From Lacinutrix jangbogonensis (GTDB lineage Bacteria > Bacteroidota > Bacteroidia > Flavobacteriales > Flavobacteriaceae), in contig NZ_JSWF01000012.1 in the NCBI RefSeq assembly GCF_000797445.1, positions 62,001 through 126,000 on the forward strand: a DNA stretch of 64,000 nucleotides, read 5' to 3'. Below are positions 1 through 64,000 of this stretch, in pieces; the stretch's first letter is position 1; each line of letters begins with the position of its first letter. A program made the translations under genes and the position numbers. Under the pieces are notes generated by a model that saw only the letters and a list, made by a program, of their open reading frames with translations, did no database searches and was not told where the DNA came from.

Positions 1-1323
1 AATCAATTTGAACTCGCTCCTATATATGAAGAAGCAAATTTAGCTGTTGATCATAATGCGTTGCTAATGGATGTTATGGATAAGGTAGCAGAGCGTCACG
101 ACTTTAAAGTGTTATTTCACGAAAAACCTTTTAAAGGTATTAATGGTTCTGGTAAACACAACAATTGGAGTTTAAGTACGGATACAGGAGTGAATTTATT
201 GAGTCCTGGAAAAACACCAATGAGTAATCTTCAGTTTCTAACCTTTTTTATTAATACAATAAAAGCTGTGAATGATAATGAAGAATTACTTCGTGCAGCT
301 GTAGCTTCGGCAAGTAATGATCATAGATTAGGGGCAAATGAAGCGCCTCCAGCAATCATTTCGGTATTTATAGGAGAACAACTCACACATGTTTTAAATG
401 AATTAGAAAACGTAACTAACGGGAAATTATCGCCTCAAGAAAAAACAGATTTAAAACTTAACGTAGTAGGGAAAATTCCAGAAATACTTTTAGATAACAC
501 AGATCGAAATAGAACCTCTCCTTTTGCTTTTACTGGAAATAAATTCGAATTTAGAGCTGTAGGTTCTAAAGCTAATTGTGCAAACCCAATGACCTTGCTT
601 AATTCAATAGTAGCAAAGCAACTTATAGATTTTAAAATTGAAGTAGATGTGTTAATAGCTAAAAAGGATCTTAAAAAAGACGAAGCTGTCTTTAATGTTT
701 TAAGAGAGTATATTAAAAAGAGTAAAACTATTTTGTTTGAAGGCAATGGTTATGGAGACGCATGGGAAAAGGAAGCGAAAAAAAGAGGGTTAAGTAATAA
801 TATATCTACACCAGAAGCTTTAAAAGCTAAAATTTCTAAGAAAGCATTTTCTTTATATAAGGACTTAGGTGTTATGAATGAGACCGAAGTACAAGCACGT
901 TACGAAATAGAACTTGAAGATTATATTATGCGTATTCAAATAGAAGGACGTGTACTTGGAGACTTAGCAAGAAACCACATCGTGCCAACAGGAGTTAAAT
1001 ACCAAAATATATTAATTGAAAATGTAAAAGGGTTAAAAGATATCTATGGAAAGGAATTTAAAAAGTTAGCGCAAGCGCAATTACATTTAATTGAAGAAAT
1101 TTCTAGACATATAGAATCGATAAACAATTTGGTGACAAAAATGACAGAGGCTAGAAAAAAATCCAATCAAATTAAATCTTTAGAAGATAAAGCTATTGCT
1201 TATTGCAATACTGTAAAGCCCTTATTGGAAGACATAAGATACCCTTGCGATAAGTTAGAATTATTAGTTGATGATGAACTTTGGCCGCTAACTAAATATA
1301 GAGAATTGCTCTTTACTAAATAA
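1..1323 (+). CDS. glnN: Glutamine synthetase type III, C-terminal part (5' end outside window)
   Basis: The frame is open from base 1, so the gene begins upstream of the window; about 440 of the roughly 730 residues usual for the family are present. It makes glutamine from glutamate and ammonia with ATP in the cytoplasm. The fragment shows the type III blocks NGSGKHNNWS (glutamate/ATP site), APPAIISVFIGEQL and SPFAFTGNKFEFRAVGS, followed by the long helical C-terminal region special to GSIII. Type III is the common form in Bacteroidota. No in-frame start inside the window is credible because the conserved protein continues to its edge. The reading frame is intact, unlike the next genes. Confidence 0.95.
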   Translation, partial: NQFELAPIYEEANLAVDHNALLMDVMDKVAERHDFKVLFHEKPFKGINGSGKHNNWSLSTDTGVNLLSPGKTPMSNLQFLTFFINTIKAVNDNEELLRAAVASASNDHRLGANEAPPAIISVFIGEQLTHVLNELENVTNGKLSPQEKTDLKLNVVGKIPEILLDNTDRNRTSPFAFTGNKFEFRAVGSKANCANPMTLLNSIVAKQLIDFKIEVDVLIAKKDLKKDEAVFNVLREYIKKSKTILFEGNGYGDAWEKEAKKRGLSNNISTPEALKAKISKKAFSLYKDLGVMNETEVQARYEIELEDYIMRIQIEGRVLGDLARNHIVPTGVKYQNILIENVKGLKDIYGKEFKKLAQAQLHLIEEISRHIESINNLVTKMTEARKKSNQIKSLEDKAIAYCNTVKPLLEDIRYPCDKLELLVDDELWPLTKYRELLFTK

Positions 1324-1420
1324 ACTATTTTAGATTCTATTTTAAGTTATAAATGATGAGTTGTATATATTGATAATTATTTTTTTTAATCGTGATTTAG
1401 AGTATAACTACTAATAAAAC

Positions 1421-1428
1421 TATCTTTG
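1421..1428 (+). promoter_or_regulatory. Bacteroidota-type -7 box upstream of purM
   Basis: TATCTTTG matches the Bacteroidota -7 consensus TAnnTTTG and lies 17 bases before the purM start codon. No clear -33 TTG is visible at the usual distance, so this rests on the -7 box alone. Confidence 0.5.
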
Positions 1429-1445
1429 CACCTTAATACACAACT

Positions 1446-2622
1446 ATGAGTTCGGAAATAAGTAAACGTTACAGTCAAAGAAGGTGTTTCAGCTTCAAAA
1501 GAAGATGTGCACAATGCTATAAAAACATAGATAAAGGCTTGTTTCCAAAGGCGTTTTGTAAAATTGTTCCAGATTACCTTACTAATGATGAAGATTATTG
1601 CTTAATCATGCATGCAGATGGTGCAGGAACAAAAAGTGCTTTAGCTTATATGTATTGGAAAGAAACTGGAGATGTATCAGTTTGGAAAGGTATCGCTCAA
1701 GATGCTTTAATTATGAATATCGACGATTTATTATGTGTTGGTGCAACAGATAATATTATGTTGTCTTCAACTATTGGGAGAAATAAAAACCTAATTACTG
1801 GAGAAGTCCTTTCCGCTATAATTAACGGGACAGAAGAACTTATAGAAGATTTAAAAACATTTGGTGTTACCATACATTCAACAGGAGGAGAAACTGCAGA
1901 TGTTGGTGATTTAGTGCGTACAATTATTGTAGATTCGACTGTTACAGCTAGAATGAAACGTAGCCATGTTATCGATAATGCTAATATAAAAGCAGGAGAT
2001 GTAATTGTTGGACTAGAAAGTTTTGGTCAGGCTACTTATGAGAAAGAATACAATGGTGGCATGGGAAGCAATGGCTTAACTTCTGCTCGACATGATGTGT
2101 TTGATAATTATTTAGCAAAAAATATCCTGAAAGTTTTGATGCTGCAGTGCCAGAAGATTTAGTGTATTCAGGACAAGTGAAACTAACAGATGCGGTAGAA
2201 AATAGTCCAATAAATGCAGGGAAGTTAGTGTTGTCTCCAACACGAACTTATGCTCCAATAATAAAAGAATTTTATCAAAGTTTAATTCTGAAACTTTACA
2301 TGGAATGGTACATTGTTCTGGAGGAGCACAAACTAAAATACTTCATTTTATAGATAATTTACATATAGTAAAAGATAATTTGTTTCCAATTCCGCCTTTA
2401 TTCAAATTAATACAAGAACAGTCTGAAACAGACTGGAAAGAAATGTATCAAGTGTTTAATTGTGGTCATAGAATGGAAGTGTATGTCTCACCTGAAATAG
2501 CCGATGAAATTATGTCAACTTCTAAATCTTTTAATGTTAATGCTCAAATTGTTGGAAGAGTTGAAGCTTCAGAAGATAAAAAACTTACTATAGAGAGCCC
2601 ATTCGGGACATTTATTTATTAA
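1446..2622 (+). CDS. purM: Phosphoribosylformylglycinamidine cyclo-ligase (AIR synthase), frame broken by four indels
   Basis: AIR synthase closes the imidazole ring in purine synthesis (FGAM plus ATP to AIR) in the cytoplasm. Joined across frames the protein is about 392 residues, the long form usual in Bacteroidota, with NIDKGLFPKAFCKI, HADGAGTKSALAY, TGGETADVGDLVRT and GGMGSNGLTSARHD. The frame breaks near 1481 (one extra A), 1525 (one A missing from a run), 2122 (one A missing from a run) and 2270 (one base missing). Sequence identity to the family resumes at once after each break. A free-living bacterium with no sign of genome decay would hardly lose purM, so sequencing error is the likely cause; true inactivation cannot be excluded from sequence alone. 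Confidence 0.88.
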
Positions 2623-2647
2623 TTACACTTTTATAAAACATAATAAA

Positions 2648-3589
2648 ATGAGATTCTGTTTGTTGTTTCTTTTTATATTCTCTTTTCAAGCTGTAAAAGC
2701 TCAAGATTCAGTTGTCAAGGTTTTGGACACTGCAAAATGGGTGCAAATAAATAGAGCAGGCTTAGATCTTAATGAAGTTACATTTGTTAATTGGAATGCA
2801 GGTGGAAGTAATTCTGTTTCAGCACTTTTTAATGTGTTTTCAAGTTTACGATACAAGAAAGATAACCTTATTTGGATAAGCTATATTAGAACACGTTATG
2901 GTGTTAATAAACAAGAAAGTCAGAAACTAAGAAAAACGGAAGACGAATTTGAGTTAATTTCAACTATTGGATTTAGAAAAGATACTTTAACCAATTGGTA
3001 TTATTCTGGAAGACTAAATTTTAAAACACAGTATTCAAAGGGTTTTAATTATCCAAATAGAGACAATCCAATTTCACGTTTTATGGCTCCTGGCTATCTA
3101 TTTATTGGAGGAGGAGTAGAATATGGTAAAAATTTAGAGAGATTCTCCTTTTATTTCTCACCATTAACCTTTAAAGGAACATTTGTTTTAGATCAAGATT
3201 TAGCAGACTCAGGATCTTTTGGTGTGCAAGCAGCAGAATATGATGCGTTACAAAACAGAATTAAAAAGGGGGAAAATGCTAGAACAGAAATGGGTTTGTT
3301 AGTAACAAACACTTACGAAGCCGAAGTGTTTGAAAATATTCACATCAGAAATCAATTTAGTGTATATACCGATTATTTCAATAGTTTTGGCAATATGGAC
3401 ATCGATTGGGAAGTGATTTTTGATTTTAAAGTTAATAACTATGTTAAGGCTACTCTAGGATCGCATATTAGATATGATAATGATATTAAAACTCAAGAAG
3501 AAACAGATGTTGTAGATGTGTTTGTAGGAAGAGGTGCCAAATTACAATGGAAGCAGCTTTTAGGAGTAGGTGTTACAATGGAATTCTAA
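2648..3589 (+). CDS. DUF3078 family secreted protein, probable outer-membrane barrel
   Basis: 313 residues with a cleavable signal peptide (MRFCLLFLFIFSFQAVKA, then QDS). The body is rich in alternating aromatic and polar residues and reads like a transmembrane beta-barrel; blocks such as VNWNAGGSNSVSALFN, RTRYGVNKQ and RFMAPGYLFIGGGVEY are typical of DUF3078, a Bacteroidota family of unknown function. It ends in a beta-strand with a terminal phenylalanine (VTMEF), the usual outer-membrane barrel C-terminus. It starts 25 bases after purM and may share its transcript. The role is not known. Confidence 0.8.
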   Translation: MRFCLLFLFIFSFQAVKAQDSVVKVLDTAKWVQINRAGLDLNEVTFVNWNAGGSNSVSALFNVFSSLRYKKDNLIWISYIRTRYGVNKQESQKLRKTEDEFELISTIGFRKDTLTNWYYSGRLNFKTQYSKGFNYPNRDNPISRFMAPGYLFIGGGVEYGKNLERFSFYFSPLTFKGTFVLDQDLADSGSFGVQAAEYDALQNRIKKGENARTEMGLLVTNTYEAEVFENIHIRNQFSVYTDYFNSFGNMDIDWEVIFDFKVNNYVKATLGSHIRYDNDIKTQEETDVVDVFVGRGAKLQWKQLLGVGVTMEF

Positions 3590-3873
3590 ATAAAACCTTT
3601 TATTAATAACAAGAAGCTACAAGTAAGAAAACAATCAATTATATACAGCATTACTACTAATCTAAAATTAGATACACCAACCATTTTATAGAATTTCAAC
3701 TTCTTTCTAATGCCTTTATCGTTAATCATTAACCAAAACAAAGCCATTAAAAACAGTTTTGTTAATAAAGCGCCAACAATTCCTGGATTATAAACAGTAA
3801 GTAATAATGTAACAGCAAAAGACCAAATGGCAAGTGGTCTGTAATAATATAGTATCGCACGAAATTTGTTTAG
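3586..3873 (-). CDS. Small conserved flavobacterial membrane protein
   Basis: About 95 residues with a hydrophobic segment near the N-terminus (LAIWSFAVTLLL), a second one (LLTKLFLMALFWLMI) and a third near the C-terminus (LYIIDCFLTCSFLLLI). The start is set at the second methionine (MLNKFRAILYYYRPLAIW) because it opens with the conserved-looking YYYRPLAIWSF block; ten more residues are possible upstream. Its stop overlaps the DUF3078 stop on the other strand by four bases, so the two genes converge. Function unknown. Confidence 0.6.
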   Translation of the reverse strand, partial: LNKFRAILYYYRPLAIWSFAVTLLLTVYNPGIVGALLTKLFLMALFWLMINDKGIRKKLKFYKMVGVSNFRLVVMLYIIDCFLTCSFLLLIKGFI

Positions 3874-3958
3874 CATATAGAATACAACGTAATTTTTTAG
3901 CAATTATTTTTCAAAACTTGAAACACGTTATAAACCATTGCTAGTTGATAAATTATCG

Positions 3959-3966
3959 TATTTTTG
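3959..3966 (+). promoter_or_regulatory. Bacteroidota-type promoter of prfA
   Basis: TATTTTTG fits TAnnTTTG, and a TTG lies at 3938-3940, 18 bases upstream, giving the -33/-7 layout of Bacteroidota housekeeping promoters. It is 20 bases before the prfA start. Confidence 0.6.
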
Positions 3967-3986
3967 TTACACAATTTTAGATATAG

Positions 3987-5063
3987 ATGTTAGATAAATT
4001 ACAAATAGTAAAACAACGTTTTGATGAGGTGAGTGATTTAATCATTCAACCGGATATTATTTCAGATCAAAAACTTTATGTTGAGCTAACTAGAGAATAT
4101 AAGAGTTTACGTTTGTTAATGGATAAGCGTGAGTTGTATATAGAGCAGACAAATAATTTAGCTGAAGCTGAAGAGATAATTGCAGATGGTAGCGACTCAG
4201 AAATGGTCGAAATGGCTAAAATGCAATACGACGAAGCTAAAATTGAAATTCCATTATTAGAAGACGAAATAAAGGTCCTCTTAATTCCAAAAGATACCTC
4301 AAGATGCTAAGAATGCTGTTGTAGAATTACGCGCAGGAGCTGGTGGAGACGAAGCAAGTATTTTTGCAGGAGATTTATTTAGAATGTATAGTAAATACTG
4401 TGAAGGCAGAGGCTGGAAAGTAGATACTGTAGATTATAGTGAAGGTACAAATGGCGGATTTAAAGAAATACAATTTGAAGTTTCTGGAGATGATGTTTAC
4501 GGAACTTTAAAATTTGAAGCAGGAGTTCACCGCGTTCAACGTGTTCCACAAACGGAAACTCAAGGACGTGTGCATACAAGTGCAGCAACTGTAATGGTTT
4601 TTCCTGAAGCCGAAGAATTTGATGTCGTAATTGAGGCAAAAGATGTAAGAATCGATTTTTTCTGTTCGTCTGGACCTGGTGGACAATCTGTAAACACAAC
4701 CTATTCTGCAGTGCGTTTAACGCACACACCAACAGGACTAGTGGCGCAATGTCAAGATCAGAAATCGCAACACAAGAATAAGGAGAAAGCCTTTAAAGTA
4801 TTACGTTCGCGTTTATACGATTTAGAATTGGCTAAGAAAATGAGGAAGATGCCGCTTTAAGAGGTACCATGGTAACTTCTGGAGATAGAAGTGCTAAAAT
4901 TAGAACGTATAACTATTCTCAAGGTCGTGTAACAGACCATAGAATTGGATTAACACTTTACGATTTACAGAACATTGTAAATGGCGATATTCAAAAAATA
5001 TTAGATGAATTAATGCTTGCCGATAATACCGAGAAATTAAAGGCTAACAGTGATATAATGTAA
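3987..5063 (+). CDS. prfA: Peptide chain release factor 1, frame broken by two indels
   Basis: RF1 releases the finished peptide at UAA and UAG codons. Joined across frames it is about 358 residues, the normal length. The catalytic GGQ loop ([10 protein letters not shown]) and the downstream block [15 protein letters not shown] are present, and the C-terminus carries [16 protein letters not shown]. An extra base near 4296 shifts the frame just before [17 protein letters not shown], and an A is missing from the run near 4840. The gene is essential, so these are most likely sequencing errors. This is not the programmed frameshift known in RF2, which lies near codon 25. Confidence 0.9.
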
Positions 5064-5067
5064 ATTT

Positions 5068-5095
5068 AAAGCCTCTTTTTTTAAGAGGCTTTTTT
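5068..5095 (+). terminator. Rho-independent terminator after prfA
   Basis: GCCTCTT (5071-5077) pairs with AAGAGGC (5083-5089) across a short T loop, followed by six T. It directly follows the prfA stop. Confidence 0.85.
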
Positions 5096-5117
5096 ATCAT
5101 ATAAAGTTAAATTATTT

Positions 5118-5143
5118 GTCATTCCGCGAGTGATGCGGAATCC
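5118..5143. repeat. REP-like intergenic element, copy 1
   Basis: GTCATTCCGC and GCGGAATC form a short imperfect dyad around GAGTGAT. It belongs to the GTCATTC...GAATC(TC) type of short extragenic repeat that recurs in this window at 5990 and 16346. It lies between the prfA terminator and the pyrF start. Confidence 0.6.
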
Positions 5144-5156
5144 ACAATTTTCGAAA

Positions 5157-5981
5157 ATGACAACACAACAACTAACATCTCAAATTAAAAAAAGAACTCT
5201 TTCCTATGTATTGGGTTAGACGTCGATTTACATAAAATCCCTAAACATTTATTAGAAACCGAAGACCCAATCTTCGAATTCAATAAAGCCATTATTGATG
5301 CCACGCACCACTTATGTGTAGCCTATAAACCTAACACAGCATTCTACGAAGCTTATGGAATAAAAGGTTGGCAAGCATTAGAAAAAAACAATCAAAATAC
5401 TTAAACAAAAAATCAATCCAGATATTTTTACAATAGCAGATGCAAAACGTGGAGATATTGGCAATACAAGCACAATGTATGCAAAAGCTTTTTTCGAGGA
5501 TTTAGCTTTCGATAGTGTAACTGTTGCGCCTTATATGGGGAAAGATTCTGTAGAGCCTTTTCTTGCCTTTAAAAATAAGCATACGATCATGCTAGCGTTA
5601 ACATCTAACGAAGGTGCATTCGATTTTCAAACAAAAAATGTAGAAGGTAAAGAATTGTATAAGCAGGTTTTAGAAACGTCTAAAAGCTGGAAAAATGCTA
5701 AAAATTTAATGTACGTTGTTGGTGCAACAAAGGCAGAATATTTTGCAGATATTAGAAAAATTATTACAAACAGTTTCTTGTTAGTTCCGGGAGTGGGAGC
5801 ACAAGGCGGAAATTTACAAGAGGTTTGCAAATATGGAATGACTACTGAGAATGTTGGATTACTAATAAATTCTTCAAGAGGTATTATTTATGCTTCACAA
5901 GATGAAGATTTTGCTCAGGAAGCAGCTAATAAAGCACAGGAATTACAAAAGCAAATGGAAGTGATATTAAGTAAAAGCTAA
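5157..5981 (+). CDS. pyrF: Orotidine 5'-phosphate decarboxylase (type 2), frame broken by several indels
   Basis: Last step of UMP synthesis, converting OMP to UMP. Joined across frames it is about 275 residues, as usual for the type 2 (long) subfamily, with [25 protein letters not shown], the active-site block [28 protein letters not shown] and GVGAQGG. The start is the ATG at 5157 ([13 protein letters not shown]). One A is missing near 5195, and a cluster of indels in A runs lies between 5385 and 5412. Only the part from 5475 onward is a long uninterrupted frame. As with purM and prfA, sequencing error is the better explanation. Confidence 0.87.
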
Positions 5982-5989
5982 AACGTAAT

Positions 5990-6025
5990 GTCATTCTCAG
6001 GAGTGATAGCGACGTAAGAATCTCA
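5990..6025. repeat. REP-like intergenic element, copy 2
   Basis: GTCATTCTCAGGAGTGATAG followed by CGACGTAAGAATCTCAATA. The copy at 16346 shares GTCATTC, AGCGA and AGAATCTCAATAA. This copy ends three bases before the ATG of the next gene and so forms its whole leader. Confidence 0.6.
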
Positions 6026-6028
6026 ATA

Positions 6029-6820
6029 ATGATAATTACCGATCAAATAAATAGAGCACTAACCATAACTTCAACTCCAAAGCGAATTGTAAGTCTTGTG
6101 CCTTCCCAAACCGAATTACTCTTCGATTTAGGTCTGGAAGATTCTATAGTAGGTATTACAAAATTCTGCGTACATCCAATGCATGCTAAAAGCACAAAAA
6201 AATTAGTTGGAGGTACAAAGCAAATTAATATTGAAAAAATAAAAGCACTCAATCCAGATATTATTCTTTGTAATAAAGAAGAAAACACAAAAGAAATAGT
6301 AGAAACTTGTGAAGCTATTTGTAACACTCATGTTTCAGATATTGCAACTATAGAACATTGTCTGGAGGTTATTAATCAATACGGTATTATCTTCGATAAA
6401 CGAAAAAGTTCATTAGAAATTTCAGATAAAATCAGTTTCAATTTACAAGATTTTAAAACATTTATAAAAGATAAACCGACGTTAAAGGTTGCTTATTTTA
6501 TATGGAGAAATCCATGGATGGCAGCAGGAAATGGAACATTTATAAATCATTTATTAGAACTTAATAAATTCGATAATATTTATAAAAATAGAGAACGTTA
6601 TCCAGAAATAGAATTAAAAAAATTGTGCTTAGAAGGCGATCCAGAAATAGTATTGTTGTCTAGTGAACCTTACCCATTTAAAGACGAACACGCTTTCGAG
6701 ATTGGTAGTGTTTCCCATCAAGCAAAAACAATATTTGTAGATGGAGAACTGTTTTCGTGGTATGGATCTCGACTTATTATGTCTTTTAGTTACTTTAAGA
6801 CGCTACGTCAAAACCTTTAG
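6029..6820 (+). CDS. BtuF-like helical-backbone metal/cobalamin-binding protein without signal peptide
   Basis: 263 residues. The N-terminal part (TPKRIVSLVPSQTELLFDLGL, then DSIVGITKFC) and the block ALNPDIILCNKEEN are typical of the helical backbone metal receptor fold of ABC-type corrinoid or siderophore binding proteins (BtuF/FhuD class). No signal peptide is seen, so it may act in the cytoplasm or a start upstream is missed; such leaderless members are common in Flavobacteriaceae. No transporter genes adjoin it. The link to cobalamin is inference; icmF, a B12 enzyme, lies 6 kb downstream. Confidence 0.7.
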   Translation: MIITDQINRALTITSTPKRIVSLVPSQTELLFDLGLEDSIVGITKFCVHPMHAKSTKKLVGGTKQINIEKIKALNPDIILCNKEENTKEIVETCEAICNTHVSDIATIEHCLEVINQYGIIFDKRKSSLEISDKISFNLQDFKTFIKDKPTLKVAYFIWRNPWMAAGNGTFINHLLELNKFDNIYKNRERYPEIELKKLCLEGDPEIVLLSSEPYPFKDEHAFEIGSVSHQAKTIFVDGELFSWYGSRLIMSFSYFKTLRQNL

Positions 6821-7008
6821 CAGTGTTTTTATTACGCACAACTTCTAAAGACTGGATAGTCTTTCTTTAATTGTCTTTAAATTAAATGACTTATTTAAAT
6901 TAGGTATTATTCTTCCAACTTTACAAAAATGTGTACTCATAGTTTCCTTTTTATAAATACGTGGAATTTATCTACTTAGACGTTTTTATAGAAAAATAAT
7001 GCTAATTT

Positions 7009-7206
7009 TTATATTATGGGTTGAGAATTATCTCTTGATAGAAACCTAATCTGGTTTAATTTGTGCAACAATTTCATGGCTTTATACTCAGAGTCATCAC
7101 TAAATGCATGATCTGTTTCCCTTAAATTATATGCCTGTTCTACTAATTGCTTATAACGCTTGTTTAGTTTTTGTTGATGTGATTTTAATAAATTTTTTCT
7201 GCTCAT
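7009..7206 (-). CDS. Small basic helical protein, possibly Lacal_2735-like
   Basis: 65 residues, highly charged and predicted helical (KLNKRYKQLVEQAYNLRETD, then SEYKAMKLLHKLNQIR). The layout resembles the short flavobacterial Lacal_2735 family, but I base this on the general pattern only. It stands alone between two genes with about 190 bases on one side and 255 on the other. Function unknown. Confidence 0.45.
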   Translation of the reverse strand: MSRKNLLKSHQQKLNKRYKQLVEQAYNLRETDHAFSDDSEYKAMKLLHKLNQIRFLSRDNSQPII

Positions 7207-7296
7207 GTTTGACTTGTCAATTAGTCAAATAAATGTACGTTAAATATTGGTAATAAGCAAGTTGTGTTTTATTTTGAGTATTTTTAAAAATAAAAA

Positions 7297-7320
7297 GCCA
7301 ATCTTGAATTCAAGATTGGC
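7297..7320 (-). terminator. Terminator of the DUF4197 gene
   Basis: A perfect 24-base palindrome (GCCAATCTTGAA and its complement) read on the minus strand is followed by TTTTTATTTTT. It lies about 140 bases past the DUF4197 stop. Confidence 0.7.
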
Positions 7321-7462
7321 AATAATTTTATTCAAATAAACTAACTCAAGTAAATATGGAGTATTGAACTTGAACAGTAAAAGTATATTAATTACTATTA
7401 TTTTATGTTAACTAAACTTTAGCTTAATATTAATAATAGGTATGATTTAGAGTATGCCATTT

Positions 7463-8169
7463 TTAATCCTGTAAAGCAAAAACCTTTTGCAATAAGCCTG
7501 TTGTTCTAGAGGATACTTTTTCTCTAATCTCTAATTCCTCAACGGCAATCATTCTGTAAACACCTTGTAAAGCCTGATTCGCAACATAATCTGTTAAATC
7601 TGGATTTACATTATTAGTAAAAGGCATTGCGTTGTATTTATTAATTAAATTCGACCAAATTTGATCTGCACCAACTTTAGCAAAACTATTTTTAATCACA
7701 GGATTAAATTTTGCATAAAGTGCAGTTTTTGTTTTCCGTTTAAATATTGAGTTGCAGCATCTTTGTTGCCTAATAAAATTGTTTTAGCATCGTTAAAAGT
7801 AATACCCTTTACTGCATCAATAAAAATAGGAGTTGCTTGGCTTACGGCGTCTTCTGCCGCACGGTTTAGTACTTTTAAACCTTCATCGGCTAAGCTTCCA
7901 AGGCCAATATTTCTTAATGCTTTATCTACCTTTTTCAATTCTTCGGGTAGTAAAATTTTTACTAATTCATTTTTGTAAAAACCATCTTTTAAAGTCAGTT
8001 TACTGACTTGCTTTTCTATACCTAAATCAAGTGCTTGTCGCAATCCGTTACCAATATCTAATTGAGAAATACCTCCACCACCTTGAGGTAATTGGTCTAC
8101 AACCTGCTGTAATTCTGCGCAAGCAGTTAAATTTAAAACAGCTACAAAAACTAATAATCTTTTAAACAT
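7463..8169 (-). CDS. DUF4197 lipoprotein, one frameshift
   Basis: About 235 residues when joined. The N-terminus is a lipoprotein signal (LNLTAC, Cys17), then the DUF4197 body: LDIGNGLRQALDLGIEKQVS, DGFYKNELVKILLPEEL, AEDAVSQATPIFIDAVKGI and FAKVGADQIWSNLINKYN. The function of DUF4197 is unknown; it is a periplasm-facing lipoprotein common in Bacteroidota and Proteobacteria. One A is missing from a run near 7735, so the frame changes between the NGKQK and VIKNSFAKVG parts. Confidence 0.82.
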
Positions 8170-8186
8170 AATGTCATTATTTGTTA

Positions 8187-8194
8187 CAAATATA
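8187..8194 (-). promoter_or_regulatory. Bacteroidota-type promoter of the DUF4197 gene
   Basis: On the minus strand TATATTTG fits TAnnTTTG, with a TTG 18 bases upstream of it. It lies 18 bases before the ATG. Confidence 0.6.
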
Positions 8195-8256
8195 TAATTT
8201 AATTAGTACTTGCAATTGAAATCTAAGTTCAAGTTATAAGTGCAACACGAATATTT

Positions 8257-8286
8257 AAAATAGATGGGGCTAGCTCCATCTATTTT
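8257..8286. other. Near-perfect palindrome upstream of the IS30 transposase
   Basis: Eleven-base arms AAAATAGATGG and CCATCTATTTT flank the eight bases GGCTAGCT. Some insertion sequences use such a hairpin to limit read-through transcription or to hide the start codon in RNA; here that is inference. Confidence 0.6.
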
Positions 8287-8312
8287 AGGCTCAATATTTA
8301 TATTCGTTTTGA

Positions 8313-9321
8313 ATGAAACATTATAAACAATTAAGCCTTGTCACAAAGGTATCAAATCTCTGCATTATTAGAGACAGGAATAACTATTACTCAAATTGCG
8401 CAGATCATCGGTTTTCATAAAAGCACGGTATCGAGAGGATTAAAGAGTAACACACCAAGTAGAGGTACAACAGCTGGTAATTATATAGCAAAGAACGCTC
8501 AACAAAAAACTGAGCAAAGACATTGCAATAAGCCCAAGTATATTCTATTGACAGAAGCCCTCAAAAAGCGAATTGCTGGCTTGATGGAGTATGAAAAATG
8601 GAGACCTGAACTCATAGCAAAGCGGCTTAGTAAGGAGTCAGAAGTTTGTGTGAGCCACGAAACTATTTATAAATGGATATGGACTGCAAAGCATAGCAAT
8701 CATAGAAAACATAGCTCTTATAAAAAATTACATAAGCATCTACGCCACACAGGTAGGAGGCAAAAGAGAAATAATATCAAAGATAAACGTGTTGCAATTA
8801 CTGGTCGTGTGGGTATTGACAAGCGACCCAAGGTAGTAGAAAAACGTTTACGTATTGGCGACATAGAAGTTGACCTTATGATGGGCAATAACCATAAATC
8901 AGCATTACTAGTGATGACAGATAGAGCAACATTGGTTACTATGATAGAAAAACTCAGCAGTAAAAATGCAGATGAAGTTTATAGAAAGATGAATGAAAGA
9001 CTTACATGTTTTAGCGCATCTTGGATAAAAACAATAACATTTGACAATGGAAAAGAGTTTGCCTATCATCATAAAATAGCAAAAGATGTGAATGCAAAAA
9101 CATATTTTACAAGACCTTATGCCTCTCAAGACAAAGGAACAGTGGAAAATAGAATAGGTGTGATAAGAAGGTTTTTTCCTAAGAAAACACACCTTAGAGA
9201 AGTATCTGTCAAGAGAATAAAAGAAGTAGAAAAATTACTAAATTACAGACCCATTAGAAAGTTTAATTATAATAACCGAATTGAAGTCCTAAAAAATAAG
9301 TGTGTTGCACTTATGGGTTGA
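8313..9321 (+). CDS. IS30-family transposase, one frameshift near the N-terminus
   Basis: The long frame starts at a TTG at 8338, but the expected start MKHYKQLS is encoded at 8313 in another frame; one extra C at 8337 joins the two, giving about 335 residues. The N-terminal helix-turn-helix (TQIAQIIGFHKSTVSR) is followed by the DDE core: DIEVDLMMG, TFDNGKEFA, and PYASQDKGTVENRIG with the glutamate of the triad. RRFFPKKTHL and the LNYRP block are also typical of IS30. Whether the indel is a sequencing error or inactivates the element is open. Confidence 0.85.
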
Positions 9322-9421
9322 ATTCAGCAAACTTTAAAAAGCATCAATAAATAAATAATTACTATAAAACACTATTTTAGCACAATAGTTGATAATAGTT
9401 AGTGAACTACAAAACAAAAAA

Positions 9422-10531
9422 ATGAATTTATATAAATATCTTTTAGTTTTAATCTGCATTTTACCCATATCAAGTAATGGCCAAATGCGTTTTTCTGAAA
9501 TCATACAAGCTTCAAAAATTGCAAATGGCACAGAAAATTCATTATTTTTTATAGATTTTTGGGCAACCTGGTGTGGGCCATGTGTGTATGCTTCAGAATA
9601 TTTAGGAGTTTTGCAACAACAAAATCCAGATCGGTTTTATATCATTTCATTAACTGAAGAAAACCCTGAAAAAGTGAAGCGCTTTTTAGTAAAACATCCA
9701 ACAGATTTAGCTGTAGCTATTGATTATGAAGGTGAAACATTTTCAAAAAACAAGATTAGAGCTTTGCCAGATGGTATTTTAATTAATGCAGAAGGCTCCA
9801 TATTGTGGAAAGGTAATCCTACAGATTTTAAGCAAGCCGATTTAGACAGATTCTTACGTCAAAACACCAAAACAAGTGCCATTAACAAAGTTATAAAAAC
9901 AGTTAAAGTTAAAGAAGAAAAAGTAGTTCCTACGTATTTACCTAAAAAAGACTTTGAAATTAAAATACTTAAAAATGAAGTTGTTGAAACTCTAGAAATA
10001 AATCAAATTAAAGATTTTACGATACTTAAAGGCGATTTACAAAGTATTATGGCAAGTCAACTAAAAGTACTTAATAGTCAAGTTAAAGTGCCATCACATT
10101 TAAATAAAACTTATAAAGTTTACTTTAAGAACAATGGCAATGCTAAGTATAACATTTTGAAAGCGCTTAATTTAGATTATTTTTATAATGAAAAAGAAGG
10201 TGATGTGTTATCCTTAGATGTATCACAATTTCAGTTTTGGGACACACAACAAATAGATTGGGGGAAAAACATAGCAAAATATCTTATTGATGATTCACAA
10301 ATACAAGCAGATAACGTTACTTTTAATGATGTGCTGTACCAATTATCTAAAGTATTAGAAATACCTATTGTAGCATTAAACGGAACAGTTGATGATTTAC
10401 AACATGATTGGCAAATTCATCATAGGTTTTATAATCTTATGCAAACAGATTTGTTAGACAATTATGGTCTTATAGCCAAAAAACAGCTTGGTACTTACAA
10501 GCAATATACTATAACAAAAAAGACACCTTAA
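9422..10531 (+). CDS. Secreted thioredoxin-fold protein with a C-terminal DUF3738-like region
   Basis: 369 residues from the ATG at 9422, chosen over an upstream TTG because it opens a clean signal peptide (YLLVLICILPISSNG). Residues about 25-145 form a TlpA-like thioredoxin domain with the redox motif WCGPC in FWATWCGPCVYAS. The remaining 220 residues carry a region that recalls DUF3738 (LNGTVDDLQHDW), joined by a Lys/Val-rich linker. It likely works in the periplasm on thiols; the substrate is unknown. It starts just after the IS30 element, so its promoter may have been affected. Confidence 0.75.
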   Translation: MNLYKYLLVLICILPISSNGQMRFSEIIQASKIANGTENSLFFIDFWATWCGPCVYASEYLGVLQQQNPDRFYIISLTEENPEKVKRFLVKHPTDLAVAIDYEGETFSKNKIRALPDGILINAEGSILWKGNPTDFKQADLDRFLRQNTKTSAINKVIKTVKVKEEKVVPTYLPKKDFEIKILKNEVVETLEINQIKDFTILKGDLQSIMASQLKVLNSQVKVPSHLNKTYKVYFKNNGNAKYNILKALNLDYFYNEKEGDVLSLDVSQFQFWDTQQIDWGKNIAKYLIDDSQIQADNVTFNDVLYQLSKVLEIPIVALNGTVDDLQHDWQIHHRFYNLMQTDLLDNYGLIAKKQLGTYKQYTITKKTP

Positions 10532-10548
10532 AAAGGTGTCTTTTTTTT
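10522..10548 (+). terminator. Rho-independent terminator overlapping the stop codon
   Basis: GACACCTT pairs with AAGGTGTC and is followed by eight T. The stop codon of the thioredoxin-like gene lies in the loop. It may also serve the convergent OmpA-type gene. Confidence 0.85.
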
Positions 10549-10568
10549 ATAACTTGTAATACTAAATA

Positions 10569-11669
10569 TTAGTTGTTAATCACTCTAAACTCAGTACGTC
10601 TATTTTTTTGGTGTTGTGATTCGGCACATTCTACACCATTAGAGCAACGGTTAGTTAAACTTGACTCACCGTAACCACGAGCAGATAATCTGCTTCTTGA
10701 AATGCCTTTAGATACTAAGTAGTTAACAACAGAGTTAGCACGTTGTTGTGATAAAGACATGTTGTAATCATCATTACCTCTAGAATCTGTATGAGACATG
10801 ATTTCTACACTTACTTTAGAATCATTCATGATTGGTAATAATTTCTCATCAATAATTTTCTTAGAAGCAGGTGTTAAACGAGCACTATCAAGTTCATAAA
10901 ATATAGGTAATAAGTTTGGGTCTAATAACTCACAATTAACCTCTTCCCAAGTTGTAATACCACCTTTTTTGTCAAGAACAGTTCTTGTAACTGTATCTGT
11001 TTTAGCTGCAACTGTATTGCTTGTAGTAGAAGTTGGTGTATCTACAACAATACTAGTAATTGTTTTATACTCCGCAGGAATAACAGTTTTCTCCATACGA
11101 GCCGGTGTTTTAATAATACGTTTTTTGTAAGATGACATTTGCTCAGGCACAGGAATTGTACTTGTACTAGCATCACCTGCTAACGTAGTAAAAGGAACAT
11201 CTCTAAATTGTGAAGGGTATTCAACAAAACAAGCAGCAACACAATCATCTTTGTTTACAGATGGGCAATCTTCTAAAACCTTGTATTCCCATCCAGAAGT
11301 AGTAGGATACGTTTCATAATTTTTAGAACTTTTACCAAAAGAAGCTGGTATAACTTTTAAATCTGTACGCGCTTCTTTTTTTATATAAGTTACATCTACA
11401 GTTTCGTAAGTTGCTGGTGTGTACGTGTGCTTTTCTGTAGCTTCTTTTACTAAAACAGTCTCTTCAACAGTTTTGTAAGTTGCTGGAACAACTGTTAAAG
11501 TTGTATAAGCTGGATACACTTGTAAAGTTTCTGTTACTTCCTTAAAAGTATCTTTAGTAATACATTTAACATAACATTTTCCTGGTTCAGGATTTGTTGG
11601 TAGTCCTTGAGCTTGAAGATAACCTGAACTTGCAACCAAGCATAAGAATAGAAATAGTTTTTGTTTCAT
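10569..11669 (-). CDS. OmpA-family envelope protein
   Basis: 366 residues with a signal peptide (LFLFLCLVASSGYLQA). Residues about 255-366 are an OmpA C-terminal peptidoglycan-binding domain: LDSARLTPASKK, SHTDSRGNDDYNMSLSQQRA and ARGYGES, with the conserved Asp and Arg. The first 230 residues hold degenerate repeats of a P-A-x-Y-x-T/V type (PAYTTL, PATYKTVEE, PATYETVDV, PAEYKTITS) and several cysteine pairs; this part is not a barrel and could be a surface or periplasmic stalk. It has its own promoter box and stands as a single gene. Confidence 0.85.
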   Translation of the reverse strand: MKQKLFLFLCLVASSGYLQAQGLPTNPEPGKCYVKCITKDTFKEVTETLQVYPAYTTLTVVPATYKTVEETVLVKEATEKHTYTPATYETVDVTYIKKEARTDLKVIPASFGKSSKNYETYPTTSGWEYKVLEDCPSVNKDDCVAACFVEYPSQFRDVPFTTLAGDASTSTIPVPEQMSSYKKRIIKTPARMEKTVIPAEYKTITSIVVDTPTSTTSNTVAAKTDTVTRTVLDKKGGITTWEEVNCELLDPNLLPIFYELDSARLTPASKKIIDEKLLPIMNDSKVSVEIMSHTDSRGNDDYNMSLSQQRANSVVNYLVSKGISRSRLSARGYGESSLTNRCSNGVECAESQHQKNRRTEFRVINN

Positions 11670-11720
11670 AATAATTGTTTAAATAATTTATTAACTATAT
11701 TTAATATAGTCGTTTAATCA

Positions 11721-11728
11721 CAAATTTA
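11721..11728 (-). promoter_or_regulatory. Bacteroidota-type -7 box of the OmpA-family gene
   Basis: TAAATTTG on the minus strand fits TAnnTTTG and lies 52 bases before the ATG. A clear -33 box is not visible. Confidence 0.5.
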
Positions 11729-11799
11729 GGAATAAATTTAATAAAATGTTAAAATAATCATAATTAATATTAATGAGCTTTTTTAAAGGGTAAACATAA

Positions 11800-12648
11800 C
11801 TAGGAGAAAATAACGGTTTTATTATTAAACACCATCACTTTTCTTTTTATGTGTAGTTTTATAGCATTCGCTAATACAATCTTTTCTAGGTCACGACCTT
11901 TAGCAATTAAATCTTTAATAGTATAAGTGTGAGACACACGTTCTACATCTTGTTCTATAATTGGTCCAGCATCCAATTCTTTGGTTATATAATGACTTGT
12001 TGCTCCAATAATTTTAACACCACGTTTATATGCAGAATGATATGGTTTAGCACCAACAAAAGCTGGTAAAAACGAATGATGAATATTTATAACCTTATTA
12101 GGATAGAGGCTAATAATTTTATTAGACACAATTTGCATGTAACGTGCTAAAACAATAAAATCTATACCATGATCTTTACAAAGCTTTAGTTGTTGTGTTT
12201 CAGCTTCAACTTTGGTGTCTTTAGTTACAGGGATATGGTAAAACGGAATATTAAAACTATCTGCAATAGGTTTTAAAGTCTCGTGGTTACTTAATATAAA
12301 AGGAATTTCTAAATGTAATTCGCTCGAATTATATCGACCCAACAAATCGTACAAACAATGATCGTATTTAGAAACAAACAATGCCATTTTAGGTTTCTCT
12401 TCAGCATCATAAATACGCCATTTCATATTAAACCGTTCAGCTAATTCAGTTTTAAAATTTAATTGAAAGCCTTCCATTGAAAAGGAGGTGAACTCACTTT
12501 CTAATCGCATAAAAAATATATTCTGTTCTCTATCAACATGTTGGTCTATATAGACAATGTTTCCGTTGTTATTTGCAATAAAATTAGTGACTGTTGCAAT
12601 AATTCCAGATTGGTCTTTGCAATGTATTTGTAATGTAACTTTTTTCAT
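11800..12648 (-). CDS. purU: Formyltetrahydrofolate deformylase
   Basis: 282 residues. It hydrolyses 10-formyl-THF to formate and THF, which balances the one-carbon pool with purine synthesis. An N-terminal ACT domain (KDQSGIIATVTNFIANNNGN) is followed by the formyltransferase-type core with IDFIVLARYMQIVS, the catalytic block INIHHSFLPAF and GATSHYITKELDAGPIIEQD. Length is normal. Stands alone on the minus strand, divergent from icmF. Confidence 0.92.
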   Translation of the reverse strand: MKKVTLQIHCKDQSGIIATVTNFIANNNGNIVYIDQHVDREQNIFFMRLESEFTSFSMEGFQLNFKTELAERFNMKWRIYDAEEKPKMALFVSKYDHCLYDLLGRYNSSELHLEIPFILSNHETLKPIADSFNIPFYHIPVTKDTKVEAETQQLKLCKDHGIDFIVLARYMQIVSNKIISLYPNKVINIHHSFLPAFVGAKPYHSAYKRGVKIIGATSHYITKELDAGPIIEQDVERVSHTYTIKDLIAKGRDLEKIVLANAIKLHIKRKVMVFNNKTVIFS

Positions 12649-12851
12649 AGAAAATTGGTTCTTTCATTTCCGAGATTTATGTTTAATTAATTTCAGTAAG
12701 TCGGGATTCTTATAATCAATTGTTAATCTAAGGTAATACAAAAATGGGAGTATACTTTTATTAGATTATAGTATTAGATAATTGTAGATTTTACATCTAT
12801 TTTTTTGAATATTCCGTAAATTGCAGACTTAAATCCGATTATATTTTCCGA

Positions 12852-15800
12852 ATGATACAAGCAACACCTTACAAACCAAAATATAAAGTTAGAATTGTTA
12901 CAGCAGCAGCCTTGTTTGATGGTCACGATGCATCCATAAATATTATGCGACGTATTATCCAATCTACAGGCGTTGAAGTTATCCATTTAGGGCATGATAG
13001 AAGTGTCGATGAGGTCGTAAACACAGCCATTCAAGAGGATGCAAATGCTATATGCTTAACATCTTATCAAGGAGGTCACAATGAGTATTTTAAATATATG
13101 TACGACCTTTTAAAAGAAAGAGGAGCAGAACATATTAAAATCTTTGGAGGAGGAGGAGGCGTTATTTTACCTTCGGAAATTAAAGACTTAATGGATTATG
13201 GTATTTCTCGAATTTATTCGCCAGACGATGGTCGTGAAATGGGATTGCAAGGTATGATTAACGATTTGGTTGAACAATCAGATTTTGCTGTTGGTGATAC
13301 ATTAAATGGAGAGGTAGCATTGCTGCCTTCAAAAAATGCAAAAGCTATAGCACGTGTTATTTCTTCGGCAGAAAACTTTCCAGAAGTAGCAAAAAGCGCT
13401 TTAGAGAAAATTCATCTGAAGAATAAAAATTCTAAAACACCAGTTTTAGGAATCACAGGAACTGGAGGTTCAGGGAAATCGTCTTTAGTAGATGAGTTAG
13501 TGCGTAGATTTTTAATCGATTTCCCAGAGAAAACTATAGGTTTAGTTTCTGTAGATCCATCAAAACGTAAAACAGGAGGTGCACTTTTAGGAGATAGAAT
13601 ACGCATGAATGCTATTAACTCTCCGCGTGTTTATATGCGAAGTTTAGCAACACGTCAAAGTAATTTAGCATTATCAAAATATGTAAATGAAGCAGTACAA
13701 GTTTTAAAAGCTGCGGAATACGATATTATAATTTTAGAAACTTCTGGTATTGGACAAAGTGATACCGAAATTATGGAGCACAGTGATGTTGCATTGTATG
13801 TTATGACACCAGAATTTGGTGCTGCAACACAATTGGAGAAAATTGATATGCTTGATTTTGCCGATTTGGTAGCCATTAACAAATTCGATAAACGTGGTTC
13901 TTTAGATGCTTTACGTGATGTAAAAAAACAATACATGCGTAACAATCATCTTTGGGATGTTCATCAAGACGACTTGCCTGTTTATGGCACAATTGCATCG
14001 CAGTTTAACGATCCAGGAATGAATACGCTGTACAAAGCGATTATGGATAAGATAGTTGAGAAAACAGAGTCTGATCTTAAATCGACTTTCGAAATCTCAA
14101 CGGAAATGAGCGAAAAGATTTTTGTCATTCCGCCAAGTAGAACACGTTACCTTTCTGAAATAGCTGAAAGCAATCGTGGGTACGATAAAACAGCTTCAAA
14201 ACAAGTTGAAGTTGCGCAAAGACTTTTCGGGATATATAAAACATTAGAATCTGTTTTAGAGGTAAAACCAGAATTGGATAAAGCGGGTCTTGCATCAGAA
14301 TCTATTCAGTCTACTGAAGATAATAAAGATTTCGTAAAACTATTAGTTGGAGAATTCGACCGTGTAAAACTAAACTTAGATCCATACAATTGGGAAGTAA
14401 TTACTGGTTGGAGTGATAAAGTAAATAAATATAAAAACCCTATCTATACTTTTAAAGTTAGAGATAAGGAAATTAAAATAGAAACACATACAAAATCATT
14501 ATCACAGTCTGATATTCCAAAAGTAGCTTTACCAAAGTATCAAGCTTGGGGAGATATTTTAAAATGGTGTTTACAAGAAAATGTACCTGGAGAATTCCCA
14601 TACACTTCAGGATTATATCCTTTTAAAAGAACAGGAGAAGATCCAGCAAGAATGTTTGCAGGTGAAGGTGGTCCAGAACGTACTAACAGACGTTTTCATT
14701 ATGTAAGTGCAGGTTTGCCAGCTAAGCGTTTGTCTACAGCTTTCGATAGTGTAACACTTTACGGTAACGATCCAGATTTGCGTCCGGATATCTATGGTAA
14801 AATTGGTAATGCAGGCGTTTCAATCTGCTGTTTAGACGATGCTAAAAAGCTCTATTCTGGTTTCGATTTAGCAAATGTAATGACCTCGGTAAGTATGACC
14901 ATTAATGGTCCAGCTCCAATGTTATTAGGTTTCTTTATGAACGCAGCCATAGACCAGCAAAGTGAATTCTATATTAAGGAAAAAGGACTAGAAAAAGAAG
15001 TAGAAGCGAAAATTGCTAAACTATATAAAGGTAAAGAAAGACCAAGTTACAATGGCGAATTGCCTGAAGGAAACAACGGTTTAGGTTTAATGCTATTAGG
15101 AGTAACAGCTGACCAAGTATTACCAGCAGACATTTACGCAGAAATTAAAAAGAATACTATTGCTCAAGTTCGTGGAACGGTTCAAGCAGATATTTTAAAA
15201 GAAGATCAAGCACAAAACACCTGTATATTTTCAACTGAATTTGCGTTGCGTTTAATGGGCGACGTACAAGAATATTTTATAGATAATAATGTGCGTAACT
15301 TCTATTCGGTTTCAATATCTGGGTATCATATTGCAGAAGCAGGCGCAAATCCAATCACGCAATTAGCATTAACATTATCTAACGGATTTACTTATGTAGA
15401 GTATTACTTAAGTCGCGGCATGGATATTAATAAATTTGGGCCAAACTTATCGTTCTTTTTCTCGAATGGTATCGATCCAGAATATTCTGTTATAGGTCGT
15501 GTGGCTAGAAAAATATGGTCTAAAGCATTAAAGCACAAATATGGTGCAAACTCTAGAGCGCAAATGTTGAAGTACCACATTCAAACGTCTGGTAGAAGCT
15601 TACATGCTCAAGAAATCGACTTTAACGATATTCGTACAACCTTACAAGCATTATATGCTATTTACGATAACTGTAACTCGTTGCATACAAATGCTTACGA
15701 TGAAGCGATTACAACACCTACCGAAGAATCTGTACGTCGTGCTATGGCAATACAGTTAATTATAAATAAAGAATTAGGATTGGCTAAAAACGAAAACCCT

Positions 15801-16265
15801 ATTCAAGGTTCTTTTATAATTGAAGAATTAACCGATTTAGTAGAAGATGCTGTATTAACAGAATTCGATCGTATTACAGAAAGAGGAGGCGTTTTAGGTG
15901 CTATGGAGACGATGTATCAACGTTCTAAAATCCAAGAGGAAAGCTTGTATTACGAAACTTTAAAACACAACGGTGAATTTCCAATAATAGGTGTGAATAC
16001 CTTTTTAAGTTCTAAAGGTTCGCCAACAGTAATTCCAAAAGAAGTTATTCGTGCAACCGAAGAAGAAAAGCAATTCCAAATTAAAACATTGGAGCATTTA
16101 CATAAAGCGCATGATACAAAAGCGATGTTAAAAGAACTTCAAAAGAAAGCGATTAACAACGAGAATATTTTTGAAGCCCTAATGGAAGTTTGTAAAGTCT
16201 GTTCACTTGGCGAAATTACGGCTTCGTTATTTGAAGTAGGAGGACAGTATAGAAGAAACATGTAA
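12852..16265 (+). CDS. icmF: Fused isobutyryl-CoA mutase (adenosylcobalamin-dependent)
   Basis: 1137 residues. It interconverts isobutyryl-CoA and n-butyryl-CoA with coenzyme B12; some members also act on pivalyl- or isovaleryl-CoA. Domain order is that of IcmF: B12-binding domain (about 1-150, with DGHDAS at 23-28 for the histidine-on base), a MeaB-type G3E GTPase chaperone (Walker [10 protein letters not shown] near 203-211, [22 protein letters not shown]), a linker, then the mutase barrel (about 570-1137: [47 protein letters not shown]). The phenylalanine in YPFKR fits IcmF rather than methylmalonyl-CoA mutase. I see no cobalamin riboswitch in the 200 bases upstream. Confidence 0.9.
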
Positions 16266-16274
16266 GCAGAGATC

Positions 16275-16299
16275 CAATTTTTATTTTTCATAAAAATTG
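16275..16299. other. AT-rich hairpin after icmF
   Basis: CAATTTTTAT pairs with ATAAAAATTG across TTTTC. It lies 10 bases after the icmF stop. The stem has almost no G-C pairs, so its role as a terminator is doubtful; the stronger one follows at 16385. Confidence 0.4.
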
Positions 16300-16345
16300 A
16301 GTGAATCGCTTATTCCAAATTTATTTTGGGATCTCACAGAAATAC

Positions 16346-16375
16346 TGTCATTCAGGGCAAAGCGAAGAATCTCAA
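16346..16375. repeat. REP-like intergenic element, copy 3
   Basis: GTCATTCAGGGCAAAGCGA followed by AGAATCTCAATA, close to the copy at 5990. It lies between the icmF stop and its terminator. Confidence 0.6.
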
Positions 16376-16384
16376 TAAATAACA

Positions 16385-16415
16385 AAAAAGCGTTTCGTAG
16401 TGAAACGCTTTTTTT
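16385..16415 (+). terminator. Rho-independent terminator after icmF
   Basis: AAAGCGTTTC pairs with GAAACGCTTT around GTAGT, followed by a run of T. It is also A-flanked on the left and could work in both directions. Confidence 0.85.
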
Positions 16416-16434
16416 ACTTTAAATTAAAAATAGT

Positions 16435-16905
16435 ATGTCAATAAATCACACCTTCAAAGCAACCGTTAACTGGGCAATAAATCAAGGTGAAAGTACTTTT
16501 AACCCAAGAACTTTTAGCCGAAATCATGAAGTTACAATAGCTAATAAAACTAGCCCTTTACAAATATCTGCCGCTAAGCCATTTAGAGGAGACGACTCGT
16601 TATATAATCCTGAAGATTTATTGTTGTCTGCTTTAACATCTTGCCACATGATGTCTTATTTATACGTTTGCGCACAGCATAATATTGAAGTACTAAGTTA
16701 TACAGATCAATCTGAAGGTGATTTAGAAGTCAAGTCATCTGGAAGCGGTAGTTTTAAAACCGTTAGGCTAAAACCAGTAGTAATCATAAAGAATGCTAAC
16801 CAAAAAGAACTTGCTTTAAGGCTGCATAATAAGGCAAACGCACTTTGTTTTATAGCTAATTCTTGCAATTTTACAGTATCTCACAAGGCAACTATAATAG
16901 TTTAA
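16435..16905 (+). CDS. OsmC/Ohr-family protein
   Basis: 156 residues. OsmC-family proteins reduce organic hydroperoxides with two cysteines. The first cysteine is in LLLSALTSCHMMSYLYVC and the second in LCFIANSCNFTVSH, at the positions expected for the pair. The N-terminal strand region (HTFKATVNWAINQGESTF) fits the YhfA/OsmC-like subgroup often found in Bacteroidota. Cytoplasmic, single gene, 19 bases after the icmF terminator. Confidence 0.85.
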   Translation: MSINHTFKATVNWAINQGESTFNPRTFSRNHEVTIANKTSPLQISAAKPFRGDDSLYNPEDLLLSALTSCHMMSYLYVCAQHNIEVLSYTDQSEGDLEVKSSGSGSFKTVRLKPVVIIKNANQKELALRLHNKANALCFIANSCNFTVSHKATIIV

Positions 16906-17514
16906 TTATCTTTTAATTTTTCGCCATTTCTTTTTTTCTAACATTTTTGAAACCTGACTACCTGCATCTTCTCCATAACGTAAATAATAATCCCCATTAG
17001 GTTTAATTATAATAAATGCTGCACAATTTTTGTCTTCTATAAATATATTTTCCTTGTAAAAATTTTTGTCAAGAATCCATTTATCATCTTCATTTAGATA
17101 ATTGCTTTGAAAAAACTTGGGAGAGAATATTAAAAAACTTTCTATGTTGTAAAGCTTAGTAATACCAATAGTGCCGTTTTTAATATTATTGAGAACTATT
17201 CCATAACCTTTGTTTCCTTCAATTATACAATTTTTACCATTTTGCATGTATTCTATTAATATAGTTTTAGTGAAATCTATTTTTTTTGAAGAATCTATTT
17301 GAAGTTTTTCTTGTATTAATTTTAAGTTTTTAGAATTAAAATAGCCATAAAATTCTTCAATAGATTTTTTATAACTTTCATTATATTCAGTATTAACATT
17401 TTTAAAGTATCGATTCTTACTGAGTTTGTTAGCAGAATCTTCATCTGCATTTTTTGAAGAAGAACAATTAAAACACATTAAAATAGCAAATAAATAGATT
17501 GAAATATTCTTCAT
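16906..17514 (-). CDS. Hypothetical lipoprotein
   Basis: 202 residues with a lipobox (MCFNC, Cys17) followed by a serine- and acid-rich linker. No known domain recognised; the centre alternates hydrophobic and polar stretches (GYGIVLNNIKNGTIGITKLY) and the C-terminus is basic (KKKWRKIKR). Its start lies 9 bases after the end of the MFS gene on the same strand, so the two are probably cotranscribed. Its stop abuts the OsmC-like stop head to head. Confidence 0.65.
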   Translation of the reverse strand: MKNISIYLFAILMCFNCSSSKNADEDSANKLSKNRYFKNVNTEYNESYKKSIEEFYGYFNSKNLKLIQEKLQIDSSKKIDFTKTILIEYMQNGKNCIIEGNKGYGIVLNNIKNGTIGITKLYNIESFLIFSPKFFQSNYLNEDDKWILDKNFYKENIFIEDKNCAAFIIIKPNGDYYLRYGEDAGSQVSKMLEKKKWRKIKR

Positions 17515-17523
17515 ATAAAATTA

Positions 17524-18741
17524 TTAAATTTCATTTTTAATTTTTTTCTTCTTCATATATACTTTCAATATAAATAATAAAAGTACACATAAACCTGCCA
17601 ATGCAGTCATTATTGTCCAAGTGTTATTAAAGCCAATTCCAGATATTATTTGTAATCCAGCATTAAAACCAAAAACGCTAGCAACAGAGAAAGACATAAT
17701 GTACATTGCCATATATTCGCCTTGATTCCCTTTTTTTGCAAGATCCATAACAAATGAATTTGAAAACGGAAATGCTATCATTTCTCCAATCGTCATTAAT
17801 AGCATTCCAATTATTAATATACCAGACCATGTTGTTAAATTTAGAACAAGGAAACTTAAACCGGTTAAAATAGCTCCAAATAATATTAAACCAACCTTAC
17901 TATATTTACTTTTTTCTAACCAACTTATTAGGGGCATTTCGAATAGAAATATAAAAAATCCATTTGCGCCTAACAGTAATCCAATTTCAATTTTAGTCAT
18001 TAAATGAACATCTCTATAATATAATGGCATTGCAGAAAAATACTGGAAAAATATTACAGCAAAAACTAGCATGGCAAAAAAGAAAATAATCAAAGCTTTA
18101 TCGGTCTAAGCAGATTTTGGGTTTTCAACTTTCATTTTATCATGAACCACTGTTTTCTTTGGATTCAATACGTTAAATAAAACAAATGTTGCTAGTATAC
18201 AAGTAATGCCATCTGTCCAAAATAAACCAGAATAATCCAAAGTAGTAATAATTAATCCACCTAAAGCTGGACCTGCCGAAAAACCAAGGTTTATTGCTAA
18301 ACGTATTAGTGTTACACTTCTTGTTTTGTTCTCTGGTTTGCTGTAGGTACTCATTGCTACAAACATTGCAGGTCTAAAAGTATCAGCAACTATCATAAGT
18401 AAAAAGATGCCAATACCTAAAGACTCAAATGTTTTTAAATACTGAATTCCAATAAATAATAAGCCCGTTAGAAACAGACTACCTACCATAACTTTATAAA
18501 AGCCAATAGAGTCTGTTAATTTTCCGCCAATCCATGTTCCTACTACAGATCCTAAACCAAAGCTCGTCATAATCCAACCAACATTTTCTAAAGATAAATT
18601 TAGGTCTTCTGTTAGATAAATTGATAAAAATGGAATTACCATTGTACCAGCACGATTAATAAAAGTTATTAATGCGAGCCACCAAACTTCTCGAGAGAGT
18701 CCTTTGAAGGTGTCTATGTAATTGCCGTATAGTTTTTTCAT
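17524..18741 (-). pseudogene. MFS transporter interrupted by an in-frame TAG
   Basis: Two open halves, 211 and 189 residues, lie in the same frame with only a TAG (18106-18108) and four codons between them. The N-terminal half has the MFS motif between TM2 and TM3 (GSVVGTWIGGKLTDSIGF) and six membrane segments; the C-terminal half has the other six (RDVHLMTKIEIGLLLGANGF starts it). The stop falls in the cytoplasmic loop between TM6 and TM7. A single base change of a TAT/TAC-type codon would explain it. It could be a recent nonsense mutation, a base-call error, or less likely two half-transporters. The substrate is unknown. Confidence 0.78.
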
Positions 18742-19140
18742 TGTTTGGTTGGTTTTCTGTTTATGTCATTTGCTAAAAGTTTAATTCGTGATAGACTTAA
18801 AATAAAAAAGTCCAACTACGAAGTTGGACTTTTAATATTGTATAAATTGATATTTAGATCATCATATAATATAGTAAGCCCACTTTGTATTTCTACAAGA
18901 GGTTTTTTGCTTATAATATGTAATGACCAGATTCATTTTTTATCTTTTGATGTGCCAAAGCTACACAAAAATATTTTAAGTTGTACTTTTGAAAAGATAA
19001 AATGATAATACACGTTCTAAAGCTAAAGCTTTTGACGCCTTATCTTTAGATTTGTTAGAATCATAAAAATCTAATATGAGTACTAGTTTTAATCCATCAC
19101 TTAATTCAAATAATTAATATAACAGAGCCTCAATTTTATT
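18742..19140. other. 399-base gap with a hairpin and no supported gene
   Basis: The gap between divergent genes holds a strong hairpin at 18805-18833 and otherwise AT-rich DNA. A short stretch near 19017-19065 could encode SKAKAFDALSLDLLES but has a stop just upstream in that frame and no start, so it may be a gene remnant or chance. No promoter with both boxes is clear. Confidence 0.4.
18805..18833. terminator. Bidirectional terminator-like hairpin
   Basis: AAAAGTCCAAC pairs with GTTGGACTTTT around TACGAA. It stands 64 bases upstream of the MFS start and 300 bases upstream of the DUF1684 gene, where nothing obvious needs termination, so it may mark a lost gene or a short RNA. Confidence 0.6.
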
Positions 19141-19743
19141 ATGACTAAACAGATTATACTTTTAGTGTTATTTATTTCAGCTTTAAGCTGCGCTCAAAAA
19201 AAAGAGTCGCTATTAGGAGATACAGAATGGCAACGCGAACAAAATGCAGACTTTAAAGATGCTTCTAAATCGCCTTTAAAAGAAAAGGATAGAAAGGTTT
19301 TTAAAGCTTTAGATTTTTATAAATTCGATTCTACCTATGTTGTAAATGCGACCTTAAAAAGAATTCCAGATTCGAAATGGTTTCAGATGAAAACAACAAC
19401 AAATAGAGTCTCAAAAGAACGTGTTTATGGTGTTTTAACTTTTGAAATTAAAGATCTAGCGTTTAGTTTGAAAATTTATCAAGGTCAAGATTTAATGGAG
19501 AAAGATGGTTTTGAGGATTATTTATTTCTTCCTTTTTCTGATAATACAAATGGAGAAGAGAGTTATGGTGGCGGACGCTATATAGATTTAAGAATACCAG
19601 AAGATACGACTATAATTATTGACTTTAATAAAGCTTATAACCCTTATTGTGCTTATAACGAAAAATATTCTTGCCCTATTGTTCCTCTGGAAAACTCTTT
19701 AGATGTGAGCGTTGAAGCAGGAGTAAAGGTGTTTAAAAAATAA
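19141..19743 (+). CDS. DUF1684 lipoprotein
   Basis: 200 residues with a lipobox (ISALSC, Cys17). The DUF1684 signature is clear near the C-terminus: GGRYIDLRIPEDTTIIIDFN, AYNPYCAYNEKYSCPIVP and the closing ENSLDVSVEAG. DUF1684 proteins are of unknown function and usually lipid-anchored in Bacteroidota. Start chosen for the lipoprotein signal. Single gene with a terminator directly after it. Confidence 0.85.
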   Translation: MTKQIILLVLFISALSCAQKKESLLGDTEWQREQNADFKDASKSPLKEKDRKVFKALDFYKFDSTYVVNATLKRIPDSKWFQMKTTTNRVSKERVYGVLTFEIKDLAFSLKIYQGQDLMEKDGFEDYLFLPFSDNTNGEESYGGGRYIDLRIPEDTTIIIDFNKAYNPYCAYNEKYSCPIVPLENSLDVSVEAGVKVFKK

Positions 19744-19745
19744 AA

Positions 19746-19769
19746 GCACCTAACAAGAATAGTAGGTGC
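19746..19769. terminator. Shared terminator of convergent genes
   Basis: GCACCTA pairs with TAGGTGC. Read on the minus strand it is followed by TTTTATTTTTT, so it best fits the minus-strand repeat-protein gene, but it also closes the DUF1684 gene. Confidence 0.65.
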
Positions 19770-19791
19770 CTTAATTACTAACTAACAAAAT

Positions 19792-21243
19792 CTATTTTTT
19801 AATAATTCGTTTAGATAAACTTCCATTATCAGTATGAATTTGCAATAAATATACACCTTGTTGTAAATGTGATATGTTTATTTTTTCAATCTGATTTTGT
19901 GAACTTATCACTACTTTACCGTTCATATCAATTAGTATTATTGATTTAATTTGAATAGTATTTGGTGTCTTAATATTGATATAATCTGAAGTTGGATTAG
20001 GATATATGTTTATCTCAGAAAGCGTTTCAGAACTAACGCCTAAAGTGCCATCTAATTCAAAAAGTGTGCTCTCATATAAAGACCAAGTGCCATTGGTGTT
20101 TTGAACACGAATGTGCAGATAATGATCACCTTGAGCCATACTTTCGGAAGTTGGAATCACTAAATTGTCATCTAATATTTCACCAGAAATGGCAAGTGTT
20201 GTTGCGTTCCCAAAACCAGGATCTACATCTATGTAATATTCGGCAGCTACAATATTAGCTGTATTGATCTCAATGGGTGGAGCAACTCTAAAAGTTTTGT
20301 GTTCATATAAACTCCATTTATTAGTACTGTTTTTTACACGCACAAATAAACGATGTGTTCCAATGGGTAAACTTGAAGTTGAAACCGTTAAGGCATCATT
20401 AATACTTTCAGCATCTACTAAGTCTATAGTTGTTGCTATCCCAATTCCTGGATCTTGATTGAAAAAATATTCAGCTTCTACAATATCGCTAGTATTGGTT
20501 ACTACAGGTGGAGCAACTCTAAAAGTTTTGTGTTCATATAAACTCCATTTATTAGTGCTGTTTTTAACACGCACAAACAAACGATGTGTTCCAATGGGTA
20601 AACTTGAAGTTGAAACAGTTAAAGCTTCATTAATAATTTCAGCATCTACTAAATCTATAGTTGTTGCTAAGCCAATTCCTGGATCTTGATTAAAAAAATA
20701 CTCAGCTTCAACAATATCGTTAGTGTTATTTACAACAGTTGGAGCAATTCTAAAGGTTTTATGTTCGTATAAACTCCATTTATTAGCACTGTTTTTAACA
20801 CGCACAAATAAACGATGTGTTCCAACAGATAAACTTGCAATAGAAATCGTTAAGGCTTCATCAATAGTTTCAGCATCTACTAAATCTATAATTGTTGCTA
20901 AACCAATTCCTGGATCTTGATTAAAAAAATACTCAGCTTCAACAATATCGTTAGTGTTATTTACAACAGCTGGAGCAATTCTAAAGGTTTTATGTTCGTA
21001 CATGCTTGTATTACCATCAAAATTTATGGCTCTAATGAATAATCTATGTGTACCAAGTGATAATCCAGAGGTTGATATACTAAAATTTTGATCTATAGTT
21101 TCGGCATCTGGAACAATATCTACAGTTGTTGCTAAGCCAATGCCTGGATCTGTATCAATAAAGTATTCCACACTTGCAATGTCCGATTGCGCTAACGTAA
21201 CTCCAACACAAAAGCAACATAATAATGTATATAATGTTTTCAT
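19792..21243 (-). CDS. Secreted five-repeat protein with a type IX secretion sorting domain
   Basis: 483 residues: signal peptide (LLCCFCVGVTLAQ), five repeats of about 77 residues, and a C-terminal sorting domain (IYPNPTSDYINIKTP ... GVYLLQIHTDNGSLSKRIIK) for export through the type IX system of gliding Bacteroidota. Each repeat has VEAEYFFNQDPGIG, an A-T-T-I-D strand, GTHRLFVRVKN and WSLYEHKTF, so each is a small beta-sandwich-like unit. Repeats 2-4 are nearly identical at the DNA level with a 231-base period, which suggests recent copying. It follows a beta-helix gene by 12 bases. Likely a cell-surface or secreted adhesin or binding protein; ligand unknown. Confidence 0.85.
   Translation of the reverse strand: MKTLYTLLCCFCVGVTLAQSDIASVEYFIDTDPGIGLATTVDIVPDAETIDQNFSISTSGLSLGTHRLFIRAINFDGNTSMYEHKTFRIAPAVVNNTNDIVEAEYFFNQDPGIGLATIIDLVDAETIDEALTISIASLSVGTHRLFVRVKNSANKWSLYEHKTFRIAPTVVNNTNDIVEAEYFFNQDPGIGLATTIDLVDAEIINEALTVSTSSLPIGTHRLFVRVKNSTNKWSLYEHKTFRVAPPVVTNTSDIVEAEYFFNQDPGIGIATTIDLVDAESINDALTVSTSSLPIGTHRLFVRVKNSTNKWSLYEHKTFRVAPPIEINTANIVAAEYYIDVDPGFGNATTLAISGEILDDNLVIPTSESMAQGDHYLHIRVQNTNGTWSLYESTLFELDGTLGVSSETLSEINIYPNPTSDYINIKTPNTIQIKSIILIDMNGKVVISSQNQIEKINISHLQQGVYLLQIHTDNGSLSKRIIKK
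20257..20949 (-). repeat. Three nearly identical 231-bp tandem coding repeats
   Basis: Repeats 2, 3 and 4 of the type IX-exported protein run about 20949-20719, 20718-20488 and 20487-20257. They keep long identical stretches; repeats 1 and 5 are more diverged. Copy number could vary by recombination. Confidence 0.8.
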
Positions 21244-21255
21244 TGTGTTTAAGTT

Positions 21256-22287
21256 TTAGTTTGTTTTATTAGCGTTCGCTTTTAGATTCACATTTAAATG
21301 TGTTCCAGCTTGAACCATATTATTACTAATGGTCATTTCCTCTAAATATGGTAAAATTGTTGGATAGCCTCTATTGTCAAAATCGTAAGACCCGCTAAAA
21401 AGACCAACTTCATTTCCATCTGTTCCAAGTGAACCAGAACCAATGTTATAGTCGTTATCTACATTAATACTAGGGTTTGTTCCTGGAATACTTACAAATT
21501 GTGGATTTGTATTATCAAAATTTCCAGTACCATTTAAAAGGCCAAGAGTCGTGCCTTGATAACTATAGCTTAAGCAATTGTTGAAGATTACAGGAGAAGA
21601 TCCAGTTTGCCAGTTAGCAGCATGAAAACTACTTGTTGATACAAAAATATTGTTTTGTGCTACTAAATCGATTGGCGAACTAAAAAAAGATTGTGTTGTA
21701 ACACCAGCAAATGTAATAAGGTTATTATTAAAAATAGTTGAACTATTAAATCCAGATAAACCGTTTACTGCAACTGTATCAAAGAAATTATGAGTAATTG
21801 TAATGTTAGTACTTGTTGTACTGTGTAGAGTAATACCTCCTAAAACAATATTACCTTGAATTGAAGCGTTAGTAACTCCAGTATTAAAATTAATAGAAGT
21901 GCTAATAATAGAGTTTTCAATAGTGATATTTGATCTAGCACTAACAGATTGAATATGTGCTGTTGTTCGGATTCCGCTAATTTTCACATTATTCGAGGCA
22001 ACATTAATAAGGCCAAAAGTAGCACGTCGTCCTGCATTCAATTCTGGTGTATGACCAACACCATAAATAGTAACTTCTTTACTTATATTAATGTTACCAT
22101 AGCTTGTAGCTGAAGGTTGTACATAAATAATATCTCCAGTAGCTGCAGCTGTATTGGCAGTGGCAAAAGTACTGTACATATGAGAAGGTGTGGTGTCAAC
22201 ATTTGTATTGTTATCTACAATTAAAATGTTTTGAGCGTTTGTAAAGCTTACTGCAAGTAAAGCGATAACTAGAATAAATTTTTTCAT
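21256..22287 (-). CDS. Secreted right-handed beta-helix protein
   Basis: 343 residues with a signal peptide (ILVIALLAVSFTNA). The body has pectin-lyase-like turns rich in Asn, Ser and Ile (NVKISGIRTTAHIQ, NITIENSIIS, NITITHNFFD, LVAQNNIFVS) with the N-x-I-x-x-N-I-F ladders typical of parallel beta-helices. The front part (DIIYVQPSATSYGNINISKEVTIYG) is the usual opening of such proteins. It lacks a recognisable type IX sorting domain at its end, unlike the protein encoded just downstream in the same likely operon. Probably surface or secreted, binding or cleaving a polysaccharide; no catalytic residues assigned. Confidence 0.75.
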   Translation of the reverse strand: MKKFILVIALLAVSFTNAQNILIVDNNTNVDTTPSHMYSTFATANTAAATGDIIYVQPSATSYGNINISKEVTIYGVGHTPELNAGRRATFGLINVASNNVKISGIRTTAHIQSVSARSNITIENSIISTSINFNTGVTNASIQGNIVLGGITLHSTTSTNITITHNFFDTVAVNGLSGFNSSTIFNNNLITFAGVTTQSFFSSPIDLVAQNNIFVSTSSFHAANWQTGSSPVIFNNCLSYSYQGTTLGLLNGTGNFDNTNPQFVSIPGTNPSINVDNDYNIGSGSLGTDGNEVGLFSGSYDFDNRGYPTILPYLEEMTISNNMVQAGTHLNVNLKANANKTN

Positions 22288-22366
22288 GATAATTAAGTTT
22301 TATGATTTATAATGTCAAAAGTCTTAATTATCTGAACGCCAGAACATACGCAGAACGTCGTATATT

Positions 22367-22732
22367 TTATTTTACTATAAAAATACCAAGGAAAACAGCC
22401 AGAAAACCAGCAACAAAACTGGCTATAGTATAAAATGCAAAGCTCGTGAAATCTCCAGTTTTTAAGAATATATGGTTTTCGTAAGCAAAGGATGAAAACG
22501 TAGTAAAGCCACCACAGAAACCAGTGGCTAAAAGCAACGTATGGTTTTGTGTTAGTGAATTGTTTTTAAGCGCTAAACCTAAAATAATACCTATAAATAA
22601 ACTCCCTAAAATATTAGATACAAAAGTACCATACGGTATTCCGGTTTCAGTATTATTTAAAAACTTACCTAAAAGATAGCGTAGTACACTACCAAAACCA
22701 CCACCAATAAAAACTAGGAGTATATTCTTCAT
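22367..22732 (-). CDS. fluC: Fluoride channel FluC (CrcB)
   Basis: 121 residues, four membrane segments, normal length. The family blocks GGGFGSVLRY at the N-terminus and GFCGGFTTFSSFAYE in the third segment are present; the phenylalanine and asparagine-bearing stretches line the fluoride path as a dimer. It exports fluoride passively across the inner membrane. Its start lies two bases after the stop of the upstream SRPBCC gene, so both share a transcript; I saw no fluoride riboswitch in front of either gene. Confidence 0.93.
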   Translation of the reverse strand: MKNILLVFIGGGFGSVLRYLLGKFLNNTETGIPYGTFVSNILGSLFIGIILGLALKNNSLTQNHTLLLATGFCGGFTTFSSFAYENHIFLKTGDFTSFAFYTIASFVAGFLAVFLGIFIVK

Positions 22733-22734
22733 GT

Positions 22735-23757
22735 TTATTTTACTGCTATGTAGATTTCGGTTTTTAAATCTGCTGGATTAGGTGTGTTTATTGGAGTGTT
22801 TAAATAAGCCTCTAGAGTTGGTCCATTTTCGTTTTGTTCTAAACCACTATCGTTAATAGCTTTCATAGCTTTCTCCCAAGCTTCTTTTAAATGACTATAA
22901 TCTCCATTTAGAGTAGTTTTTACCGCCTTGAAAGGCGCTAATTGTCCGGTTAAAATTTCTCCGCCAGTTGTTATTACACGAGAGGTTGTTGGTACACAAC
23001 AAGAAAACATAATGGCGTTATTGGCTTCATCCCATTTGTGATATAAAATATAAGGAGCGCCAGACATAGTAATATTGTTTTTATTGGCATAAGCTATTAC
23101 TTCAGGTAGCATTGTGGTCATTTTAGTTTGAAAATCTTGAAAAGTTGTTTCAGCAGTATTATAGATATAGAAACCACCACTATGTTGTGTTGTCTCTTTA
23201 TCAACTACAATGCTAAATTTTTTCATATCAGAAATAACAATACTGTCTAGTTTTTCTAAACTACGTTCGTAATCTGGGCCAATTTGTTTTTCCATTCCTC
23301 CATTAAAAGCATTGTAAGTTTTAAAGTCGAAAGGTAAATTTTTTCCTGAGATATTCCATGTTACATCGGTAGCTCCATCTGCATTTGGTTTAAACTTCCA
23401 AGACACTTGAGATTCTGGATATTCTCCTATTTGCATGATTTGACTAATGGATTTATTAGCGTTTGTTTCAACAGTTCTCATAGTTCCTAAACCATTTTTA
23501 TCTTGCCAAGTATAGCTTGATCCGTCACCTTTAGTCAATTCTGGCAGTATAATTTTTATTTCAGGATCTTTTTCTACCCAAGACGACCACGAAGCCCAAT
23601 TTTTATAATCGTTAACATTATTATAAATAACAGCTGCTGGTGCATTTATTGTTCGCGTTCTTGTAACTGAAAATTCATTAGGTTGCACTGCAATGTATAT
23701 AGCTAATGCAATAATAGCGATAAGAATAAGGAAGAAAATATATTTTATGGCTTTCAT
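22735..23757 (-). CDS. SRPBCC plus GyrI-like ligand-binding protein, membrane-anchored
   Basis: 340 residues. One N-terminal membrane anchor (YIFFLILIAIIALAIYIAV), then an SRPBCC/polyketide-cyclase-type domain (RTRTINAPAAVIYNNVNDYKN, WASWSSWVEKDP), then a GyrI-like effector-binding domain (about 185-340: GGFYIYNTAETTFQDF, LAPFKAVKTTLNGDYSHLKEAW). Both folds bind hydrophobic small molecules. The pairing is common in Bacteroidota; role unknown. First gene of an operon with fluC. Confidence 0.8.
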   Translation of the reverse strand: MKAIKYIFFLILIAIIALAIYIAVQPNEFSVTRTRTINAPAAVIYNNVNDYKNWASWSSWVEKDPEIKIILPELTKGDGSSYTWQDKNGLGTMRTVETNANKSISQIMQIGEYPESQVSWKFKPNADGATDVTWNISGKNLPFDFKTYNAFNGGMEKQIGPDYERSLEKLDSIVISDMKKFSIVVDKETTQHSGGFYIYNTAETTFQDFQTKMTTMLPEVIAYANKNNITMSGAPYILYHKWDEANNAIMFSCCVPTTSRVITTGGEILTGQLAPFKAVKTTLNGDYSHLKEAWEKAMKAINDSGLEQNENGPTLEAYLNTPINTPNPADLKTEIYIAVK

Positions 23758-23781
23758 TATTTTTTATGGAATAATTATTAT

Positions 23782-23789
23782 CAAAGATA
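23782..23789 (-). promoter_or_regulatory. Bacteroidota-type -7 box of the SRPBCC-fluC operon
   Basis: TATCTTTG on the minus strand fits TAnnTTTG and lies 25 bases before the start codon of the SRPBCC gene. Confidence 0.55.
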
Positions 23790-23955
23790 GAATATAAATA
23801 AGAAAGAGATGAAATGTCTTTACTTAGTGGAGAAAGCACTAAAACAGATAGATTTAATTCAGAATAATCACACTTAAGAAAAGTGCATATAGAAACTACA
23901 TTAGGTTCTAATTTAAAGGATGAAATAAAACATTTTTCTATTAAATAATAATTTC

Positions 23956-24141
23956 TTATTTATAAATATATTTAATAGCAGCAATAAGGCCAATAAATGA
24001 AATGAAGGCGAGCAATACCCAAATGGTACCTTTGTAATGTTGTTTGTGTAGTTTTAAGTCCTTTCTATAGGTGTAAATTATTACTGTAATAAATACAATT
24101 GCAAAACAAATGGCGAATATTAATTGTCCTGTACTAAACAT
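23956..24141 (-). CDS. Small two-segment membrane protein conserved in Flavobacteria
   Basis: 61 residues from the methionine of MFSTGQLIFAICFAIVF; six residues more are possible upstream. Two membrane segments flank a basic loop (YRKDLKLHKQHYKGT), so the loop is probably cytoplasmic. I recognise the layout as a common flavobacterial hypothetical. Single gene. Confidence 0.6.
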   Translation of the reverse strand: MFSTGQLIFAICFAIVFITVIIYTYRKDLKLHKQHYKGTIWVLLAFISFIGLIAAIKYIYK

Positions 24142-24271
24142 AGTATTATTTTTATGCAAAAATAACGATTACAAGTAGTAAAAATGGATTTCAATGAAAC
24201 ATTCCTGATTTAAATAGTATAATTTTAGGAATGTTCCATTTGAAAGATAAAAAACAATAACTAAAGAACCC

Positions 24272-24658
24272 ATGAGAAATAAAATAGAAGCAGTAAAGGC
24301 ATTTCATACAGCATTTAAAATAGGACACTTAGAATCGCCAAAAGCCGATTTAGGAAATCCTAAAAACACTTTGCGTTTTAATTTAATGCAAGAAGAAAAT
24401 GAAGAGTATTTAGAGGCTGCTAATAATAACGACTTAGTAGAGGTTGCAGATGCTTTAGGAGACATGCTTTACATTTTATGTGGAACCATTATTGAACATG
24501 GTATGCAGCACAAAATAGAGGAAGTTTTTAGCGAAATACAACGTAGTAACATGAGTAAATTGGGTGAAGACGGACAACCAATTTATAGAGAAGACGGTAA
24601 GGTTTTAAAAGGCCCAAACTATTTTAAGCCAAATATTAAGGTGATTTTAGACAAATAG
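24272..24658 (+). CDS. All-alpha NTP pyrophosphohydrolase (MazG/HisE-like)
   Basis: 128 residues. The metal-binding layout EENEEYLEA followed by EVADALGDMLYIL is the E-x-x-E / D-x-x-D pattern of MazG-type all-alpha NTP-PPases. It probably removes pyrophosphate from odd nucleotides in the cytoplasm. The C-terminal DGQPIYREDGKVLKGPNYFK is typical of the small stand-alone group often annotated as phosphoribosyl-ATP pyrophosphohydrolase-like. No his genes are near, so a role in histidine synthesis is unlikely. Confidence 0.8.
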   Translation: MRNKIEAVKAFHTAFKIGHLESPKADLGNPKNTLRFNLMQEENEEYLEAANNNDLVEVADALGDMLYILCGTIIEHGMQHKIEEVFSEIQRSNMSKLGEDGQPIYREDGKVLKGPNYFKPNIKVILDK

Positions 24659-24690
24659 AATAAAGTTGATTGTTTAATTTGTTGATAATA

Positions 24691-24716
24691 AAAAAGCAGC
24701 CTTTGGCTGCTTTTTT
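24691..24716. terminator. Bidirectional terminator between converging genes
   Basis: AAAAAGCAGCC pairs with GGCTGCTTTTT across TTT. It serves the NTP-PPase gene and probably ilvE on the other strand. Confidence 0.85.
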
Positions 24717-24771
24717 ATTTCTATTTATTCGCGTAAGTATTATTGCCTACTGTATACCCGTTTACTAACGA

Positions 24772-25839
24772 TTATAACTTAACTCTCCATCCAAAAGGGT
24801 CTTCCGTTTTGTTGGTTTGTATCTTTACAATACGTTCTTTTAATTGACTAGCATAAGTATGTTCTAATTCTGGTAAATCGAAATCTGTATCTCTAAACCC
24901 AAAACCAGAAATTGGAGAAATTACTGCTGCAGTTCCTGCACCAAATATTTCTTTTAAGCTACCGTTTTTTGCAGCTTCAACAAGTTCGCTTACTTTTATT
25001 TTTCTTACTTCTGTATTTATACCTTCCATTTTAGCAATATCTAAAATACTTTTTCGAGTTACTCCATCAAGAATTCTGTCGCTTACAGGAGATGTAATTA
25101 GTGTGTCGTTAATACGCACAAAAACGTTCATTGCTCCGGCTTCTTCAATATATTCGTGGGATGTATCGTCTGTCCAGATTACTTGTTGGTAGCCTTTTTC
25201 TTTAGCTAATTGTGTTGGGTAAAATTGTCCAGCATAATTACCTCCAGCTTTAGCAAAACCAACACCGCCATTTGCAGAACGCGAGTACGTTTCTTCAATT
25301 AAGACTTTTACTTTTCCAGAGAAATAAGGTCCAGAAGGCGCACAAGCAATAATAAATTTATACTCATCGGCTGGTGAAGCATGAAAACCTTCTCCAGTTG
25401 CAAAAGTAAATGGTCTAAGATATAATGAGCTTCCTTCTTTAGTAGGAATCCAATCTTTTTCTAAATCTAAAAGCGCTTTTAAACCTTCCATAAAGTAGTC
25501 TTCAGGAATTTCTGGTATAGATAAACGTTTTGCAGAAATATTTAATCGTTTTACATTTTCTAATGGACGAAACAAAAACACATCGTTATTACTGTCTTTA
25601 TAAGCTTTCATACCTTCAAAAATAGATTGGCCGTAATGGAAAATCTTAGCAGATGGCATTAAAGTTATAGGAGCATAAGGCTCAATTTTTGGTTGTTGCC
25701 ATTTGCCATCTTTATAATCGCATGTTAACATGTGATCCGAAAATACTTGACCAAAAGCAAGATTGTCAAAATCAATACTTTCAATTTTTGAGTTTTTTAC
25801 TTTAGTGATTTCTACTTGATCTTTAGTTATTTTTACCAT
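24772..25839 (-). CDS. ilvE: Branched-chain amino acid aminotransferase
   Basis: 355 residues, normal for the long BCAT form. It transfers the amino group for leucine, isoleucine and valine using PLP. The PLP lysine lies in GFAKAGGNYAGQFYP; the phosphate-binding EEAGAMNVFVR and RILDGVTRKSIL blocks follow. The N-terminal HMLTCDYKDGKWQQPKIEPY and FEGMKAYK are also characteristic. A single gene with its own promoter box, divergent from the DUF4920 gene. Confidence 0.93.
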   Translation of the reverse strand: MVKITKDQVEITKVKNSKIESIDFDNLAFGQVFSDHMLTCDYKDGKWQQPKIEPYAPITLMPSAKIFHYGQSIFEGMKAYKDSNNDVFLFRPLENVKRLNISAKRLSIPEIPEDYFMEGLKALLDLEKDWIPTKEGSSLYLRPFTFATGEGFHASPADEYKFIIACAPSGPYFSGKVKVLIEETYSRSANGGVGFAKAGGNYAGQFYPTQLAKEKGYQQVIWTDDTSHEYIEEAGAMNVFVRINDTLITSPVSDRILDGVTRKSILDIAKMEGINTEVRKIKVSELVEAAKNGSLKEIFGAGTAAVISPISGFGFRDTDFDLPELEHTYASQLKERIVKIQTNKTEDPFGWRVKL

Positions 25840-25864
25840 GAAAATGTTGTGTGTTTTTCGCTTG

Positions 25865-25872
25865 CAAAAGTA
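25865..25872 (-). promoter_or_regulatory. Bacteroidota-type -7 box of ilvE
   Basis: TACTTTTG on the minus strand fits TAnnTTTG and lies 26 bases before the ilvE start. Confidence 0.55.
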
Positions 25873-25914
25873 CAGAATTAAGAATTAAGAAATCAGAAAT
25901 TCATCTTAAAATAC

Positions 25915-25922
25915 TATCTTTG
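25915..25922 (+). promoter_or_regulatory. Bacteroidota-type -7 box of the DUF4920 operon
   Basis: TATCTTTG fits TAnnTTTG and lies 36 bases before the ATG. It stands back to back with the ilvE box, 42 bases apart. Confidence 0.55.
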
Positions 25923-25957
25923 TATTAGTATTAACAAATTAATTAAAATTTAGTAAA

Positions 25958-26464
25958 ATGAAAAATTATATTCTAGCATTAGCAATACTATTAAGCTTTG
26001 TGGCTTGTAGAGAAAAACAAGAAAATGAGGTTGTTGAAACGCCTAAGGAAATGGCTGTAAATTACAAGTCTTTTGGAAAAGAGATTATTGCAGACGATGC
26101 CATTGTTTCAAAATCTATGGTAAAACATTATGAAGGAATGAAAATGGGCGACAGTATAGATAGCAAAATGATTGCTAAAGTAGAAGAGGTTTGTCAAGCA
26201 AAAGGGTGTTGGATGAAATTAAACTTAGACAATGGCGAACAGGTTATGGTTAAGTTTAAAGACTATGGTTTCTTTATGCCTAAAAACATCGCAGGACAAG
26301 AGGTAATAGTTAATGGTAAAGCCTTTGTGAATGAAGTGCCTGTCGACGAATTACGTCATTATGCAGAAGATGCAGGAAAATCTGCAGATGAAATTGCACT
26401 CATAACAGAATCTAAAAAAACATATTCTTTTGAAGCAGATGGTGTTTTGTTAATTGAAGAATAA
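25958..26464 (+). CDS. DUF4920 lipoprotein
   Basis: 168 residues with a lipobox (LSFVAC, Cys17). DUF4920 is an OB-fold-like family; its signature is seen in EEVCQAKGCWMKLNLDNGEQ, VKFKDYGFFMPKNIAGQEVIVNG and ELRHYAEDAGKS. The conserved cysteines in CQAKGCWM could bind a metal or form a disulfide. The stop codon touches the start of the next gene, so they are translated together; the partner has a haem-type motif. Role unknown, in the periplasm or on the inner face of the outer membrane. Confidence 0.85.
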   Translation: MKNYILALAILLSFVACREKQENEVVETPKEMAVNYKSFGKEIIADDAIVSKSMVKHYEGMKMGDSIDSKMIAKVEEVCQAKGCWMKLNLDNGEQVMVKFKDYGFFMPKNIAGQEVIVNGKAFVNEVPVDELRHYAEDAGKSADEIALITESKKTYSFEADGVLLIEE

Positions 26465-26908
26465 ATGAAATATATACTTTGCTATATAAGTTTTGCCTTT
26501 ATTTTAAGTTGTAATTCCAACTCTAATACAAATGCACAACAAAAAGACATTTCTGAAAAGAAGGTTTATGATATGTATGAGGCATCTGAAATGGCTATAC
26601 TCATGAATGAATTTTATGCCATAAATGAAAACATTAAAAATGACATTTTAGCAGGAAATATGCCTGAAGAATTTCCTTCAGATTTTTTAAAAATTCATAC
26701 AGCAGAACTTTCAGATTTTAAGAAAAGGACTGCAAAGTTTGACGCTTTTTCAAAGTTATATATAGATGCAGAGCAAGAAGTTTTTAATACAGAATCTGTT
26801 TTTCCTGTAAAAGAGCGTTTTAATAATGCAGTAGGTGTATGTATTTCTTGTCACCAAACGGAATGTACAGGACCAATACCAAGAATTAAGAAACTACTAA
26901 TTAAATAG
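26465..26908 (+). CDS. Lipoprotein with a CxxCH haem c motif
   Basis: 147 residues with a lipobox (FILSC, Cys16) and one CISCH motif at about 126-130 near the C-terminus, the covalent haem c attachment site. The helical body (YEASEMAILMNEFYAINENI) recalls four-helix cytochrome c'-type proteins, where CxxCH also lies near the C-terminus; a methionine ligand cannot be assigned. It starts at the base after the DUF4920 stop and ends four bases before mnmD. Probably a small periplasmic electron-transfer or sensor protein. Confidence 0.7.
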   Translation: MKYILCYISFAFILSCNSNSNTNAQQKDISEKKVYDMYEASEMAILMNEFYAINENIKNDILAGNMPEEFPSDFLKIHTAELSDFKKRTAKFDAFSKLYIDAEQEVFNTESVFPVKERFNNAVGVCISCHQTECTGPIPRIKKLLIK

Positions 26909-26912
26909 TTTT

Positions 26913-27587
26913 TTGGAACGCAAAATAATAATCACAGAAGACGGTTCTACAACCATTCATATACCAGAGTGGAATGAACAATACCATTCTACACATGGAG
27001 CAATACAAGAGGCTGAGCATGTTTATTTAAAACATGGCTTAGCCTTTTTTTGTGCTTCGGAAGGTTATACTAAACAGTCTCAAATCGCTATTTTAGAAAT
27101 AGGTTTTGGTACTGGATTAAATGCTTTTCTAACCGCGATTAAAGCGGAAGCATTAAACTTAAATTGTAGTTATGTTGGTGTAGAAGGTTTTCCTATTTCT
27201 CAAAAAGAATTAGAAGCCCTAAATTATACTGAAACATTAAAACACGACGCCATTTTTAATGCTATTCATGACTGTAAATGGGAAAGTGATTTTGCTATTT
27301 CTAATAATTTTAATGTAAAGAAACAGCAGAAGCAGTTTTCTGAAATCACAGATATAAATCAATTCGATATTGTTTATTTCGATGCTTTCGGTCCACGAGT
27401 GCAACCAGAACTATGGACAGAAGCTGTTTTTAAAAGCATGTATAATGCCATGAAGCCAAATGGTGTCTTGGTTACTTATTGTGCACAAGGCCATGCGCGT
27501 CGTGCTATGATTTCGGTAGGGTTTACAATTACTAAAGTTGAAGGGCCTCCGGGAAAACGGCATATGCTTCGGGCTGTTAAAGAGTAG
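26913..27587 (+). CDS. mnmD: tRNA 5-methylaminomethyl-2-thiouridine methyltransferase (MnmD)
   Basis: 224 residues. It performs the last methylation of mnm5s2U at the wobble position of some tRNAs, using SAM. Motif I is ILEIGFGTGLNAF, followed by NQFDIVYFDAFGP and the C-terminal GHARRAMISVGF and GPPGKRHMLRA typical of the MnmD (DUF752) family without the MnmC oxidase half. The start is TTG at 26913, four bases after the preceding stop, because no ATG fits the family start. Confidence 0.9.
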   Translation: MERKIIITEDGSTTIHIPEWNEQYHSTHGAIQEAEHVYLKHGLAFFCASEGYTKQSQIAILEIGFGTGLNAFLTAIKAEALNLNCSYVGVEGFPISQKELEALNYTETLKHDAIFNAIHDCKWESDFAISNNFNVKKQQKQFSEITDINQFDIVYFDAFGPRVQPELWTEAVFKSMYNAMKPNGVLVTYCAQGHARRAMISVGFTITKVEGPPGKRHMLRAVKE

Positions 27588-27753
27588 TTTGTTATTTCGA
27601 GCTTTTTCAATAGAAAAAAGTATGGGAACCTCATGATGCTTTCTAGAATTATATAGTATGCTATCCAATAATCGAAACACTTGCTTTTAACTAAACAAAT
27701 GTTAAAGCTATTTCATCCTAAAAACTAGTATCGTATTTTTATAAAAAAAAGAA

Positions 27754-28656
27754 ATGCGTGTACTCATTACAGGAGCAACAGGATTAATTGGAAGTGAAAT
27801 CGTAAAAAAATGTCACGCTAAAGGCATTGTTGTAAATTACTTAACAACAAGTAAATCTAAAATAGAATGTACAGCTAATTATCAAGGTTTTTATTGGAAT
27901 CCAAGTCGAGCTGAAATAGATGTAGATTGTATTAAAGACGTCGATGCTATTATTCATCTCGTAGGAGCAAGTATTTCTAAGCGTTGGACAAAAGCACATA
28001 AGCAAGCGATTATAAGTAGCAGATTAGAAACGACCGCTTTACTTCACGACACTGTAAAAAACAATCCCAATACCATAGTCCAAATTATCTCAGCAAGTGC
28101 CATTGGCTATTACCCAGATTCGTTAACTAACTATTATTCTGAAGGCGAAAAACAAATTAGCGATTCTTTTCTTGGGCAAGTAGTAGAAAAATGGGAAGGA
28201 GCAATCGATACATTTAAATCTTTAAATATTGCTGTTTCTAAAGTAAGAATAGGTATTGTGTTTTCTAATAAAGGAGGTGCTTATCCCGAGTTATCAAAAC
28301 CAATAAGATTTGGAGCTGGAGCAGTAATGGGAACGGGCGAGCAATGGATGTCTTGGATTCATTTAGAAGATTTAGCAAACATTTTCACACATGTCTTAGA
28401 GCATAAATTAGAAGGCGTTTATAATGGTGTTGCACCAAAGCCAGCAACCAATAAAACCATTACAAAAGCTATTGCAAAGCAATTAAACAGGCCTTTAATA
28501 TTACCAAATATCCCAAAGTTTGCCTTGAAATTAATGCTTGGCGACATGCATATTATTTTATTTGAAAGCCAGCGTGTAAGCTCAAAAAAAATTGAGAATA
28601 CAGGTTTTAAGTTTAAGTATGCTCATTTAGAATCGGCTTTGGAGGCATTGGTTTAG
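27754..28656 (+). CDS. TIGR01777-family NAD(P)-dependent epimerase
   Basis: 300 residues, an atypical short-chain dehydrogenase. The Rossmann motif is GATGLIGSEI at the N-terminus; HLVGASISKRWT, SASAIGYYP, the FGAGAVMGTGEQWMSWIHLED block and the closing region of the DUF1731 type are all characteristic of the family (YfcH-like). The substrate is unknown. A diverged copy of its last 56 bases occurs at 31081-31136. Confidence 0.88.
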   Translation: MRVLITGATGLIGSEIVKKCHAKGIVVNYLTTSKSKIECTANYQGFYWNPSRAEIDVDCIKDVDAIIHLVGASISKRWTKAHKQAIISSRLETTALLHDTVKNNPNTIVQIISASAIGYYPDSLTNYYSEGEKQISDSFLGQVVEKWEGAIDTFKSLNIAVSKVRIGIVFSNKGGAYPELSKPIRFGAGAVMGTGEQWMSWIHLEDLANIFTHVLEHKLEGVYNGVAPKPATNKTITKAIAKQLNRPLILPNIPKFALKLMLGDMHIILFESQRVSSKKIENTGFKFKYAHLESALEALV

Positions 28657-28721
28657 GAAGATTTGTTTAACATGTTGTGTGTCTTAAGTTGGCTTTATTA
28701 TATATAAATTGATAGTCTAAA

Positions 28722-28820
28722 CATAAAGAACATAAAGAACATAAAGAACATAAAGAACATAAAGAACATAAAGAACATAAAGAGCATAAAGAACATAAAG
28801 AACATAAAGAACAAAAAGAA
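28722..28820. repeat. 9-bp minisatellite, about eleven copies of CATAAAGAA
   Basis: Eleven consecutive 9-base units: ten are CATAAAGAA with one G variant in the seventh copy (CATAAAGAG), and the last is CAAAAAGAA. In one frame it would read His-Lys-Glu repeats, but there is no start codon and stops flank it, so it is noncoding as it stands. It lies 66 bases after the epimerase stop and 31 bases from the end of the bestrophin gene. Confidence 0.95.
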
Positions 28821-28850
28821 AGTGCTAAGGTTGTTTTGTATCGTTTTTTT

Positions 28851-29737
28851 TTATAAAATATAAAACGTATCTGTAGTTATGGGTTCAGGCACATTTTCAA
28901 CACCCAATTGTTCTTTGATATTAATTTCTATTGTTCTAGAAATACTTGTCATTGGAGTGTCTGTAGGCTTATTTTCAAATGGGTTTTGAATGTTGTATGC
29001 TATTTTTTGGACTAAAAAAAAGGAATAGAGATGAAAACCATAATTGGTATTTCAATTAGACTGTGCATTTTCGTTAATGCTAATGAAAGTGAGACTAAAA
29101 AAATATAGATAAAAAGGTGTAAAGTCAATCTGTATGTTTTTGGGAAATCAGTGTTTTTTATTCGTTCTGCTTGGCCCATAGACGCACAAAGTTTTACAAG
29201 GGTATTATCTATTTGGATTTGTTGGTAATCATTGATTAGCTTTTCTTCATGTAAATGAGATAAACCTTGAGACTGGTTATTTAATAAAGCTAAGGGAATA
29301 TTATTTTGATCTCTAATAGATTTTAATTCTTGTTGGGATATAAATTCATTTATATTTTTAGAAGCATCTTCATTTCTTAAATTCTGTGAATAAGAATAGC
29401 ACCAAGCAATTTGTCTATAGGCCATCTTGTCTGTTATTTCTTTACTTCCACTTTTTGTAAATCCTTTAAGTTGCAGTACAAACGTTCTTGAATCATTAAC
29501 AATGGATCCCCAAATTTTTCTAGCTTACCACCATCTATCATAAGAATGACTTAACTTAAAAGATAGTAATAAGGCTATAGCTGTTCCTAAAAATGCTCCA
29601 ACTGAAATAGGAATATCAATATCAATAAAATATTTCGATAAAAAATAGACTATCGTTGAAAAAACGGAAACTATTAGTATGTTCCATTTAATAGAATTGA
29701 ACCAATATTTAATAGGTATTCTTTTTTCTAAAATCAT
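28851..29737 (-). pseudogene. Bestrophin-family ion channel, broken by an in-frame stop and a frameshift
   Basis: Joined, the product is about 298 residues, the usual length of prokaryotic bestrophins (anion or cation channels of the inner membrane). The N-terminal part ends in LSHSYDRWW, where the family continues with E-A/G-R-K-x-W-G; here a TAA (29525-29527) stands in place of the glutamate codon and ARKIWGSIVNDSR follows in the same frame. The middle has MAYRQIAWCYSYSQNLR. A T is missing from the run near 29019, after which the frame reads QKIAYNIQNPFENKPTDTPM. One nonsense change and one indel suggest possible true decay. Confidence 0.75.
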
Positions 29738-29906
29738 AATTTTATTTTGGTCAACATTACACTCAACGAGTTCTTTTATGCTTAGTTGCGTTTGCTAGCA
29801 CTAAATTAATAAAAGAAAACGAGTAGGCACAAAAACAGCAGTGAACTATAAAAGTTTTTGTGCATAGTTTTAATTGATATCATAATTCATTCAAACTAAA
29901 ATACTT
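29738..29906. other. Gap holding one copy of a 25-base dispersed repeat
   Basis: GCTAGCACTAAATTAATAAA and five more bases (29794-29818) recur at 31166-31190 with one substitution and one extra base. Nothing else is recognised here. Confidence 0.5.
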
Positions 29907-30756
29907 TTATCGTTTATATATGGGTGTCCGTTTGGCAAGAAATGCTAATGTAATTTTATAAGCATCTGCAGTTTGCCAAAAAGAAGCATGTTCTTTGGTA
30001 TAAACGTTGTCACCTTTATCACTAAACACATTCATAGTAATATTTGTCGAATAATTTTGTGTTGCAGTACTATAACTGCTACTGTTTCTGGTTTTTTTGT
30101 TGTTTCCCGTGTTATTCCAAATATCTCCTACAATATTTCCTTTGCGATCTATATAGGCTCTTTTGTTTTTAGATGTCGTTGTGGTATTGTTATATTGGGT
30201 CGCTGTAGATTTATCAATAATAACTAATCCTTGAACAACGTATTCCACATTTAATATATTACATATTTCACCCATTGTATAGCCTTCTACATTGTTATTA
30301 TTGACTCCGGCTGTTGTCAGTAATGCATTTGTTGTTGTAGGATCTTGAAACTTCAGAATTATTGCCCTTTTTTTGAAAATTGTATACGTCTCTTGTTGAG
30401 CTTTTTTTTAGTCATTATTGCGTTACTCGTTTCAAGGCCTTTAATATATCCAAAGGGTAGAATTGCTACTTTATTATGATGTTCTTTTAAGTTTGAATTT
30501 GAGGTAGTCGCTTTTTTATTGAAGAATTCAATTCTACCAGAGTTCAATGTGATTTTTAAAATATCTGCTTTATTAACAGTGTGATCTATAGTTTCGTTTT
30601 TGTAAATAAATTGAAGATCTTCTTTATTTATAAGACTTTACCTTGCATTTCATTGCCATCACTTTTAAGAATAACATCATCTTGGGAGCACATTGAAGGA
30701 GAGAAAATTATCGCAAGTATAAAAAGGGTTTTTTTTTGAAAAGTTTTTTTTATCAT
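29907..30756 (-). pseudogene. Secreted protein of a common flavobacterial type, broken by two frameshifts
   Basis: The joined product is about 283 residues with a signal peptide (FILAIIFSPSMCSQD). The parts read DVILKSDGNEMQGKV, then INKEDLQFIYKNE and HHNKVAILPFGYIKGL, then EGYTMGEICNILNVEYVVQG and SFWQTADAYKITLAFLAKRTPIYK. Breaks lie near 30635 and in the A run near 30408. The HNKVAILPFG...VEYVVQG layout recalls CsgG/TolB-N-type periplasmic nucleotide-binding-like folds, but I do not assign a function. The gene lies between the bestrophin remnant and repeat module A. Confidence 0.65.
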
Positions 30757-31266
30757 AATTCTATTCTTTTTGTGATAATTACATACAACGTTTCTCTGAT
30801 AAAAAATCGTTGTAATGTTTTTAACAGATGTTACTGAAATTTGTTCAGCACAAGTAAACGAAGTTAATGTTTTTAACAGATGTTACTGAAATTTGTTCAG
30901 CACACGTAAACGAAGTTAATGTTTTTTTTTTTTACAAAGTCAAGTCGCTTGTTTGTTCTAGAAAACAAAAAGCCCATATCGAAGGAAGTGGCTTTTTATA
31001 ATAATTTATCATAATCTAATTATGCTCTCTTTGCTTTAAAACAGGTTTTTACTCTGGACTACTTTTAATCTTGTAATCTCCAGGTTTTGAGTTTACGCAT
31101 ACTAATTTAAAATCGGCTATAAAGGCATTTGTTTAATGAAGGTTCTGTGTAAAGTTAATTGGTTGGCGAGCAACTAAATTAATAAAAGAACCAACCACAG
31201 GAAATTCCGCAGGAATTTCCAAGCCGGCTAGAACACGTAAATAATTATATCTATTGTTGGTAATAG
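30757..31266. repeat. yceI-tail repeat module, copy A, joined to an epimerase-tail remnant
   Basis: 30798-31002 matches the 3' flank of the intact yceI (49051-49203), including the terminator-like hairpin at 30969-30998, with an added 52-base tandem duplication (30814-30865 and 30866-30917, one mismatch). 31003-31089 matches the 3' end of yceI in minus orientation (TCTTGTAATCTCCA). From 31081 the sequence instead matches the last 56 bases of the epimerase gene in plus orientation (about 45 of 56 identical by eye). 31166-31222 holds the second 25-base repeat and a GGAAATTCC...GGAATTTCC palindrome. No gene is open here. Confidence 0.75.
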
Positions 31267-32979
31267 TTATTCTTTGAAAATGGTTTTTCCATCTTTTATG
31301 GTTTCAACTACTTTAATATCTTTTATTTTTAAAGGGTCTGTTTTTAAAGGGTTTTTATCTAAAATCACTAAATCAGCTCTTTTTCCAATTTCTAAAGTCC
31401 CTTTAGAATCAATTTCATCATATTGTTCAGCAGTATATCGCGTCATTGTTAAAAGTCCTTCAAAGGGCGTTACTCTTTGACTACTTCCTACTTTTGCGCC
31501 AGCTCTAGAAATTCTATTTACAGCAGAATACAACATAAACATCTGATCTAATGGTGCTACCACAAAATCTGTATGATTGCTAGGTTTTAAACCTGCATCA
31601 ATGGCATCACGCATTGGGCTTATATATTGTGCTTGTTCTAAACCTCGGTTGGCAAGGTGAGCTTCATAAAAATAATATGTATGTAATGTGTAAAATGAAG
31701 GACGTATTCCGAATTTCACAAATTTTGAGATATGATCTTTTCGCATAAACTGGGTATGGATAGTGGTAACATTCCAAGGTTGGCTATAATCACCATTACG
31801 CACATATTCATATGACTCAAGGAAAGTGTCTATTGCAGCATCTCCATTACAGTGAAGTATAAGTGGTAATTTCAAGTCATAAACACGTTTTACTGCTTTA
31901 TTGACCAATTCTTTTGAAAAGGTGAGCTCGCCATGCCAATTTTTTTCGCCAGCAGGTCCACCTGTTAAATAAGGAGTAGTAAAAGCAGCGGTTCTACCTT
32001 GTGGAGATCCATCTATAGTAATCTTTATGCCTCCAATTTTAAAGTTGTTATTATATTTTAACCATTGAGATTGAGGAATAAGCTCAAATGATTTGTCTAT
32101 TTCCGTAACAAAAGGATAGGCAACTACATCTATGATATTGACACCAGCATCTGATACAGCTTTAATTGTTTCAAGATTATCAATAAGTGTGAATCCTTCT
32201 TGTGCGGTAGTTATCCCTTCTTTTGCGTATAACATTTGTCCAGCTTTGGTCGCTTCAATCTCTTGCTCTAAAGTCATCTTCTCTATTTTCTCGGCGATAG
32301 GTTTATAAGCAGTTTCCATTATTAAACCATAAGGTTCATTTGTACCTGGTTTTCTTACTATTATTCCACCAGAAGGTGTTTCTGTTTCAGCACTTATATC
32401 ATAGTAATCCATAGCTTTGCTATTTAGAACTGTACCATGCATAGAAACATGGTCTATTCTTACTGGATTATTAGGGAAGGCTTTATCTAAATCATCTCTG
32501 TTTAAAAGGCGACCATTCGGCATTACCGTGTCGTCATAACCATAACCCGTTATCATTTCTCCATCCTTTACATCGCGCTCAGATGCAAATTTTTTGAGCG
32601 TGGCAATAATGCTAGGTACATCAGCACCAGAACCTGAAGGTGGAGCATACAACATACATTGGTTGGCTACCATAAGAGAATTACTATAATGACTATGCCC
32701 ATCTAGAAACCCTGGGAGGAGAGTTTTTCCTTCAAGATTTTTTTGATTATAATTTTCACCTGCAATTGATTTAGCCATTTCTAATGAACCAACAAAAATA
32801 ATTTTACCATTATTTTCTACTAAGGCTTCTGCGTATTCAGGAGATATTCCTTTCATGGTAATAATATCTCCACCAAAATATACTTGTGCCGTATTTTCTA
32901 TTTGTTTTTTTTCGGTTTCATTACACGAGAATAGGACTATGATTCCCAATAGTAGTAATAAGTTTTTCTTTGCTTTCAT
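31267..32979 (-). CDS. Amidohydrolase-family lipoprotein (YtcJ-like)
   Basis: 570 residues from the ATG at 32979, which opens a lipoprotein signal (LLLLGIIVLFSC, Cys19); a longer reading by 17 residues would run into repeat module B and is less likely. Metal-binding HxH is in LLPGFLDGHSHYSN, more ligands in LPLILHCNGDAAID and SNHTDFVVAP, and the C-terminus has the usual composite strand KGTLEIGKRADLVILDKNPL. Family members of the YtcJ type hydrolyse amides or cyclic ureides; the substrate cannot be told. Intact, in a region of broken genes, and flanked on both sides by yceI-tail modules. Confidence 0.85.
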   Translation of the reverse strand: MKAKKNLLLLLGIIVLFSCNETEKKQIENTAQVYFGGDIITMKGISPEYAEALVENNGKIIFVGSLEMAKSIAGENYNQKNLEGKTLLPGFLDGHSHYSNSLMVANQCMLYAPPSGSGADVPSIIATLKKFASERDVKDGEMITGYGYDDTVMPNGRLLNRDDLDKAFPNNPVRIDHVSMHGTVLNSKAMDYYDISAETETPSGGIIVRKPGTNEPYGLIMETAYKPIAEKIEKMTLEQEIEATKAGQMLYAKEGITTAQEGFTLIDNLETIKAVSDAGVNIIDVVAYPFVTEIDKSFELIPQSQWLKYNNNFKIGGIKITIDGSPQGRTAAFTTPYLTGGPAGEKNWHGELTFSKELVNKAVKRVYDLKLPLILHCNGDAAIDTFLESYEYVRNGDYSQPWNVTTIHTQFMRKDHISKFVKFGIRPSFYTLHTYYFYEAHLANRGLEQAQYISPMRDAIDAGLKPSNHTDFVVAPLDQMFMLYSAVNRISRAGAKVGSSQRVTPFEGLLTMTRYTAEQYDEIDSKGTLEIGKRADLVILDKNPLKTDPLKIKDIKVVETIKDGKTIFKE

Positions 32980-33005
32980 ATGTGTGTTTTTAATGATTAC
33001 TAATA

Positions 33006-33255
33006 TTTCATTGATAAAAAAGCGTTTCAATGTTTTTTATCAGATGCTACTGAAACGAGTTGAGCACAAGCAAACGAAGTTAGTAGTTTTTTTTGACAAA
33101 GTCAAGTAGCACGTTTGTGCTTGAAAACAAAAAAGCCATATCTTTTGATGTGGCTTTTTAAAAGCTTAATTAAGCTTTCTTCGTTTTAATAGAGATTGTA
33201 ATTCTGCATTAACTTTAATCATACAATCACCAAGTTTTTAGGATTTATAAATTTT
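33006..33255. repeat. yceI-tail repeat module, copy B
   Basis: 33006-33165 matches the 3' flank of intact yceI, with ACAAAGTCAAGT and the hairpin at 33130-33159 (AAAAAGCCA / TGGCTTTTT). 33172-33255 matches the yceI 3' coding end in minus orientation (TTAATAGAGATTGTAA, ATACAATCACCAAGTTTTT). It ends inside what would be the coding region, so it is a truncated gene tail. It lies just upstream of the amidohydrolase. Confidence 0.75.
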
Positions 33256-33505
33256 ACGTCAACATAAATTAGACGTTGTTTATAGTTTTGTTACGCCAAA
33301 TCCAATTATGAAAAACTTTTAGTTTCCCAACTAGTTTATAGTAGTGTCTGTATTAATTGCGGTAATCTTTTTTATCAAATCCTTCTTTTTATTGGACTGA
33401 AAAACGGTTATTAATATGGGATTTAATAACATCTCGAGTGTTACTCAAATTAAAATATATTTTGCTTGAAAGTATTAAGTGGAGCTTTTGAAGAGGAATC
33501 TTATA
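33256..33505. other. Noncoding stretch, possibly more yceI remnant
   Basis: AT-rich, with no open frame and no clear match that I can align by eye. The whole gap between the amidohydrolase start and the next gene is about 525 bases, and the first half is module B. Confidence 0.35.
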
Positions 33506-34092
33506 TTATTCAGAACAAACACTGGAATACAGCTCTATTTCATTCAGCGTGTTCCATACTTTATGTTTAAATGCTTTAGGTGAAAACTTAAATAGAATGA
33601 CTGTTTTTTTTCTTTTTTACAATAGTGACTTTCAATTAAAACATTTAAAGTAATTAGATTGTTAGTTGCAAAACGATCATATGTCTTAACATATCCTTTA
33701 AAAAAAGTAGTGGATTTTCTTTTTTTAATTTTGGTGACTTTTGCGGATGCTTTTCGTTTATCTGTTGTAGCATCCATATCCACCTTATTTAGGCTATTAA
33801 AATATTTAACTAAATCTAGTTCTAACTCTTGTTTTGTGATTTTTCGGTTTACATTGATGCTCCATGCATACGTGTAAGACCAAAAAAATGTATGTTCTGG
33901 CTTTATCCAGCCTTTAGGTGGGAATCTTACTTCTCCAACTCCTATGTAATCCATATGTCTTGCTGGAAAACGAAGTACTTCTTGTCCCCAAGTAGAATCA
34001 AGTTTTATTAAATTAAATTCAGTTTTTTGTGCAAAAATAGGCACAGAACAAAGTAATAATAGTGTAATTAGTGCGATGATTTTATTTTTCAT
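33506..34092 (-). CDS. Secreted protein of unknown function, one frameshift near the end
   Basis: About 195 residues when joined. Signal peptide ALITLLLLCSVPIFAQK, then FNLIKLDSTWGQEVLRFPAR, GVGEVRFPPKGW and WSYTYAWSINVNRKIT, a pattern I know from flavobacterial hypotheticals. The open frame runs off at 33544; one missing T near 33588 restores FSPKAFKHKVWNTLNEIELY and a stop at 33506. It begins five bases after the end of the broken yceI paralogue and is probably cotranscribed with it. Confidence 0.65.
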
Positions 34093-34096
34093 TTTG

Positions 34097-34667
34097 TTAA
34101 AAGATTAAGGTTGCTTTAAAGGCAATAGCATCAGAAATGATTTGGTCTTTTATGCTTGTTACTCCTTGTGATTTATATGTAATATTCCAGTCTGTTCTAT
34201 CAATTTTTAATCGCGTATTTAATTGTGTTTTTGCATCATTTAATTTTGCTACAAAAAAAAACTAATTTCGTTACTTTGTTTATAGTAAGGTTTGCTGTAA
34301 TTTGTAAATAGCTGTCTCCAACATCTTTTACTTTTGTGAAAACTAATTTTGATATTGGGTTAAACTTTACATTAAAAAAATCTTTTCCTTTTTATTGATC
34401 TATAAGGTTTTTCACCCTGGTTTCTTTCTCATTTGATTTTATTGAATTCATATCAATTGTAAATTCGCCTCCGATAATTTTATTATTATTTTTAATAATT
34501 TTTCCTTCTTTAAAATTTATAGTTCCTTCGTGACTTCCAAAACCAAAGAGTTTACTTCCATTCCAAGTTAGCGTACTTTTCGAAAGGTCTATTTGATGTT
34601 TTTCCTGCGCGCTTACCGTAATGGTATAGATGCAGAAAAACAGGAATACTAGAATGCTTTTTTTCAT
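34097..34667 (-). pseudogene. YceI-family paralogue, broken by a stop and a frameshift
   Basis: Joined length is about 190 residues with a signal peptide (FLFFCIYTITVSAQ). YceI proteins are periplasmic lipocalin-like barrels that bind isoprenoid chains. The family blocks STLTWNGSKLFGFGSHEGTI and GGEFTIDMNSI are present. The frame meets TAA after NLIDQ where the family has NLIDHLK, and continues as GKDFFNVKFNPISK; an extra T near 34251 then shifts it, after which LKIDRTDWNITYKSQG is read. It is a diverged paralogue of the intact yceI at 49.2 kb. Confidence 0.75.
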
Positions 34668-34795
34668 GATGTTTAATTTTGAGTTTTAGCTTTTGGTAAA
34701 ACTATTCCCTCTTCAGAAAAAAAGTGTCAAAAAAATGTAAAAGAAATGTGAAAAGTTGTAAAAATAATAATTTTCTTTTTTAATTTGAATGACAA

Positions 34796-35821
34796 TTATG
34801 GTTCAAACTTTAGAATTACGGCTAATGTTTTTTTTTTTGTTTTTTTGACAATGTGGAGGTTTTTTACTTTCTCAAATTTAACAGGCGAATGTTCCTTTAT
34901 TAGTACTCCATTAACTAAAATCTCTTCAAAATATGCTTTTGCTCCAGTAGCAATATTCATATCTTCTACGTTCTGAATATGAAAATGCAAATGTGGCTCT
35001 GTAGTGTTGCCCGAATTTCCACATAAACCTAGCAAATCTCCTTGTTGTACTTTTTGTCCTTGTTTTACTTTTATTGAATGCTGTTTGAAATGTGCAAAGA
35101 ATAAATATTCGTTATTATTCGTTTTTATAATTACAGTATTTCCAGGTACATAATTTGGGTTTGTTACTCCCGGTTTATTGTCTTTTACACCATCTACAAC
35201 CAGCACAACTTCGCCGTTTGTAGGTGCTATTAAGTCTTTGCCAAAGGCATAATAATCTTCGTTGATTTTTCCGTCGTTTTTGTAATTTTTACCAGAAGAA
35301 TCAGTAATTACTAAATCAAATGCATTTTTTTGAGCCTTATACGCAACATGGTAGTTTTGTTCTTTAGTATCTCCACCCCAAAAAACCGTCCACTCCTCTT
35401 TAAAAGGCAATATAAGTTTAGAAGTATTCCTTTTAAGTTTAGGTAGCTTTTCTATTACATAGGGTTTCACCATCAACCCATTGATTTTGGATTTTGCATC
35501 TACAGAAATAAATAGTGCCACAACAACACGTTCAAATGTTGTTTTGTATAAGGCTACATTGGCCTGTGGGTATTTTATAAACTTTCGCTCTGTTATATTG
35601 CCTGCTTCGGTTTGTAATCCGTTTAAAAAAGCAAGTGCTTTATCATGTGGCATAATTTTTTTCATCTCTTGAGCAAACATGTTAAAAATACCTTCGTAAT
35701 CATTAGCACTGTATTTTTTTTGAAATTCATTAGCTACAGCTTTAGAAATAGCAGTTTCTTGTTGTGCTATTGTAGTATTTGTAAGTAGAATTGTTAGTAT
35801 AAATATGATGAATATTTTCAT
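34796..35821 (-). CDS. M23-type peptidase-like secreted protein
   Basis: 341 residues: signal peptide (FILTILLTNTTIAQ), an N-terminal helical DUF3887-like region (about 25-110: KAVANEFQKKYSANDYEGIF), a linker, and an M23 LytM-type domain (about 190-310: IAPTNGEVVLVVDG, GNTVIIKTNNNEYLFFAHFK, LLGLCGNSGNTTEPHLHFHI). The second zinc motif HLHFH is intact, but the usual HxxxD is AFGKD at 192-196. An alternative ligand pair is H158 with the D in NAFDL. M23 enzymes cut peptidoglycan cross-links. It is the third gene after the ECF sigma factor. Confidence 0.8.
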   Translation of the reverse strand: MKIFIIFILTILLTNTTIAQQETAISKAVANEFQKKYSANDYEGIFNMFAQEMKKIMPHDKALAFLNGLQTEAGNITERKFIKYPQANVALYKTTFERVVVALFISVDAKSKINGLMVKPYVIEKLPKLKRNTSKLILPFKEEWTVFWGGDTKEQNYHVAYKAQKNAFDLVITDSSGKNYKNDGKINEDYYAFGKDLIAPTNGEVVLVVDGVKDNKPGVTNPNYVPGNTVIIKTNNNEYLFFAHFKQHSIKVKQGQKVQQGDLLGLCGNSGNTTEPHLHFHIQNVEDMNIATGAKAYFEEILVNGVLIKEHSPVKFEKVKNLHIVKKTKKKTLAVILKFEP

Positions 35822-35831
35822 TATTGTTATA

Positions 35832-36473
35832 TTAATTTGAGTTGTTTAGCTGCTGCTGAATATCCTCGATGGTTTTTAAAATTGGTTGTACGTCTTTTTT
35901 AGCGGCTATTTTGTGAACCCCTATAGTAATAAGATAAAAGACACCTAGACCTATTATAGTGCCTAATTTGGCGTTAAATGTTAATGGTAATAGGTTTTCT
36001 GCTATGCTGTTGGTCCAATTATAATCAGCAGGATTTTCTAACCCGATAATAAATATAAAGTTTGTAATAAAAGAAGGGCCAGCATACCAATAGCCTGCAG
36101 AATTTAATAGTTTTAATTGGTGTTGCATTAACTGTTTTTTATGGTCGAGTTGCTCTTTAATCGGTAATGTTAGATTCTCAGATGAATTTTTTTGATTTGA
36201 TTTTTTGAATTTATAAATAACATATATAAACCATAGAATAGATAAGAAACAAGAGAGTTTGGTAATTGTAAACGGGATTTCATACACGAAATAGCTAAAA
36301 AGTAGTATTCCAAATACTGAAGCAGAAATTTCTCTCACATCTCTTTTTCTAATCTTCTTTTGAATATTTGTCATCTTTGTATCAAACTCCTTTACCAAGC
36401 GATCGGTTTCAATGCTTATTTGAGCTGTTTCCGAAGAATTCTTCCAGATGTTTTTTAGTTCTTGTTCTAACAT
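35832..36473 (-). CDS. Membrane protein in ECF sigma operon, probable anti-sigma partner
   Basis: 213 residues from MLEQELKNIWKNS, one base after the sigma factor stop; a longer reading would overlap that gene. Four membrane segments: two in the middle (ISASVFGILLFSYFVYEI, LSCFLSILWFIYVIYKF) and two later (WYAGPSFITNFIFIIG, LGTIIGLGVFYLITIGV), with a cytoplasmic N-terminus of about 50 residues that could hold the sigma factor. No ZAS-type HxxxCxxC is present. The anti-sigma role is inferred from position. Confidence 0.7.
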   Translation of the reverse strand: MLEQELKNIWKNSSETAQISIETDRLVKEFDTKMTNIQKKIRKRDVREISASVFGILLFSYFVYEIPFTITKLSCFLSILWFIYVIYKFKKSNQKNSSENLTLPIKEQLDHKKQLMQHQLKLLNSAGYWYAGPSFITNFIFIIGLENPADYNWTNSIAENLLPLTFNAKLGTIIGLGVFYLITIGVHKIAAKKDVQPILKTIEDIQQQLNNSN

Positions 36474-36474
36474 G

Positions 36475-36978
36475 CTAATTGAGTTTTGGTGTAATACATT
36501 CAAACAATTTTTTTCGTATTCTCTTCATTTTTACGGCAATATGGTTTTCTGATAGCCCTATTATTTCTGCCATTTCTTTATACGATAATTCATCTAAATA
36601 CATTACAATAATAGAGGTGTCGCTTTCATTTAAAGTGGCAATACATTCTTTTAAATATTTGAATTTTTCTAGCTCTAGAGGCTCAACAGTTTCGGTTACC
36701 GGTGTAAAGTGAATGGCATCTAATCGTGTCGTTTTATTATTGCTTTTATCTAGGTTCGTTTTAGTACGTAAACACACGTTTAGTGTAATGCGATATACCC
36801 AAGTATTAATAGAAGAATTTCCTTTAAAATTAGGGAGCGATTTCCATATTTGAAAAATTACTTCCTGAAAAAGATCTTGTGGTTCTATAGGAGTGGCGGC
36901 ATAAATTCTACAAATCCTGTAAATTTTATGTTTATTCTCTTTTAAGAGTTGATCAAACGTGTTTTGTGATTTACTCAT
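36475..36978 (-). CDS. ECF-type RNA polymerase sigma factor
   Basis: 167 residues. Region 2 is seen in KIYRICRIYAATPIEPQDLFQEVIFQIWKSL with the conserved DLFQEV, and region 4 in LDELSYKEMAEIIGLSENHIAVKMKRIRKKL, a helix-turn-helix. It recruits RNA polymerase to stress or envelope genes. The order small membrane protein, sigma factor, membrane protein, M23-like protein on one strand suggests an envelope-response unit. Confidence 0.9.
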   Translation of the reverse strand: MSKSQNTFDQLLKENKHKIYRICRIYAATPIEPQDLFQEVIFQIWKSLPNFKGNSSINTWVYRITLNVCLRTKTNLDKSNNKTTRLDAIHFTPVTETVEPLELEKFKYLKECIATLNESDTSIIVMYLDELSYKEMAEIIGLSENHIAVKMKRIRKKLFECITPKLN

Positions 36979-37011
36979 GTATTTAAAGATATCAAAAAAT
37001 GTGTTGTTACC

Positions 37012-37224
37012 TTAGTTTTTTTTTGATGCCGTCTTCTCCAATTTGTTTTTTGCTGAAGCATACCTCATAAACTCTATAAAAAAGCCACTTAGTAAAATGA
37101 AATTAATTTTACTATACGCTTCTCCTAAAACAAAGGAAGAAACAAGCATCACGGTTGCCCAAACAATGCTATTGATAATTAAAGTGTTGCTTAAAAACTG
37201 TTTTGTTTTTTTAGTATTTACCAT
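37012..37224 (-). CDS. Small membrane protein at the head of the ECF sigma operon
   Basis: 70 residues, two membrane segments (LIINSIVWATVMLVSSFVLG, FILLSGFFIEFMRYA) and basic ends. Ends 33 bases before the sigma factor start. No family recognised. Confidence 0.55.
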   Translation of the reverse strand: MVNTKKTKQFLSNTLIINSIVWATVMLVSSFVLGEAYSKINFILLSGFFIEFMRYASAKNKLEKTASKKN

Positions 37225-37353
37225 AGTCTTAAAATTTAATGCACATCTGTTGTAATGTGTCTCTATTCTTTTAGTGACAGGCTTTATTAAAATATGACAA
37301 AAAAAATTGAATTTTTTATTTTGGAGTATGTTAATTTTGAATTGTTGCCAATG

Positions 37354-37592
37354 ATATCGTTGATAAAAAACCGGTTCAATATCAATACAAGTTAAACATA
37401 AGTAAACGAATTTAGCGGTTTTCTCACAAAGTCAAGTCGTTTGGTTTCTCTTTAAAATCAAAATAACTACATCTCTCGAAGTGGATTTTTAAAATAAAGA
37501 TTTATAGCGTTACATTAAATTCTATAATCTCCAAGTTTTGCTAGATCTCTAAATTTTATAGAGTTTTTTGTTAATATTCTATTCAGTTATTA
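37354..37592. repeat. yceI-tail repeat module, copy C
   Basis: Shares with the intact locus TTGATAAAAAACCG, ACAAAGTCAAGTCGTTT, a decayed hairpin (37460-37490) and, in minus orientation, the yceI 3' coding end with ATAATCTCCAAGTTTTGC and, further on, ATTCTATTCAGTT. It holds about 100 bases of dead coding sequence. The remaining parts of the 422-base gap between 37225 and 37646 show nothing I can identify. Confidence 0.75.
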
Positions 37593-37646
37593 TAGTGGTA
37601 AAGATATTTATAAGTTAGAGGCTTTTTTGGTGCTTGTTATTATTCT

Positions 37647-38845
37647 CTAGTTAGATTTGTTTTCCGATAACTTTTCAGCTTTTCTATAGTATATAGAAGC
37701 ACTGCTATCATCTTGAAGTGCTTTATAAGAATCGCCTAATCCTTTGAGCGGTCTTTCGGAATTTGGGTGTTTTTCTGCTAGAAGCGTAAATATTTTTTTG
37801 GACGTATTATAGTGTTTGTTTTTTAAATAAAATTCTGCAATTGAACACGCTCTATTAACTTTTATTCTACTAATAAATTCTGTTTTATTAAATTCATTGA
37901 CTAAAGCATCAAACTGCTTATAATCATTTGCTCTAATGGCAGTTCTGGTTAAGCTAAACATCGTCCAATCAGTCAATGCTTTAGAAAATCCATATTTTAA
38001 GGATCGTTTTTGATAATACTCATAAACATGGTCTAATCCACCGGCATTTATAAATTCATCTAGGGTATTGAATTGTAATTCAGGGAAATAATGATAAAAG
38101 TGTTTTATACCAGAATAAAGCGTTGAATATGGAGTGGAACGATGCTCTTCATTTATTAGTTTTTTGTAGGACCAATTAAACGTTTTATGCGCTTTTAGTT
38201 TTAAAATACTATCTAATTTTTCAGTTCCAATATTAACCTGATTTTCATTTGGACTTACCGAGAAATATAACGTTTTATCAAAACTCGATTTTTCAGAAAG
38301 AAAGTTATCTATTTCTGTTATTTTATGAGTCAAAGGAAAAGGACTAGCAACTAGATAAGCATCAAAAAGATTAGGTCTATCCATCATAGTTTGAATTACG
38401 AAACTTCCGCCATATTCCCAGCCAAATAGTATACGCTCCTTTGAGGTTCGAAAACTAGTATCGACAAATGGGATTACTTCTTGTTCTATAAAGTGTAAGA
38501 ATTTTTTTTCATCATCAATAAAATGTCCAAAACGATTTGGGTATTTATTTGTAATACCAACAATTATAAATTCTGGTGTTTGTCTAAATTGAGTAAATGA
38601 TTTTAATAAGCTTACACCAAATGGGAATAATCGTTGGCCATCAAGTATGTATAAAACAGGGAATTTTTTGTCCGTTTCTTCATAACTTTCAGGTACACAT
38701 ATTTGAATTTGTCTATCTTCTTTTAAAATCTCCGATTTAATAGTAAAATTAGTACCTAAGGTGTTTTTAGAACTTATAGTCTGAGCTTTTATATTTGTGG
38801 TTAAATATAAAAGAGTAAATAATAAAAACACTTTTTTGTGATCAT
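37647..38845 (-). CDS. Esterase-like alpha/beta hydrolase lacking the nucleophile, with TPR tail
   Basis: About 399 residues. The uninterrupted frame starts at a GTG at 38831, but an ATG at 38845 gives a better signal peptide start (MITKK, then VFLLFTLLYLTTNIKAQ) if one A is missing from the run near 38833. Residues to about 260 are an esterase-D/enterochelin-esterase-like fold (FPVLYILDGQRLFP, EFIIVGITN). The nucleophile elbow reads GWEYGG, so the serine of GxSxG is a glutamate. The C-terminal 120 residues hold TPR-like helices (AEKHPNSERPLKGLGDSYKA). Probably periplasmic; likely a binding protein rather than an active esterase. Confidence 0.75.
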
Positions 38846-39027
38846 TTTAATTGGCTTTTGATTTGATTCCAAATATGCATACTTAGCTAAACATTGTATG
38901 TTAAATTGTAGGTAAATTATGATTATACTGAACTTCTATCTAATAAGTACCAAAGGTCTTGTATAAGAATAGTTACAGATTTGCTTACGAGGACTTTCTG
39001 AAGCATAGCTTCTAGATGCATTACAAA

Positions 39028-40203
39028 TTATTGGCTTTTACTAAATTCAAATGTTTTATAATCAGACTCATCTGGAGGACCTGCCAGAATTTGAATATTC
39101 GGGTTTTTAGTAAATGTCATGATAACGGATGCAAATGTAAATCCTCTTCCATCTTTATTATTGGTTCGGCAAACAGGATTTTTAACATTATCCTTAGAAC
39201 GTAAAGCTTCTTTTATTAATACATCACTAATTTCTAAATTGTCTGCCATCCGACTTTCAACTGCTTTAAACCGAAGGTAGCTATTCGATTTTGTAGGTTT
39301 TAATTCATCATTTAAATTAGGGTTGTATTTTGCATACCAAGGCTTTAAATCATCATTAGCAACAGGATGGTTGGTATGATAAACTGTTCCGTTTTCATTA
39401 TTTGGATTGTAGCGAACCACTTTATTCGCAGATGCCTCAAAATCATAGATTTCGCCCTTAATGCCAATAATATAATTCTGTCCAGAAGCGTGATTAACGG
39501 TTTGAATAAAGTCAAGGACCTCTTCTTTATCTGTTGTATTTATGATATGTCTAATTATAAAGGCAACAGGTAATCCAGATGAAGAAGCTTTTAATTGCAT
39601 AATCGTGTTTACGCATACACCAATGCCCTGCGCGTTCAATCCATTTAAAGCTATTAATCCCGGGTGAGTTAGAATTAGTTGTTCTGGACGGTTCTTGGTT
39701 TTGTTTAAACGCATTAGTACCTGGAAATCATCAGTAAAATTTTCAAGATCCATATTTTGTGAAATGAAACCAGGCTTCCCGTTTTTTGCAGGTACACCAA
39801 GACCGCTACAGTGATGATTATTTAGGTCATTTATATAAACCCAAAACTCATCTAGTAGATTTAAAACTAAAACATCATTTAGTTGCTGATCAGATCCTTC
39901 AGCAATTCCCTTAATTTCTTCATACAGTTTTGGAGTCCATTTCTTAATAGCGTCATCAAATTTAGCATATTCAAAAAAGTTCTTGAGTACTAAATTTGCA
40001 TCCTTGCCTAATGATTTTGAAGTGTTCTCTTTCCAGGCCGTTATAATTTCTCTAATTTCCTTTTTTAGTTGTTTGCCATGCTGAAGTCCCAGTTGATAGC
40101 CACTACCCGAGAAAGAAACGGTTTTTAGCTCTCTGTTTGTTTGCTGCGCAAAACATCCTGCGGATAAGAATAGCGTGAATAGTATAATAAATAATTTTTT
40201 CAT
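39028..40203 (-). CDS. C45-family (acyltransferase/linear amide hydrolase-like) secreted protein
   Basis: 391 residues from MKKLFIILF, which opens the signal peptide (TLFLSAGCFAQQ); eight more residues are possible. The peptidase C45 / Ntn-hydrolase layout is seen in GSGYQLGLQHGKQL, the nucleophile block HHCSGLGVPAKNG (Cys 132), SQNMDLENF and LIALNGLNAQGIGVCVN. Members cleave themselves before the cysteine and act on linear amides or acyl-amino acids. Here the Cys is internal with no long acidic propeptide noted. The substrate is unknown. Confidence 0.8.
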   Translation of the reverse strand: MKKLFIILFTLFLSAGCFAQQTNRELKTVSFSGSGYQLGLQHGKQLKKEIREIITAWKENTSKSLGKDANLVLKNFFEYAKFDDAIKKWTPKLYEEIKGIAEGSDQQLNDVLVLNLLDEFWVYINDLNNHHCSGLGVPAKNGKPGFISQNMDLENFTDDFQVLMRLNKTKNRPEQLILTHPGLIALNGLNAQGIGVCVNTIMQLKASSSGLPVAFIIRHIINTTDKEEVLDFIQTVNHASGQNYIIGIKGEIYDFEASANKVVRYNPNNENGTVYHTNHPVANDDLKPWYAKYNPNLNDELKPTKSNSYLRFKAVESRMADNLEISDVLIKEALRSKDNVKNPVCRTNNKDGRGFTFASVIMTFTKNPNIQILAGPPDESDYKTFEFSKSQ

Positions 40204-40352
40204 AAGTATTGATTTTATTATTGTCAATGTGCATGGCTAAGTTGCGTAAAAACGCTTTGGTTTTTTTAGTTTTTAAAAAACCAAGATACTAAAAGTGCCA
40301 TTAATCTTCGTTGGGGAATTTATAAACCATAAACGATACAAGCTGTTGTTTA

Positions 40353-41777
40353 TTAAATTCCTCTATAATAATCCAAGATCTTAACTCGAAGTAAATACTC
40401 ATATTTAGTTTGACTTAAATTTAACAAAGAAGTCTCCATATTATTCTTAGATGTTATGTATTCTACACTATTCGATACACCGTTATTAAACCGTACTTCG
40501 TTAACACGAAAGGACTCTTGATATGCTGCTACCTGACTTTTTAAAACTTGATATCTTTTAAAGGAAGTTTCCATATTATTATAGGATTGTTGAATAGATT
40601 GCTTAAAAACAAACTTAGTTTGTTTCAAGTTTACTTGTACTTCTTCATGTTGTGTTTTTTCAATTCTTATTTTATTTTTTGCTCGAAAACCATTAAATAA
40701 AGGCACTCTAATTGTTATTCCAACTACAGAATTTAAGTTGTTGTCAAACTGATCCTTATAATTGATTCTAGAACCTTCAAACTGACGCTCATTTCTCATA
40801 ACCGATTGCTCTTGACCATTAATAGAAACAAAATCTCCTGTTTCAATAGTAGACGTTCCTGTTTGTGTAAATAATTGTGCAACACTAGAATAGTTTGTAT
40901 TTAATTGTCCAAATAAAGAGATCTCCGGGAAGTAATTTGCTCTAGCAATTTTAATTCCCGTTTTTGCGGCATCAATTCTCAGCTGTTTTGATTTAAAGGT
41001 TGCTAAATTTTCAAGCGCATCATTATAAATAGTACTAGCAGAAGCCTGATACTTTTCTAGATTAATAATTTCAGAATAATTTTCGAACTCATTTTTAGAA
41101 TCTATATCAATATTTAACAGCTTTACTAGATTTAAAACTGCTGTTTTTAAATTGTTCTCAGCAGTAATGATTTCTGTTTGATCTCTAGTGAATTGTCCAT
41201 TCATATCTGTAAAAGTAGCAGGATTTCCCAAACCATTATTGTACTGTGATTCTAATCTTTTAAGCTGGACTTTAGTTGTTGTAAGTCTTGCTTTTGAAAG
41301 TTCCAATACATCTCTGTTATTTAAAATTTGAATATATAAAAGCGTAACTTTAAGTGTTAGGTTTTGTTTTACCTCTTTAATTTCCATTTCGGAAGCCTGC
41401 ATATTAAATTTACTTTGCTTAATCTCATTTTTGATTCTAAAGCCATTAAAAATGGTTGCATCTAAACTTAAACCAGCATTAGAAAAAGTAAGTTCCTGAT
41501 TTACAAAGCTATTTGTAAACGGGTCAATACTTCGACCATTATTGATTCCCAAGTTGTAATTCATATTCAAACTAGGAAGTATCTTGTTTCTAGTCTCTTT
41601 GAAGCTTACTTCAGAAGATTTTGCTCTTAATTCTTTGATTTTTAGATCAAGATTATTTTCTATCGCAATATCAATACAATTCTGTAAGGTATAAATGGTT
41701 GTTGCTACGTTTTGAGAAAACCCAAAATTGAGCACACTCAACCAAAGACCTGTAATTAGTATTATCCTTTTGTTCAT
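40353..41777 (-). CDS. TolC-family outer-membrane efflux protein
   Basis: 474 residues with a signal peptide (LWLSVLNFGFSQN). The two-fold TolC layout of long helices is visible (IYTLQNCIDIAIENNLDLKI; SKARLTTTKVQLKRLESQYN; second half RKNKIRIEKTQHEEVQVNLK-type stretch and YQESFRVNEVRFNNGVSNSV). It forms the outer-membrane tunnel of an export system. Last gene of the four-gene operon with FtsX-type permease, ATPase and HlyD adaptor. Confidence 0.9.
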   Translation of the reverse strand: MNKRIILITGLWLSVLNFGFSQNVATTIYTLQNCIDIAIENNLDLKIKELRAKSSEVSFKETRNKILPSLNMNYNLGINNGRSIDPFTNSFVNQELTFSNAGLSLDATIFNGFRIKNEIKQSKFNMQASEMEIKEVKQNLTLKVTLLYIQILNNRDVLELSKARLTTTKVQLKRLESQYNNGLGNPATFTDMNGQFTRDQTEIITAENNLKTAVLNLVKLLNIDIDSKNEFENYSEIINLEKYQASASTIYNDALENLATFKSKQLRIDAAKTGIKIARANYFPEISLFGQLNTNYSSVAQLFTQTGTSTIETGDFVSINGQEQSVMRNERQFEGSRINYKDQFDNNLNSVVGITIRVPLFNGFRAKNKIRIEKTQHEEVQVNLKQTKFVFKQSIQQSYNNMETSFKRYQVLKSQVAAYQESFRVNEVRFNNGVSNSVEYITSKNNMETSLLNLSQTKYEYLLRVKILDYYRGI

Positions 41778-41803
41778 AATTATTAATTTATATGAATTGT
41801 AGC

Positions 41804-44140
41804 CTAATCGCTTTTTAAACTTTTTACTGGATTCACTAATGCAATCTTTATGGATTCAAAGCTTACCGTTACTAAAGCGATACCAATTATTAGTCCTCCT
41901 GTGGCTATAAAAGCCCACCATGGCATGTCTATTCTGTACTCATAATTTGCTAACCATTTATTCATGAAATACCATGCAATAGGAACACCGATAACGATTC
42001 CTAATAGTATTAATTTTATAAAGTCTTTTGTTATAAGGGACGTAATGGCAAATACAGAAGCTCCTACAACTTTTCGCATACCAATCTCTTTTGTTCTTTG
42101 TTCGGCTGTAAACATGACCAAACCAAAAAGGCCTAAACATGAAATTAAAATGGCTAAAATAGAGAAGAACGTTGATAATGTATAAAACGTAGATTCACTT
42201 TTATACAGTTTATTGTATTCACTATCCATAAACTTATATTCAAACGGGAATGCTGGGTTTAACTCGGTATGTAGCGTCTCAAGTGAAGCTAATGTTTGCT
42301 GTACATGGTCTGAATTGTACTTAATGAAAGCGGTGTTAAATTCAGCATAACCTTCACTTCTAATAACTAAAGGGAAAATAGATTCTTTTAAAGAACTAAA
42401 GTGGAAATCTTTAACAACGCCAACAATAGTCCCAGAATTTCCCCAAAAAGAGATTGTTTGTCCTACTGGATTTTCCATCTTCATTTGTTTCATTGCACTT
42501 TCATTAATCAAGTATTCAATATTATCAGGATTATTATGAATTAGATCTCTTCCCATATGTAATTTGGCGCCATATGTTTTTATGAAATCCATACTTCCTA
42601 CCATTCCAGTAAATAAAGAACCATCTTCATCCGTTTTTCCATTCCAAATAACTTCTGGAGAAGTACCATATGCTCCCAATAAAATATGTGATGTTTTTGT
42701 TACCGAACTAACTCCGGAAATTTGCAAAGCACCTGTTTTAAAAGCATTATAATTTTTCTGTAAATCTTTGGAAAGAGTTACCGCTAGTAAACTTTCACGT
42801 TCAAAACCGATATCTTTATTCTGAACATAATCTATTTGTTTTGAAATAATAAGCATACAACTTATAAAGACAACAGAAATTGTAAATTGAAAAACAACCA
42901 ACGCTTTTCTAATCAATTTGGTTATAGAACTCGTTTCAATTTTCTTCTTAAAAATATCAGTCACTTTAAAGGATGATAATAAAAATGCAGGGTAACTTCC
43001 AGATAATATTCCTGTAAAAAGTGTTATAAGTAAGACCATTACCCAAGTAGATAGAGGTAAGTTTGCTAGATCGATACTCTTATCTGTTATTTGATTAAAA
43101 AGAGGAAGCGCCAAGGCTATAAAAATTAAAGCAAAAAACAAACTTGATAATGACAAGAGTATCGCTTCTCCTAAAAACTGACCAATTAGACTGCCTTTTC
43201 CAGCTCCAAGTACTTTTCTTATACCAATTTCTTTCGCTCGTTTCATAGAACCGGCAGAAGCCAAATTCATAAAATTAATACTAGCAATCAACATGATTAA
43301 AAATGCGATGATTCCAAATAAGCGGACATATTCTATTTTGCCACTACCGTTTTCAAGGTCTGCATACAAATAACGATCTCCATAAGGCTGTAGTTCTATA
43401 GCGAATGCACCAACGTAATCTTTTAAAAACGGTTTTAGTTTTTGTTCTACTTGTTTTACATCTGCTCCTTTGGTTAACTGAACAAAAGTATTCGTGCCAA
43501 AGTTTTTCCACTCGGACATCCAATCGTTTTCGGCCAGAAGTGAGTCAAAGGATAAATAAAAATCACTTTTTTCGGTAGTATTCTCACTTCCTAAATCAAA
43601 CACCATAGAGATTTTTAAGGCTTTAGAATTTTCGAAAGTTAGTGATTGACCAACTGCACTTTTTACAGTATCAAAAAATAACTCTGCCATGTCTTTTGAA
43701 ATGGCAATAGTGTTAGGACTACTTAATGCAGTAGCGGCATTTCCTTCTAAAATATTAAATGAGAACATATTAAAATAGTCTTCACTTACATACTTACCGC
43801 TTTGCTTTAAAACCTTGTTATTGTTAGAGAATGTGTAATTTCTATCATTATTAGACATTGCAGTTACGCTTTCAATTTCAGGGATTTTTTCTTTTAATTC
43901 CTTATATAGAAGGGATGGTGTTCCGTAACCATATTCTGCACCATCAGAGGTCGTGAGGTATGCAGAATAAAGGGTATCGTTATTTTCGTGATATTTATTG
44001 ACACTGTTTTCACTTGAAATCCATAAATAAATAAGTAAAAAACAAAATAAACCAGATGTCAGTCCTAAAATATTAAGAAATGATAAAACCTTATTCGCTT
44101 TAATATTTCTCCATGTTAATTTAAAATAGTTCGTAATCAT
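41804..44140 (-). CDS. MacB/FtsX-type ABC transporter permease
   Basis: 778 residues with the duplicated FtsX layout: an N-terminal segment (VLSFLNILGLTSGLFCFLLI), a periplasmic MacB-PCD region, three segments (IIAFLIMLIASINFMNLA with KRAKEIGIRKVLGAGKGSL after it), a second PCD region, and a C-terminal set (SCLGLFGLVMFTAEQRTKEI, then GMRKVVGASVFAI). The coupling motifs KEIGIRKV and KEIGMRKV occur once per half. It is a mechanotransmission-type exporter; the substrate is unknown, possibly a peptide or antibiotic. Twelve bases after the ATPase gene. Confidence 0.9.
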   Translation of the reverse strand: MITNYFKLTWRNIKANKVLSFLNILGLTSGLFCFLLIYLWISSENSVNKYHENNDTLYSAYLTTSDGAEYGYGTPSLLYKELKEKIPEIESVTAMSNNDRNYTFSNNNKVLKQSGKYVSEDYFNMFSFNILEGNAATALSSPNTIAISKDMAELFFDTVKSAVGQSLTFENSKALKISMVFDLGSENTTEKSDFYLSFDSLLAENDWMSEWKNFGTNTFVQLTKGADVKQVEQKLKPFLKDYVGAFAIELQPYGDRYLYADLENGSGKIEYVRLFGIIAFLIMLIASINFMNLASAGSMKRAKEIGIRKVLGAGKGSLIGQFLGEAILLSLSSLFFALIFIALALPLFNQITDKSIDLANLPLSTWVMVLLITLFTGILSGSYPAFLLSSFKVTDIFKKKIETSSITKLIRKALVVFQFTISVVFISCMLIISKQIDYVQNKDIGFERESLLAVTLSKDLQKNYNAFKTGALQISGVSSVTKTSHILLGAYGTSPEVIWNGKTDEDGSLFTGMVGSMDFIKTYGAKLHMGRDLIHNNPDNIEYLINESAMKQMKMENPVGQTISFWGNSGTIVGVVKDFHFSSLKESIFPLVIRSEGYAEFNTAFIKYNSDHVQQTLASLETLHTELNPAFPFEYKFMDSEYNKLYKSESTFYTLSTFFSILAILISCLGLFGLVMFTAEQRTKEIGMRKVVGASVFAITSLITKDFIKLILLGIVIGVPIAWYFMNKWLANYEYRIDMPWWAFIATGGLIIGIALVTVSFESIKIALVNPVKSLKSD

Positions 44141-44151
44141 AATTAGGTGTC

Positions 44152-44835
44152 TTAATAGTTAGATAATAAGCTCTCAGTTACTTTTTCGCCATCGAGCATG
44201 CGTATAATGCGATTCCCGTATTTTGCATCATGCTCACTATGTGTAACCATAATAATTGTAGAACCTTGATTGTTCAGTTCTGTAAGTAATTCCATTACTT
44301 CGTTCCCGGTTTTACTGTCTAAATTCCCAGTTGGTTCATCTGCTAGAATAAGTTTTGGTTCATTAACCAAAGCTCTTGCAACTGCAACTCTTTGTTGTTG
44401 ACCACCAGAAAGTTGTGTTGGAAAATGACTGCGCCTATGCATAATTTGCATTCTTTCAAGTACTTCATCTACCTTTCCTTTGCGTTCGCTTTTCTTTATT
44501 CCTGTGTAGATTAAGGCCAATTCTACGTTTTCAAAAACAGTCAATTCATCAATTAAATTGAAGCTCTGAAATACGAAACCAATGTTATGTTTTCTTAAAT
44601 GAGCTCGTTGACGTTCTTTATAGTTAATGACTTCTTCATCATTAAAAATGAAGCTTCCGCCATCTGCATCATCTAAAAGACCTAGAATGTTAAGTAGTGT
44701 AGATTTACCACTTCCTGAAGGTCCCATGATGGATACAAATTCTCCCTTTTTTACTTCAAATGAAATTTTATTTAGGGCAATTGTTTTGTATTCTTGAGTC
44801 GTGAAATATTTTTCTAAGTTGCTGATTTTTATCAT
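44152..44835 (-). CDS. ABC transporter ATPase of the MacB/LolD type
   Basis: 227 residues. Walker A GPSGSGKST (38-46), Q-loop FVFQSFNL, signature LSGGQQQRVAVARAL, Walker B LILADEPTGNLD and the H-loop VTHSEHDA. It powers the neighbouring FtsX-type permease. It lies five bases after the adaptor gene. Confidence 0.95.
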   Translation of the reverse strand: MIKISNLEKYFTTQEYKTIALNKISFEVKKGEFVSIMGPSGSGKSTLLNILGLLDDADGGSFIFNDEEVINYKERQRAHLRKHNIGFVFQSFNLIDELTVFENVELALIYTGIKKSERKGKVDEVLERMQIMHRRSHFPTQLSGGQQQRVAVARALVNEPKLILADEPTGNLDSKTGNEVMELLTELNNQGSTIIMVTHSEHDAKYGNRIIRMLDGEKVTESLLSNY

Positions 44836-44840
44836 GATGT

Positions 44841-46097
44841 TTATTTTTTACTTAATATTAATTCGTTTTTGTCTCCGTAGTCTTGATAACTAGATGTAAT
44901 AATTTTATCTCCAGGTTTAAGTCCTTCTAATACTTCATAATATTCTGTATTCTGACTTCCTAATTGAATATCTACGCGATAGGCACTCTTGCCATCATCA
45001 CTAAGTTTAAAGATCCAATTACCTCCTGTTTTTTGAAAAAAGCTTCCTTTAGGAATTAGTACCGCTTGCTTCTCGTCGCTTAATGCTAATCGAGTTCTTA
45101 AAGATTGCCCACGTCGTATACCTTCTGGTATTTTCGATTCGAAATGCATATCAACTTGGAAACGACCATTTGTAACTTGCGTGTATACTTTTTTAATCAC
45201 TAATTTATAAGTATTTCCGTTAAAAGCAAATGTTCCATTTTGTCCAGAATAAATTCTTGAAATATAATTTTCGTCTATCTCAGCACGTACCTTAAAGCCA
45301 CTTAATACATCCACTTGTCCTAAACGCTCTCCTTTATTTTTAGATTGTCCAATTTCGGCATCTAAAGATGTTAATTGTCCATTAACAGGTGCTCTAACAA
45401 TTAAATCTCCAACTTTTTTGCGCATCAATGCCAAGGCACTCTGAGTTCTAGTATATGAATTTTTGGATTGAAACGCTTCTAATGTGGTGGATAATGAATC
45501 TTGTTTTAAGACTTGTAAAGCCAATTCCATACGTTGTTTTTGGTAGTTATAGTTGTTTTTGGCTTCTTCAAATTCTTGATTTCCAATTGCCTTTTCATTA
45601 TAAAGTGATTTATTAAGTGTGTATTTTCTATTGGCTTCAATGAATGCATTTTCCACATCTGTTTTTCGATTTAATTTATTTATCGTGTTTTCACGAGCTG
45701 CATTTTGAGAAATCTGCATTTGAGTTAATAGATTGTACACAGAAGTTTCTTGATTCACTAGATTTAATTCTAAATCGGTATTCGAAAGACGTAAAATAGG
45801 TTGGCCTTGTTGCATAATTGCGCCATCTTCTACAAAAATTTCTTCAACTCTTCCGCCTTCAAGCGCATCTAAATAGATTGTTGTAATGGGTAAAACAGTG
45901 CCGTTTACAGGAATGTTCTCTTGAAATGCACCGTTTTTAACTTCACTAATTTTAATACGGTCGGTATCAATATTTAATGTAGAGTTTCCTCCAAACGACA
46001 TTGATAAGTAAATTACAAAAGATATTAAAAGGATTGCTACAACAGCAATAGCAATTTTTGGTGGATTAAATTTTTTCTTGGTAATTGGTATGTCCAT
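44841..46097 (-). CDS. HlyD/MacA-type periplasmic adaptor
   Basis: 418 residues: an N-terminal membrane anchor (PPKIAIAVVAILLISFVIYL), the lipoyl halves (LDALEGGRVEEIFVEDGAI and VRAPVNGQLTSLDAEIGQS), an alpha-helical hairpin of about 100 residues between them, then the beta-barrel and membrane-proximal domains. It links the FtsX-type permease to TolC. First gene of the operon, with a sigma-54-like promoter 26 bases upstream. Confidence 0.9.
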   Translation of the reverse strand: MDIPITKKKFNPPKIAIAVVAILLISFVIYLSMSFGGNSTLNIDTDRIKISEVKNGAFQENIPVNGTVLPITTIYLDALEGGRVEEIFVEDGAIMQQGQPILRLSNTDLELNLVNQETSVYNLLTQMQISQNAARENTINKLNRKTDVENAFIEANRKYTLNKSLYNEKAIGNQEFEEAKNNYNYQKQRMELALQVLKQDSLSTTLEAFQSKNSYTRTQSALALMRKKVGDLIVRAPVNGQLTSLDAEIGQSKNKGERLGQVDVLSGFKVRAEIDENYISRIYSGQNGTFAFNGNTYKLVIKKVYTQVTNGRFQVDMHFESKIPEGIRRGQSLRTRLALSDEKQAVLIPKGSFFQKTGGNWIFKLSDDGKSAYRVDIQLGSQNTEYYEVLEGLKPGDKIITSSYQDYGDKNELILSKK

Positions 46098-46122
46098 TAT
46101 TATTTTATTTACTAAATCAATT

Positions 46123-46137
46123 GTGATTATCGTGCCA
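46123..46137 (-). promoter_or_regulatory. Sigma-54-like promoter of the efflux operon
   Basis: On the minus strand the sequence is TGGCACG-N4-TCAC. The -24 part is a perfect match to TGGCACG, and the spacing is correct, but the -12 part matches TTGC at only two of four bases. The position, 26 bases before the adaptor start and next to a sigma-54 activator gene, supports it. Confidence 0.55.
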
Positions 46138-46189
46138 AAAACATAAACACCTTATAGTTAGGTTTTTACATTTTTTTAAAGCATGTGAT

Positions 46190-46232
46190 GTGTACGGTTT
46201 TGATACAACTAGTGTGCGGTTTAGTGACACTT
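46190..46232. promoter_or_regulatory. Two phased direct repeats, likely activator sites
   Basis: TGTACGGTTTTGATACA (46191-46207) and TGTGCGGTTTAGTGACA (46213-46229) start 22 bases apart, two helical turns. Each has TGT and ACA at its ends, so each could be a dimer site. They lie 55-90 bases upstream of the sigma-54-like promoter, the normal place for an NtrC-type activator. Confidence 0.6.
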
Positions 46233-46284
46233 TCTTGGATTTTGACATTTTTACTTGAAACTCTCCATCTGAATATTAATAAAA

Positions 46285-46302
46285 CATACTTTTGTAAGTA
46301 TG
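46285..46302 (+). promoter_or_regulatory. Palindrome covering -7 box and start codon of the regulator gene
   Basis: CATACTT-TTGT-AAGTATG is a perfect seven-base inverted repeat whose last three bases are the ATG. It contains TACTTTTG (46287-46294), a TAnnTTTG box. The box is only five bases from the ATG, so transcription from it would give a leaderless message, or the box is fortuitous. Confidence 0.4.
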
Positions 46303-47646
46303 TTATTGAAAAACACTTCCATACTGGTTATTGATGATGACTCAGATGTATTGATAGCTATGAAAATGCTATTAAAGTCTAAGGTTAAGGAGGTTGTTAT
46401 TGAGAAAAATCCAAACAACCTTATTTCAATATTAAATAAAAATAAATTTGATATTGTTATTTTAGATATGAATTACAATAGTGTAATAAATACTGGTAAT
46501 GAAGGTATCTATTGGCTCACTAAAATTAAAGAGATAGATAGAGACATTGCTGTTATTTTAATTACAGCATATGGAGATTTGGACTTGGCAGTACGTGCGC
46601 TTAAAAAGGGCGCTTCAGATTTTGTGGTTAAACCGTGGAAAAATCAAAAACTATTAGATTCAGTAACAGAAATATTAGCTAATAAAAAATCTAATAAAAC
46701 TAAGAAATGGAAACCACAAGTTAATGGACTTAGACTATTAGGGGAAAGTAATACCATGCAAGCCGTATTCTATAAGGTTAAAAAAATTGCTCCAACTGAT
46801 GCTAATATTTTGGTGCTTGGAGAAAATGGAACCGGAAAAGATCTCATTGCAAAAGCTATACATGACAACTCTTTAAGAAAAGATAAGCCCTTTATAAAAG
46901 TTGATGTTGGCGCATTAACAGCATCATTATTTGAAAGTGAATTGTTTGGTTATGTAAAAGGGGCCTTTACAGACGCCAGAGAGGATAGACAAGGTCGGTT
47001 TGAAGCCGCAGAAGGTGGTACCTTATTTTTAGATGAAATTGGTAATATAAGTTTGCAACAACAGGCACGATTGTTAACTGTACTTCAGAATAGACATATA
47101 ACACCTTTGGGTTCTAATACATCTATTCCCGTAGATATTAGATTGATTTGTGCTACCAATTCTAGCCTTGAAATTCTGGCAAATGAAGATAATTTCAGGA
47201 AAGATTTAATTTACAGAATAAATACAGTCGAAATAGTTATTCCTCCATTGAGAGATCGAGATCGAGATATTACCTTATTAGCTAAACATTTTATTGAAGT
47301 GTATACCGATAAATATTTTAAATCTAATGTTTCTTTCGATACAAGTTTTATGAAAAAACTAGTAGAATATCATTTTCCTGGTAATGTTCGGGAACTTCAA
47401 TATGCAATTGAAAGAGCTGTAATCATGATGGATACAAATGTATTAAATGCTACAGATTTAATGTTTTCACCCATAGAAAGTTATTCTGAAACCACACAAG
47501 TAAAAGATTTAAAGTTAGACACTGTAGAGAAAAATACGATATTAAAAGTAATAGAAAAAAATAATGGCAATATCTCAAAATCAGCAAAAGAATTAGGTAT
47601 TACCAGAACGTCGCTCTATAGAAGACTAAATAAATATGGCTTATAG
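46300..47646 (+). CDS. Sigma-54-dependent response regulator (NtrC family)
   Basis: 448 residues: receiver domain (acidic pocket IDDD at 11-14, phospho-acceptor Asp56 in VILDMNY, Lys in VVKPW), AAA+ domain (Walker A GENGTGKD, GYVKGAFTDA as the sigma-54 loop with D for G, Walker B GGTLFLDEIGN, FPGNVRELQ), and a C-terminal Fis-type helix-turn-helix (GNISKSAKELGITRTSLYRR). It activates sigma-54 promoters, most likely that of the divergent efflux operon. It overlaps the kinase gene by 11 bases. Confidence 0.93.
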   Translation: MLLKNTSILVIDDDSDVLIAMKMLLKSKVKEVVIEKNPNNLISILNKNKFDIVILDMNYNSVINTGNEGIYWLTKIKEIDRDIAVILITAYGDLDLAVRALKKGASDFVVKPWKNQKLLDSVTEILANKKSNKTKKWKPQVNGLRLLGESNTMQAVFYKVKKIAPTDANILVLGENGTGKDLIAKAIHDNSLRKDKPFIKVDVGALTASLFESELFGYVKGAFTDAREDRQGRFEAAEGGTLFLDEIGNISLQQQARLLTVLQNRHITPLGSNTSIPVDIRLICATNSSLEILANEDNFRKDLIYRINTVEIVIPPLRDRDRDITLLAKHFIEVYTDKYFKSNVSFDTSFMKKLVEYHFPGNVRELQYAIERAVIMMDTNVLNATDLMFSPIESYSETTQVKDLKLDTVEKNTILKVIEKNNGNISKSAKELGITRTSLYRRLNKYGL

Positions 47647-49003
47647 AAAATATAAATTATCGCTATTACTTAGAATCTTTGCTGTTTTCTGTTTGCTATT
47701 GATTTTGGCATTTGGCATGCTCACTTTAGATTTTAAGACGAAAGCTTTAATCTCTATAATTACCCTAGCTCCAATTGTTTTAATTCTAGTTTTGCTGATA
47801 AATAGTCTCTTTAAATTTATTATAAGGAGGCATAAATCGATGCATGATTTTTTTGAATCTGTGAAGTACAACGATTATTCTCAGTGGTTCAATGAAAAAT
47901 CTGGGCCAGAAGATATTAGAGAACTTCATCAAGGCTTTAATGCTGTTAATCAAAAAATTAAGGACATTAACAAGGACAAGGAAACACAGTATTTGTATTT
48001 GGAAAAAATATTGGAATTAATTGACACAGGTATTGTGGCTTATAGCATAAGTACCGGAAACGTTATATGGATTAATGAATCCTTTAAAGAACTTTTAAAA
48101 ACACCTACTTTAAAGAATATTAAGTTTGTAAAAAAGAGAAGTCAAAACATCTTTAAAACTGTTTTTGAAGCGCAACATGTCAATGGAAGTACAATAACTA
48201 TAGACACAGAGAAAAATAAAGCGAAACTATTAATTTCTACTGCTCATTTTAAGATGAATAACGAGGAATTTAAGTTAATTGTGTTGCAGAATATTGATAA
48301 TACTTTAAATCAAAATCAATCGGAAGCATGGAATAAATTACTTCATATAATGACGCATGAAATTATGAATTCAATTACTCCAATTTCTTCTTTAGCTGAA
48401 ACCTTACAAGCTGAAATTAAATTAAATATTGAAGATTCAAAGAAATATCCTATAGATACGAACGATCTTTATTTGAGTGTTAATAGTATACAGAAAAGGA
48501 GCGAAGGCTTAATGAATTTTTCAAAATCTTATCGTGGACTTAATAAAATCACAACAATAAATGCAAGTAAAGTTTATGTGAGAGAATTGTTTGATGGAAT
48601 TAATAATTTATTAAAGTCTTCTTTAAAAAGTAAAGGTATTGACTTACAGTTTATAATAGACAGCCAGAAACTTCAAATTAGTATGGACGCTGTACTTATT
48701 GAGCAAGTATTAATTAATTTAATAATGAATAGTGTCGATGCTTGCATTGAAAGAGATCAACCAAAAATTATTATTTCTGCAAAGACAAGTAGTGAGGGTT
48801 ACGCTATTATTAAAATCAGAGATAATGGGAAAGGGATACCTGAAGTACTCTTAGATAAAATATTTATACCTTTTTTTACTTCAAAAAAGAAAGGTAGTGG
48901 TATTGGCTTAAGTTTATGTCAACAAATTATGTTTCTTCATAAAGGTCAAATTCAAGCAAACTCTATTGAGAATAACGGAACTGAAATTAGATTGGTATTT
49001 TAA
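47636..49003 (+). CDS. Sensor histidine kinase
   Basis: 455 residues. Two membrane segments near the N-terminus with almost no periplasmic loop (FAVFCLLLILAFGMLTL, ALISIITLAPIVLILVLLI), so it probably senses in or through the membrane. A PAS-like region follows (ELIDTGIVAYSISTGNVIWI), then the phospho-acceptor block THEIMNSITPISSLAE and the ATPase domain with N-box NLIMNSVDACIE, RDNGKGIP and GSGIGLSLCQQI. Its partner is the overlapping sigma-54 regulator. Confidence 0.92.
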   Translation: MAYRKYKLSLLLRIFAVFCLLLILAFGMLTLDFKTKALISIITLAPIVLILVLLINSLFKFIIRRHKSMHDFFESVKYNDYSQWFNEKSGPEDIRELHQGFNAVNQKIKDINKDKETQYLYLEKILELIDTGIVAYSISTGNVIWINESFKELLKTPTLKNIKFVKKRSQNIFKTVFEAQHVNGSTITIDTEKNKAKLLISTAHFKMNNEEFKLIVLQNIDNTLNQNQSEAWNKLLHIMTHEIMNSITPISSLAETLQAEIKLNIEDSKKYPIDTNDLYLSVNSIQKRSEGLMNFSKSYRGLNKITTINASKVYVRELFDGINNLLKSSLKSKGIDLQFIIDSQKLQISMDAVLIEQVLINLIMNSVDACIERDQPKIIISAKTSSEGYAIIKIRDNGKGIPEVLLDKIFIPFFTSKKKGSGIGLSLCQQIMFLHKGQIQANSIENNGTEIRLVF

Positions 49004-49050
49004 TTTATTTCACCATTAGTTTACGTTTAACTTTTTTAAAGTTTGTAATG

Positions 49051-49203
49051 TTTCGTTGATATAAAACCGTTTCAATATTGAAGTAAGTTAGAAGTAAAGT
49101 AAGTTAGCGAGTTCCTTATAAAGTTAAGTCGTTTTGTTTATTCTTAAAAACAGAAAAGCCACATCTTTCGATGTGGCTTTTCAAAATAGTTTATAAAATC
49201 TAG
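49051..49203. repeat. yceI-tail repeat module, copy D (parent locus)
   Basis: The 3' flank of the intact yceI on the minus strand and of the kinase gene on the plus strand. It has TTGATATAAAACCG, AAAGTTAAGTCGTTTTGTTT and the hairpin at 49154-49181. Copies A, B and C share this order, and also the adjoining yceI 3' coding end, so this locus is the likely source. Confidence 0.8.
49154..49181. terminator. Bidirectional terminator between kinase gene and yceI
   Basis: AAAAGCCACAT pairs with ATGTGGCTTTT around CTTTCG. It lies between converging genes and is flanked by A and T runs on both sides. Confidence 0.8.
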
Positions 49204-49845
49204 TTATGCTTTTTTAGCTGTAATAGAGATTTTTAACTCTACATCATCTTTAATCATGTAATCTCCAAGTTTTGCAGGATCTGCAAATTTCCCAGAGTTA
49301 TACTTAATGTTCCATTCAGTTCTATCAATAGTAAATACATCACTAGTAATGGTCATCATGTCACCAGTCATTCCAACTGTTACAGGAACAGTAACATTCT
49401 TCTTAATACCTTTCATCATTAAGTTACCGCTTATTTTTCCATTTTCAACACTTGTGATTTCGAAAGATGCATTTGGATGTTTTTCAACATCAAAGAAATC
49501 ATCAGCTTTTAAATGTCCTTCTAATTTTCCTTTTTGCACTGCATCTTCAATATCAGTGTTTTTTAAAGTAGCAATATCAAAAATAAAGCTTCCACCTACT
49601 AATTGATTTCCTTTAGTTTTTGCAACACCATTAGATACGTTTATAGTACCAGAATGTCCTCCAACGATTTTGTTTGCCTTCCAAATAATCATAGACTTTT
49701 CTGGAATGGCTTTGTATTTTGCTTCAACTTCAACCTCAACAACTTCTTTTGCATCTGTAGTCTCTGCTTCAGTTCCTTTTTTACAACCTACAACAGCAAG
49801 ACCTAATGCTAATACTGTGAAGATATTTAATACTTGTTTTCTCAT
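49204..49845 (-). CDS. YceI-family lipoprotein
   Basis: 213 residues with a lipobox (AVVGC, Cys21) and an acidic linker. The lipocalin-like YceI barrel is seen in SMIIWKANKIVGGHSGTINV, GGSFIFDIATLKNTD, GHLKADDFFDVEKHPNASF, GIKKNVTVPV and FTIDRTEWNIKYNSGKF. These proteins bind polyisoprenoid chains in the envelope. Intact, with its own promoter box; the parent of the dispersed tail modules. Confidence 0.92.
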   Translation of the reverse strand: MRKQVLNIFTVLALGLAVVGCKKGTEAETTDAKEVVEVEVEAKYKAIPEKSMIIWKANKIVGGHSGTINVSNGVAKTKGNQLVGGSFIFDIATLKNTDIEDAVQKGKLEGHLKADDFFDVEKHPNASFEITSVENGKISGNLMMKGIKKNVTVPVTVGMTGDMMTITSDVFTIDRTEWNIKYNSGKFADPAKLGDYMIKDDVELKISITAKKA

Positions 49846-49871
49846 TTTAAACTTTGTTTATGTTTGAGCTG

Positions 49872-49879
49872 CAAATGTA
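49872..49879 (-). promoter_or_regulatory. Bacteroidota-type -7 box of yceI
   Basis: TACATTTG on the minus strand fits TAnnTTTG and lies 27 bases before the ATG. Confidence 0.5.
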
Positions 49880-50048
49880 AAAAACATTCCATGGAAAATA
49901 CTTAATTTTTTCATAAATAATATTAAGATTTTGTAAGCAAAATTAGTTTTACCTAATTTGATGTTTAACAGATGTTAAATGCACCTGTAAACTTCAGGGC
50001 AACATAAAAAAAAATAATGACATTTTGGCATTTTTATAATAATGGCAG

Positions 50049-50056
50049 TACTTTTG
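50049..50056 (+). promoter_or_regulatory. Bacteroidota-type promoter of grpE-dnaJ
   Basis: TACTTTTG fits TAnnTTTG, with TTTTG 21 bases upstream near 50023. It lies 35 bases before grpE. No CIRCE element is seen. Confidence 0.55.
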
Positions 50057-50090
50057 CCAATCTTAAAATGGTAATAAAATAAAGACACAA

Positions 50091-50633
50091 ATGAGCAAAG
50101 CAAAAGATATAAAAGAAGATATAATCGAAGAGCAAGTAGAAGCAACAACAGAGGCCGAGACTTTTGAGGTTGAAGAATTATCTACAGAAGATAAGCTTAC
50201 TGTAGAATTAGGTCAAGAAAAAGATAAGTTTTTAAGATTGTTTGCGGAATTCGAAAATTATAAAAAACGTACATCTAAAGAGCGCGTAGAGCTATTTAAA
50301 ACAGCTAGTAAAGATGTCATGGTGTCAATGTTGCCAATTTTAGACGATTTCGAGCGTGCTTTGTTGCATATAGAAGACGATAAAGAAGCCGAAGGATTAA
50401 GAAAAGGTGTAGAATTAATATACCAAAAACTATTATCTACTTTAAGTCAAAAAGGTTTAGCAGCAATAGATGTAAGGCAAGGTGATACTTTCGATTCTGA
50501 AAAACATCAAGCAATAACACAAGTTCCTGCACCAAGCAAAAAATTAAAAGGAAAAATTATAGATGTTGTAGAAAAAGGATACAAGCTTGGAGAAACAATA
50601 ATTCGTTTCCCAAAAGTAGTTATCGGACAATAA
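50091..50633 (+). CDS. grpE: Nucleotide exchange factor GrpE
   Basis: 180 residues. It releases ADP from DnaK. An acidic N-terminal region is followed by the long coiled coil (KFLRLFAEFENYKKRTSKER) and the beta-domain (QGDTFDSEKHQAI, GYKLGETIIRFPKVVIG). Length and motifs are normal. It leads dnaJ by about 50 bases. Confidence 0.95.
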   Translation: MSKAKDIKEDIIEEQVEATTEAETFEVEELSTEDKLTVELGQEKDKFLRLFAEFENYKKRTSKERVELFKTASKDVMVSMLPILDDFERALLHIEDDKEAEGLRKGVELIYQKLLSTLSQKGLAAIDVRQGDTFDSEKHQAITQVPAPSKKLKGKIIDVVEKGYKLGETIIRFPKVVIGQ

Positions 50634-50682
50634 AATATTAACTTAAAATAATTTCCTTCTCTTTAAGAAGGTTAGGATGGGA

Positions 50683-51816
50683 ATGGCAAAAAAAGATTAT
50701 TACGAAACACTAGGGATTAGCAAAAATGCTACGGCTGCTGAAATTAAAAAGGGCTACCGAAAGAAAGCTATCGAGTTTCATCCAGATAAAAATCCAGACG
50801 ATTCAACTGCAGAAGCTAAATTTAAAGAGGCTGCAGAAGCTTACGAAGTTTTAAGCGACGACAATAAAAAAGCACGTTACGACCAATATGGTCACCAAGC
50901 CTTTGAAGGCGGAGGTGGTTTTGGCGGCGGCGGCGGAGGTGGCATGAATATGGACGACATATTCAGCCAATTCGGAGACATCTTTGGAGGCGGCGGAGGC
51001 GGCGGCTTCTCTGGTTTTGGAGGCGGTTTTGGTGGAGGCCAACAACGTCGCGTAAAAGGTAGTAACCTGCGTATTCGAGTAAAATTAACACTAGAAGAAA
51101 TTGCTAATGGTGTTGAGAAAAAAATTAAAGTAAAGCGTAAAGTTCAGGCCGAAGGTACTACATACCAAACGTGTGGAACTTGTAATGGATCCGGTCAAGT
51201 GACTAGAGTTACAAACACCATTTTAGGTCGTATGCAAACGGCAAGTCCATGCACCAGTTGTGGAGGAGCAGGACAAACTATAGATAAAAAACCAGCAGGA
51301 GCAGATGGGCAAGGTTTAATTGTAAAAGAGGAAACCATCTCGGTTAAAATTCCAGCAGGAGTTGTAGATGGTATGCAACTTAAAGTCACTGGAAAAGGAA
51401 ACGATGCTCCTGGTAACGGAATTGCAGGAGATTTATTAGTAGCCATAGAAGAACAAGATCACGAAACGTTACAACGTGAAGGTGATAACTTACATTACGA
51501 TTTATACGTAAGTTTACCAGATGCTATTTTAGGTGCTTCTAAAGAAATAGATACTGTTACCGGAAAGGTACGTATTAAGGTTGAAGCAGGTTTACAATCT
51601 GGAAAGATTTTACGCTTACGCGGAAAAGGTATTCCAAGTATTAATGGGTATGGTAAAGGCGATTTATTAGTACATGTTAATGTATGGACACCAAAGACAT
51701 TAAGTAAAGAACAGAAAGAATTTTTTGAAAAAATGAAGGACGATGAACATTTTTCACCGAAACCAGAACGAAGTGATAAATCGTTTTTCGAAAAGGTAAA
51801 AGATATGTTTTCATAG
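50683..51816 (+). CDS. dnaJ: Chaperone DnaJ with a reduced zinc domain
   Basis: 377 residues from MAKKDYYETLGI; two more residues are possible upstream. J-domain with HPD in FHPDKNPD, then a Gly/Phe-rich stretch with long glycine runs, then the cysteine region. Only two CxxCxGxG motifs are present (CGTCNGSG, CTSCGGAG) instead of four, so only one zinc site can form; this seems to be normal in Flavobacteria. The C-terminal substrate domains follow (VKIPAGVVDGMQLKV, LRLRGKGIP). Confidence 0.95.
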   Translation: MAKKDYYETLGISKNATAAEIKKGYRKKAIEFHPDKNPDDSTAEAKFKEAAEAYEVLSDDNKKARYDQYGHQAFEGGGGFGGGGGGGMNMDDIFSQFGDIFGGGGGGGFSGFGGGFGGGQQRRVKGSNLRIRVKLTLEEIANGVEKKIKVKRKVQAEGTTYQTCGTCNGSGQVTRVTNTILGRMQTASPCTSCGGAGQTIDKKPAGADGQGLIVKEETISVKIPAGVVDGMQLKVTGKGNDAPGNGIAGDLLVAIEEQDHETLQREGDNLHYDLYVSLPDAILGASKEIDTVTGKVRIKVEAGLQSGKILRLRGKGIPSINGYGKGDLLVHVNVWTPKTLSKEQKEFFEKMKDDEHFSPKPERSDKSFFEKVKDMFS

Positions 51817-51835
51817 CCTTTACAGTATTTTATAT

Positions 51836-51869
51836 AAAAAATCTGCAATAGTATTGCGGATTTTTTTTT
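51836..51869 (+). terminator. Rho-independent terminator after dnaJ
   Basis: ATCTGCAAT pairs with ATTGCGGAT (one G-U pair) across AGT, followed by eight or more T. Confidence 0.85.
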
Positions 51870-51921
51870 GTTAAAAATTCAAGTTATTTGGTCAAAAAAG
51901 AGATAGTTAAACAAAAAATAG

Positions 51922-51929
51922 TATATTTG
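51922..51929 (+). promoter_or_regulatory. Bacteroidota-type -7 box of the candidate small RNA
   Basis: TATATTTG fits TAnnTTTG. A start seven bases downstream would fall at 51936, exactly where the first hairpin begins. A -33 box is weak or absent. Confidence 0.5.
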
Positions 51930-51935
51930 ATTTAT

Positions 51936-52020
51936 CATTGGTTTGCGCCAATGGTAATTTTTCTTTTTCATAGCAATTTTTTCCCATCCTTTATTTGCGT
52001 AAAGGGTGGGTTTTGTTTTT
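51936..52020 (+). ncRNA. Candidate small RNA with two hairpins sharing the loop TTTGCG
   Basis: The first hairpin is CATTGG-TTTGCG-CCAATG (51936-51953). The second is CCCATCCTTTA-TTTGCG-TAAAGGGTGGG (51983-52010, one G-U pair), followed by TTTTGTTTTT, so it reads as a terminator. Both loops are the same hexamer. Between them lies an unpaired T-rich stretch that could act as a seed. A -7 box sits just upstream, and the stretch is independent of dnaJ, whose terminator lies 66 bases earlier. No protein frame explains it. Confidence 0.6.
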
Positions 52021-52211
52021 AATAAGATTCTGTTTTTTGAAGCGTAAATTGTGAACTAAAAATAGTTAGTCAAATTATACCCAAATCATAGTATCGGAAT
52101 CTTTAAATTAGACGACTATTTATATTATACCTTACAGCGTTAAAATAATTCTAAACAACAAAGCATACCAACTAACATTTTCTATATTTACGCAAACAAC
52201 AACTATACTAT
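52021..52211. other. Leader of the NatAB-like operon
   Basis: 191 bases of AT-rich DNA between the candidate RNA and the ABC transporter gene. A promoter for the operon must lie here, but no full TAnnTTTG box is evident. Confidence 0.4.
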
Positions 52212-53138
52212 ATGCAAAACTTATTAGAAGCACAGTCGGTTTCTAAAAATTTCGGTGACTTTAAAGCACTTAACAACGTTTCTATTGCAGTTGAAAAAGG
52301 AAGTATATTTGGACTTCTTGGTCCAAATGGTGCAGGGAAAACAACTTTAATTCGTATTATAAATCAAATTACAATGCCAGATAAAGGGCAAGTGTTATTA
52401 GATGGAGAACCTTTACAAAGGCACCACATTCAAAATATTGGTTATTTACCAGAAGAACGTGGTTTATATAAGAATATGAAGGTTGGTGAACAGGCGTTAT
52501 ACCTAGCACAACTTAAAGGTCTAGATAAAGCTGAAGCGAAAAAGCGTTTGTTATTCTGGTTCGATAGATTAGAGATTGGCGATTGGTGGAACAAAAAAAT
52601 TCAAGAGCTATCTAAAGGTATGGCACAAAAAATTCAGTTTGTAGTTACTGTTTTACATCAACCAAAATTATTGATTTTCGACGAGCCTTTTTCAGGTTTC
52701 GATCCCATAAATGCAGATATTATTAAAAATGAAATATTAAGACTTCGTGAGGAAGGTGCAACCGTTATTTTTTCAACACATCGTATGGAATCTGTTGAAG
52801 AATTGTGCGATCATATTGCGTTAATTCATAAATCAAATAAAATTTTAGATGGCAATCTTAACGCTATTAAAAGACAATATAAGTCTAATACTTTCGAGGT
52901 TGGTATTAACACAGAGAATGCGTCAGAATTACAACGTTCACTTTTAGAAAAATTTATAGTTTCTCCAGCGGAATTTAAGTCTTTAAACAATGAATTGAAG
53001 CTAAAAGTGAAGCTTTCAGAAAACGAATCTGCAAATCAATTATTAAATTATTTAACCACTAGAGGAGAAGTGTCTCATTTTACAGAAGTGATACCAAGTG
53101 CTAGCGATATTTTTATTCAAGCTGTTAAGAATAATTAA
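52212..53138 (+). CDS. ABC transporter ATPase, NatA-like
   Basis: 308 residues. Walker A GPNGAGKTT (37-45), signature LSKGMAQKIQ, Walker B LLIFDEPFSGFDP and H-loop FSTHRMESVEEL. The C-terminal 80 residues are the extension usual in the NatA group. It pairs with the permease six bases downstream. NatAB-type pumps export sodium or other small ions or drugs; the substrate here is inferred only from family. Confidence 0.88.
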   Translation: MQNLLEAQSVSKNFGDFKALNNVSIAVEKGSIFGLLGPNGAGKTTLIRIINQITMPDKGQVLLDGEPLQRHHIQNIGYLPEERGLYKNMKVGEQALYLAQLKGLDKAEAKKRLLFWFDRLEIGDWWNKKIQELSKGMAQKIQFVVTVLHQPKLLIFDEPFSGFDPINADIIKNEILRLREEGATVIFSTHRMESVEELCDHIALIHKSNKILDGNLNAIKRQYKSNTFEVGINTENASELQRSLLEKFIVSPAEFKSLNNELKLKVKLSENESANQLLNYLTTRGEVSHFTEVIPSASDIFIQAVKNN

Positions 53139-53143
53139 AAACT

Positions 53144-54478
53144 ATGAACCATTTACCACTTATAATAAAACGCGAGTACTTAACTAAAGTGAGAAATAAG
53201 GCCTTTATAATTATGACTTTTTTAAGTCCGTTAATTATGATTGCTCTCTTTTCTTTAGTAGCGTATTTATCCCAATTAAATAATACAAAACAAAAAAACA
53301 TTACTGTTTTAGATGAGTCAGGACTTATAGAGTCTATTTTTACTGATAAAGAAACCGTTAAGTACACCATTTTAGATGCTGTAACTTTAGAGGATGCAAA
53401 AGCAATTGTAGAAGAACAAGAAAATTATGGATTGCTTTATATTTCGGACTTTAAAAGTACTACTACGAGCATTCGAGAAGATGAAAAAAGGAATGTAGAT
53501 GTAGAGTTTTATTCTAGTGAAACACCTTCGCTAAGTATTATTTCTGCTTTAGAAGTAAAAGTTGAAAAACGCCTAAAAGAACTTAATCTTGAGAAAAAAG
53601 GTGTAGATCAAGCAATCCTTAAAGCAGCTACAGTCAATATAAATATAAATCAAGAAAATTTTACGGGAGAAAAAACGTCTAAACAAGATAGTGTTGTCAA
53701 ACTTATTTTTGGAGGTGCTGCAGGTTACTTACTTTTTATGTTTATAATCATTTATGGAAACATGATCATGCGTTCTGTAATAGAAGAAAAAACAAGCAGA
53801 ATAATTGAGGTTATTATATCTTCTGTGAAGCCAATTCAACTTATGCTAGGTAAAATTATTGGTACTACACTCGCGGGAATCACACAGTTTGGTATTTGGA
53901 TAATTTTAGGTAGTATATTAATGATTATAGCCTCTTTAATTTTTGATATCGATTTTACTCAAGTCAATACACCACAGCAAGAACTCGTCACGCAAGCTAT
54001 GCAAAATCCAAATGCAAATGCAGATGCACAATTATTTATAAATGCCTTTTTAAATATGCCCTTAGCAAATTTAGTAATAGCCTTTATCTTGTTTTTTGTT
54101 AGTGGTTATTTGTTATACAGTTCGTTATATGCAGCAATTGGAGCAGCAGTAGATAATGAGACCGACACACAACAGTTTATGTTGCCTATAATTATGCCAT
54201 TAATTTTGGCAGTATATGTTGGAGGATTCACCGTTATTGAAGATCCACATGGTACAGTAGCAACTGTATTCTCTTTTATACCCTTTACATCTCCAGTTGT
54301 TATGCTCATGCGTATTCCTTTTGGAGTACCTATTTGGCAACAAATACTGTCTTTGTTAATATTAATTGGTACATTTATGTTCACCATTTGGATGGCTTCA
54401 AAAATATATCGCGTTGGGATATTAATGTATGGAAAAAAACCAACCTATAGAGAGCTTTTAAAATGGATTAAATATTAA
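53144..54478 (+). CDS. ABC-2 type permease, NatB-like
   Basis: 444 residues: a first membrane segment (FIIMTFLSPLIMIALFSLVAY), a large extracytoplasmic region of about 150 residues, then five further segments (AAGYLLFMFIIIYGNMIMRS, ITQFGIWIILGSILMIIASL, LVIAFILFFVSGYLLYSSLY, MLPIIMPLILAVYVGGF, ILSLLILIGTFMFTIWM) with the EEKTSRIIEVIISSVKP coupling block. This is the NatB layout. Its stop overlaps the next start by one base (TAATG). Confidence 0.88.
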   Translation: MNHLPLIIKREYLTKVRNKAFIIMTFLSPLIMIALFSLVAYLSQLNNTKQKNITVLDESGLIESIFTDKETVKYTILDAVTLEDAKAIVEEQENYGLLYISDFKSTTTSIREDEKRNVDVEFYSSETPSLSIISALEVKVEKRLKELNLEKKGVDQAILKAATVNININQENFTGEKTSKQDSVVKLIFGGAAGYLLFMFIIIYGNMIMRSVIEEKTSRIIEVIISSVKPIQLMLGKIIGTTLAGITQFGIWIILGSILMIIASLIFDIDFTQVNTPQQELVTQAMQNPNANADAQLFINAFLNMPLANLVIAFILFFVSGYLLYSSLYAAIGAAVDNETDTQQFMLPIIMPLILAVYVGGFTVIEDPHGTVATVFSFIPFTSPVVMLMRIPFGVPIWQQILSLLILIGTFMFTIWMASKIYRVGILMYGKKPTYRELLKWIKY

Positions 54479-55437
54479 TGATGCAAGAGAACGTAGGTAA
54501 CAAAATAGGAGAAACGGTGGAAGATTTTAGTGATGTCATTACTGAAAGCACTATTTGGGAAAAGCTTATCGAGTTTTTAAATTATAAACTTTTTTCATTC
54601 ACAGATGATAAAGGTATAGAAACAGGTTTTTTTAAAATAAAGTATATCTTATTAATTTTAATTGTCTTAATTCTAACAACGTACATTCTTCGTTGGGCTA
54701 AAAAATTGCTAACTCGCAATATGCCAGACACTGATAGGGTGAAATTTACAACGGTGTTTTCTTTCGTGAGGTGGTTAATTTATGCCATTGTGTTTTTAGT
54801 AGCAATAGATTCTGTAGGTATCGATGTTACTGCTGTTTTTGCAGCTTCAGCAGCTTTATTAATTGGTATTGGTTTAGCGCTACAAACTTTATTTCAAGAT
54901 ATAATTTCGGGTGTATTTATTTTAGTAGATCAATCTGTTCACGTTGGTGATATTATAGAGCTTGAAGGCAAAGTTGGTCGCGTAGAAGAAATTAAACTAC
55001 GAACTACAAGAGCTGTTACAATAGATAATAAAGTGTTAGTAATACCAAATCATTTATACTTAACTAATAGTTTGTATAATTGGACTCAAAATGGTTCTTC
55101 AACTAGAGAATCAGTAGATGTTGGTGTTGCATATGGAAGTGATGTAGAATTGGTTAAAAAGTTGTTATTAGAAGCTGCAAAATCTTCAAAATTAGTATTT
55201 GAAAATCCAGCGCCTGTTGTGATATTTAGGGATTTTGGAGAAAGTTCTTTAGATTTTAGAGTTGCTTTTACATTAGGAGATAGTTTTAATGCTAGATTTC
55301 CTAAAAGTGATATACGTTTTGCTATCGATAGACTTTTTAGAGAAAATAATATTAGTATTCCTTTTCCACAACGCGATGTACATGTTATTCAAAAAGAGGA
55401 TCAGAATATTCAATTTAAGGTGAATTCGAAACAGTAA
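54478..55437 (+). CDS. MscS-family mechanosensitive channel
   Basis: 319 residues. Three membrane segments (YILLILIVLILTTYILRW; WLIYAIVFLVAIDSVGI; and the pore helix VFAASAALLIGIGLALQTLF) then the beta-domain (QDIISGVFILVDQSVHVGD, GRVEEIKLRTT, VLVIPNHLY). It opens under hypo-osmotic shock to release solutes. Translational coupling to an ion exporter-like ABC permease suggests a shared osmotic or ionic theme. Confidence 0.9.
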   Translation: MMQENVGNKIGETVEDFSDVITESTIWEKLIEFLNYKLFSFTDDKGIETGFFKIKYILLILIVLILTTYILRWAKKLLTRNMPDTDRVKFTTVFSFVRWLIYAIVFLVAIDSVGIDVTAVFAASAALLIGIGLALQTLFQDIISGVFILVDQSVHVGDIIELEGKVGRVEEIKLRTTRAVTIDNKVLVIPNHLYLTNSLYNWTQNGSSTRESVDVGVAYGSDVELVKKLLLEAAKSSKLVFENPAPVVIFRDFGESSLDFRVAFTLGDSFNARFPKSDIRFAIDRLFRENNISIPFPQRDVHVIQKEDQNIQFKVNSKQ

Positions 55438-55451
55438 GGATCTAATAGTTT

Positions 55452-56336
55452 ATGCAAATTCAAACGGCTAATTTTATTGTAATAGTATTATTTATAATGG
55501 CATTTCAAAGTGCCTATGCGCAGCTTACAGATTTAGCACGTTTTGAGTATTCTTATATACCAAAAGGAGATTCCGAAGATAGTTTTAATAGATTTAGAGG
55601 CTTAGTTAATTATCCAATTAAAACGAAAGAAGATTGCTACTTAGTTGTTGGTGGTGAATATAGTAGAATAGCTTTAGATATAAAAGATCATTATCCTTTT
55701 AGGACTTCAAATTTATCACGTTTACATATCATAGATTTAAATGTTGGTTACACTTTTAAGTTAGAAAGTGGTTGGCGCTTAGGAGCAAAAATTACACCTA
55801 GAATAGCTTCAACATTAAGGCATAAAATAACTGGTGACGATATTTTGTTAAACGGAGGTGTCTATGCTATAAATGATAGAACAAAAGACGAATCTGTTGA
55901 TAAACCATACCGCTTAATTTTAGGATTGACATACAATAGTACTATTGGAATACCATTACCATTGCCTTTTGTAAGTTATTATAGACGCGTAAACGAGCAT
56001 TGGTCTTTTAATTTGGGAGTACCTAAGACAAATGTGAAATACTTGTTTAGTGAACATAGTATTTTACAAACATTTGTAGGAATCGATGGCTATTTTGCGA
56101 ATATTCAAGATCCTATAATAATTGATAGTAATCAAGCAGATCATATTTCTTTATCTATTGTTGTTGCTGGGTTTGGTTACGAATATTGTTTTACAGACCA
56201 TTTAGTATGGTATGCATATTCTGGTTATACATTAAGCATGAATAATCAATTACGTGATGATAATAGAGAAGAAGTTTATAAATTAGACAATGTAAACGCG
56301 TTTTACTTAAGAACAGGAATTAAATTTAAAATATAA
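55452..56336 (+). CDS. Outer-membrane beta-barrel protein, DUF6268-like
   Basis: 294 residues with a signal peptide (FIVIVLFIMAFQSAYAQ). Alternating strands such as DCYLVVGGEYSRIALD, WRLGAKITPRIASTL and LSIVVAGFGYEYCF fit an outer-membrane barrel; the terminal strand ends FYLRTGIKFKI. I recall this pattern as DUF6268. Fourteen bases after the MscS gene and overlapping the next start by one base (TAATG), so it belongs to the operon. Confidence 0.7.
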   Translation: MQIQTANFIVIVLFIMAFQSAYAQLTDLARFEYSYIPKGDSEDSFNRFRGLVNYPIKTKEDCYLVVGGEYSRIALDIKDHYPFRTSNLSRLHIIDLNVGYTFKLESGWRLGAKITPRIASTLRHKITGDDILLNGGVYAINDRTKDESVDKPYRLILGLTYNSTIGIPLPLPFVSYYRRVNEHWSFNLGVPKTNVKYLFSEHSILQTFVGIDGYFANIQDPIIIDSNQADHISLSIVVAGFGYEYCFTDHLVWYAYSGYTLSMNNQLRDDNREEVYKLDNVNAFYLRTGIKFKI

Positions 56337-57499
56337 TGCCAAAAATACTAGTAATTGAAGACGAAGCAGCTATTAGAAGGGTTTTAGTGAAGATTCTATC
56401 TGAAGAAAATGAGAAATATGAAGTTGATCAAGCTGAAGATGGTTTAGCAGGTATCGAAAAAATAAGGAAAGAAGATTTCGACCTTGTACTTTGTGATATT
56501 AAAATGCCAAAAATGGATGGTGTTGAAGTCCTTGAGGCTGCCAAAAGAATTAAACCAGAAATCCCAATGGTTATGATATCTGGTCATGGAGATCTGGACA
56601 CAGCTGTTAATACAATGCGTTTAGGCGCTTTCGATTATATTTCTAAGCCACCAGATTTAAATCGTTTACTAAACACCGTTCGTAATGCATTAGATAGAAA
56701 AGAACTGTTTGTCGAGAATAAAATTCTTAAAAGAAAAGTTAGTAAAAAGTATGAAATGATTGGCGAAAGCGATGGCATTTCTCAAATCAAAGCTATAATA
56801 GATAAAGTTGCACCAACAGATGCTCGTGTTTTAATTACAGGACCAAATGGAACAGGAAAAGAATTGGTTGCACATTGGTTACATGAGAAAAGTTCACGTG
56901 CAAAAGGTCCAATGATTGAGGTTAATTGTGCTGCTATACCTAGCGAATTAATAGAAAGCGAATTATTTGGTCACGTAAAAGGAGCCTTTACAAGTGCTGC
57001 AAAAGATAGAGCTGGTAAATTTGAAGCTGCCAATGGAGGTACCATTTTTTTAGATGAAATTGGTGACATGAGTCTTTCGGCACAAGCAAAAGTATTACGT
57101 GCTTTACAAGAAAGTCGTATTCAGCGTGTTGGTAGCGATAAAGATATTAAGGTTGATGTGCGCATAGTAGCAGCGACAAACAAAAACCTTAAAAAGGAAA
57201 TTGCAGAAGGTAGGTTTCGGGAAGATTTGTACCATAGGTTAGCAGTGATTCTTGTTAAAGTTCCTGCGCTTAATGATAGAAGGGACGATATTCCATTATT
57301 GATTAAGCATTTTGCTAAGAAAATCTCTAGCGAGCAAGGTACAGCAGAAAAGAATTTTTCGGCGAAAGCCATTAAATTATTGCAAGAATACGATTGGACA
57401 GGAAATATTAGAGAATTACGTAACGTAATCGAAAGATTATTAATTCTCGGAGGCGCAGATGTAAGTGAGCAAGATGTTAAGTTGTTCGCTAGTAAATAA
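56336..57499 (+). CDS. Sigma-54 activator response regulator without a DNA-binding domain
   Basis: 387 residues: receiver domain (acidic pocket IEDE, Asp54 in VLCDIKMP, Lys in YISKPPD) and AAA+ domain (Walker A GPNGTGKE, GHVKGAFTSA as sigma-54 loop with S for G, Walker B GGTIFLDEIGD, WTGNIRELRNVIERLLIL). The protein stops about 15 residues after the AAA+ domain, where the Fis-type helix-turn-helix would begin. The stop is followed by a convergent gene. No kinase gene adjoins it. Confidence 0.9.
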   Translation: MPKILVIEDEAAIRRVLVKILSEENEKYEVDQAEDGLAGIEKIRKEDFDLVLCDIKMPKMDGVEVLEAAKRIKPEIPMVMISGHGDLDTAVNTMRLGAFDYISKPPDLNRLLNTVRNALDRKELFVENKILKRKVSKKYEMIGESDGISQIKAIIDKVAPTDARVLITGPNGTGKELVAHWLHEKSSRAKGPMIEVNCAAIPSELIESELFGHVKGAFTSAAKDRAGKFEAANGGTIFLDEIGDMSLSAQAKVLRALQESRIQRVGSDKDIKVDVRIVAATNKNLKKEIAEGRFREDLYHRLAVILVKVPALNDRRDDIPLLIKHFAKKISSEQGTAEKNFSAKAIKLLQEYDWTGNIRELRNVIERLLILGGADVSEQDVKLFASK

Positions 57500-57516
57500 T
57501 TAGTGTTATCTAAAAT

Positions 57517-58734
57517 TTAAATTCCAAACTGTATGCCAAACCCAGTTTGAATATCTGGAATATTAATAACAGTAAAATCTTGTTGAAGATAAAAGCTTAG
57601 GGTTATAGTTTTTTTAGTGTAAGAATACATTAGTGACCAATAGTCATTATTTTTGTACAAATTGGTGATTCCATGTCCCCAAGAATCAACGGCTTGTGGA
57701 TTCCTAATAGGAATAATATATTCTAATTCGTCTTTTTTGTTTAAACTCGTTTGGATATAAAAAAATAGTCCAAAACTATGTACTGATCCTGTTTTAGCTT
57801 TTAAACTATATTCTAAAGCAGTTTCAGAGTTCGCTATAAAATCATTGGTTCCAAATTGGACATTATTACTTTTAAAATTTGTTAAAGCCTTCTTTAAAAC
57901 ACCTAAACTTGTTCCAATATTTAAGTTGCTTCTGTTGTTTATTATAAATGTTTTTATTGCATTAGTAGATAAACCAAAATCTAAAGAAGAGTTGTCACTA
58001 GATAGATTAATGCCTAAGTGAGTACCAAAATTGACAGCAAACCTGCTGTTTTTACTTTTTAGACTTTCTGGATAATAGTAATAAGCGGTTTCAATACCAG
58101 TGGCGAATATATTACCGCTATTAACCTTTGTACTGTTTCCATTTCTATCTGTATATTCAATGCCAGCTTCATCTAAGCCAAAAACTTTTCTGTCAAATGG
58201 ATCTTCACCTCCTGCAACATTACTATGAAAACTTTCAATGAATTTATCGCCTGTAAAAATTGTAAATGGTAATTTTCCTTTAGTTAATAAGAATGCTCTA
58301 AACCCAATTTGAAGTTCATGCTTTTTAGCAAGTTTAAAGTTTATTTTACCTCTTAAGCCTTTTATTACACCATCATTTTTTGTGTTAAAAGAATCCTTTT
58401 CAATGTCATTTTCATCAAATGCTGTGTGTGCATGATCCCAATCTAAACCTCGAGTTACTGCTCTTTCTGCTTCATTTTTAGGAATATAAACGTTTGTACT
58501 TGGAGACCATACATTCCCACTCTCTAAACTTATAGAAAGTGTTTTGTTTTTTGAAGGTTTAGAATTAAAATGACCCTGTATTCTTGAAAAATAAACACCA
58601 AATGTATGAGTAGATAAAATACTCGGTTTAGTAATATTATCTTTTATAAATGGCTCTAAGCTACTATTTTCTTGAGAGAAACTAGATAGACATAGAAACA
58701 AAAAAAATGAAATAAAAATATAAGGCTGCTTCAT
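57517..58734 (-). CDS. Secreted protein, probable outer-membrane barrel, unknown family
   Basis: 405 residues with a signal peptide (FISFFLFLCLSSFSQ). Alternating aromatic strands (YWSLMYSYTKKTITLSFYLQ, SVHSFGLFFYIQTSL) and a terminal strand GFGIQFGI suggest a barrel; a loop has ERAVTRGLDWDHAHTAFDEN. I do not recognise the family with certainty. Single gene, converging with the HTH-less regulator. Confidence 0.6.
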   Translation of the reverse strand: MKQPYIFISFFLFLCLSSFSQENSSLEPFIKDNITKPSILSTHTFGVYFSRIQGHFNSKPSKNKTLSISLESGNVWSPSTNVYIPKNEAERAVTRGLDWDHAHTAFDENDIEKDSFNTKNDGVIKGLRGKINFKLAKKHELQIGFRAFLLTKGKLPFTIFTGDKFIESFHSNVAGGEDPFDRKVFGLDEAGIEYTDRNGNSTKVNSGNIFATGIETAYYYYPESLKSKNSRFAVNFGTHLGINLSSDNSSLDFGLSTNAIKTFIINNRSNLNIGTSLGVLKKALTNFKSNNVQFGTNDFIANSETALEYSLKAKTGSVHSFGLFFYIQTSLNKKDELEYIIPIRNPQAVDSWGHGITNLYKNNDYWSLMYSYTKKTITLSFYLQQDFTVINIPDIQTGFGIQFGI

Positions 58735-58796
58735 ATTAAAGTTTGAAGGTGCTAAAGTATGAAATCTTCATTATATTTAAACCATATTTAAAAGGC

Positions 58797-59675
58797 ATGA
58801 AAAAGATTAAAATTGAAGACCATAAAATTACATCTGAAATTAAGTTATCTAACTTACCATCGCTTCTAGATTTAGGAGCAAATGATGATGATGTTAAGAA
58901 TGCGTTAAAAAAAGTTAGAAGAAAATTAGGGAAACTTCAAGATACACTTTATGCACATGGTAAATACTCTGTTTTAGTCTGTTTACAGGGTATGGATACG
59001 TCTGGTAAAGATAGTTTGATTCGTGAGGTTTTTAAAGATTTTAATGCCCGAGGTGTTGAGGTCATGAGTTTTAAAGTGCCAACTAGTTTAGAGTTGAAAC
59101 ACGACTATTTGTGGAGGCATTATTTAGCATTACCATCGCGAGGAAAGTTTGGCGTTCATAATCGTACACATTACGAGAATGTATTAGTTACTCGTGTACA
59201 TCCTAATTATATTTTAGGCGAAAAACTACCGAGTGTTCAATCCGTAGAAGATGTAAATGAAGAATTTTGGGATATACGTTTTAACCAAATAAATAATTTC
59301 GAAAAGCACTTAGCGGAGAATGGAACTGTTATCTTTAAGTTCTTTATGAATCTTTCAAAAGATGAACAAAAACTTAGGTTGCTGCGTCGTTTAGATTTAA
59401 AAGAGAAAAACTGGAAATTTTCAGCAGGCGATTTAAAAGAGCGTAAACTTTGGGATAGTTATATGGATTGTTACGAGGATGCTATTAATAGAACACGTAA
59501 AGAACATGCACCTTGGTTTAATATTCCAGCAGATAATAAACCAGCTGCAAGATTAGCCGTGGCCACTATTTTGTACGATACTCTTAGACAATATAAAGAT
59601 ATAGAAGAGCCAGAATTAGACGATAAAACGAAAGCTAATATCGATGTTTATCGTCAGCAATTAAATAACGAGTAA
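58797..59675 (+). CDS. Polyphosphate kinase 2 family protein
   Basis: 292 residues from MKKIKIEDHKIT; a 54-base longer reading lacks support. PPK2 enzymes phosphorylate nucleotides with polyphosphate. Walker A is QGMDTSGKDSL, followed by GVEVMSFKVPT, the lid DYLWRHYLALPSRGKFGVHNR and ELKERKLWDSYMDCYEDA. The class (NDP versus NMP use) cannot be fixed by eye. It is divergent from the barrel gene and 45 bases upstream of the M28 peptidase. Confidence 0.9.
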   Translation: MKKIKIEDHKITSEIKLSNLPSLLDLGANDDDVKNALKKVRRKLGKLQDTLYAHGKYSVLVCLQGMDTSGKDSLIREVFKDFNARGVEVMSFKVPTSLELKHDYLWRHYLALPSRGKFGVHNRTHYENVLVTRVHPNYILGEKLPSVQSVEDVNEEFWDIRFNQINNFEKHLAENGTVIFKFFMNLSKDEQKLRLLRRLDLKEKNWKFSAGDLKERKLWDSYMDCYEDAINRTRKEHAPWFNIPADNKPAARLAVATILYDTLRQYKDIEEPELDDKTKANIDVYRQQLNNE

Positions 59676-59720
59676 AATTCATACGAACGCAGTAATCACA
59701 AGATTTTAAAATACAATATA

Positions 59721-61118
59721 ATGAAGAAACTTACAGTGGTAATTTGTTTAATTTTTACAATACACGCTTTCTCACAGAACGATAAAGAAACCCTAAAAAC
59801 CATTTACAGCCAATCTTTAACCAATGGAAAGGCCTACAACTGGTTAGACCATTTATCCAACAAAATTGGTGGAAGATTGTCCGGTTCAATAAGTGCTGAG
59901 AAAGCAGTGCAATACACAAAAAGTGAATTAGAAAAATTAGGTTTAGATAAAGTGTGGTTGCAAGATGTTATGGTTCCAAAGTGGGAGCGTGGTGAAAAAG
60001 AAATCGGTTATTTTGAAAGTTCAGGAGAAAAAATGAATGTTAACATCTGTGCGCTTGGAGGTTCAGTAGCTACACCAACCTCAGGATTAAAAGCAAAAGT
60101 AATTGAAGTTAAAAGCTTTGAAGAATTAGCAGCACTTGGGACTAAAGTTAAAGGAAAAATAGTATTCTTTAATGGCGCTTTAAACCCGGAATTAATACAC
60201 ACATTCGAAGCTTATGGTGGTTGTTCAAAACAACGATACGCTGGGGCTTACGAAGCTGGAAAACTTGGAGCTGTTGGTGTAATAGTACGTTCTTTAAATT
60301 TACGTCAAGACGATTTGCCGCACACAGGAAGTATGGGGTATTTAGACTTGCCAAACAACCAACGTGTGCCTTCTGCGGCAATCAGTACTAATGACTCAAA
60401 TAAATTATCCGACGCCTTAAAAAAAGATGCTGATCTAGAATTCTATTTCAAGCAAAGTTGTGAGCAATTCGAAGATGTTCTGTCTTATAATGTTATTGGA
60501 GAAATTACTGGTAGTGCGTTTCCAAACGAATATATGGTAGTTGGCGGACATCTAGATTCTTGGGATCTTGGAGACGGTTCTCACGATGATGGAGCAGGAG
60601 TAGTACAATCTATGGATGTTATAAGGTTACTTAAAGAAAGTGGTATTAAACCAAAAAGAACGATTCGCGTTGTGCTTTTTATGAACGAAGAGAACGGTTT
60701 AAGAGGTGGAAGAAAATATGCCGAAGAAGCTAAACGTAAAAATGAGAATCATGTATTTGCATTAGAAAGTGATTCTGGAGGTTTCACTCCTAGAGGTTTT
60801 AGTTTCGATTGTAGCGATGCTAATCTTGATAAGGTTTTAGGTTGGGAACCATTGTTTAAGCCTTATTTAATTCATTATTTCGAAAAAGGGTATAGTGGAG
60901 CCGATATTGGTCCTTTAAAAAATGAGAATATAGTTTTAGCAGGATTACGTCCAGATTCTCAGCGTTATTTCGATCACCACCATGCAGCAAACGATACGTT
61001 TGATGCAGTTAACAAAAGAGAATTAGAACTTGGAGCGGCAACCATGACGAGCTTAATTTATTTGTTTGATAAATATGGAACGACTACTATAAATAAGGTA
61101 AAGGAGATCAAGGATTAG
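59721..61118 (+). CDS. M28-family metallopeptidase (carboxypeptidase Q-like)
   Basis: 465 residues with a signal peptide (VVICLIFTIHAFSQ). A PA-type insert is present at about 100-220. Zinc ligands are seen in order: His in VVGGHLDSWD, Asp in GSHDDGAG, Glu-Glu in FMNEENGLRGG, Asp in LESDSGG, and His in DHHHAANDTFD. It probably trims dipeptides or small peptides in the periplasm. Confidence 0.92.
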   Translation: MKKLTVVICLIFTIHAFSQNDKETLKTIYSQSLTNGKAYNWLDHLSNKIGGRLSGSISAEKAVQYTKSELEKLGLDKVWLQDVMVPKWERGEKEIGYFESSGEKMNVNICALGGSVATPTSGLKAKVIEVKSFEELAALGTKVKGKIVFFNGALNPELIHTFEAYGGCSKQRYAGAYEAGKLGAVGVIVRSLNLRQDDLPHTGSMGYLDLPNNQRVPSAAISTNDSNKLSDALKKDADLEFYFKQSCEQFEDVLSYNVIGEITGSAFPNEYMVVGGHLDSWDLGDGSHDDGAGVVQSMDVIRLLKESGIKPKRTIRVVLFMNEENGLRGGRKYAEEAKRKNENHVFALESDSGGFTPRGFSFDCSDANLDKVLGWEPLFKPYLIHYFEKGYSGADIGPLKNENIVLAGLRPDSQRYFDHHHAANDTFDAVNKRELELGAATMTSLIYLFDKYGTTTINKVKEIKD

Positions 61119-61167
61119 TTGGTGTTTTTTACTAGCAAATAATTATCTTTAATAATAAATTTTAAAA

Positions 61168-61737
61168 ATCAAAAATACAACCCTATTTCTAGCTTTAACA
61201 ATAACAACATTCTTATCTGCTCAAGAAAGCAAAACGGAACTGCCTTACTACGAACTCCCAGAAAACGCAGAGAAATATACAGCAGGAACCGTTGCTGCAA
61301 AACAAGTGGATGCATTAGGTTTTAGATTTTATTGGGCAAGTGAAGACTTAACCGAAAAAGATTTAGCATACAAACCAAGTGACGCTGTGAGAACATCTTT
61401 GGAGACAATTGAGCACATCTATGACTTATCTTTAATTGTATTAAACTCAACTTTAAAAAAGTCGAATGCTAGAGATAAAAAAGAAATGTCATATTCAGAG
61501 TTAAGAGCACAAACACTCTTGAATTTAAAACAAGCAGCAGAAATTTTAAGAACTAGTGAGGATATCTCACAATTTAAAATCATTTTCGGGACCAATGAAA
61601 TTCCATATTGGAATAACATAAATGGACCAATTAGCGATGCTATTTGGCACTGTGGACAATTGACTTCCTTTCGACGTACTAAAGGGAACCCTATAAACTC
61701 GAAAGTAAATCACTTTAATGGAACGGTTAAAAAGTAA
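61168..61737 (+). CDS. DinB-like secreted protein, start codon reads ATC
   Basis: 190 residues if it starts at 61168; an internal GTG at 61306 is the first standard start. The frame is open upstream of 61306 and encodes a clear signal peptide (KNTTLFLALTITTFLSAQES). At its head stands ATCAAAAAT, where ATGAAAAAT would be expected, so the start codon is either a base error or a rare ATC or ATT start. The DinB core has YWASEDLTEKDLAYKPSDAV and WHCGQLTSFRRTKGNP with the metal-binding His. The enzyme activity of this secreted group is unknown. Confidence 0.65.
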   Translation: MKNTTLFLALTITTFLSAQESKTELPYYELPENAEKYTAGTVAAKQVDALGFRFYWASEDLTEKDLAYKPSDAVRTSLETIEHIYDLSLIVLNSTLKKSNARDKKEMSYSELRAQTLLNLKQAAEILRTSEDISQFKIIFGTNEIPYWNNINGPISDAIWHCGQLTSFRRTKGNPINSKVNHFNGTVKK

Positions 61738-61825
61738 TTTGTAACTAATCCATTCTAAGCTAAACCTATCCAATACTTATAGCAGAAAAGGTAGTTGAGT
61801 ACCTGATTTTTATTAATAAATAGAG

Positions 61826-62383
61826 TTAATCAATATCTTCAATGTCTTCAACTACTTCAATGTTATCATCAGATTCAATCTCTTCAATGTCTATTTTTTT
61901 GTTTCCTAATGCTTGAATTTCACTCAAGAGTTCTGCAGTATTCCAATATCCAAATTCTTCAACAATTTTACCTTTATTAAATTGGTAAGTAATGTGAACA
62001 GGAATAACAATGCCATTATTGTTATCCTTTAAATTGCCTTTCCATAGTCCCCAAAAATTAACCCATTTTTTTCCGTTATTATCTTCTACCATTTCATACT
62101 CTCTACTTTCATCTTCAAAAGCACGAGTTGATATATAATTATCATTGCGAGTGAAAAAAGTTTTTAAATCTTTAGGACTTATTACATCTTTTCTAGTATT
62201 GTAATAAATTTTAGCTGTATCGGAATAATTCATTTTTAAACTATCCCATTTGTGGACATCGTAAAAAGCAATAGTTTGTTTCACGGTTTCAATTTCTGGA
62301 GAATCTTGTGTGTAACGTTGTACAGTGTTATTACAATTAAATAGGAACAAGCTAACACCTACTAATAAAATCAGTTTTTTCAT
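61826..62383 (-). CDS. NTF2-like lipoprotein
   Basis: 185 residues with a lipobox (LFLFNC, Cys17). An NTF2/SnoaL-like fold is suggested by TVKQTIAFYDVHKWDSLKMN, WVNFWGLWKGNLK and QFNKGKIVEEFGYWNTAELL. The last 25 residues are strongly acidic (IEEIESDDNIEVVEDIEDID). Such small lipid-anchored NTF2-like proteins are common in Flavobacteria; role unknown. Single gene. Confidence 0.7.
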   Translation of the reverse strand: MKKLILLVGVSLFLFNCNNTVQRYTQDSPEIETVKQTIAFYDVHKWDSLKMNYSDTAKIYYNTRKDVISPKDLKTFFTRNDNYISTRAFEDESREYEMVEDNNGKKWVNFWGLWKGNLKDNNNGIVIPVHITYQFNKGKIVEEFGYWNTAELLSEIQALGNKKIDIEEIESDDNIEVVEDIEDID

Positions 62384-62573
62384 AATTTAAGATTTAGTGA
62401 TTACATAATTTTCACCAATTAATATTTTTTTAGACTTAACGAAGCTTTTGAATAATATTAATACATTTTGCTATCTAGAGCTAAACAATTATAAATTAGT
62501 GTATTACTAAAGGTAATTAAAAAATCACAGATTACCAATGTCATTTTAAAATTTGAATTTGAATAAATAAAAT

Positions 62574-62592
62574 AACACTTCAATTAAGTGCT
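62574..62592 (-). terminator. Weak terminator of lysA
   Basis: On the minus strand AGCACTT and AAGTGTT pair loosely around AATTG, followed by ATTTTATTTATT. Short stem; doubtful. Confidence 0.4.
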
Positions 62593-62597
62593 ATTAA

Positions 62598-63824
62598 CTA
62601 TGCTTTTACTTTTTTAGGCTCTAGTGTTATCTGAATTTGATTATTCAAGATATCATCAAAAGTCTCACGCTTTCTTATTAAATGTGCCACGCCATTATGC
62701 CAAAGTACTTCTGCAGGACGATAACGCGAATTATAGTTGCTAGCCATAGAGTAACAATAAGCTCCTGCATTTTTGAATGTTAGAATATTGCCTTCATTAA
62801 TTTCCGAAATACGTCTATTGTTAGCAAACGTATCTGTTTCGCAAATGTAACCGACAACAGTATAAAAACGCTCTCTTCCTTCAGGATTAGAAATGTTTTT
62901 AATCTCATGTTGAGCCCCATAAAGCATCGGGCGAATTAAATGATTAAACCCAGAATCTATCTGTGCAAAAACAGTAGAAGTTGTTTGTTTTACAACATTC
63001 ACTTTGGCCAAAAACTGTCCGGCTTCGCTCACCAAGAATTTTCCTGGCTCGAAAGCTAAGGTTAATTCTTTTCCATAGTTTTTACAGAATGCATTAAACC
63101 TTTCAGAAAATTTTTCGCCAAACTCTTCGATATTTGTTTCAATATCTCCAGTTTTGTAGGGGACTTTAAATCCAGATCCAAAATCTATAAACTCTAAACC
63201 TTTAAAATTTTTTGCAGTGTCAAACAGTATTTCACTGGCATAAAGAAAAACATCAATATCTAAAATATCACTTCCAGTATGCATATGAATGCCGTTTACA
63301 TTCATGTTCGTGTTTTCTACAATGCGAAGAATATGTGGGATTTGATGTATCGAAATACCAAATTTACTATCTATATGTCCTACAGAAATATTAGTGTTAC
63401 CACCAGCCATAACATGAGGATTTATACGTATACAAACAGGGATATTTGGATGTTTAGTCCCAAATTGTTCCAATATAGAAAGATTATCTATATTTATTTG
63501 ACAACCATATATAGCGGCTTTCTCAATTTCTTCTAGAGAAACACCATTTGGTGTGAAAATAATATCCTTAGCTTTAAAACCTGCAGCTAATCCTAACTGT
63601 ACTTCTTGAATAGAAACAGTATCTAATCCTGCACCAAGTGATTTCATCAATTTTAAAATTGAAACATTTGAGAGCGCTTTTACAGCATAATTTATCTTTA
63701 CTTTTTTAACAGCATTAAAAGCGACCGTTAAACGTTTGTATTGTTGAGAAATAATTTCAGAATTATAAACATAAACAGGGCTTTCAAAGTCTTTTGCTAT
63801 TTTAAGTAATTGAGTATTAGTCAT
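62598..63824 (-). CDS. lysA: Diaminopimelate decarboxylase
   Basis: 408 residues. Last step of lysine synthesis, meso-DAP to lysine with PLP. The PLP lysine is in VKINYAVKALSN; other blocks are HMHTGSDILDIDVF, FIDFGSGFKVPY, FEPGKFLVSEAG, GYICETDTFA and the closing AGAYCYSMASNYN. Normal length for the family. It has its own -7 box and stands as the last gene in the window. Confidence 0.95.
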   Translation of the reverse strand: MTNTQLLKIAKDFESPVYVYNSEIISQQYKRLTVAFNAVKKVKINYAVKALSNVSILKLMKSLGAGLDTVSIQEVQLGLAAGFKAKDIIFTPNGVSLEEIEKAAIYGCQINIDNLSILEQFGTKHPNIPVCIRINPHVMAGGNTNISVGHIDSKFGISIHQIPHILRIVENTNMNVNGIHMHTGSDILDIDVFLYASEILFDTAKNFKGLEFIDFGSGFKVPYKTGDIETNIEEFGEKFSERFNAFCKNYGKELTLAFEPGKFLVSEAGQFLAKVNVVKQTTSTVFAQIDSGFNHLIRPMLYGAQHEIKNISNPEGRERFYTVVGYICETDTFANNRRISEINEGNILTFKNAGAYCYSMASNYNSRYRPAEVLWHNGVAHLIRKRETFDDILNNQIQITLEPKKVKA

Positions 63825-63838
63825 AAAATAATTTTTAT

Positions 63839-63846
63839 CAAAACTA
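63839..63846 (-). promoter_or_regulatory. Bacteroidota-type -7 box of lysA
   Basis: TAGTTTTG on the minus strand fits TAnnTTTG and lies 15 bases before the ATG. The leader would be very short. Confidence 0.45.
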
Positions 63847-64000
63847 TTCTTATTGCCTGTTTTTAAAAATTTTTAATTCAAAATATCACATATTTGAACA
63901 ATTTGTTAATTATTTAACAAATACTGATGGTTTATGGATTGAGATATTATTTTTTCATAATTAAATATTAGGGTAAGTTATTGTGATTATTTACTTTTGT

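Follow-up and report, generated by a model that had tools for sequence, protein, structure and literature searches.

Repeated yceI tails in Lacinutrix jangbogonensis are best read as parts of tandem docking units for gene cassettes

The yceI-epimerase locus and its four yceI tails

The window analyzed here, a 64,000-nucleotide stretch of the Lacinutrix jangbogonensis genome, contains an intact yceI gene and a convergent epimerase gene separated by a gap of 20.5 kb; in 11 of 12 same-genus genomes, the distance from the yceI 3' end to the epimerase gene is 71 bp to about 2.8 kb. The gap holds three further copies of the yceI 3' end, and each of the four copies, the intact locus included, consists of a yceI tail and its terminator (L) followed by an element of about 90 bp, termed E. 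The border genes, copies, and remnants are as follows.

27754..28656, plus strand: NAD-dependent epimerase, right border gene (R) (Pfam Epimerase and DUF1731)
30784..30945, minus strand: element E of copy 1, in which 52 bp are internally duplicated (sequence; profile search)
30960..31088, minus strand: copy 1, yceI tail and terminator remnant (L) (alignment and whole-genome search)
31081..31152, plus strand: epimerase 3'-end (R) remnant fused to copy 1 near CAAAACC (blastn to nucleotides 848-917, 79%, E 1.5e-10; nhmmer E 3.9e-5; junction by eye)
33001..33107, minus strand: copy 2, element E, well preserved and followed by an intact gene (nhmmer 2e-18; covariance model R1, 94 bits)
33109..33258, minus strand: copy 2, yceI tail and terminator (L) (alignment and whole-genome search)
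33259..33304, plus strand: epimerase (R) remnant fused to copy 2 (blastn to epimerase nucleotides 646-690; nhmmer E 0.0052)
37355..37438, minus strand: copy 3, element E (nhmmer 1e-7)
37465..37612, minus strand: copy 3, yceI tail and terminator remnant (L) (alignment; tblastn 16-residue match, E 0.024)
49046..49130, minus strand: degenerate E at the intact locus (nhmmer E 3e-5)
49154..49181, minus strand: yceI terminator hairpin (sequence; a similar hairpin follows yceI in the relatives whose sequence was inspected)
49204..49845, minus strand: intact yceI, which borders the hotspot on the left (L) (Pfam YceI 3e-26)

Alignment and a sequence check place the four yceI-tail segments approximately where the first-pass annotation had put them, in the same order and on the minus strand. 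With copy 2 as the query against the whole genome, copy 1 (E 3.8e-31), the intact locus (2e-21), and copy 3 (3.3e-9) were recovered, so the likeness of the four copies is not due to chance, an explanation rejected on these values. The repeat unit is bigger than the module described earlier. A single E has the "TTGATAAAAAACCG" start at one end and the "ACAAAGTCAAGTCG" block at the other, and E is also found at many further loci without yceI. The tails, previously put at 80 to 130 coding bases each, vary in length among the copies, and that of copy 3 extends about 160 nt into yceI (by eye). Pairwise identities among the four copies are 69 to 80% in the coding tail, 71 to 83% in the untranslated region and terminator, and 68 to 85% and 70 to 87% in the two halves of E; the noncoding flank is therefore preserved about as well as the tail, as had been noted, but not clearly better. 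This, together with an Rfam search that gave no match, leaves the suggested small RNA derived from the 3' untranslated region unsupported, and an Rfam family was discarded as the identity of the repeat.

The tails share one orientation and end at approximately the yceI stop, as would be expected if tandem yceI paralogues had decayed in place. We find this earlier suggestion hardly credible, because a single close yceI orthologue was found per genome in all 13 genus genomes, yceI adjoins grpE in 12 of 12 relatives, the tails of copies 1 and 2 run up against remnants of the epimerase, and similar units stand at loci without yceI. Full yceI genes were sought at the three places in relatives, and none was present in the 17- to 20-kb stretches examined. 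The supposed fifth broken yceI at 34.1 to 34.7 kb is a different YceI-family gene, with 28 to 31% amino acid identity, an in-frame stop, and pieces in different frames; second YceI genes of the genus genomes are 37 to 45% identical and are located elsewhere. When 11 epimerase genes were compared by blastn, the R remnant of copy 2 matched seven at 75 to 84% identity and two more at 67 to 72%, with no match to those of genomes G003 and G010. Serial integrative islands at the yceI 3' end were also rejected: a Pfam scan of 17 insert proteins, which took in the larger intact frames, showed no recombinase domain, and there is no single fixed crossover in yceI, given the varying tail lengths (by eye) and the two copies fused to epimerase remnants.

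Element E and the cassettes behind it

Some genes in the window are followed by a clear or a weak attC-like site, termed C, and the gene behind the E of copy 2 is read as a cassette.

28670..28690, minus strand: candidate truncated C arm (bestrophin cassette, 28682) and displaced core TTAAACAAATC, directly before the epimerase gene (by eye)
29757..29875, minus strand: attC-like C following the broken gene that stands behind copy 1 (R2 covariance model: 49.4 bits, E 2.5e-8)
31143..31274, minus strand: attC-like C belonging to the amidohydrolase cassette (R2 covariance model: 49.9 bits, E 2e-8)
31267..32979, minus strand: amidohydrolase gene, the cassette in the E of copy 2 (Pfam Amidohydro_3 1.2e-83; start AGTAAT versus own C arm GGTAAT, 5/6)
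38949..39003, minus strand: right half of an attC-like C after the gene at 39028-40227 (nhmmer 9e-8; unfiltered covariance model only 8.7 bits, E 1.9)
40218..40363, minus strand: candidate decayed C following the OEP gene (R2 covariance model: E 0.019 unfiltered and 0.33 in a larger search; weak)

An 8/9 arm match at copy 2 arises somewhere in 78 of 300 shuffled segments and counts only because it lies inside a called C site. In the covariance-model searches, no C was recognized for unit 3, and unit 4 has weak C sites only; when the E starts of the intact locus, copy 1, and copy 3 were matched to C arms in the window, no pairing rose above chance. Two genes beside the E of the intact locus run opposite to the cassettes.

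A covariance model search found E dispersed in 12 of 13 genus genomes. At one E locus, G004 has no insert and G005 has a gene with its C, the core AAACGAACC standing behind C. Cassette starts on the E side agree with their own C arms at a mean of 5.0 of 6 positions (14 pairs, 10 of them perfect; distinct places with both start and arm parsed, same-place repeats and unparsed rows being left out), against a shuffle mean of 2.2 and a maximum of 3.9 in 20,000 shuffles. In view of its empty and occupied states, E looks like an integron-type landing site, the core of which would be exchanged as in integrons. Covariation within E is slight, with a double change in 1 of 14 stem pairs. An identity of E with the attI of the main integron was ruled out: the E profile has no match at an E value of 0.05 in six integrase regions, and thus E and attI differ. 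Long forms of E contain a palindrome, a feature that made a Y1-transposase repeat (REP/PATE type) a candidate identity.

The front of E carries TTG-N20-TAACTTCG, near the flavobacterial sigmaA -7 box (TAnnTTTG), and E often lies just upstream of gene starts. Both observations would suit a repeat that is merely a regulatory promoter-leader or small RNA and whose fit to cassette logic is secondary. At one locus (L111), however, E lies between convergent genes with no gene of at least 80 aa behind it, and the arm exchange is as expected of a recombination site; with no Rfam match either, we consider this reading very unlikely. E as a landing site may at the same time be an active promoter.

C-site arrays beside an Xer-like integrase

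C is present in 132 of 149 genomes of Flavobacteriaceae, and its sites form arrays beside an Xer-like integrase. Within arrays, 46 pairs of cassette start and own C arm (pairs spanning missed sites being kept) agree at a mean of 5.04 of 6 positions, 30 of them perfectly; the shuffle mean was 2.21, and the maximum in 10,000 was 3.15. The recombinase lies at the edge of the C sites in all six regions chosen for this, with a single C in the region from L. jangbogonensis, and is broken in one, L145; where an attI would lie, ATTG and then TT stand beside it in L141, L143, L144, and L145, and L142 and L146 differ (by eye). Among 80 named integrase loci, 28 have C sites (28 of 60 among those longer than 4,510 bp) and 52 have none; of the 51 sites, 50 are on the integrase strand, and none is upstream. 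All three Tenacibaculum loci examined have C sites beside the integrase. The inverted outer arms of C are conserved, and its consensus fold has 9 pairs only.

In L. jangbogonensis itself, the integrase is encoded on another contig with one C alongside and scores 182.7 bits against NF040815, below the cut-off of 220. TIGR02249 was reached in two pieces by 4 of 4 integrase proteins (172 to 209 bits, cut-off 265); matches below that cut-off also occur in 13 of 14 control genomes. At the IntI-specific insertion (I2 helix region), the L144 integrase has 10 residues versus 51 in the solved IntI4, so that about 41 are missing.

On our reading, these cassettes belong to an integron-like gene-capture system widespread in Flavobacteriaceae, and this marine bacterium slotted foreign cassettes into a repeated landing site. 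As in sedentary chromosomal integrons, a cassette is a gene plus an attC-like site, arrays have a single orientation with the integrase at one end, each attC arm complements the start of its cassette, and exchange would be at a GTT-type core; unlike in them, the integrase is without about 41 residues of the IntI-specific insertion, and cassettes also occur at scattered E sites away from it. Sites termed attG were reportedly treated by Loot et al. in 2024. Such sites are described as genomic places where IntI inserts cassettes and as strongly divergent in sequence and structure (PMC12901181); chromosomal cassettes away from the integron are common to both systems, but E is a conserved family of about 90 bp with a promoter-like front of its own and a palindromic core. 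CALINs, defined as clusters of attC sites lacking an integrase (PMC9024848, PMC8618304), likewise have attC-bearing genes far from an integrase, whereas here an E precedes the genes and tails of the border genes recur from unit to unit. The promoter-bearing gene-less cassettes of Vibrionaceae, as portrayed in PMC11014356, are also small elements that bring a promoter to neighboring cassettes, but E receives cassettes and is dispersed, with no sign that it moves as a cassette.

For Bacteroidetes, the IntegronFinder 2.0 paper gives earlier In0 elements only and then a complete integron in Salinibacter, and one Tenacibaculum genome paper using IntegronFinder reports no integron, in species that differ from those of our three loci. 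The odd repeat can be read as a trace of a system for gene capture to which the standard integron tool may be blind. Integron integrases are said to need the I2 helix for folded single-strand substrates, Xer proteins being without I2 (PMC7790495); cassette arrays beside an Xer-like enzyme without this insertion make that dependence directly testable. A Flavobacteriaceae-wide integron that exchanges at folded sites without the I2 insertion credited with enabling this, combined in part of the family with scattered and multiplied promoter-bearing landing sites (terminator, promoter, docking core) as insulated single-cassette expression slots over the chromosome, is a tentative wider picture whose odds we put slightly short of even.

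Docking units and their multiplication

We propose, with a probability of roughly 0.8, that the copies are the left shoulders of integron-type docking units, filled via an integrase encoded elsewhere and multiplied by R-L joining; on the best reading, they form a tandem series of R-L-E docking units, some of it decayed, and are not dead yceI paralogues. Each unit would comprise, in order, L (yceI tail and terminator), E (about 90 bp, with a promoter-like front and a putative palindromic recombination core), at least one gene cassette ending in C, and R (the convergent epimerase tail). The integrase would act on E, most likely placing cassettes into its core, and the empty unit would have been copied in head-to-tail fashion through R-to-L joins, made by illegitimate recombination first and by homologous recombination later, a mode of multiplication that we infer along with the order of the duplication events. 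Directly observed, by contrast, are the anatomy of the units, the cassette logic, E in its empty and its occupied form, and the association of integrase with arrays. Every new E would bring a yceI tail and terminator with it because the unit multiplied in this manner. The earlier idea of repeated recombination at the terminator thus survives as to recombination but not as to place, the best-supported place being E and the fused flanks. Accessory-gene hotspots could be explained mechanistically by docking units of this kind.

The yceI-epimerase place is occupied by different inserts in different species, and the CAAAACC match where copy 1 is joined is compatible with end joining (by eye), as might be expected if homologous recombination after DNA uptake had alone swapped or stacked the hotspot occupants and the integrase were unneeded at E. 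That account leaves unexplained why inserts should begin in the E core and finish with a C that has matching arms, and we regard it as improbable.

R-L-E-like units also occur at other loci. At G006:C9, three E copies follow much the same R-L junction, and their cassettes begin differently (by eye); at G005:C32 there are, also by eye, two junction types, each common to two units with different genes. Such patterns would be produced by composite cassettes, in which cassette, C, R, L, and E move as one, E is the terminal site, and the integrase would carry the yceI tail and terminator to new places; tandem duplication followed by cassette insertion yields the same picture, however, and we hold composite cassettes to be a possibility somewhat less likely than not. 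For the preferred docking units, left flanks were compared with the 95% point of 805 between-array pairs, which was exceeded by 41 of 56 pairs and 9 of 14 arrays with C unmasked and by 42 of 56 pairs and 7 of 14 tandem-E arrays with C masked. With C masked, a shared left flank was absent at L112, L270, L271, L272, L273, L275, and L096 (7 of 14 tandem-E loci). The highest between-array left-flank scores came from the same locus in different species.

A two-part module between yceI and the epimerase gene

Four segments carrying a yceI tail, its terminator, and the adjoining flank in a common order on the minus strand had been proposed in the first-pass annotation, and sequence inspection and alignment bear this out. 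When copy 2 was used as query against the own genome (G000), copy 1 (E-value 3.8e-31), the intact locus (2e-21), and copy 3 (3.3e-9) were recovered, together with many further places matching the flank beyond the terminator only. Among the matches listed, flank-only matches occur in 10 of 12 same-genus relatives (just 27 nt long in G009 and G011), and none in G003 or G008. The module thus has two parts, the yceI tail with its terminator (L) and a dispersed element of about 90 bp (element E). A covariance model of E (R1), for which at most 150 candidates per genome were scored, finds the element at an E-value of ≤1e-3 in at least 12 of 13 genus genomes, including at least 24 copies in the own genome and at least 44 in G005; among the candidates scored, G008 has none. 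Across the family, R1 detects E in 31 of 149 genomes at ≤1e-4. An additional stretch, palindrome-like and similar to CTTGTGCTGAACTTGTTTCAGTA, is present in some E copies (L004, L009, L021, L094:9410, and window 33001-33107) and resembles dispersed palindromes in other Bacteroidetes.

All 13 genus genomes have a single close yceI orthologue, which adjoins grpE in 12 of 12 relatives and is followed 3′ by a convergent NAD-dependent epimerase gene in 11 of these, 71 bp to about 2.8 kb away; the stretch fetched around yceI yielded no epimerase in G007. The yceI-epimerase interval of the window is 20.5 kb. Of 18 insert proteins compared with 14 stretches of 17 to 20 kb around yceI in relatives, 15 gave nothing at 1e-5; the hits of the remaining three were to yceI itself or to general ABC or sigma54-activator proteins (28 to 41% identity). 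The region is thus an insertion hotspot. By eye, the yceI terminator recurs at the end of the G001 insert.

Element E as a probable landing site for cassettes

Between an FAD oxidoreductase gene and a convergent epimerase gene, G004 carries a single E with no gene of ≥80 aa, and G012 carries a pair of E. The same interval in G005 contains seven E, with a gene or operon behind each; an attC-like cassette-ending site (C) was recognised for five of the seven, and the right-neighbour tail and left-neighbour flank are repeated between the units. In G004, where the site is empty, E has the right arm TTAAACGAACC, a mirror of its left arm, TTCGTTTAAC. Relative to this site, the G005 insert begins at the palindromic E core, and AAACGAACC reappears behind a C of about 145 bp after the gene, a core displacement that matches integron cassette insertion. 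A second locus also varies between species, with two E without C in G012 (L274) and four E with three C in G005 (L267), the left flanks identifying the two as the same locus. The starts of E-side cassettes agree with the arm of their own C at a mean of 5.0 of 6 bases (n = 14 pairs, 10 perfect; shuffle mean, 2.2).

E carries TTG-N20-TAACTTCG, a sequence similar to the sigmaA -7 box of flavobacteria, TAnnTTTG, as given in an excerpt of PMC9723704; E likely drives cassette expression.

Integron-type sites with a Xer-like integrase

Across four arrays, we took 46 successive sites and compared the six bases after the preceding site's core with the left C arm of the same cassette; the mean agreement was 5.04 of 6, with 30 perfect, against a mean of 2.21 and a maximum of 3.15 in 10,000 shufflings. 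By this measure, the C sites are integron-type. Within the window's family, a covariance model of C (R2) gives sites in 132 of 149 genomes; the corresponding figure for genomes drawn from the phylum is 50 of 198. In six regions, which come from five genomes, C sites border a tyrosine recombinase; their number is four or more in five of these regions and one on the own genome's contig, which ends shortly afterwards. Across 80 integrase loci of named records, 51 C sites occur in 28 loci (52 have none), 50 of them on the integrase strand and 0 upstream; as a control, 14 yceI-flank loci (277 kb) contain one C. Tenacibaculum integrase loci L233, L236, and L240 have C sites downstream; a genome paper on a different Tenacibaculum species, in the part available, reports no integron using IntegronFinder 2.0.

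The array-associated integrase is Xer-like. Two of four integrases pass the cut-off of NF040815 (“site-specific tyrosine recombinase/integron integrase”), the own genome's scoring 182.7 bits, below the 220-bit cut-off. All four fall below the cut-off of TIGR02249 (the integron integrase, IntI), and their sub-cut-off matches mean little alone, because 13 of 14 control genomes also give them. In an alignment with the solved IntI4, a stretch of 51 IntI4 residues corresponds to 10 in the L144 integrase. Excerpts of published work associate this insertion with single-stranded site recombination and describe Xer proteins as being without it (PMC7790495), treat it as a defining feature of IntI (PMC9668308), and report it as incompletely conserved in an integron-like subgroup (PMC8138268). 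The system is best classed as a variant of the integron, one whose integrase lacks about 41 residues of the IntI-specific insertion. Bacteroidota are listed among the phyla with integrons in an excerpt of PMC8618304. The open-access literature, in the portions available, gave no account of Flavobacteriaceae cassette arrays with a Xer-like integrase and none of E, which is not proof of novelty, subscription papers and preprints being outside its scope.

A shorter integrase of 278 aa in G005 (L142:10596-11432), which shares 34% identity with the L144 form and is oriented divergently to its C array, is perhaps a second type serving similar sites. Two stops interrupt the integrase next to the large G008 array (L145, G008:C1:834586-835378), and G008 is also the sole genus genome without E at threshold among the candidates scored.

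The window array and multiplication of tails

Read on the minus strand, with units numbered 4 to 1, the window has the following features.

49046-49130, minus: degenerate E, start of unit 4
Copy 3, minus: start of unit 3
34107-34667: distinct YceI-family gene with an in-frame stop, cargo within unit 3
Copy 2, minus: unit 2, with a well-preserved E, an intact amidohydrolase gene, C, and an epimerase remnant
31143-31274: C of unit 2 (E-value 2e-8)
Copy 1, minus: unit 1, extending to the real epimerase, with a broken gene, C, and a bestrophin fragment
29757-29875: C of unit 1
27754-28656, convergent with yceI: epimerase gene, right border

The YceI-family gene of unit 3, formerly taken for a fifth broken yceI, shares 28 to 31% amino acid identity with the intact one. 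The start of the amidohydrolase cassette agrees with its own C arm at five of six bases; because 78 of 300 shuffled segments also contain a comparable arm at some position, what counts is that this one lies inside the called C. By eye, a displaced core, TTAAACAAATC, stands directly before the epimerase, behind an apparent truncated C arm. Units 3 and 4 are less clear: their C calls are absent or weak, and unit 4 has two genes oriented against the array.

An epimerase 3′ end lies upstream of the copy 1 yceI tail (31081-31152; 79% over 72 nt, E-value 1.5e-10), and an internal epimerase fragment lies upstream of copy 2 (33259-33304), matching 7 of 11 epimerase genes at 75 to 84%, two more at 67 to 72%, and two not at all, with a weak profile match (E-value 0.0052); no epimerase remnant was found upstream of copy 3. 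Copies 1 and 2 are therefore each a remnant of the right-border epimerase (R) fused to L and followed by E.

With C sites masked, tandem E copies have a common left flank in 7 of 14 arrays, and the scores of 42 of 56 within-array pairs exceed 95% of those of 805 between-array pairs; unmasked, the values are 41 of 56 pairs and 9 of 14 arrays. By eye, E is accompanied by a repeat of the left neighbour's terminator at two more loci, the first seen in G004 as well as G005 (L271, L273) and the second in G005 (L267). Also by eye, three E copies with differing cassette starts in G006:C9 follow much the same R-L junction, and an empty first E lies next to them. A first joining of R to L, near CAAAACC in copy 1, is inferred to have produced a tandem docking unit (R-L-E), which would have been multiplied by homologous recombination or composite-cassette movement, with cassettes filling the E copies singly. 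Such a model would account for the copied terminator and dead gene tail and for the unequal tail lengths.

Within unit 4, at 40353-49003, lies a MacB-type efflux set (OEP, FtsX permease, ABC ATPase, and HlyD) together with genes for a kinase and a sigma54 response regulator, which are on the opposite strand. A 9-bp tandem repeat, AACATAAAG, of about ten copies (28711-28820) adjoins the bestrophin fragment and the epimerase end. Two relatives of the cassette amidohydrolase (37% identity) occur with equal scores at G000:C12:35698-37389 and G000:C35:33445-35136 and are possibly identical copies.
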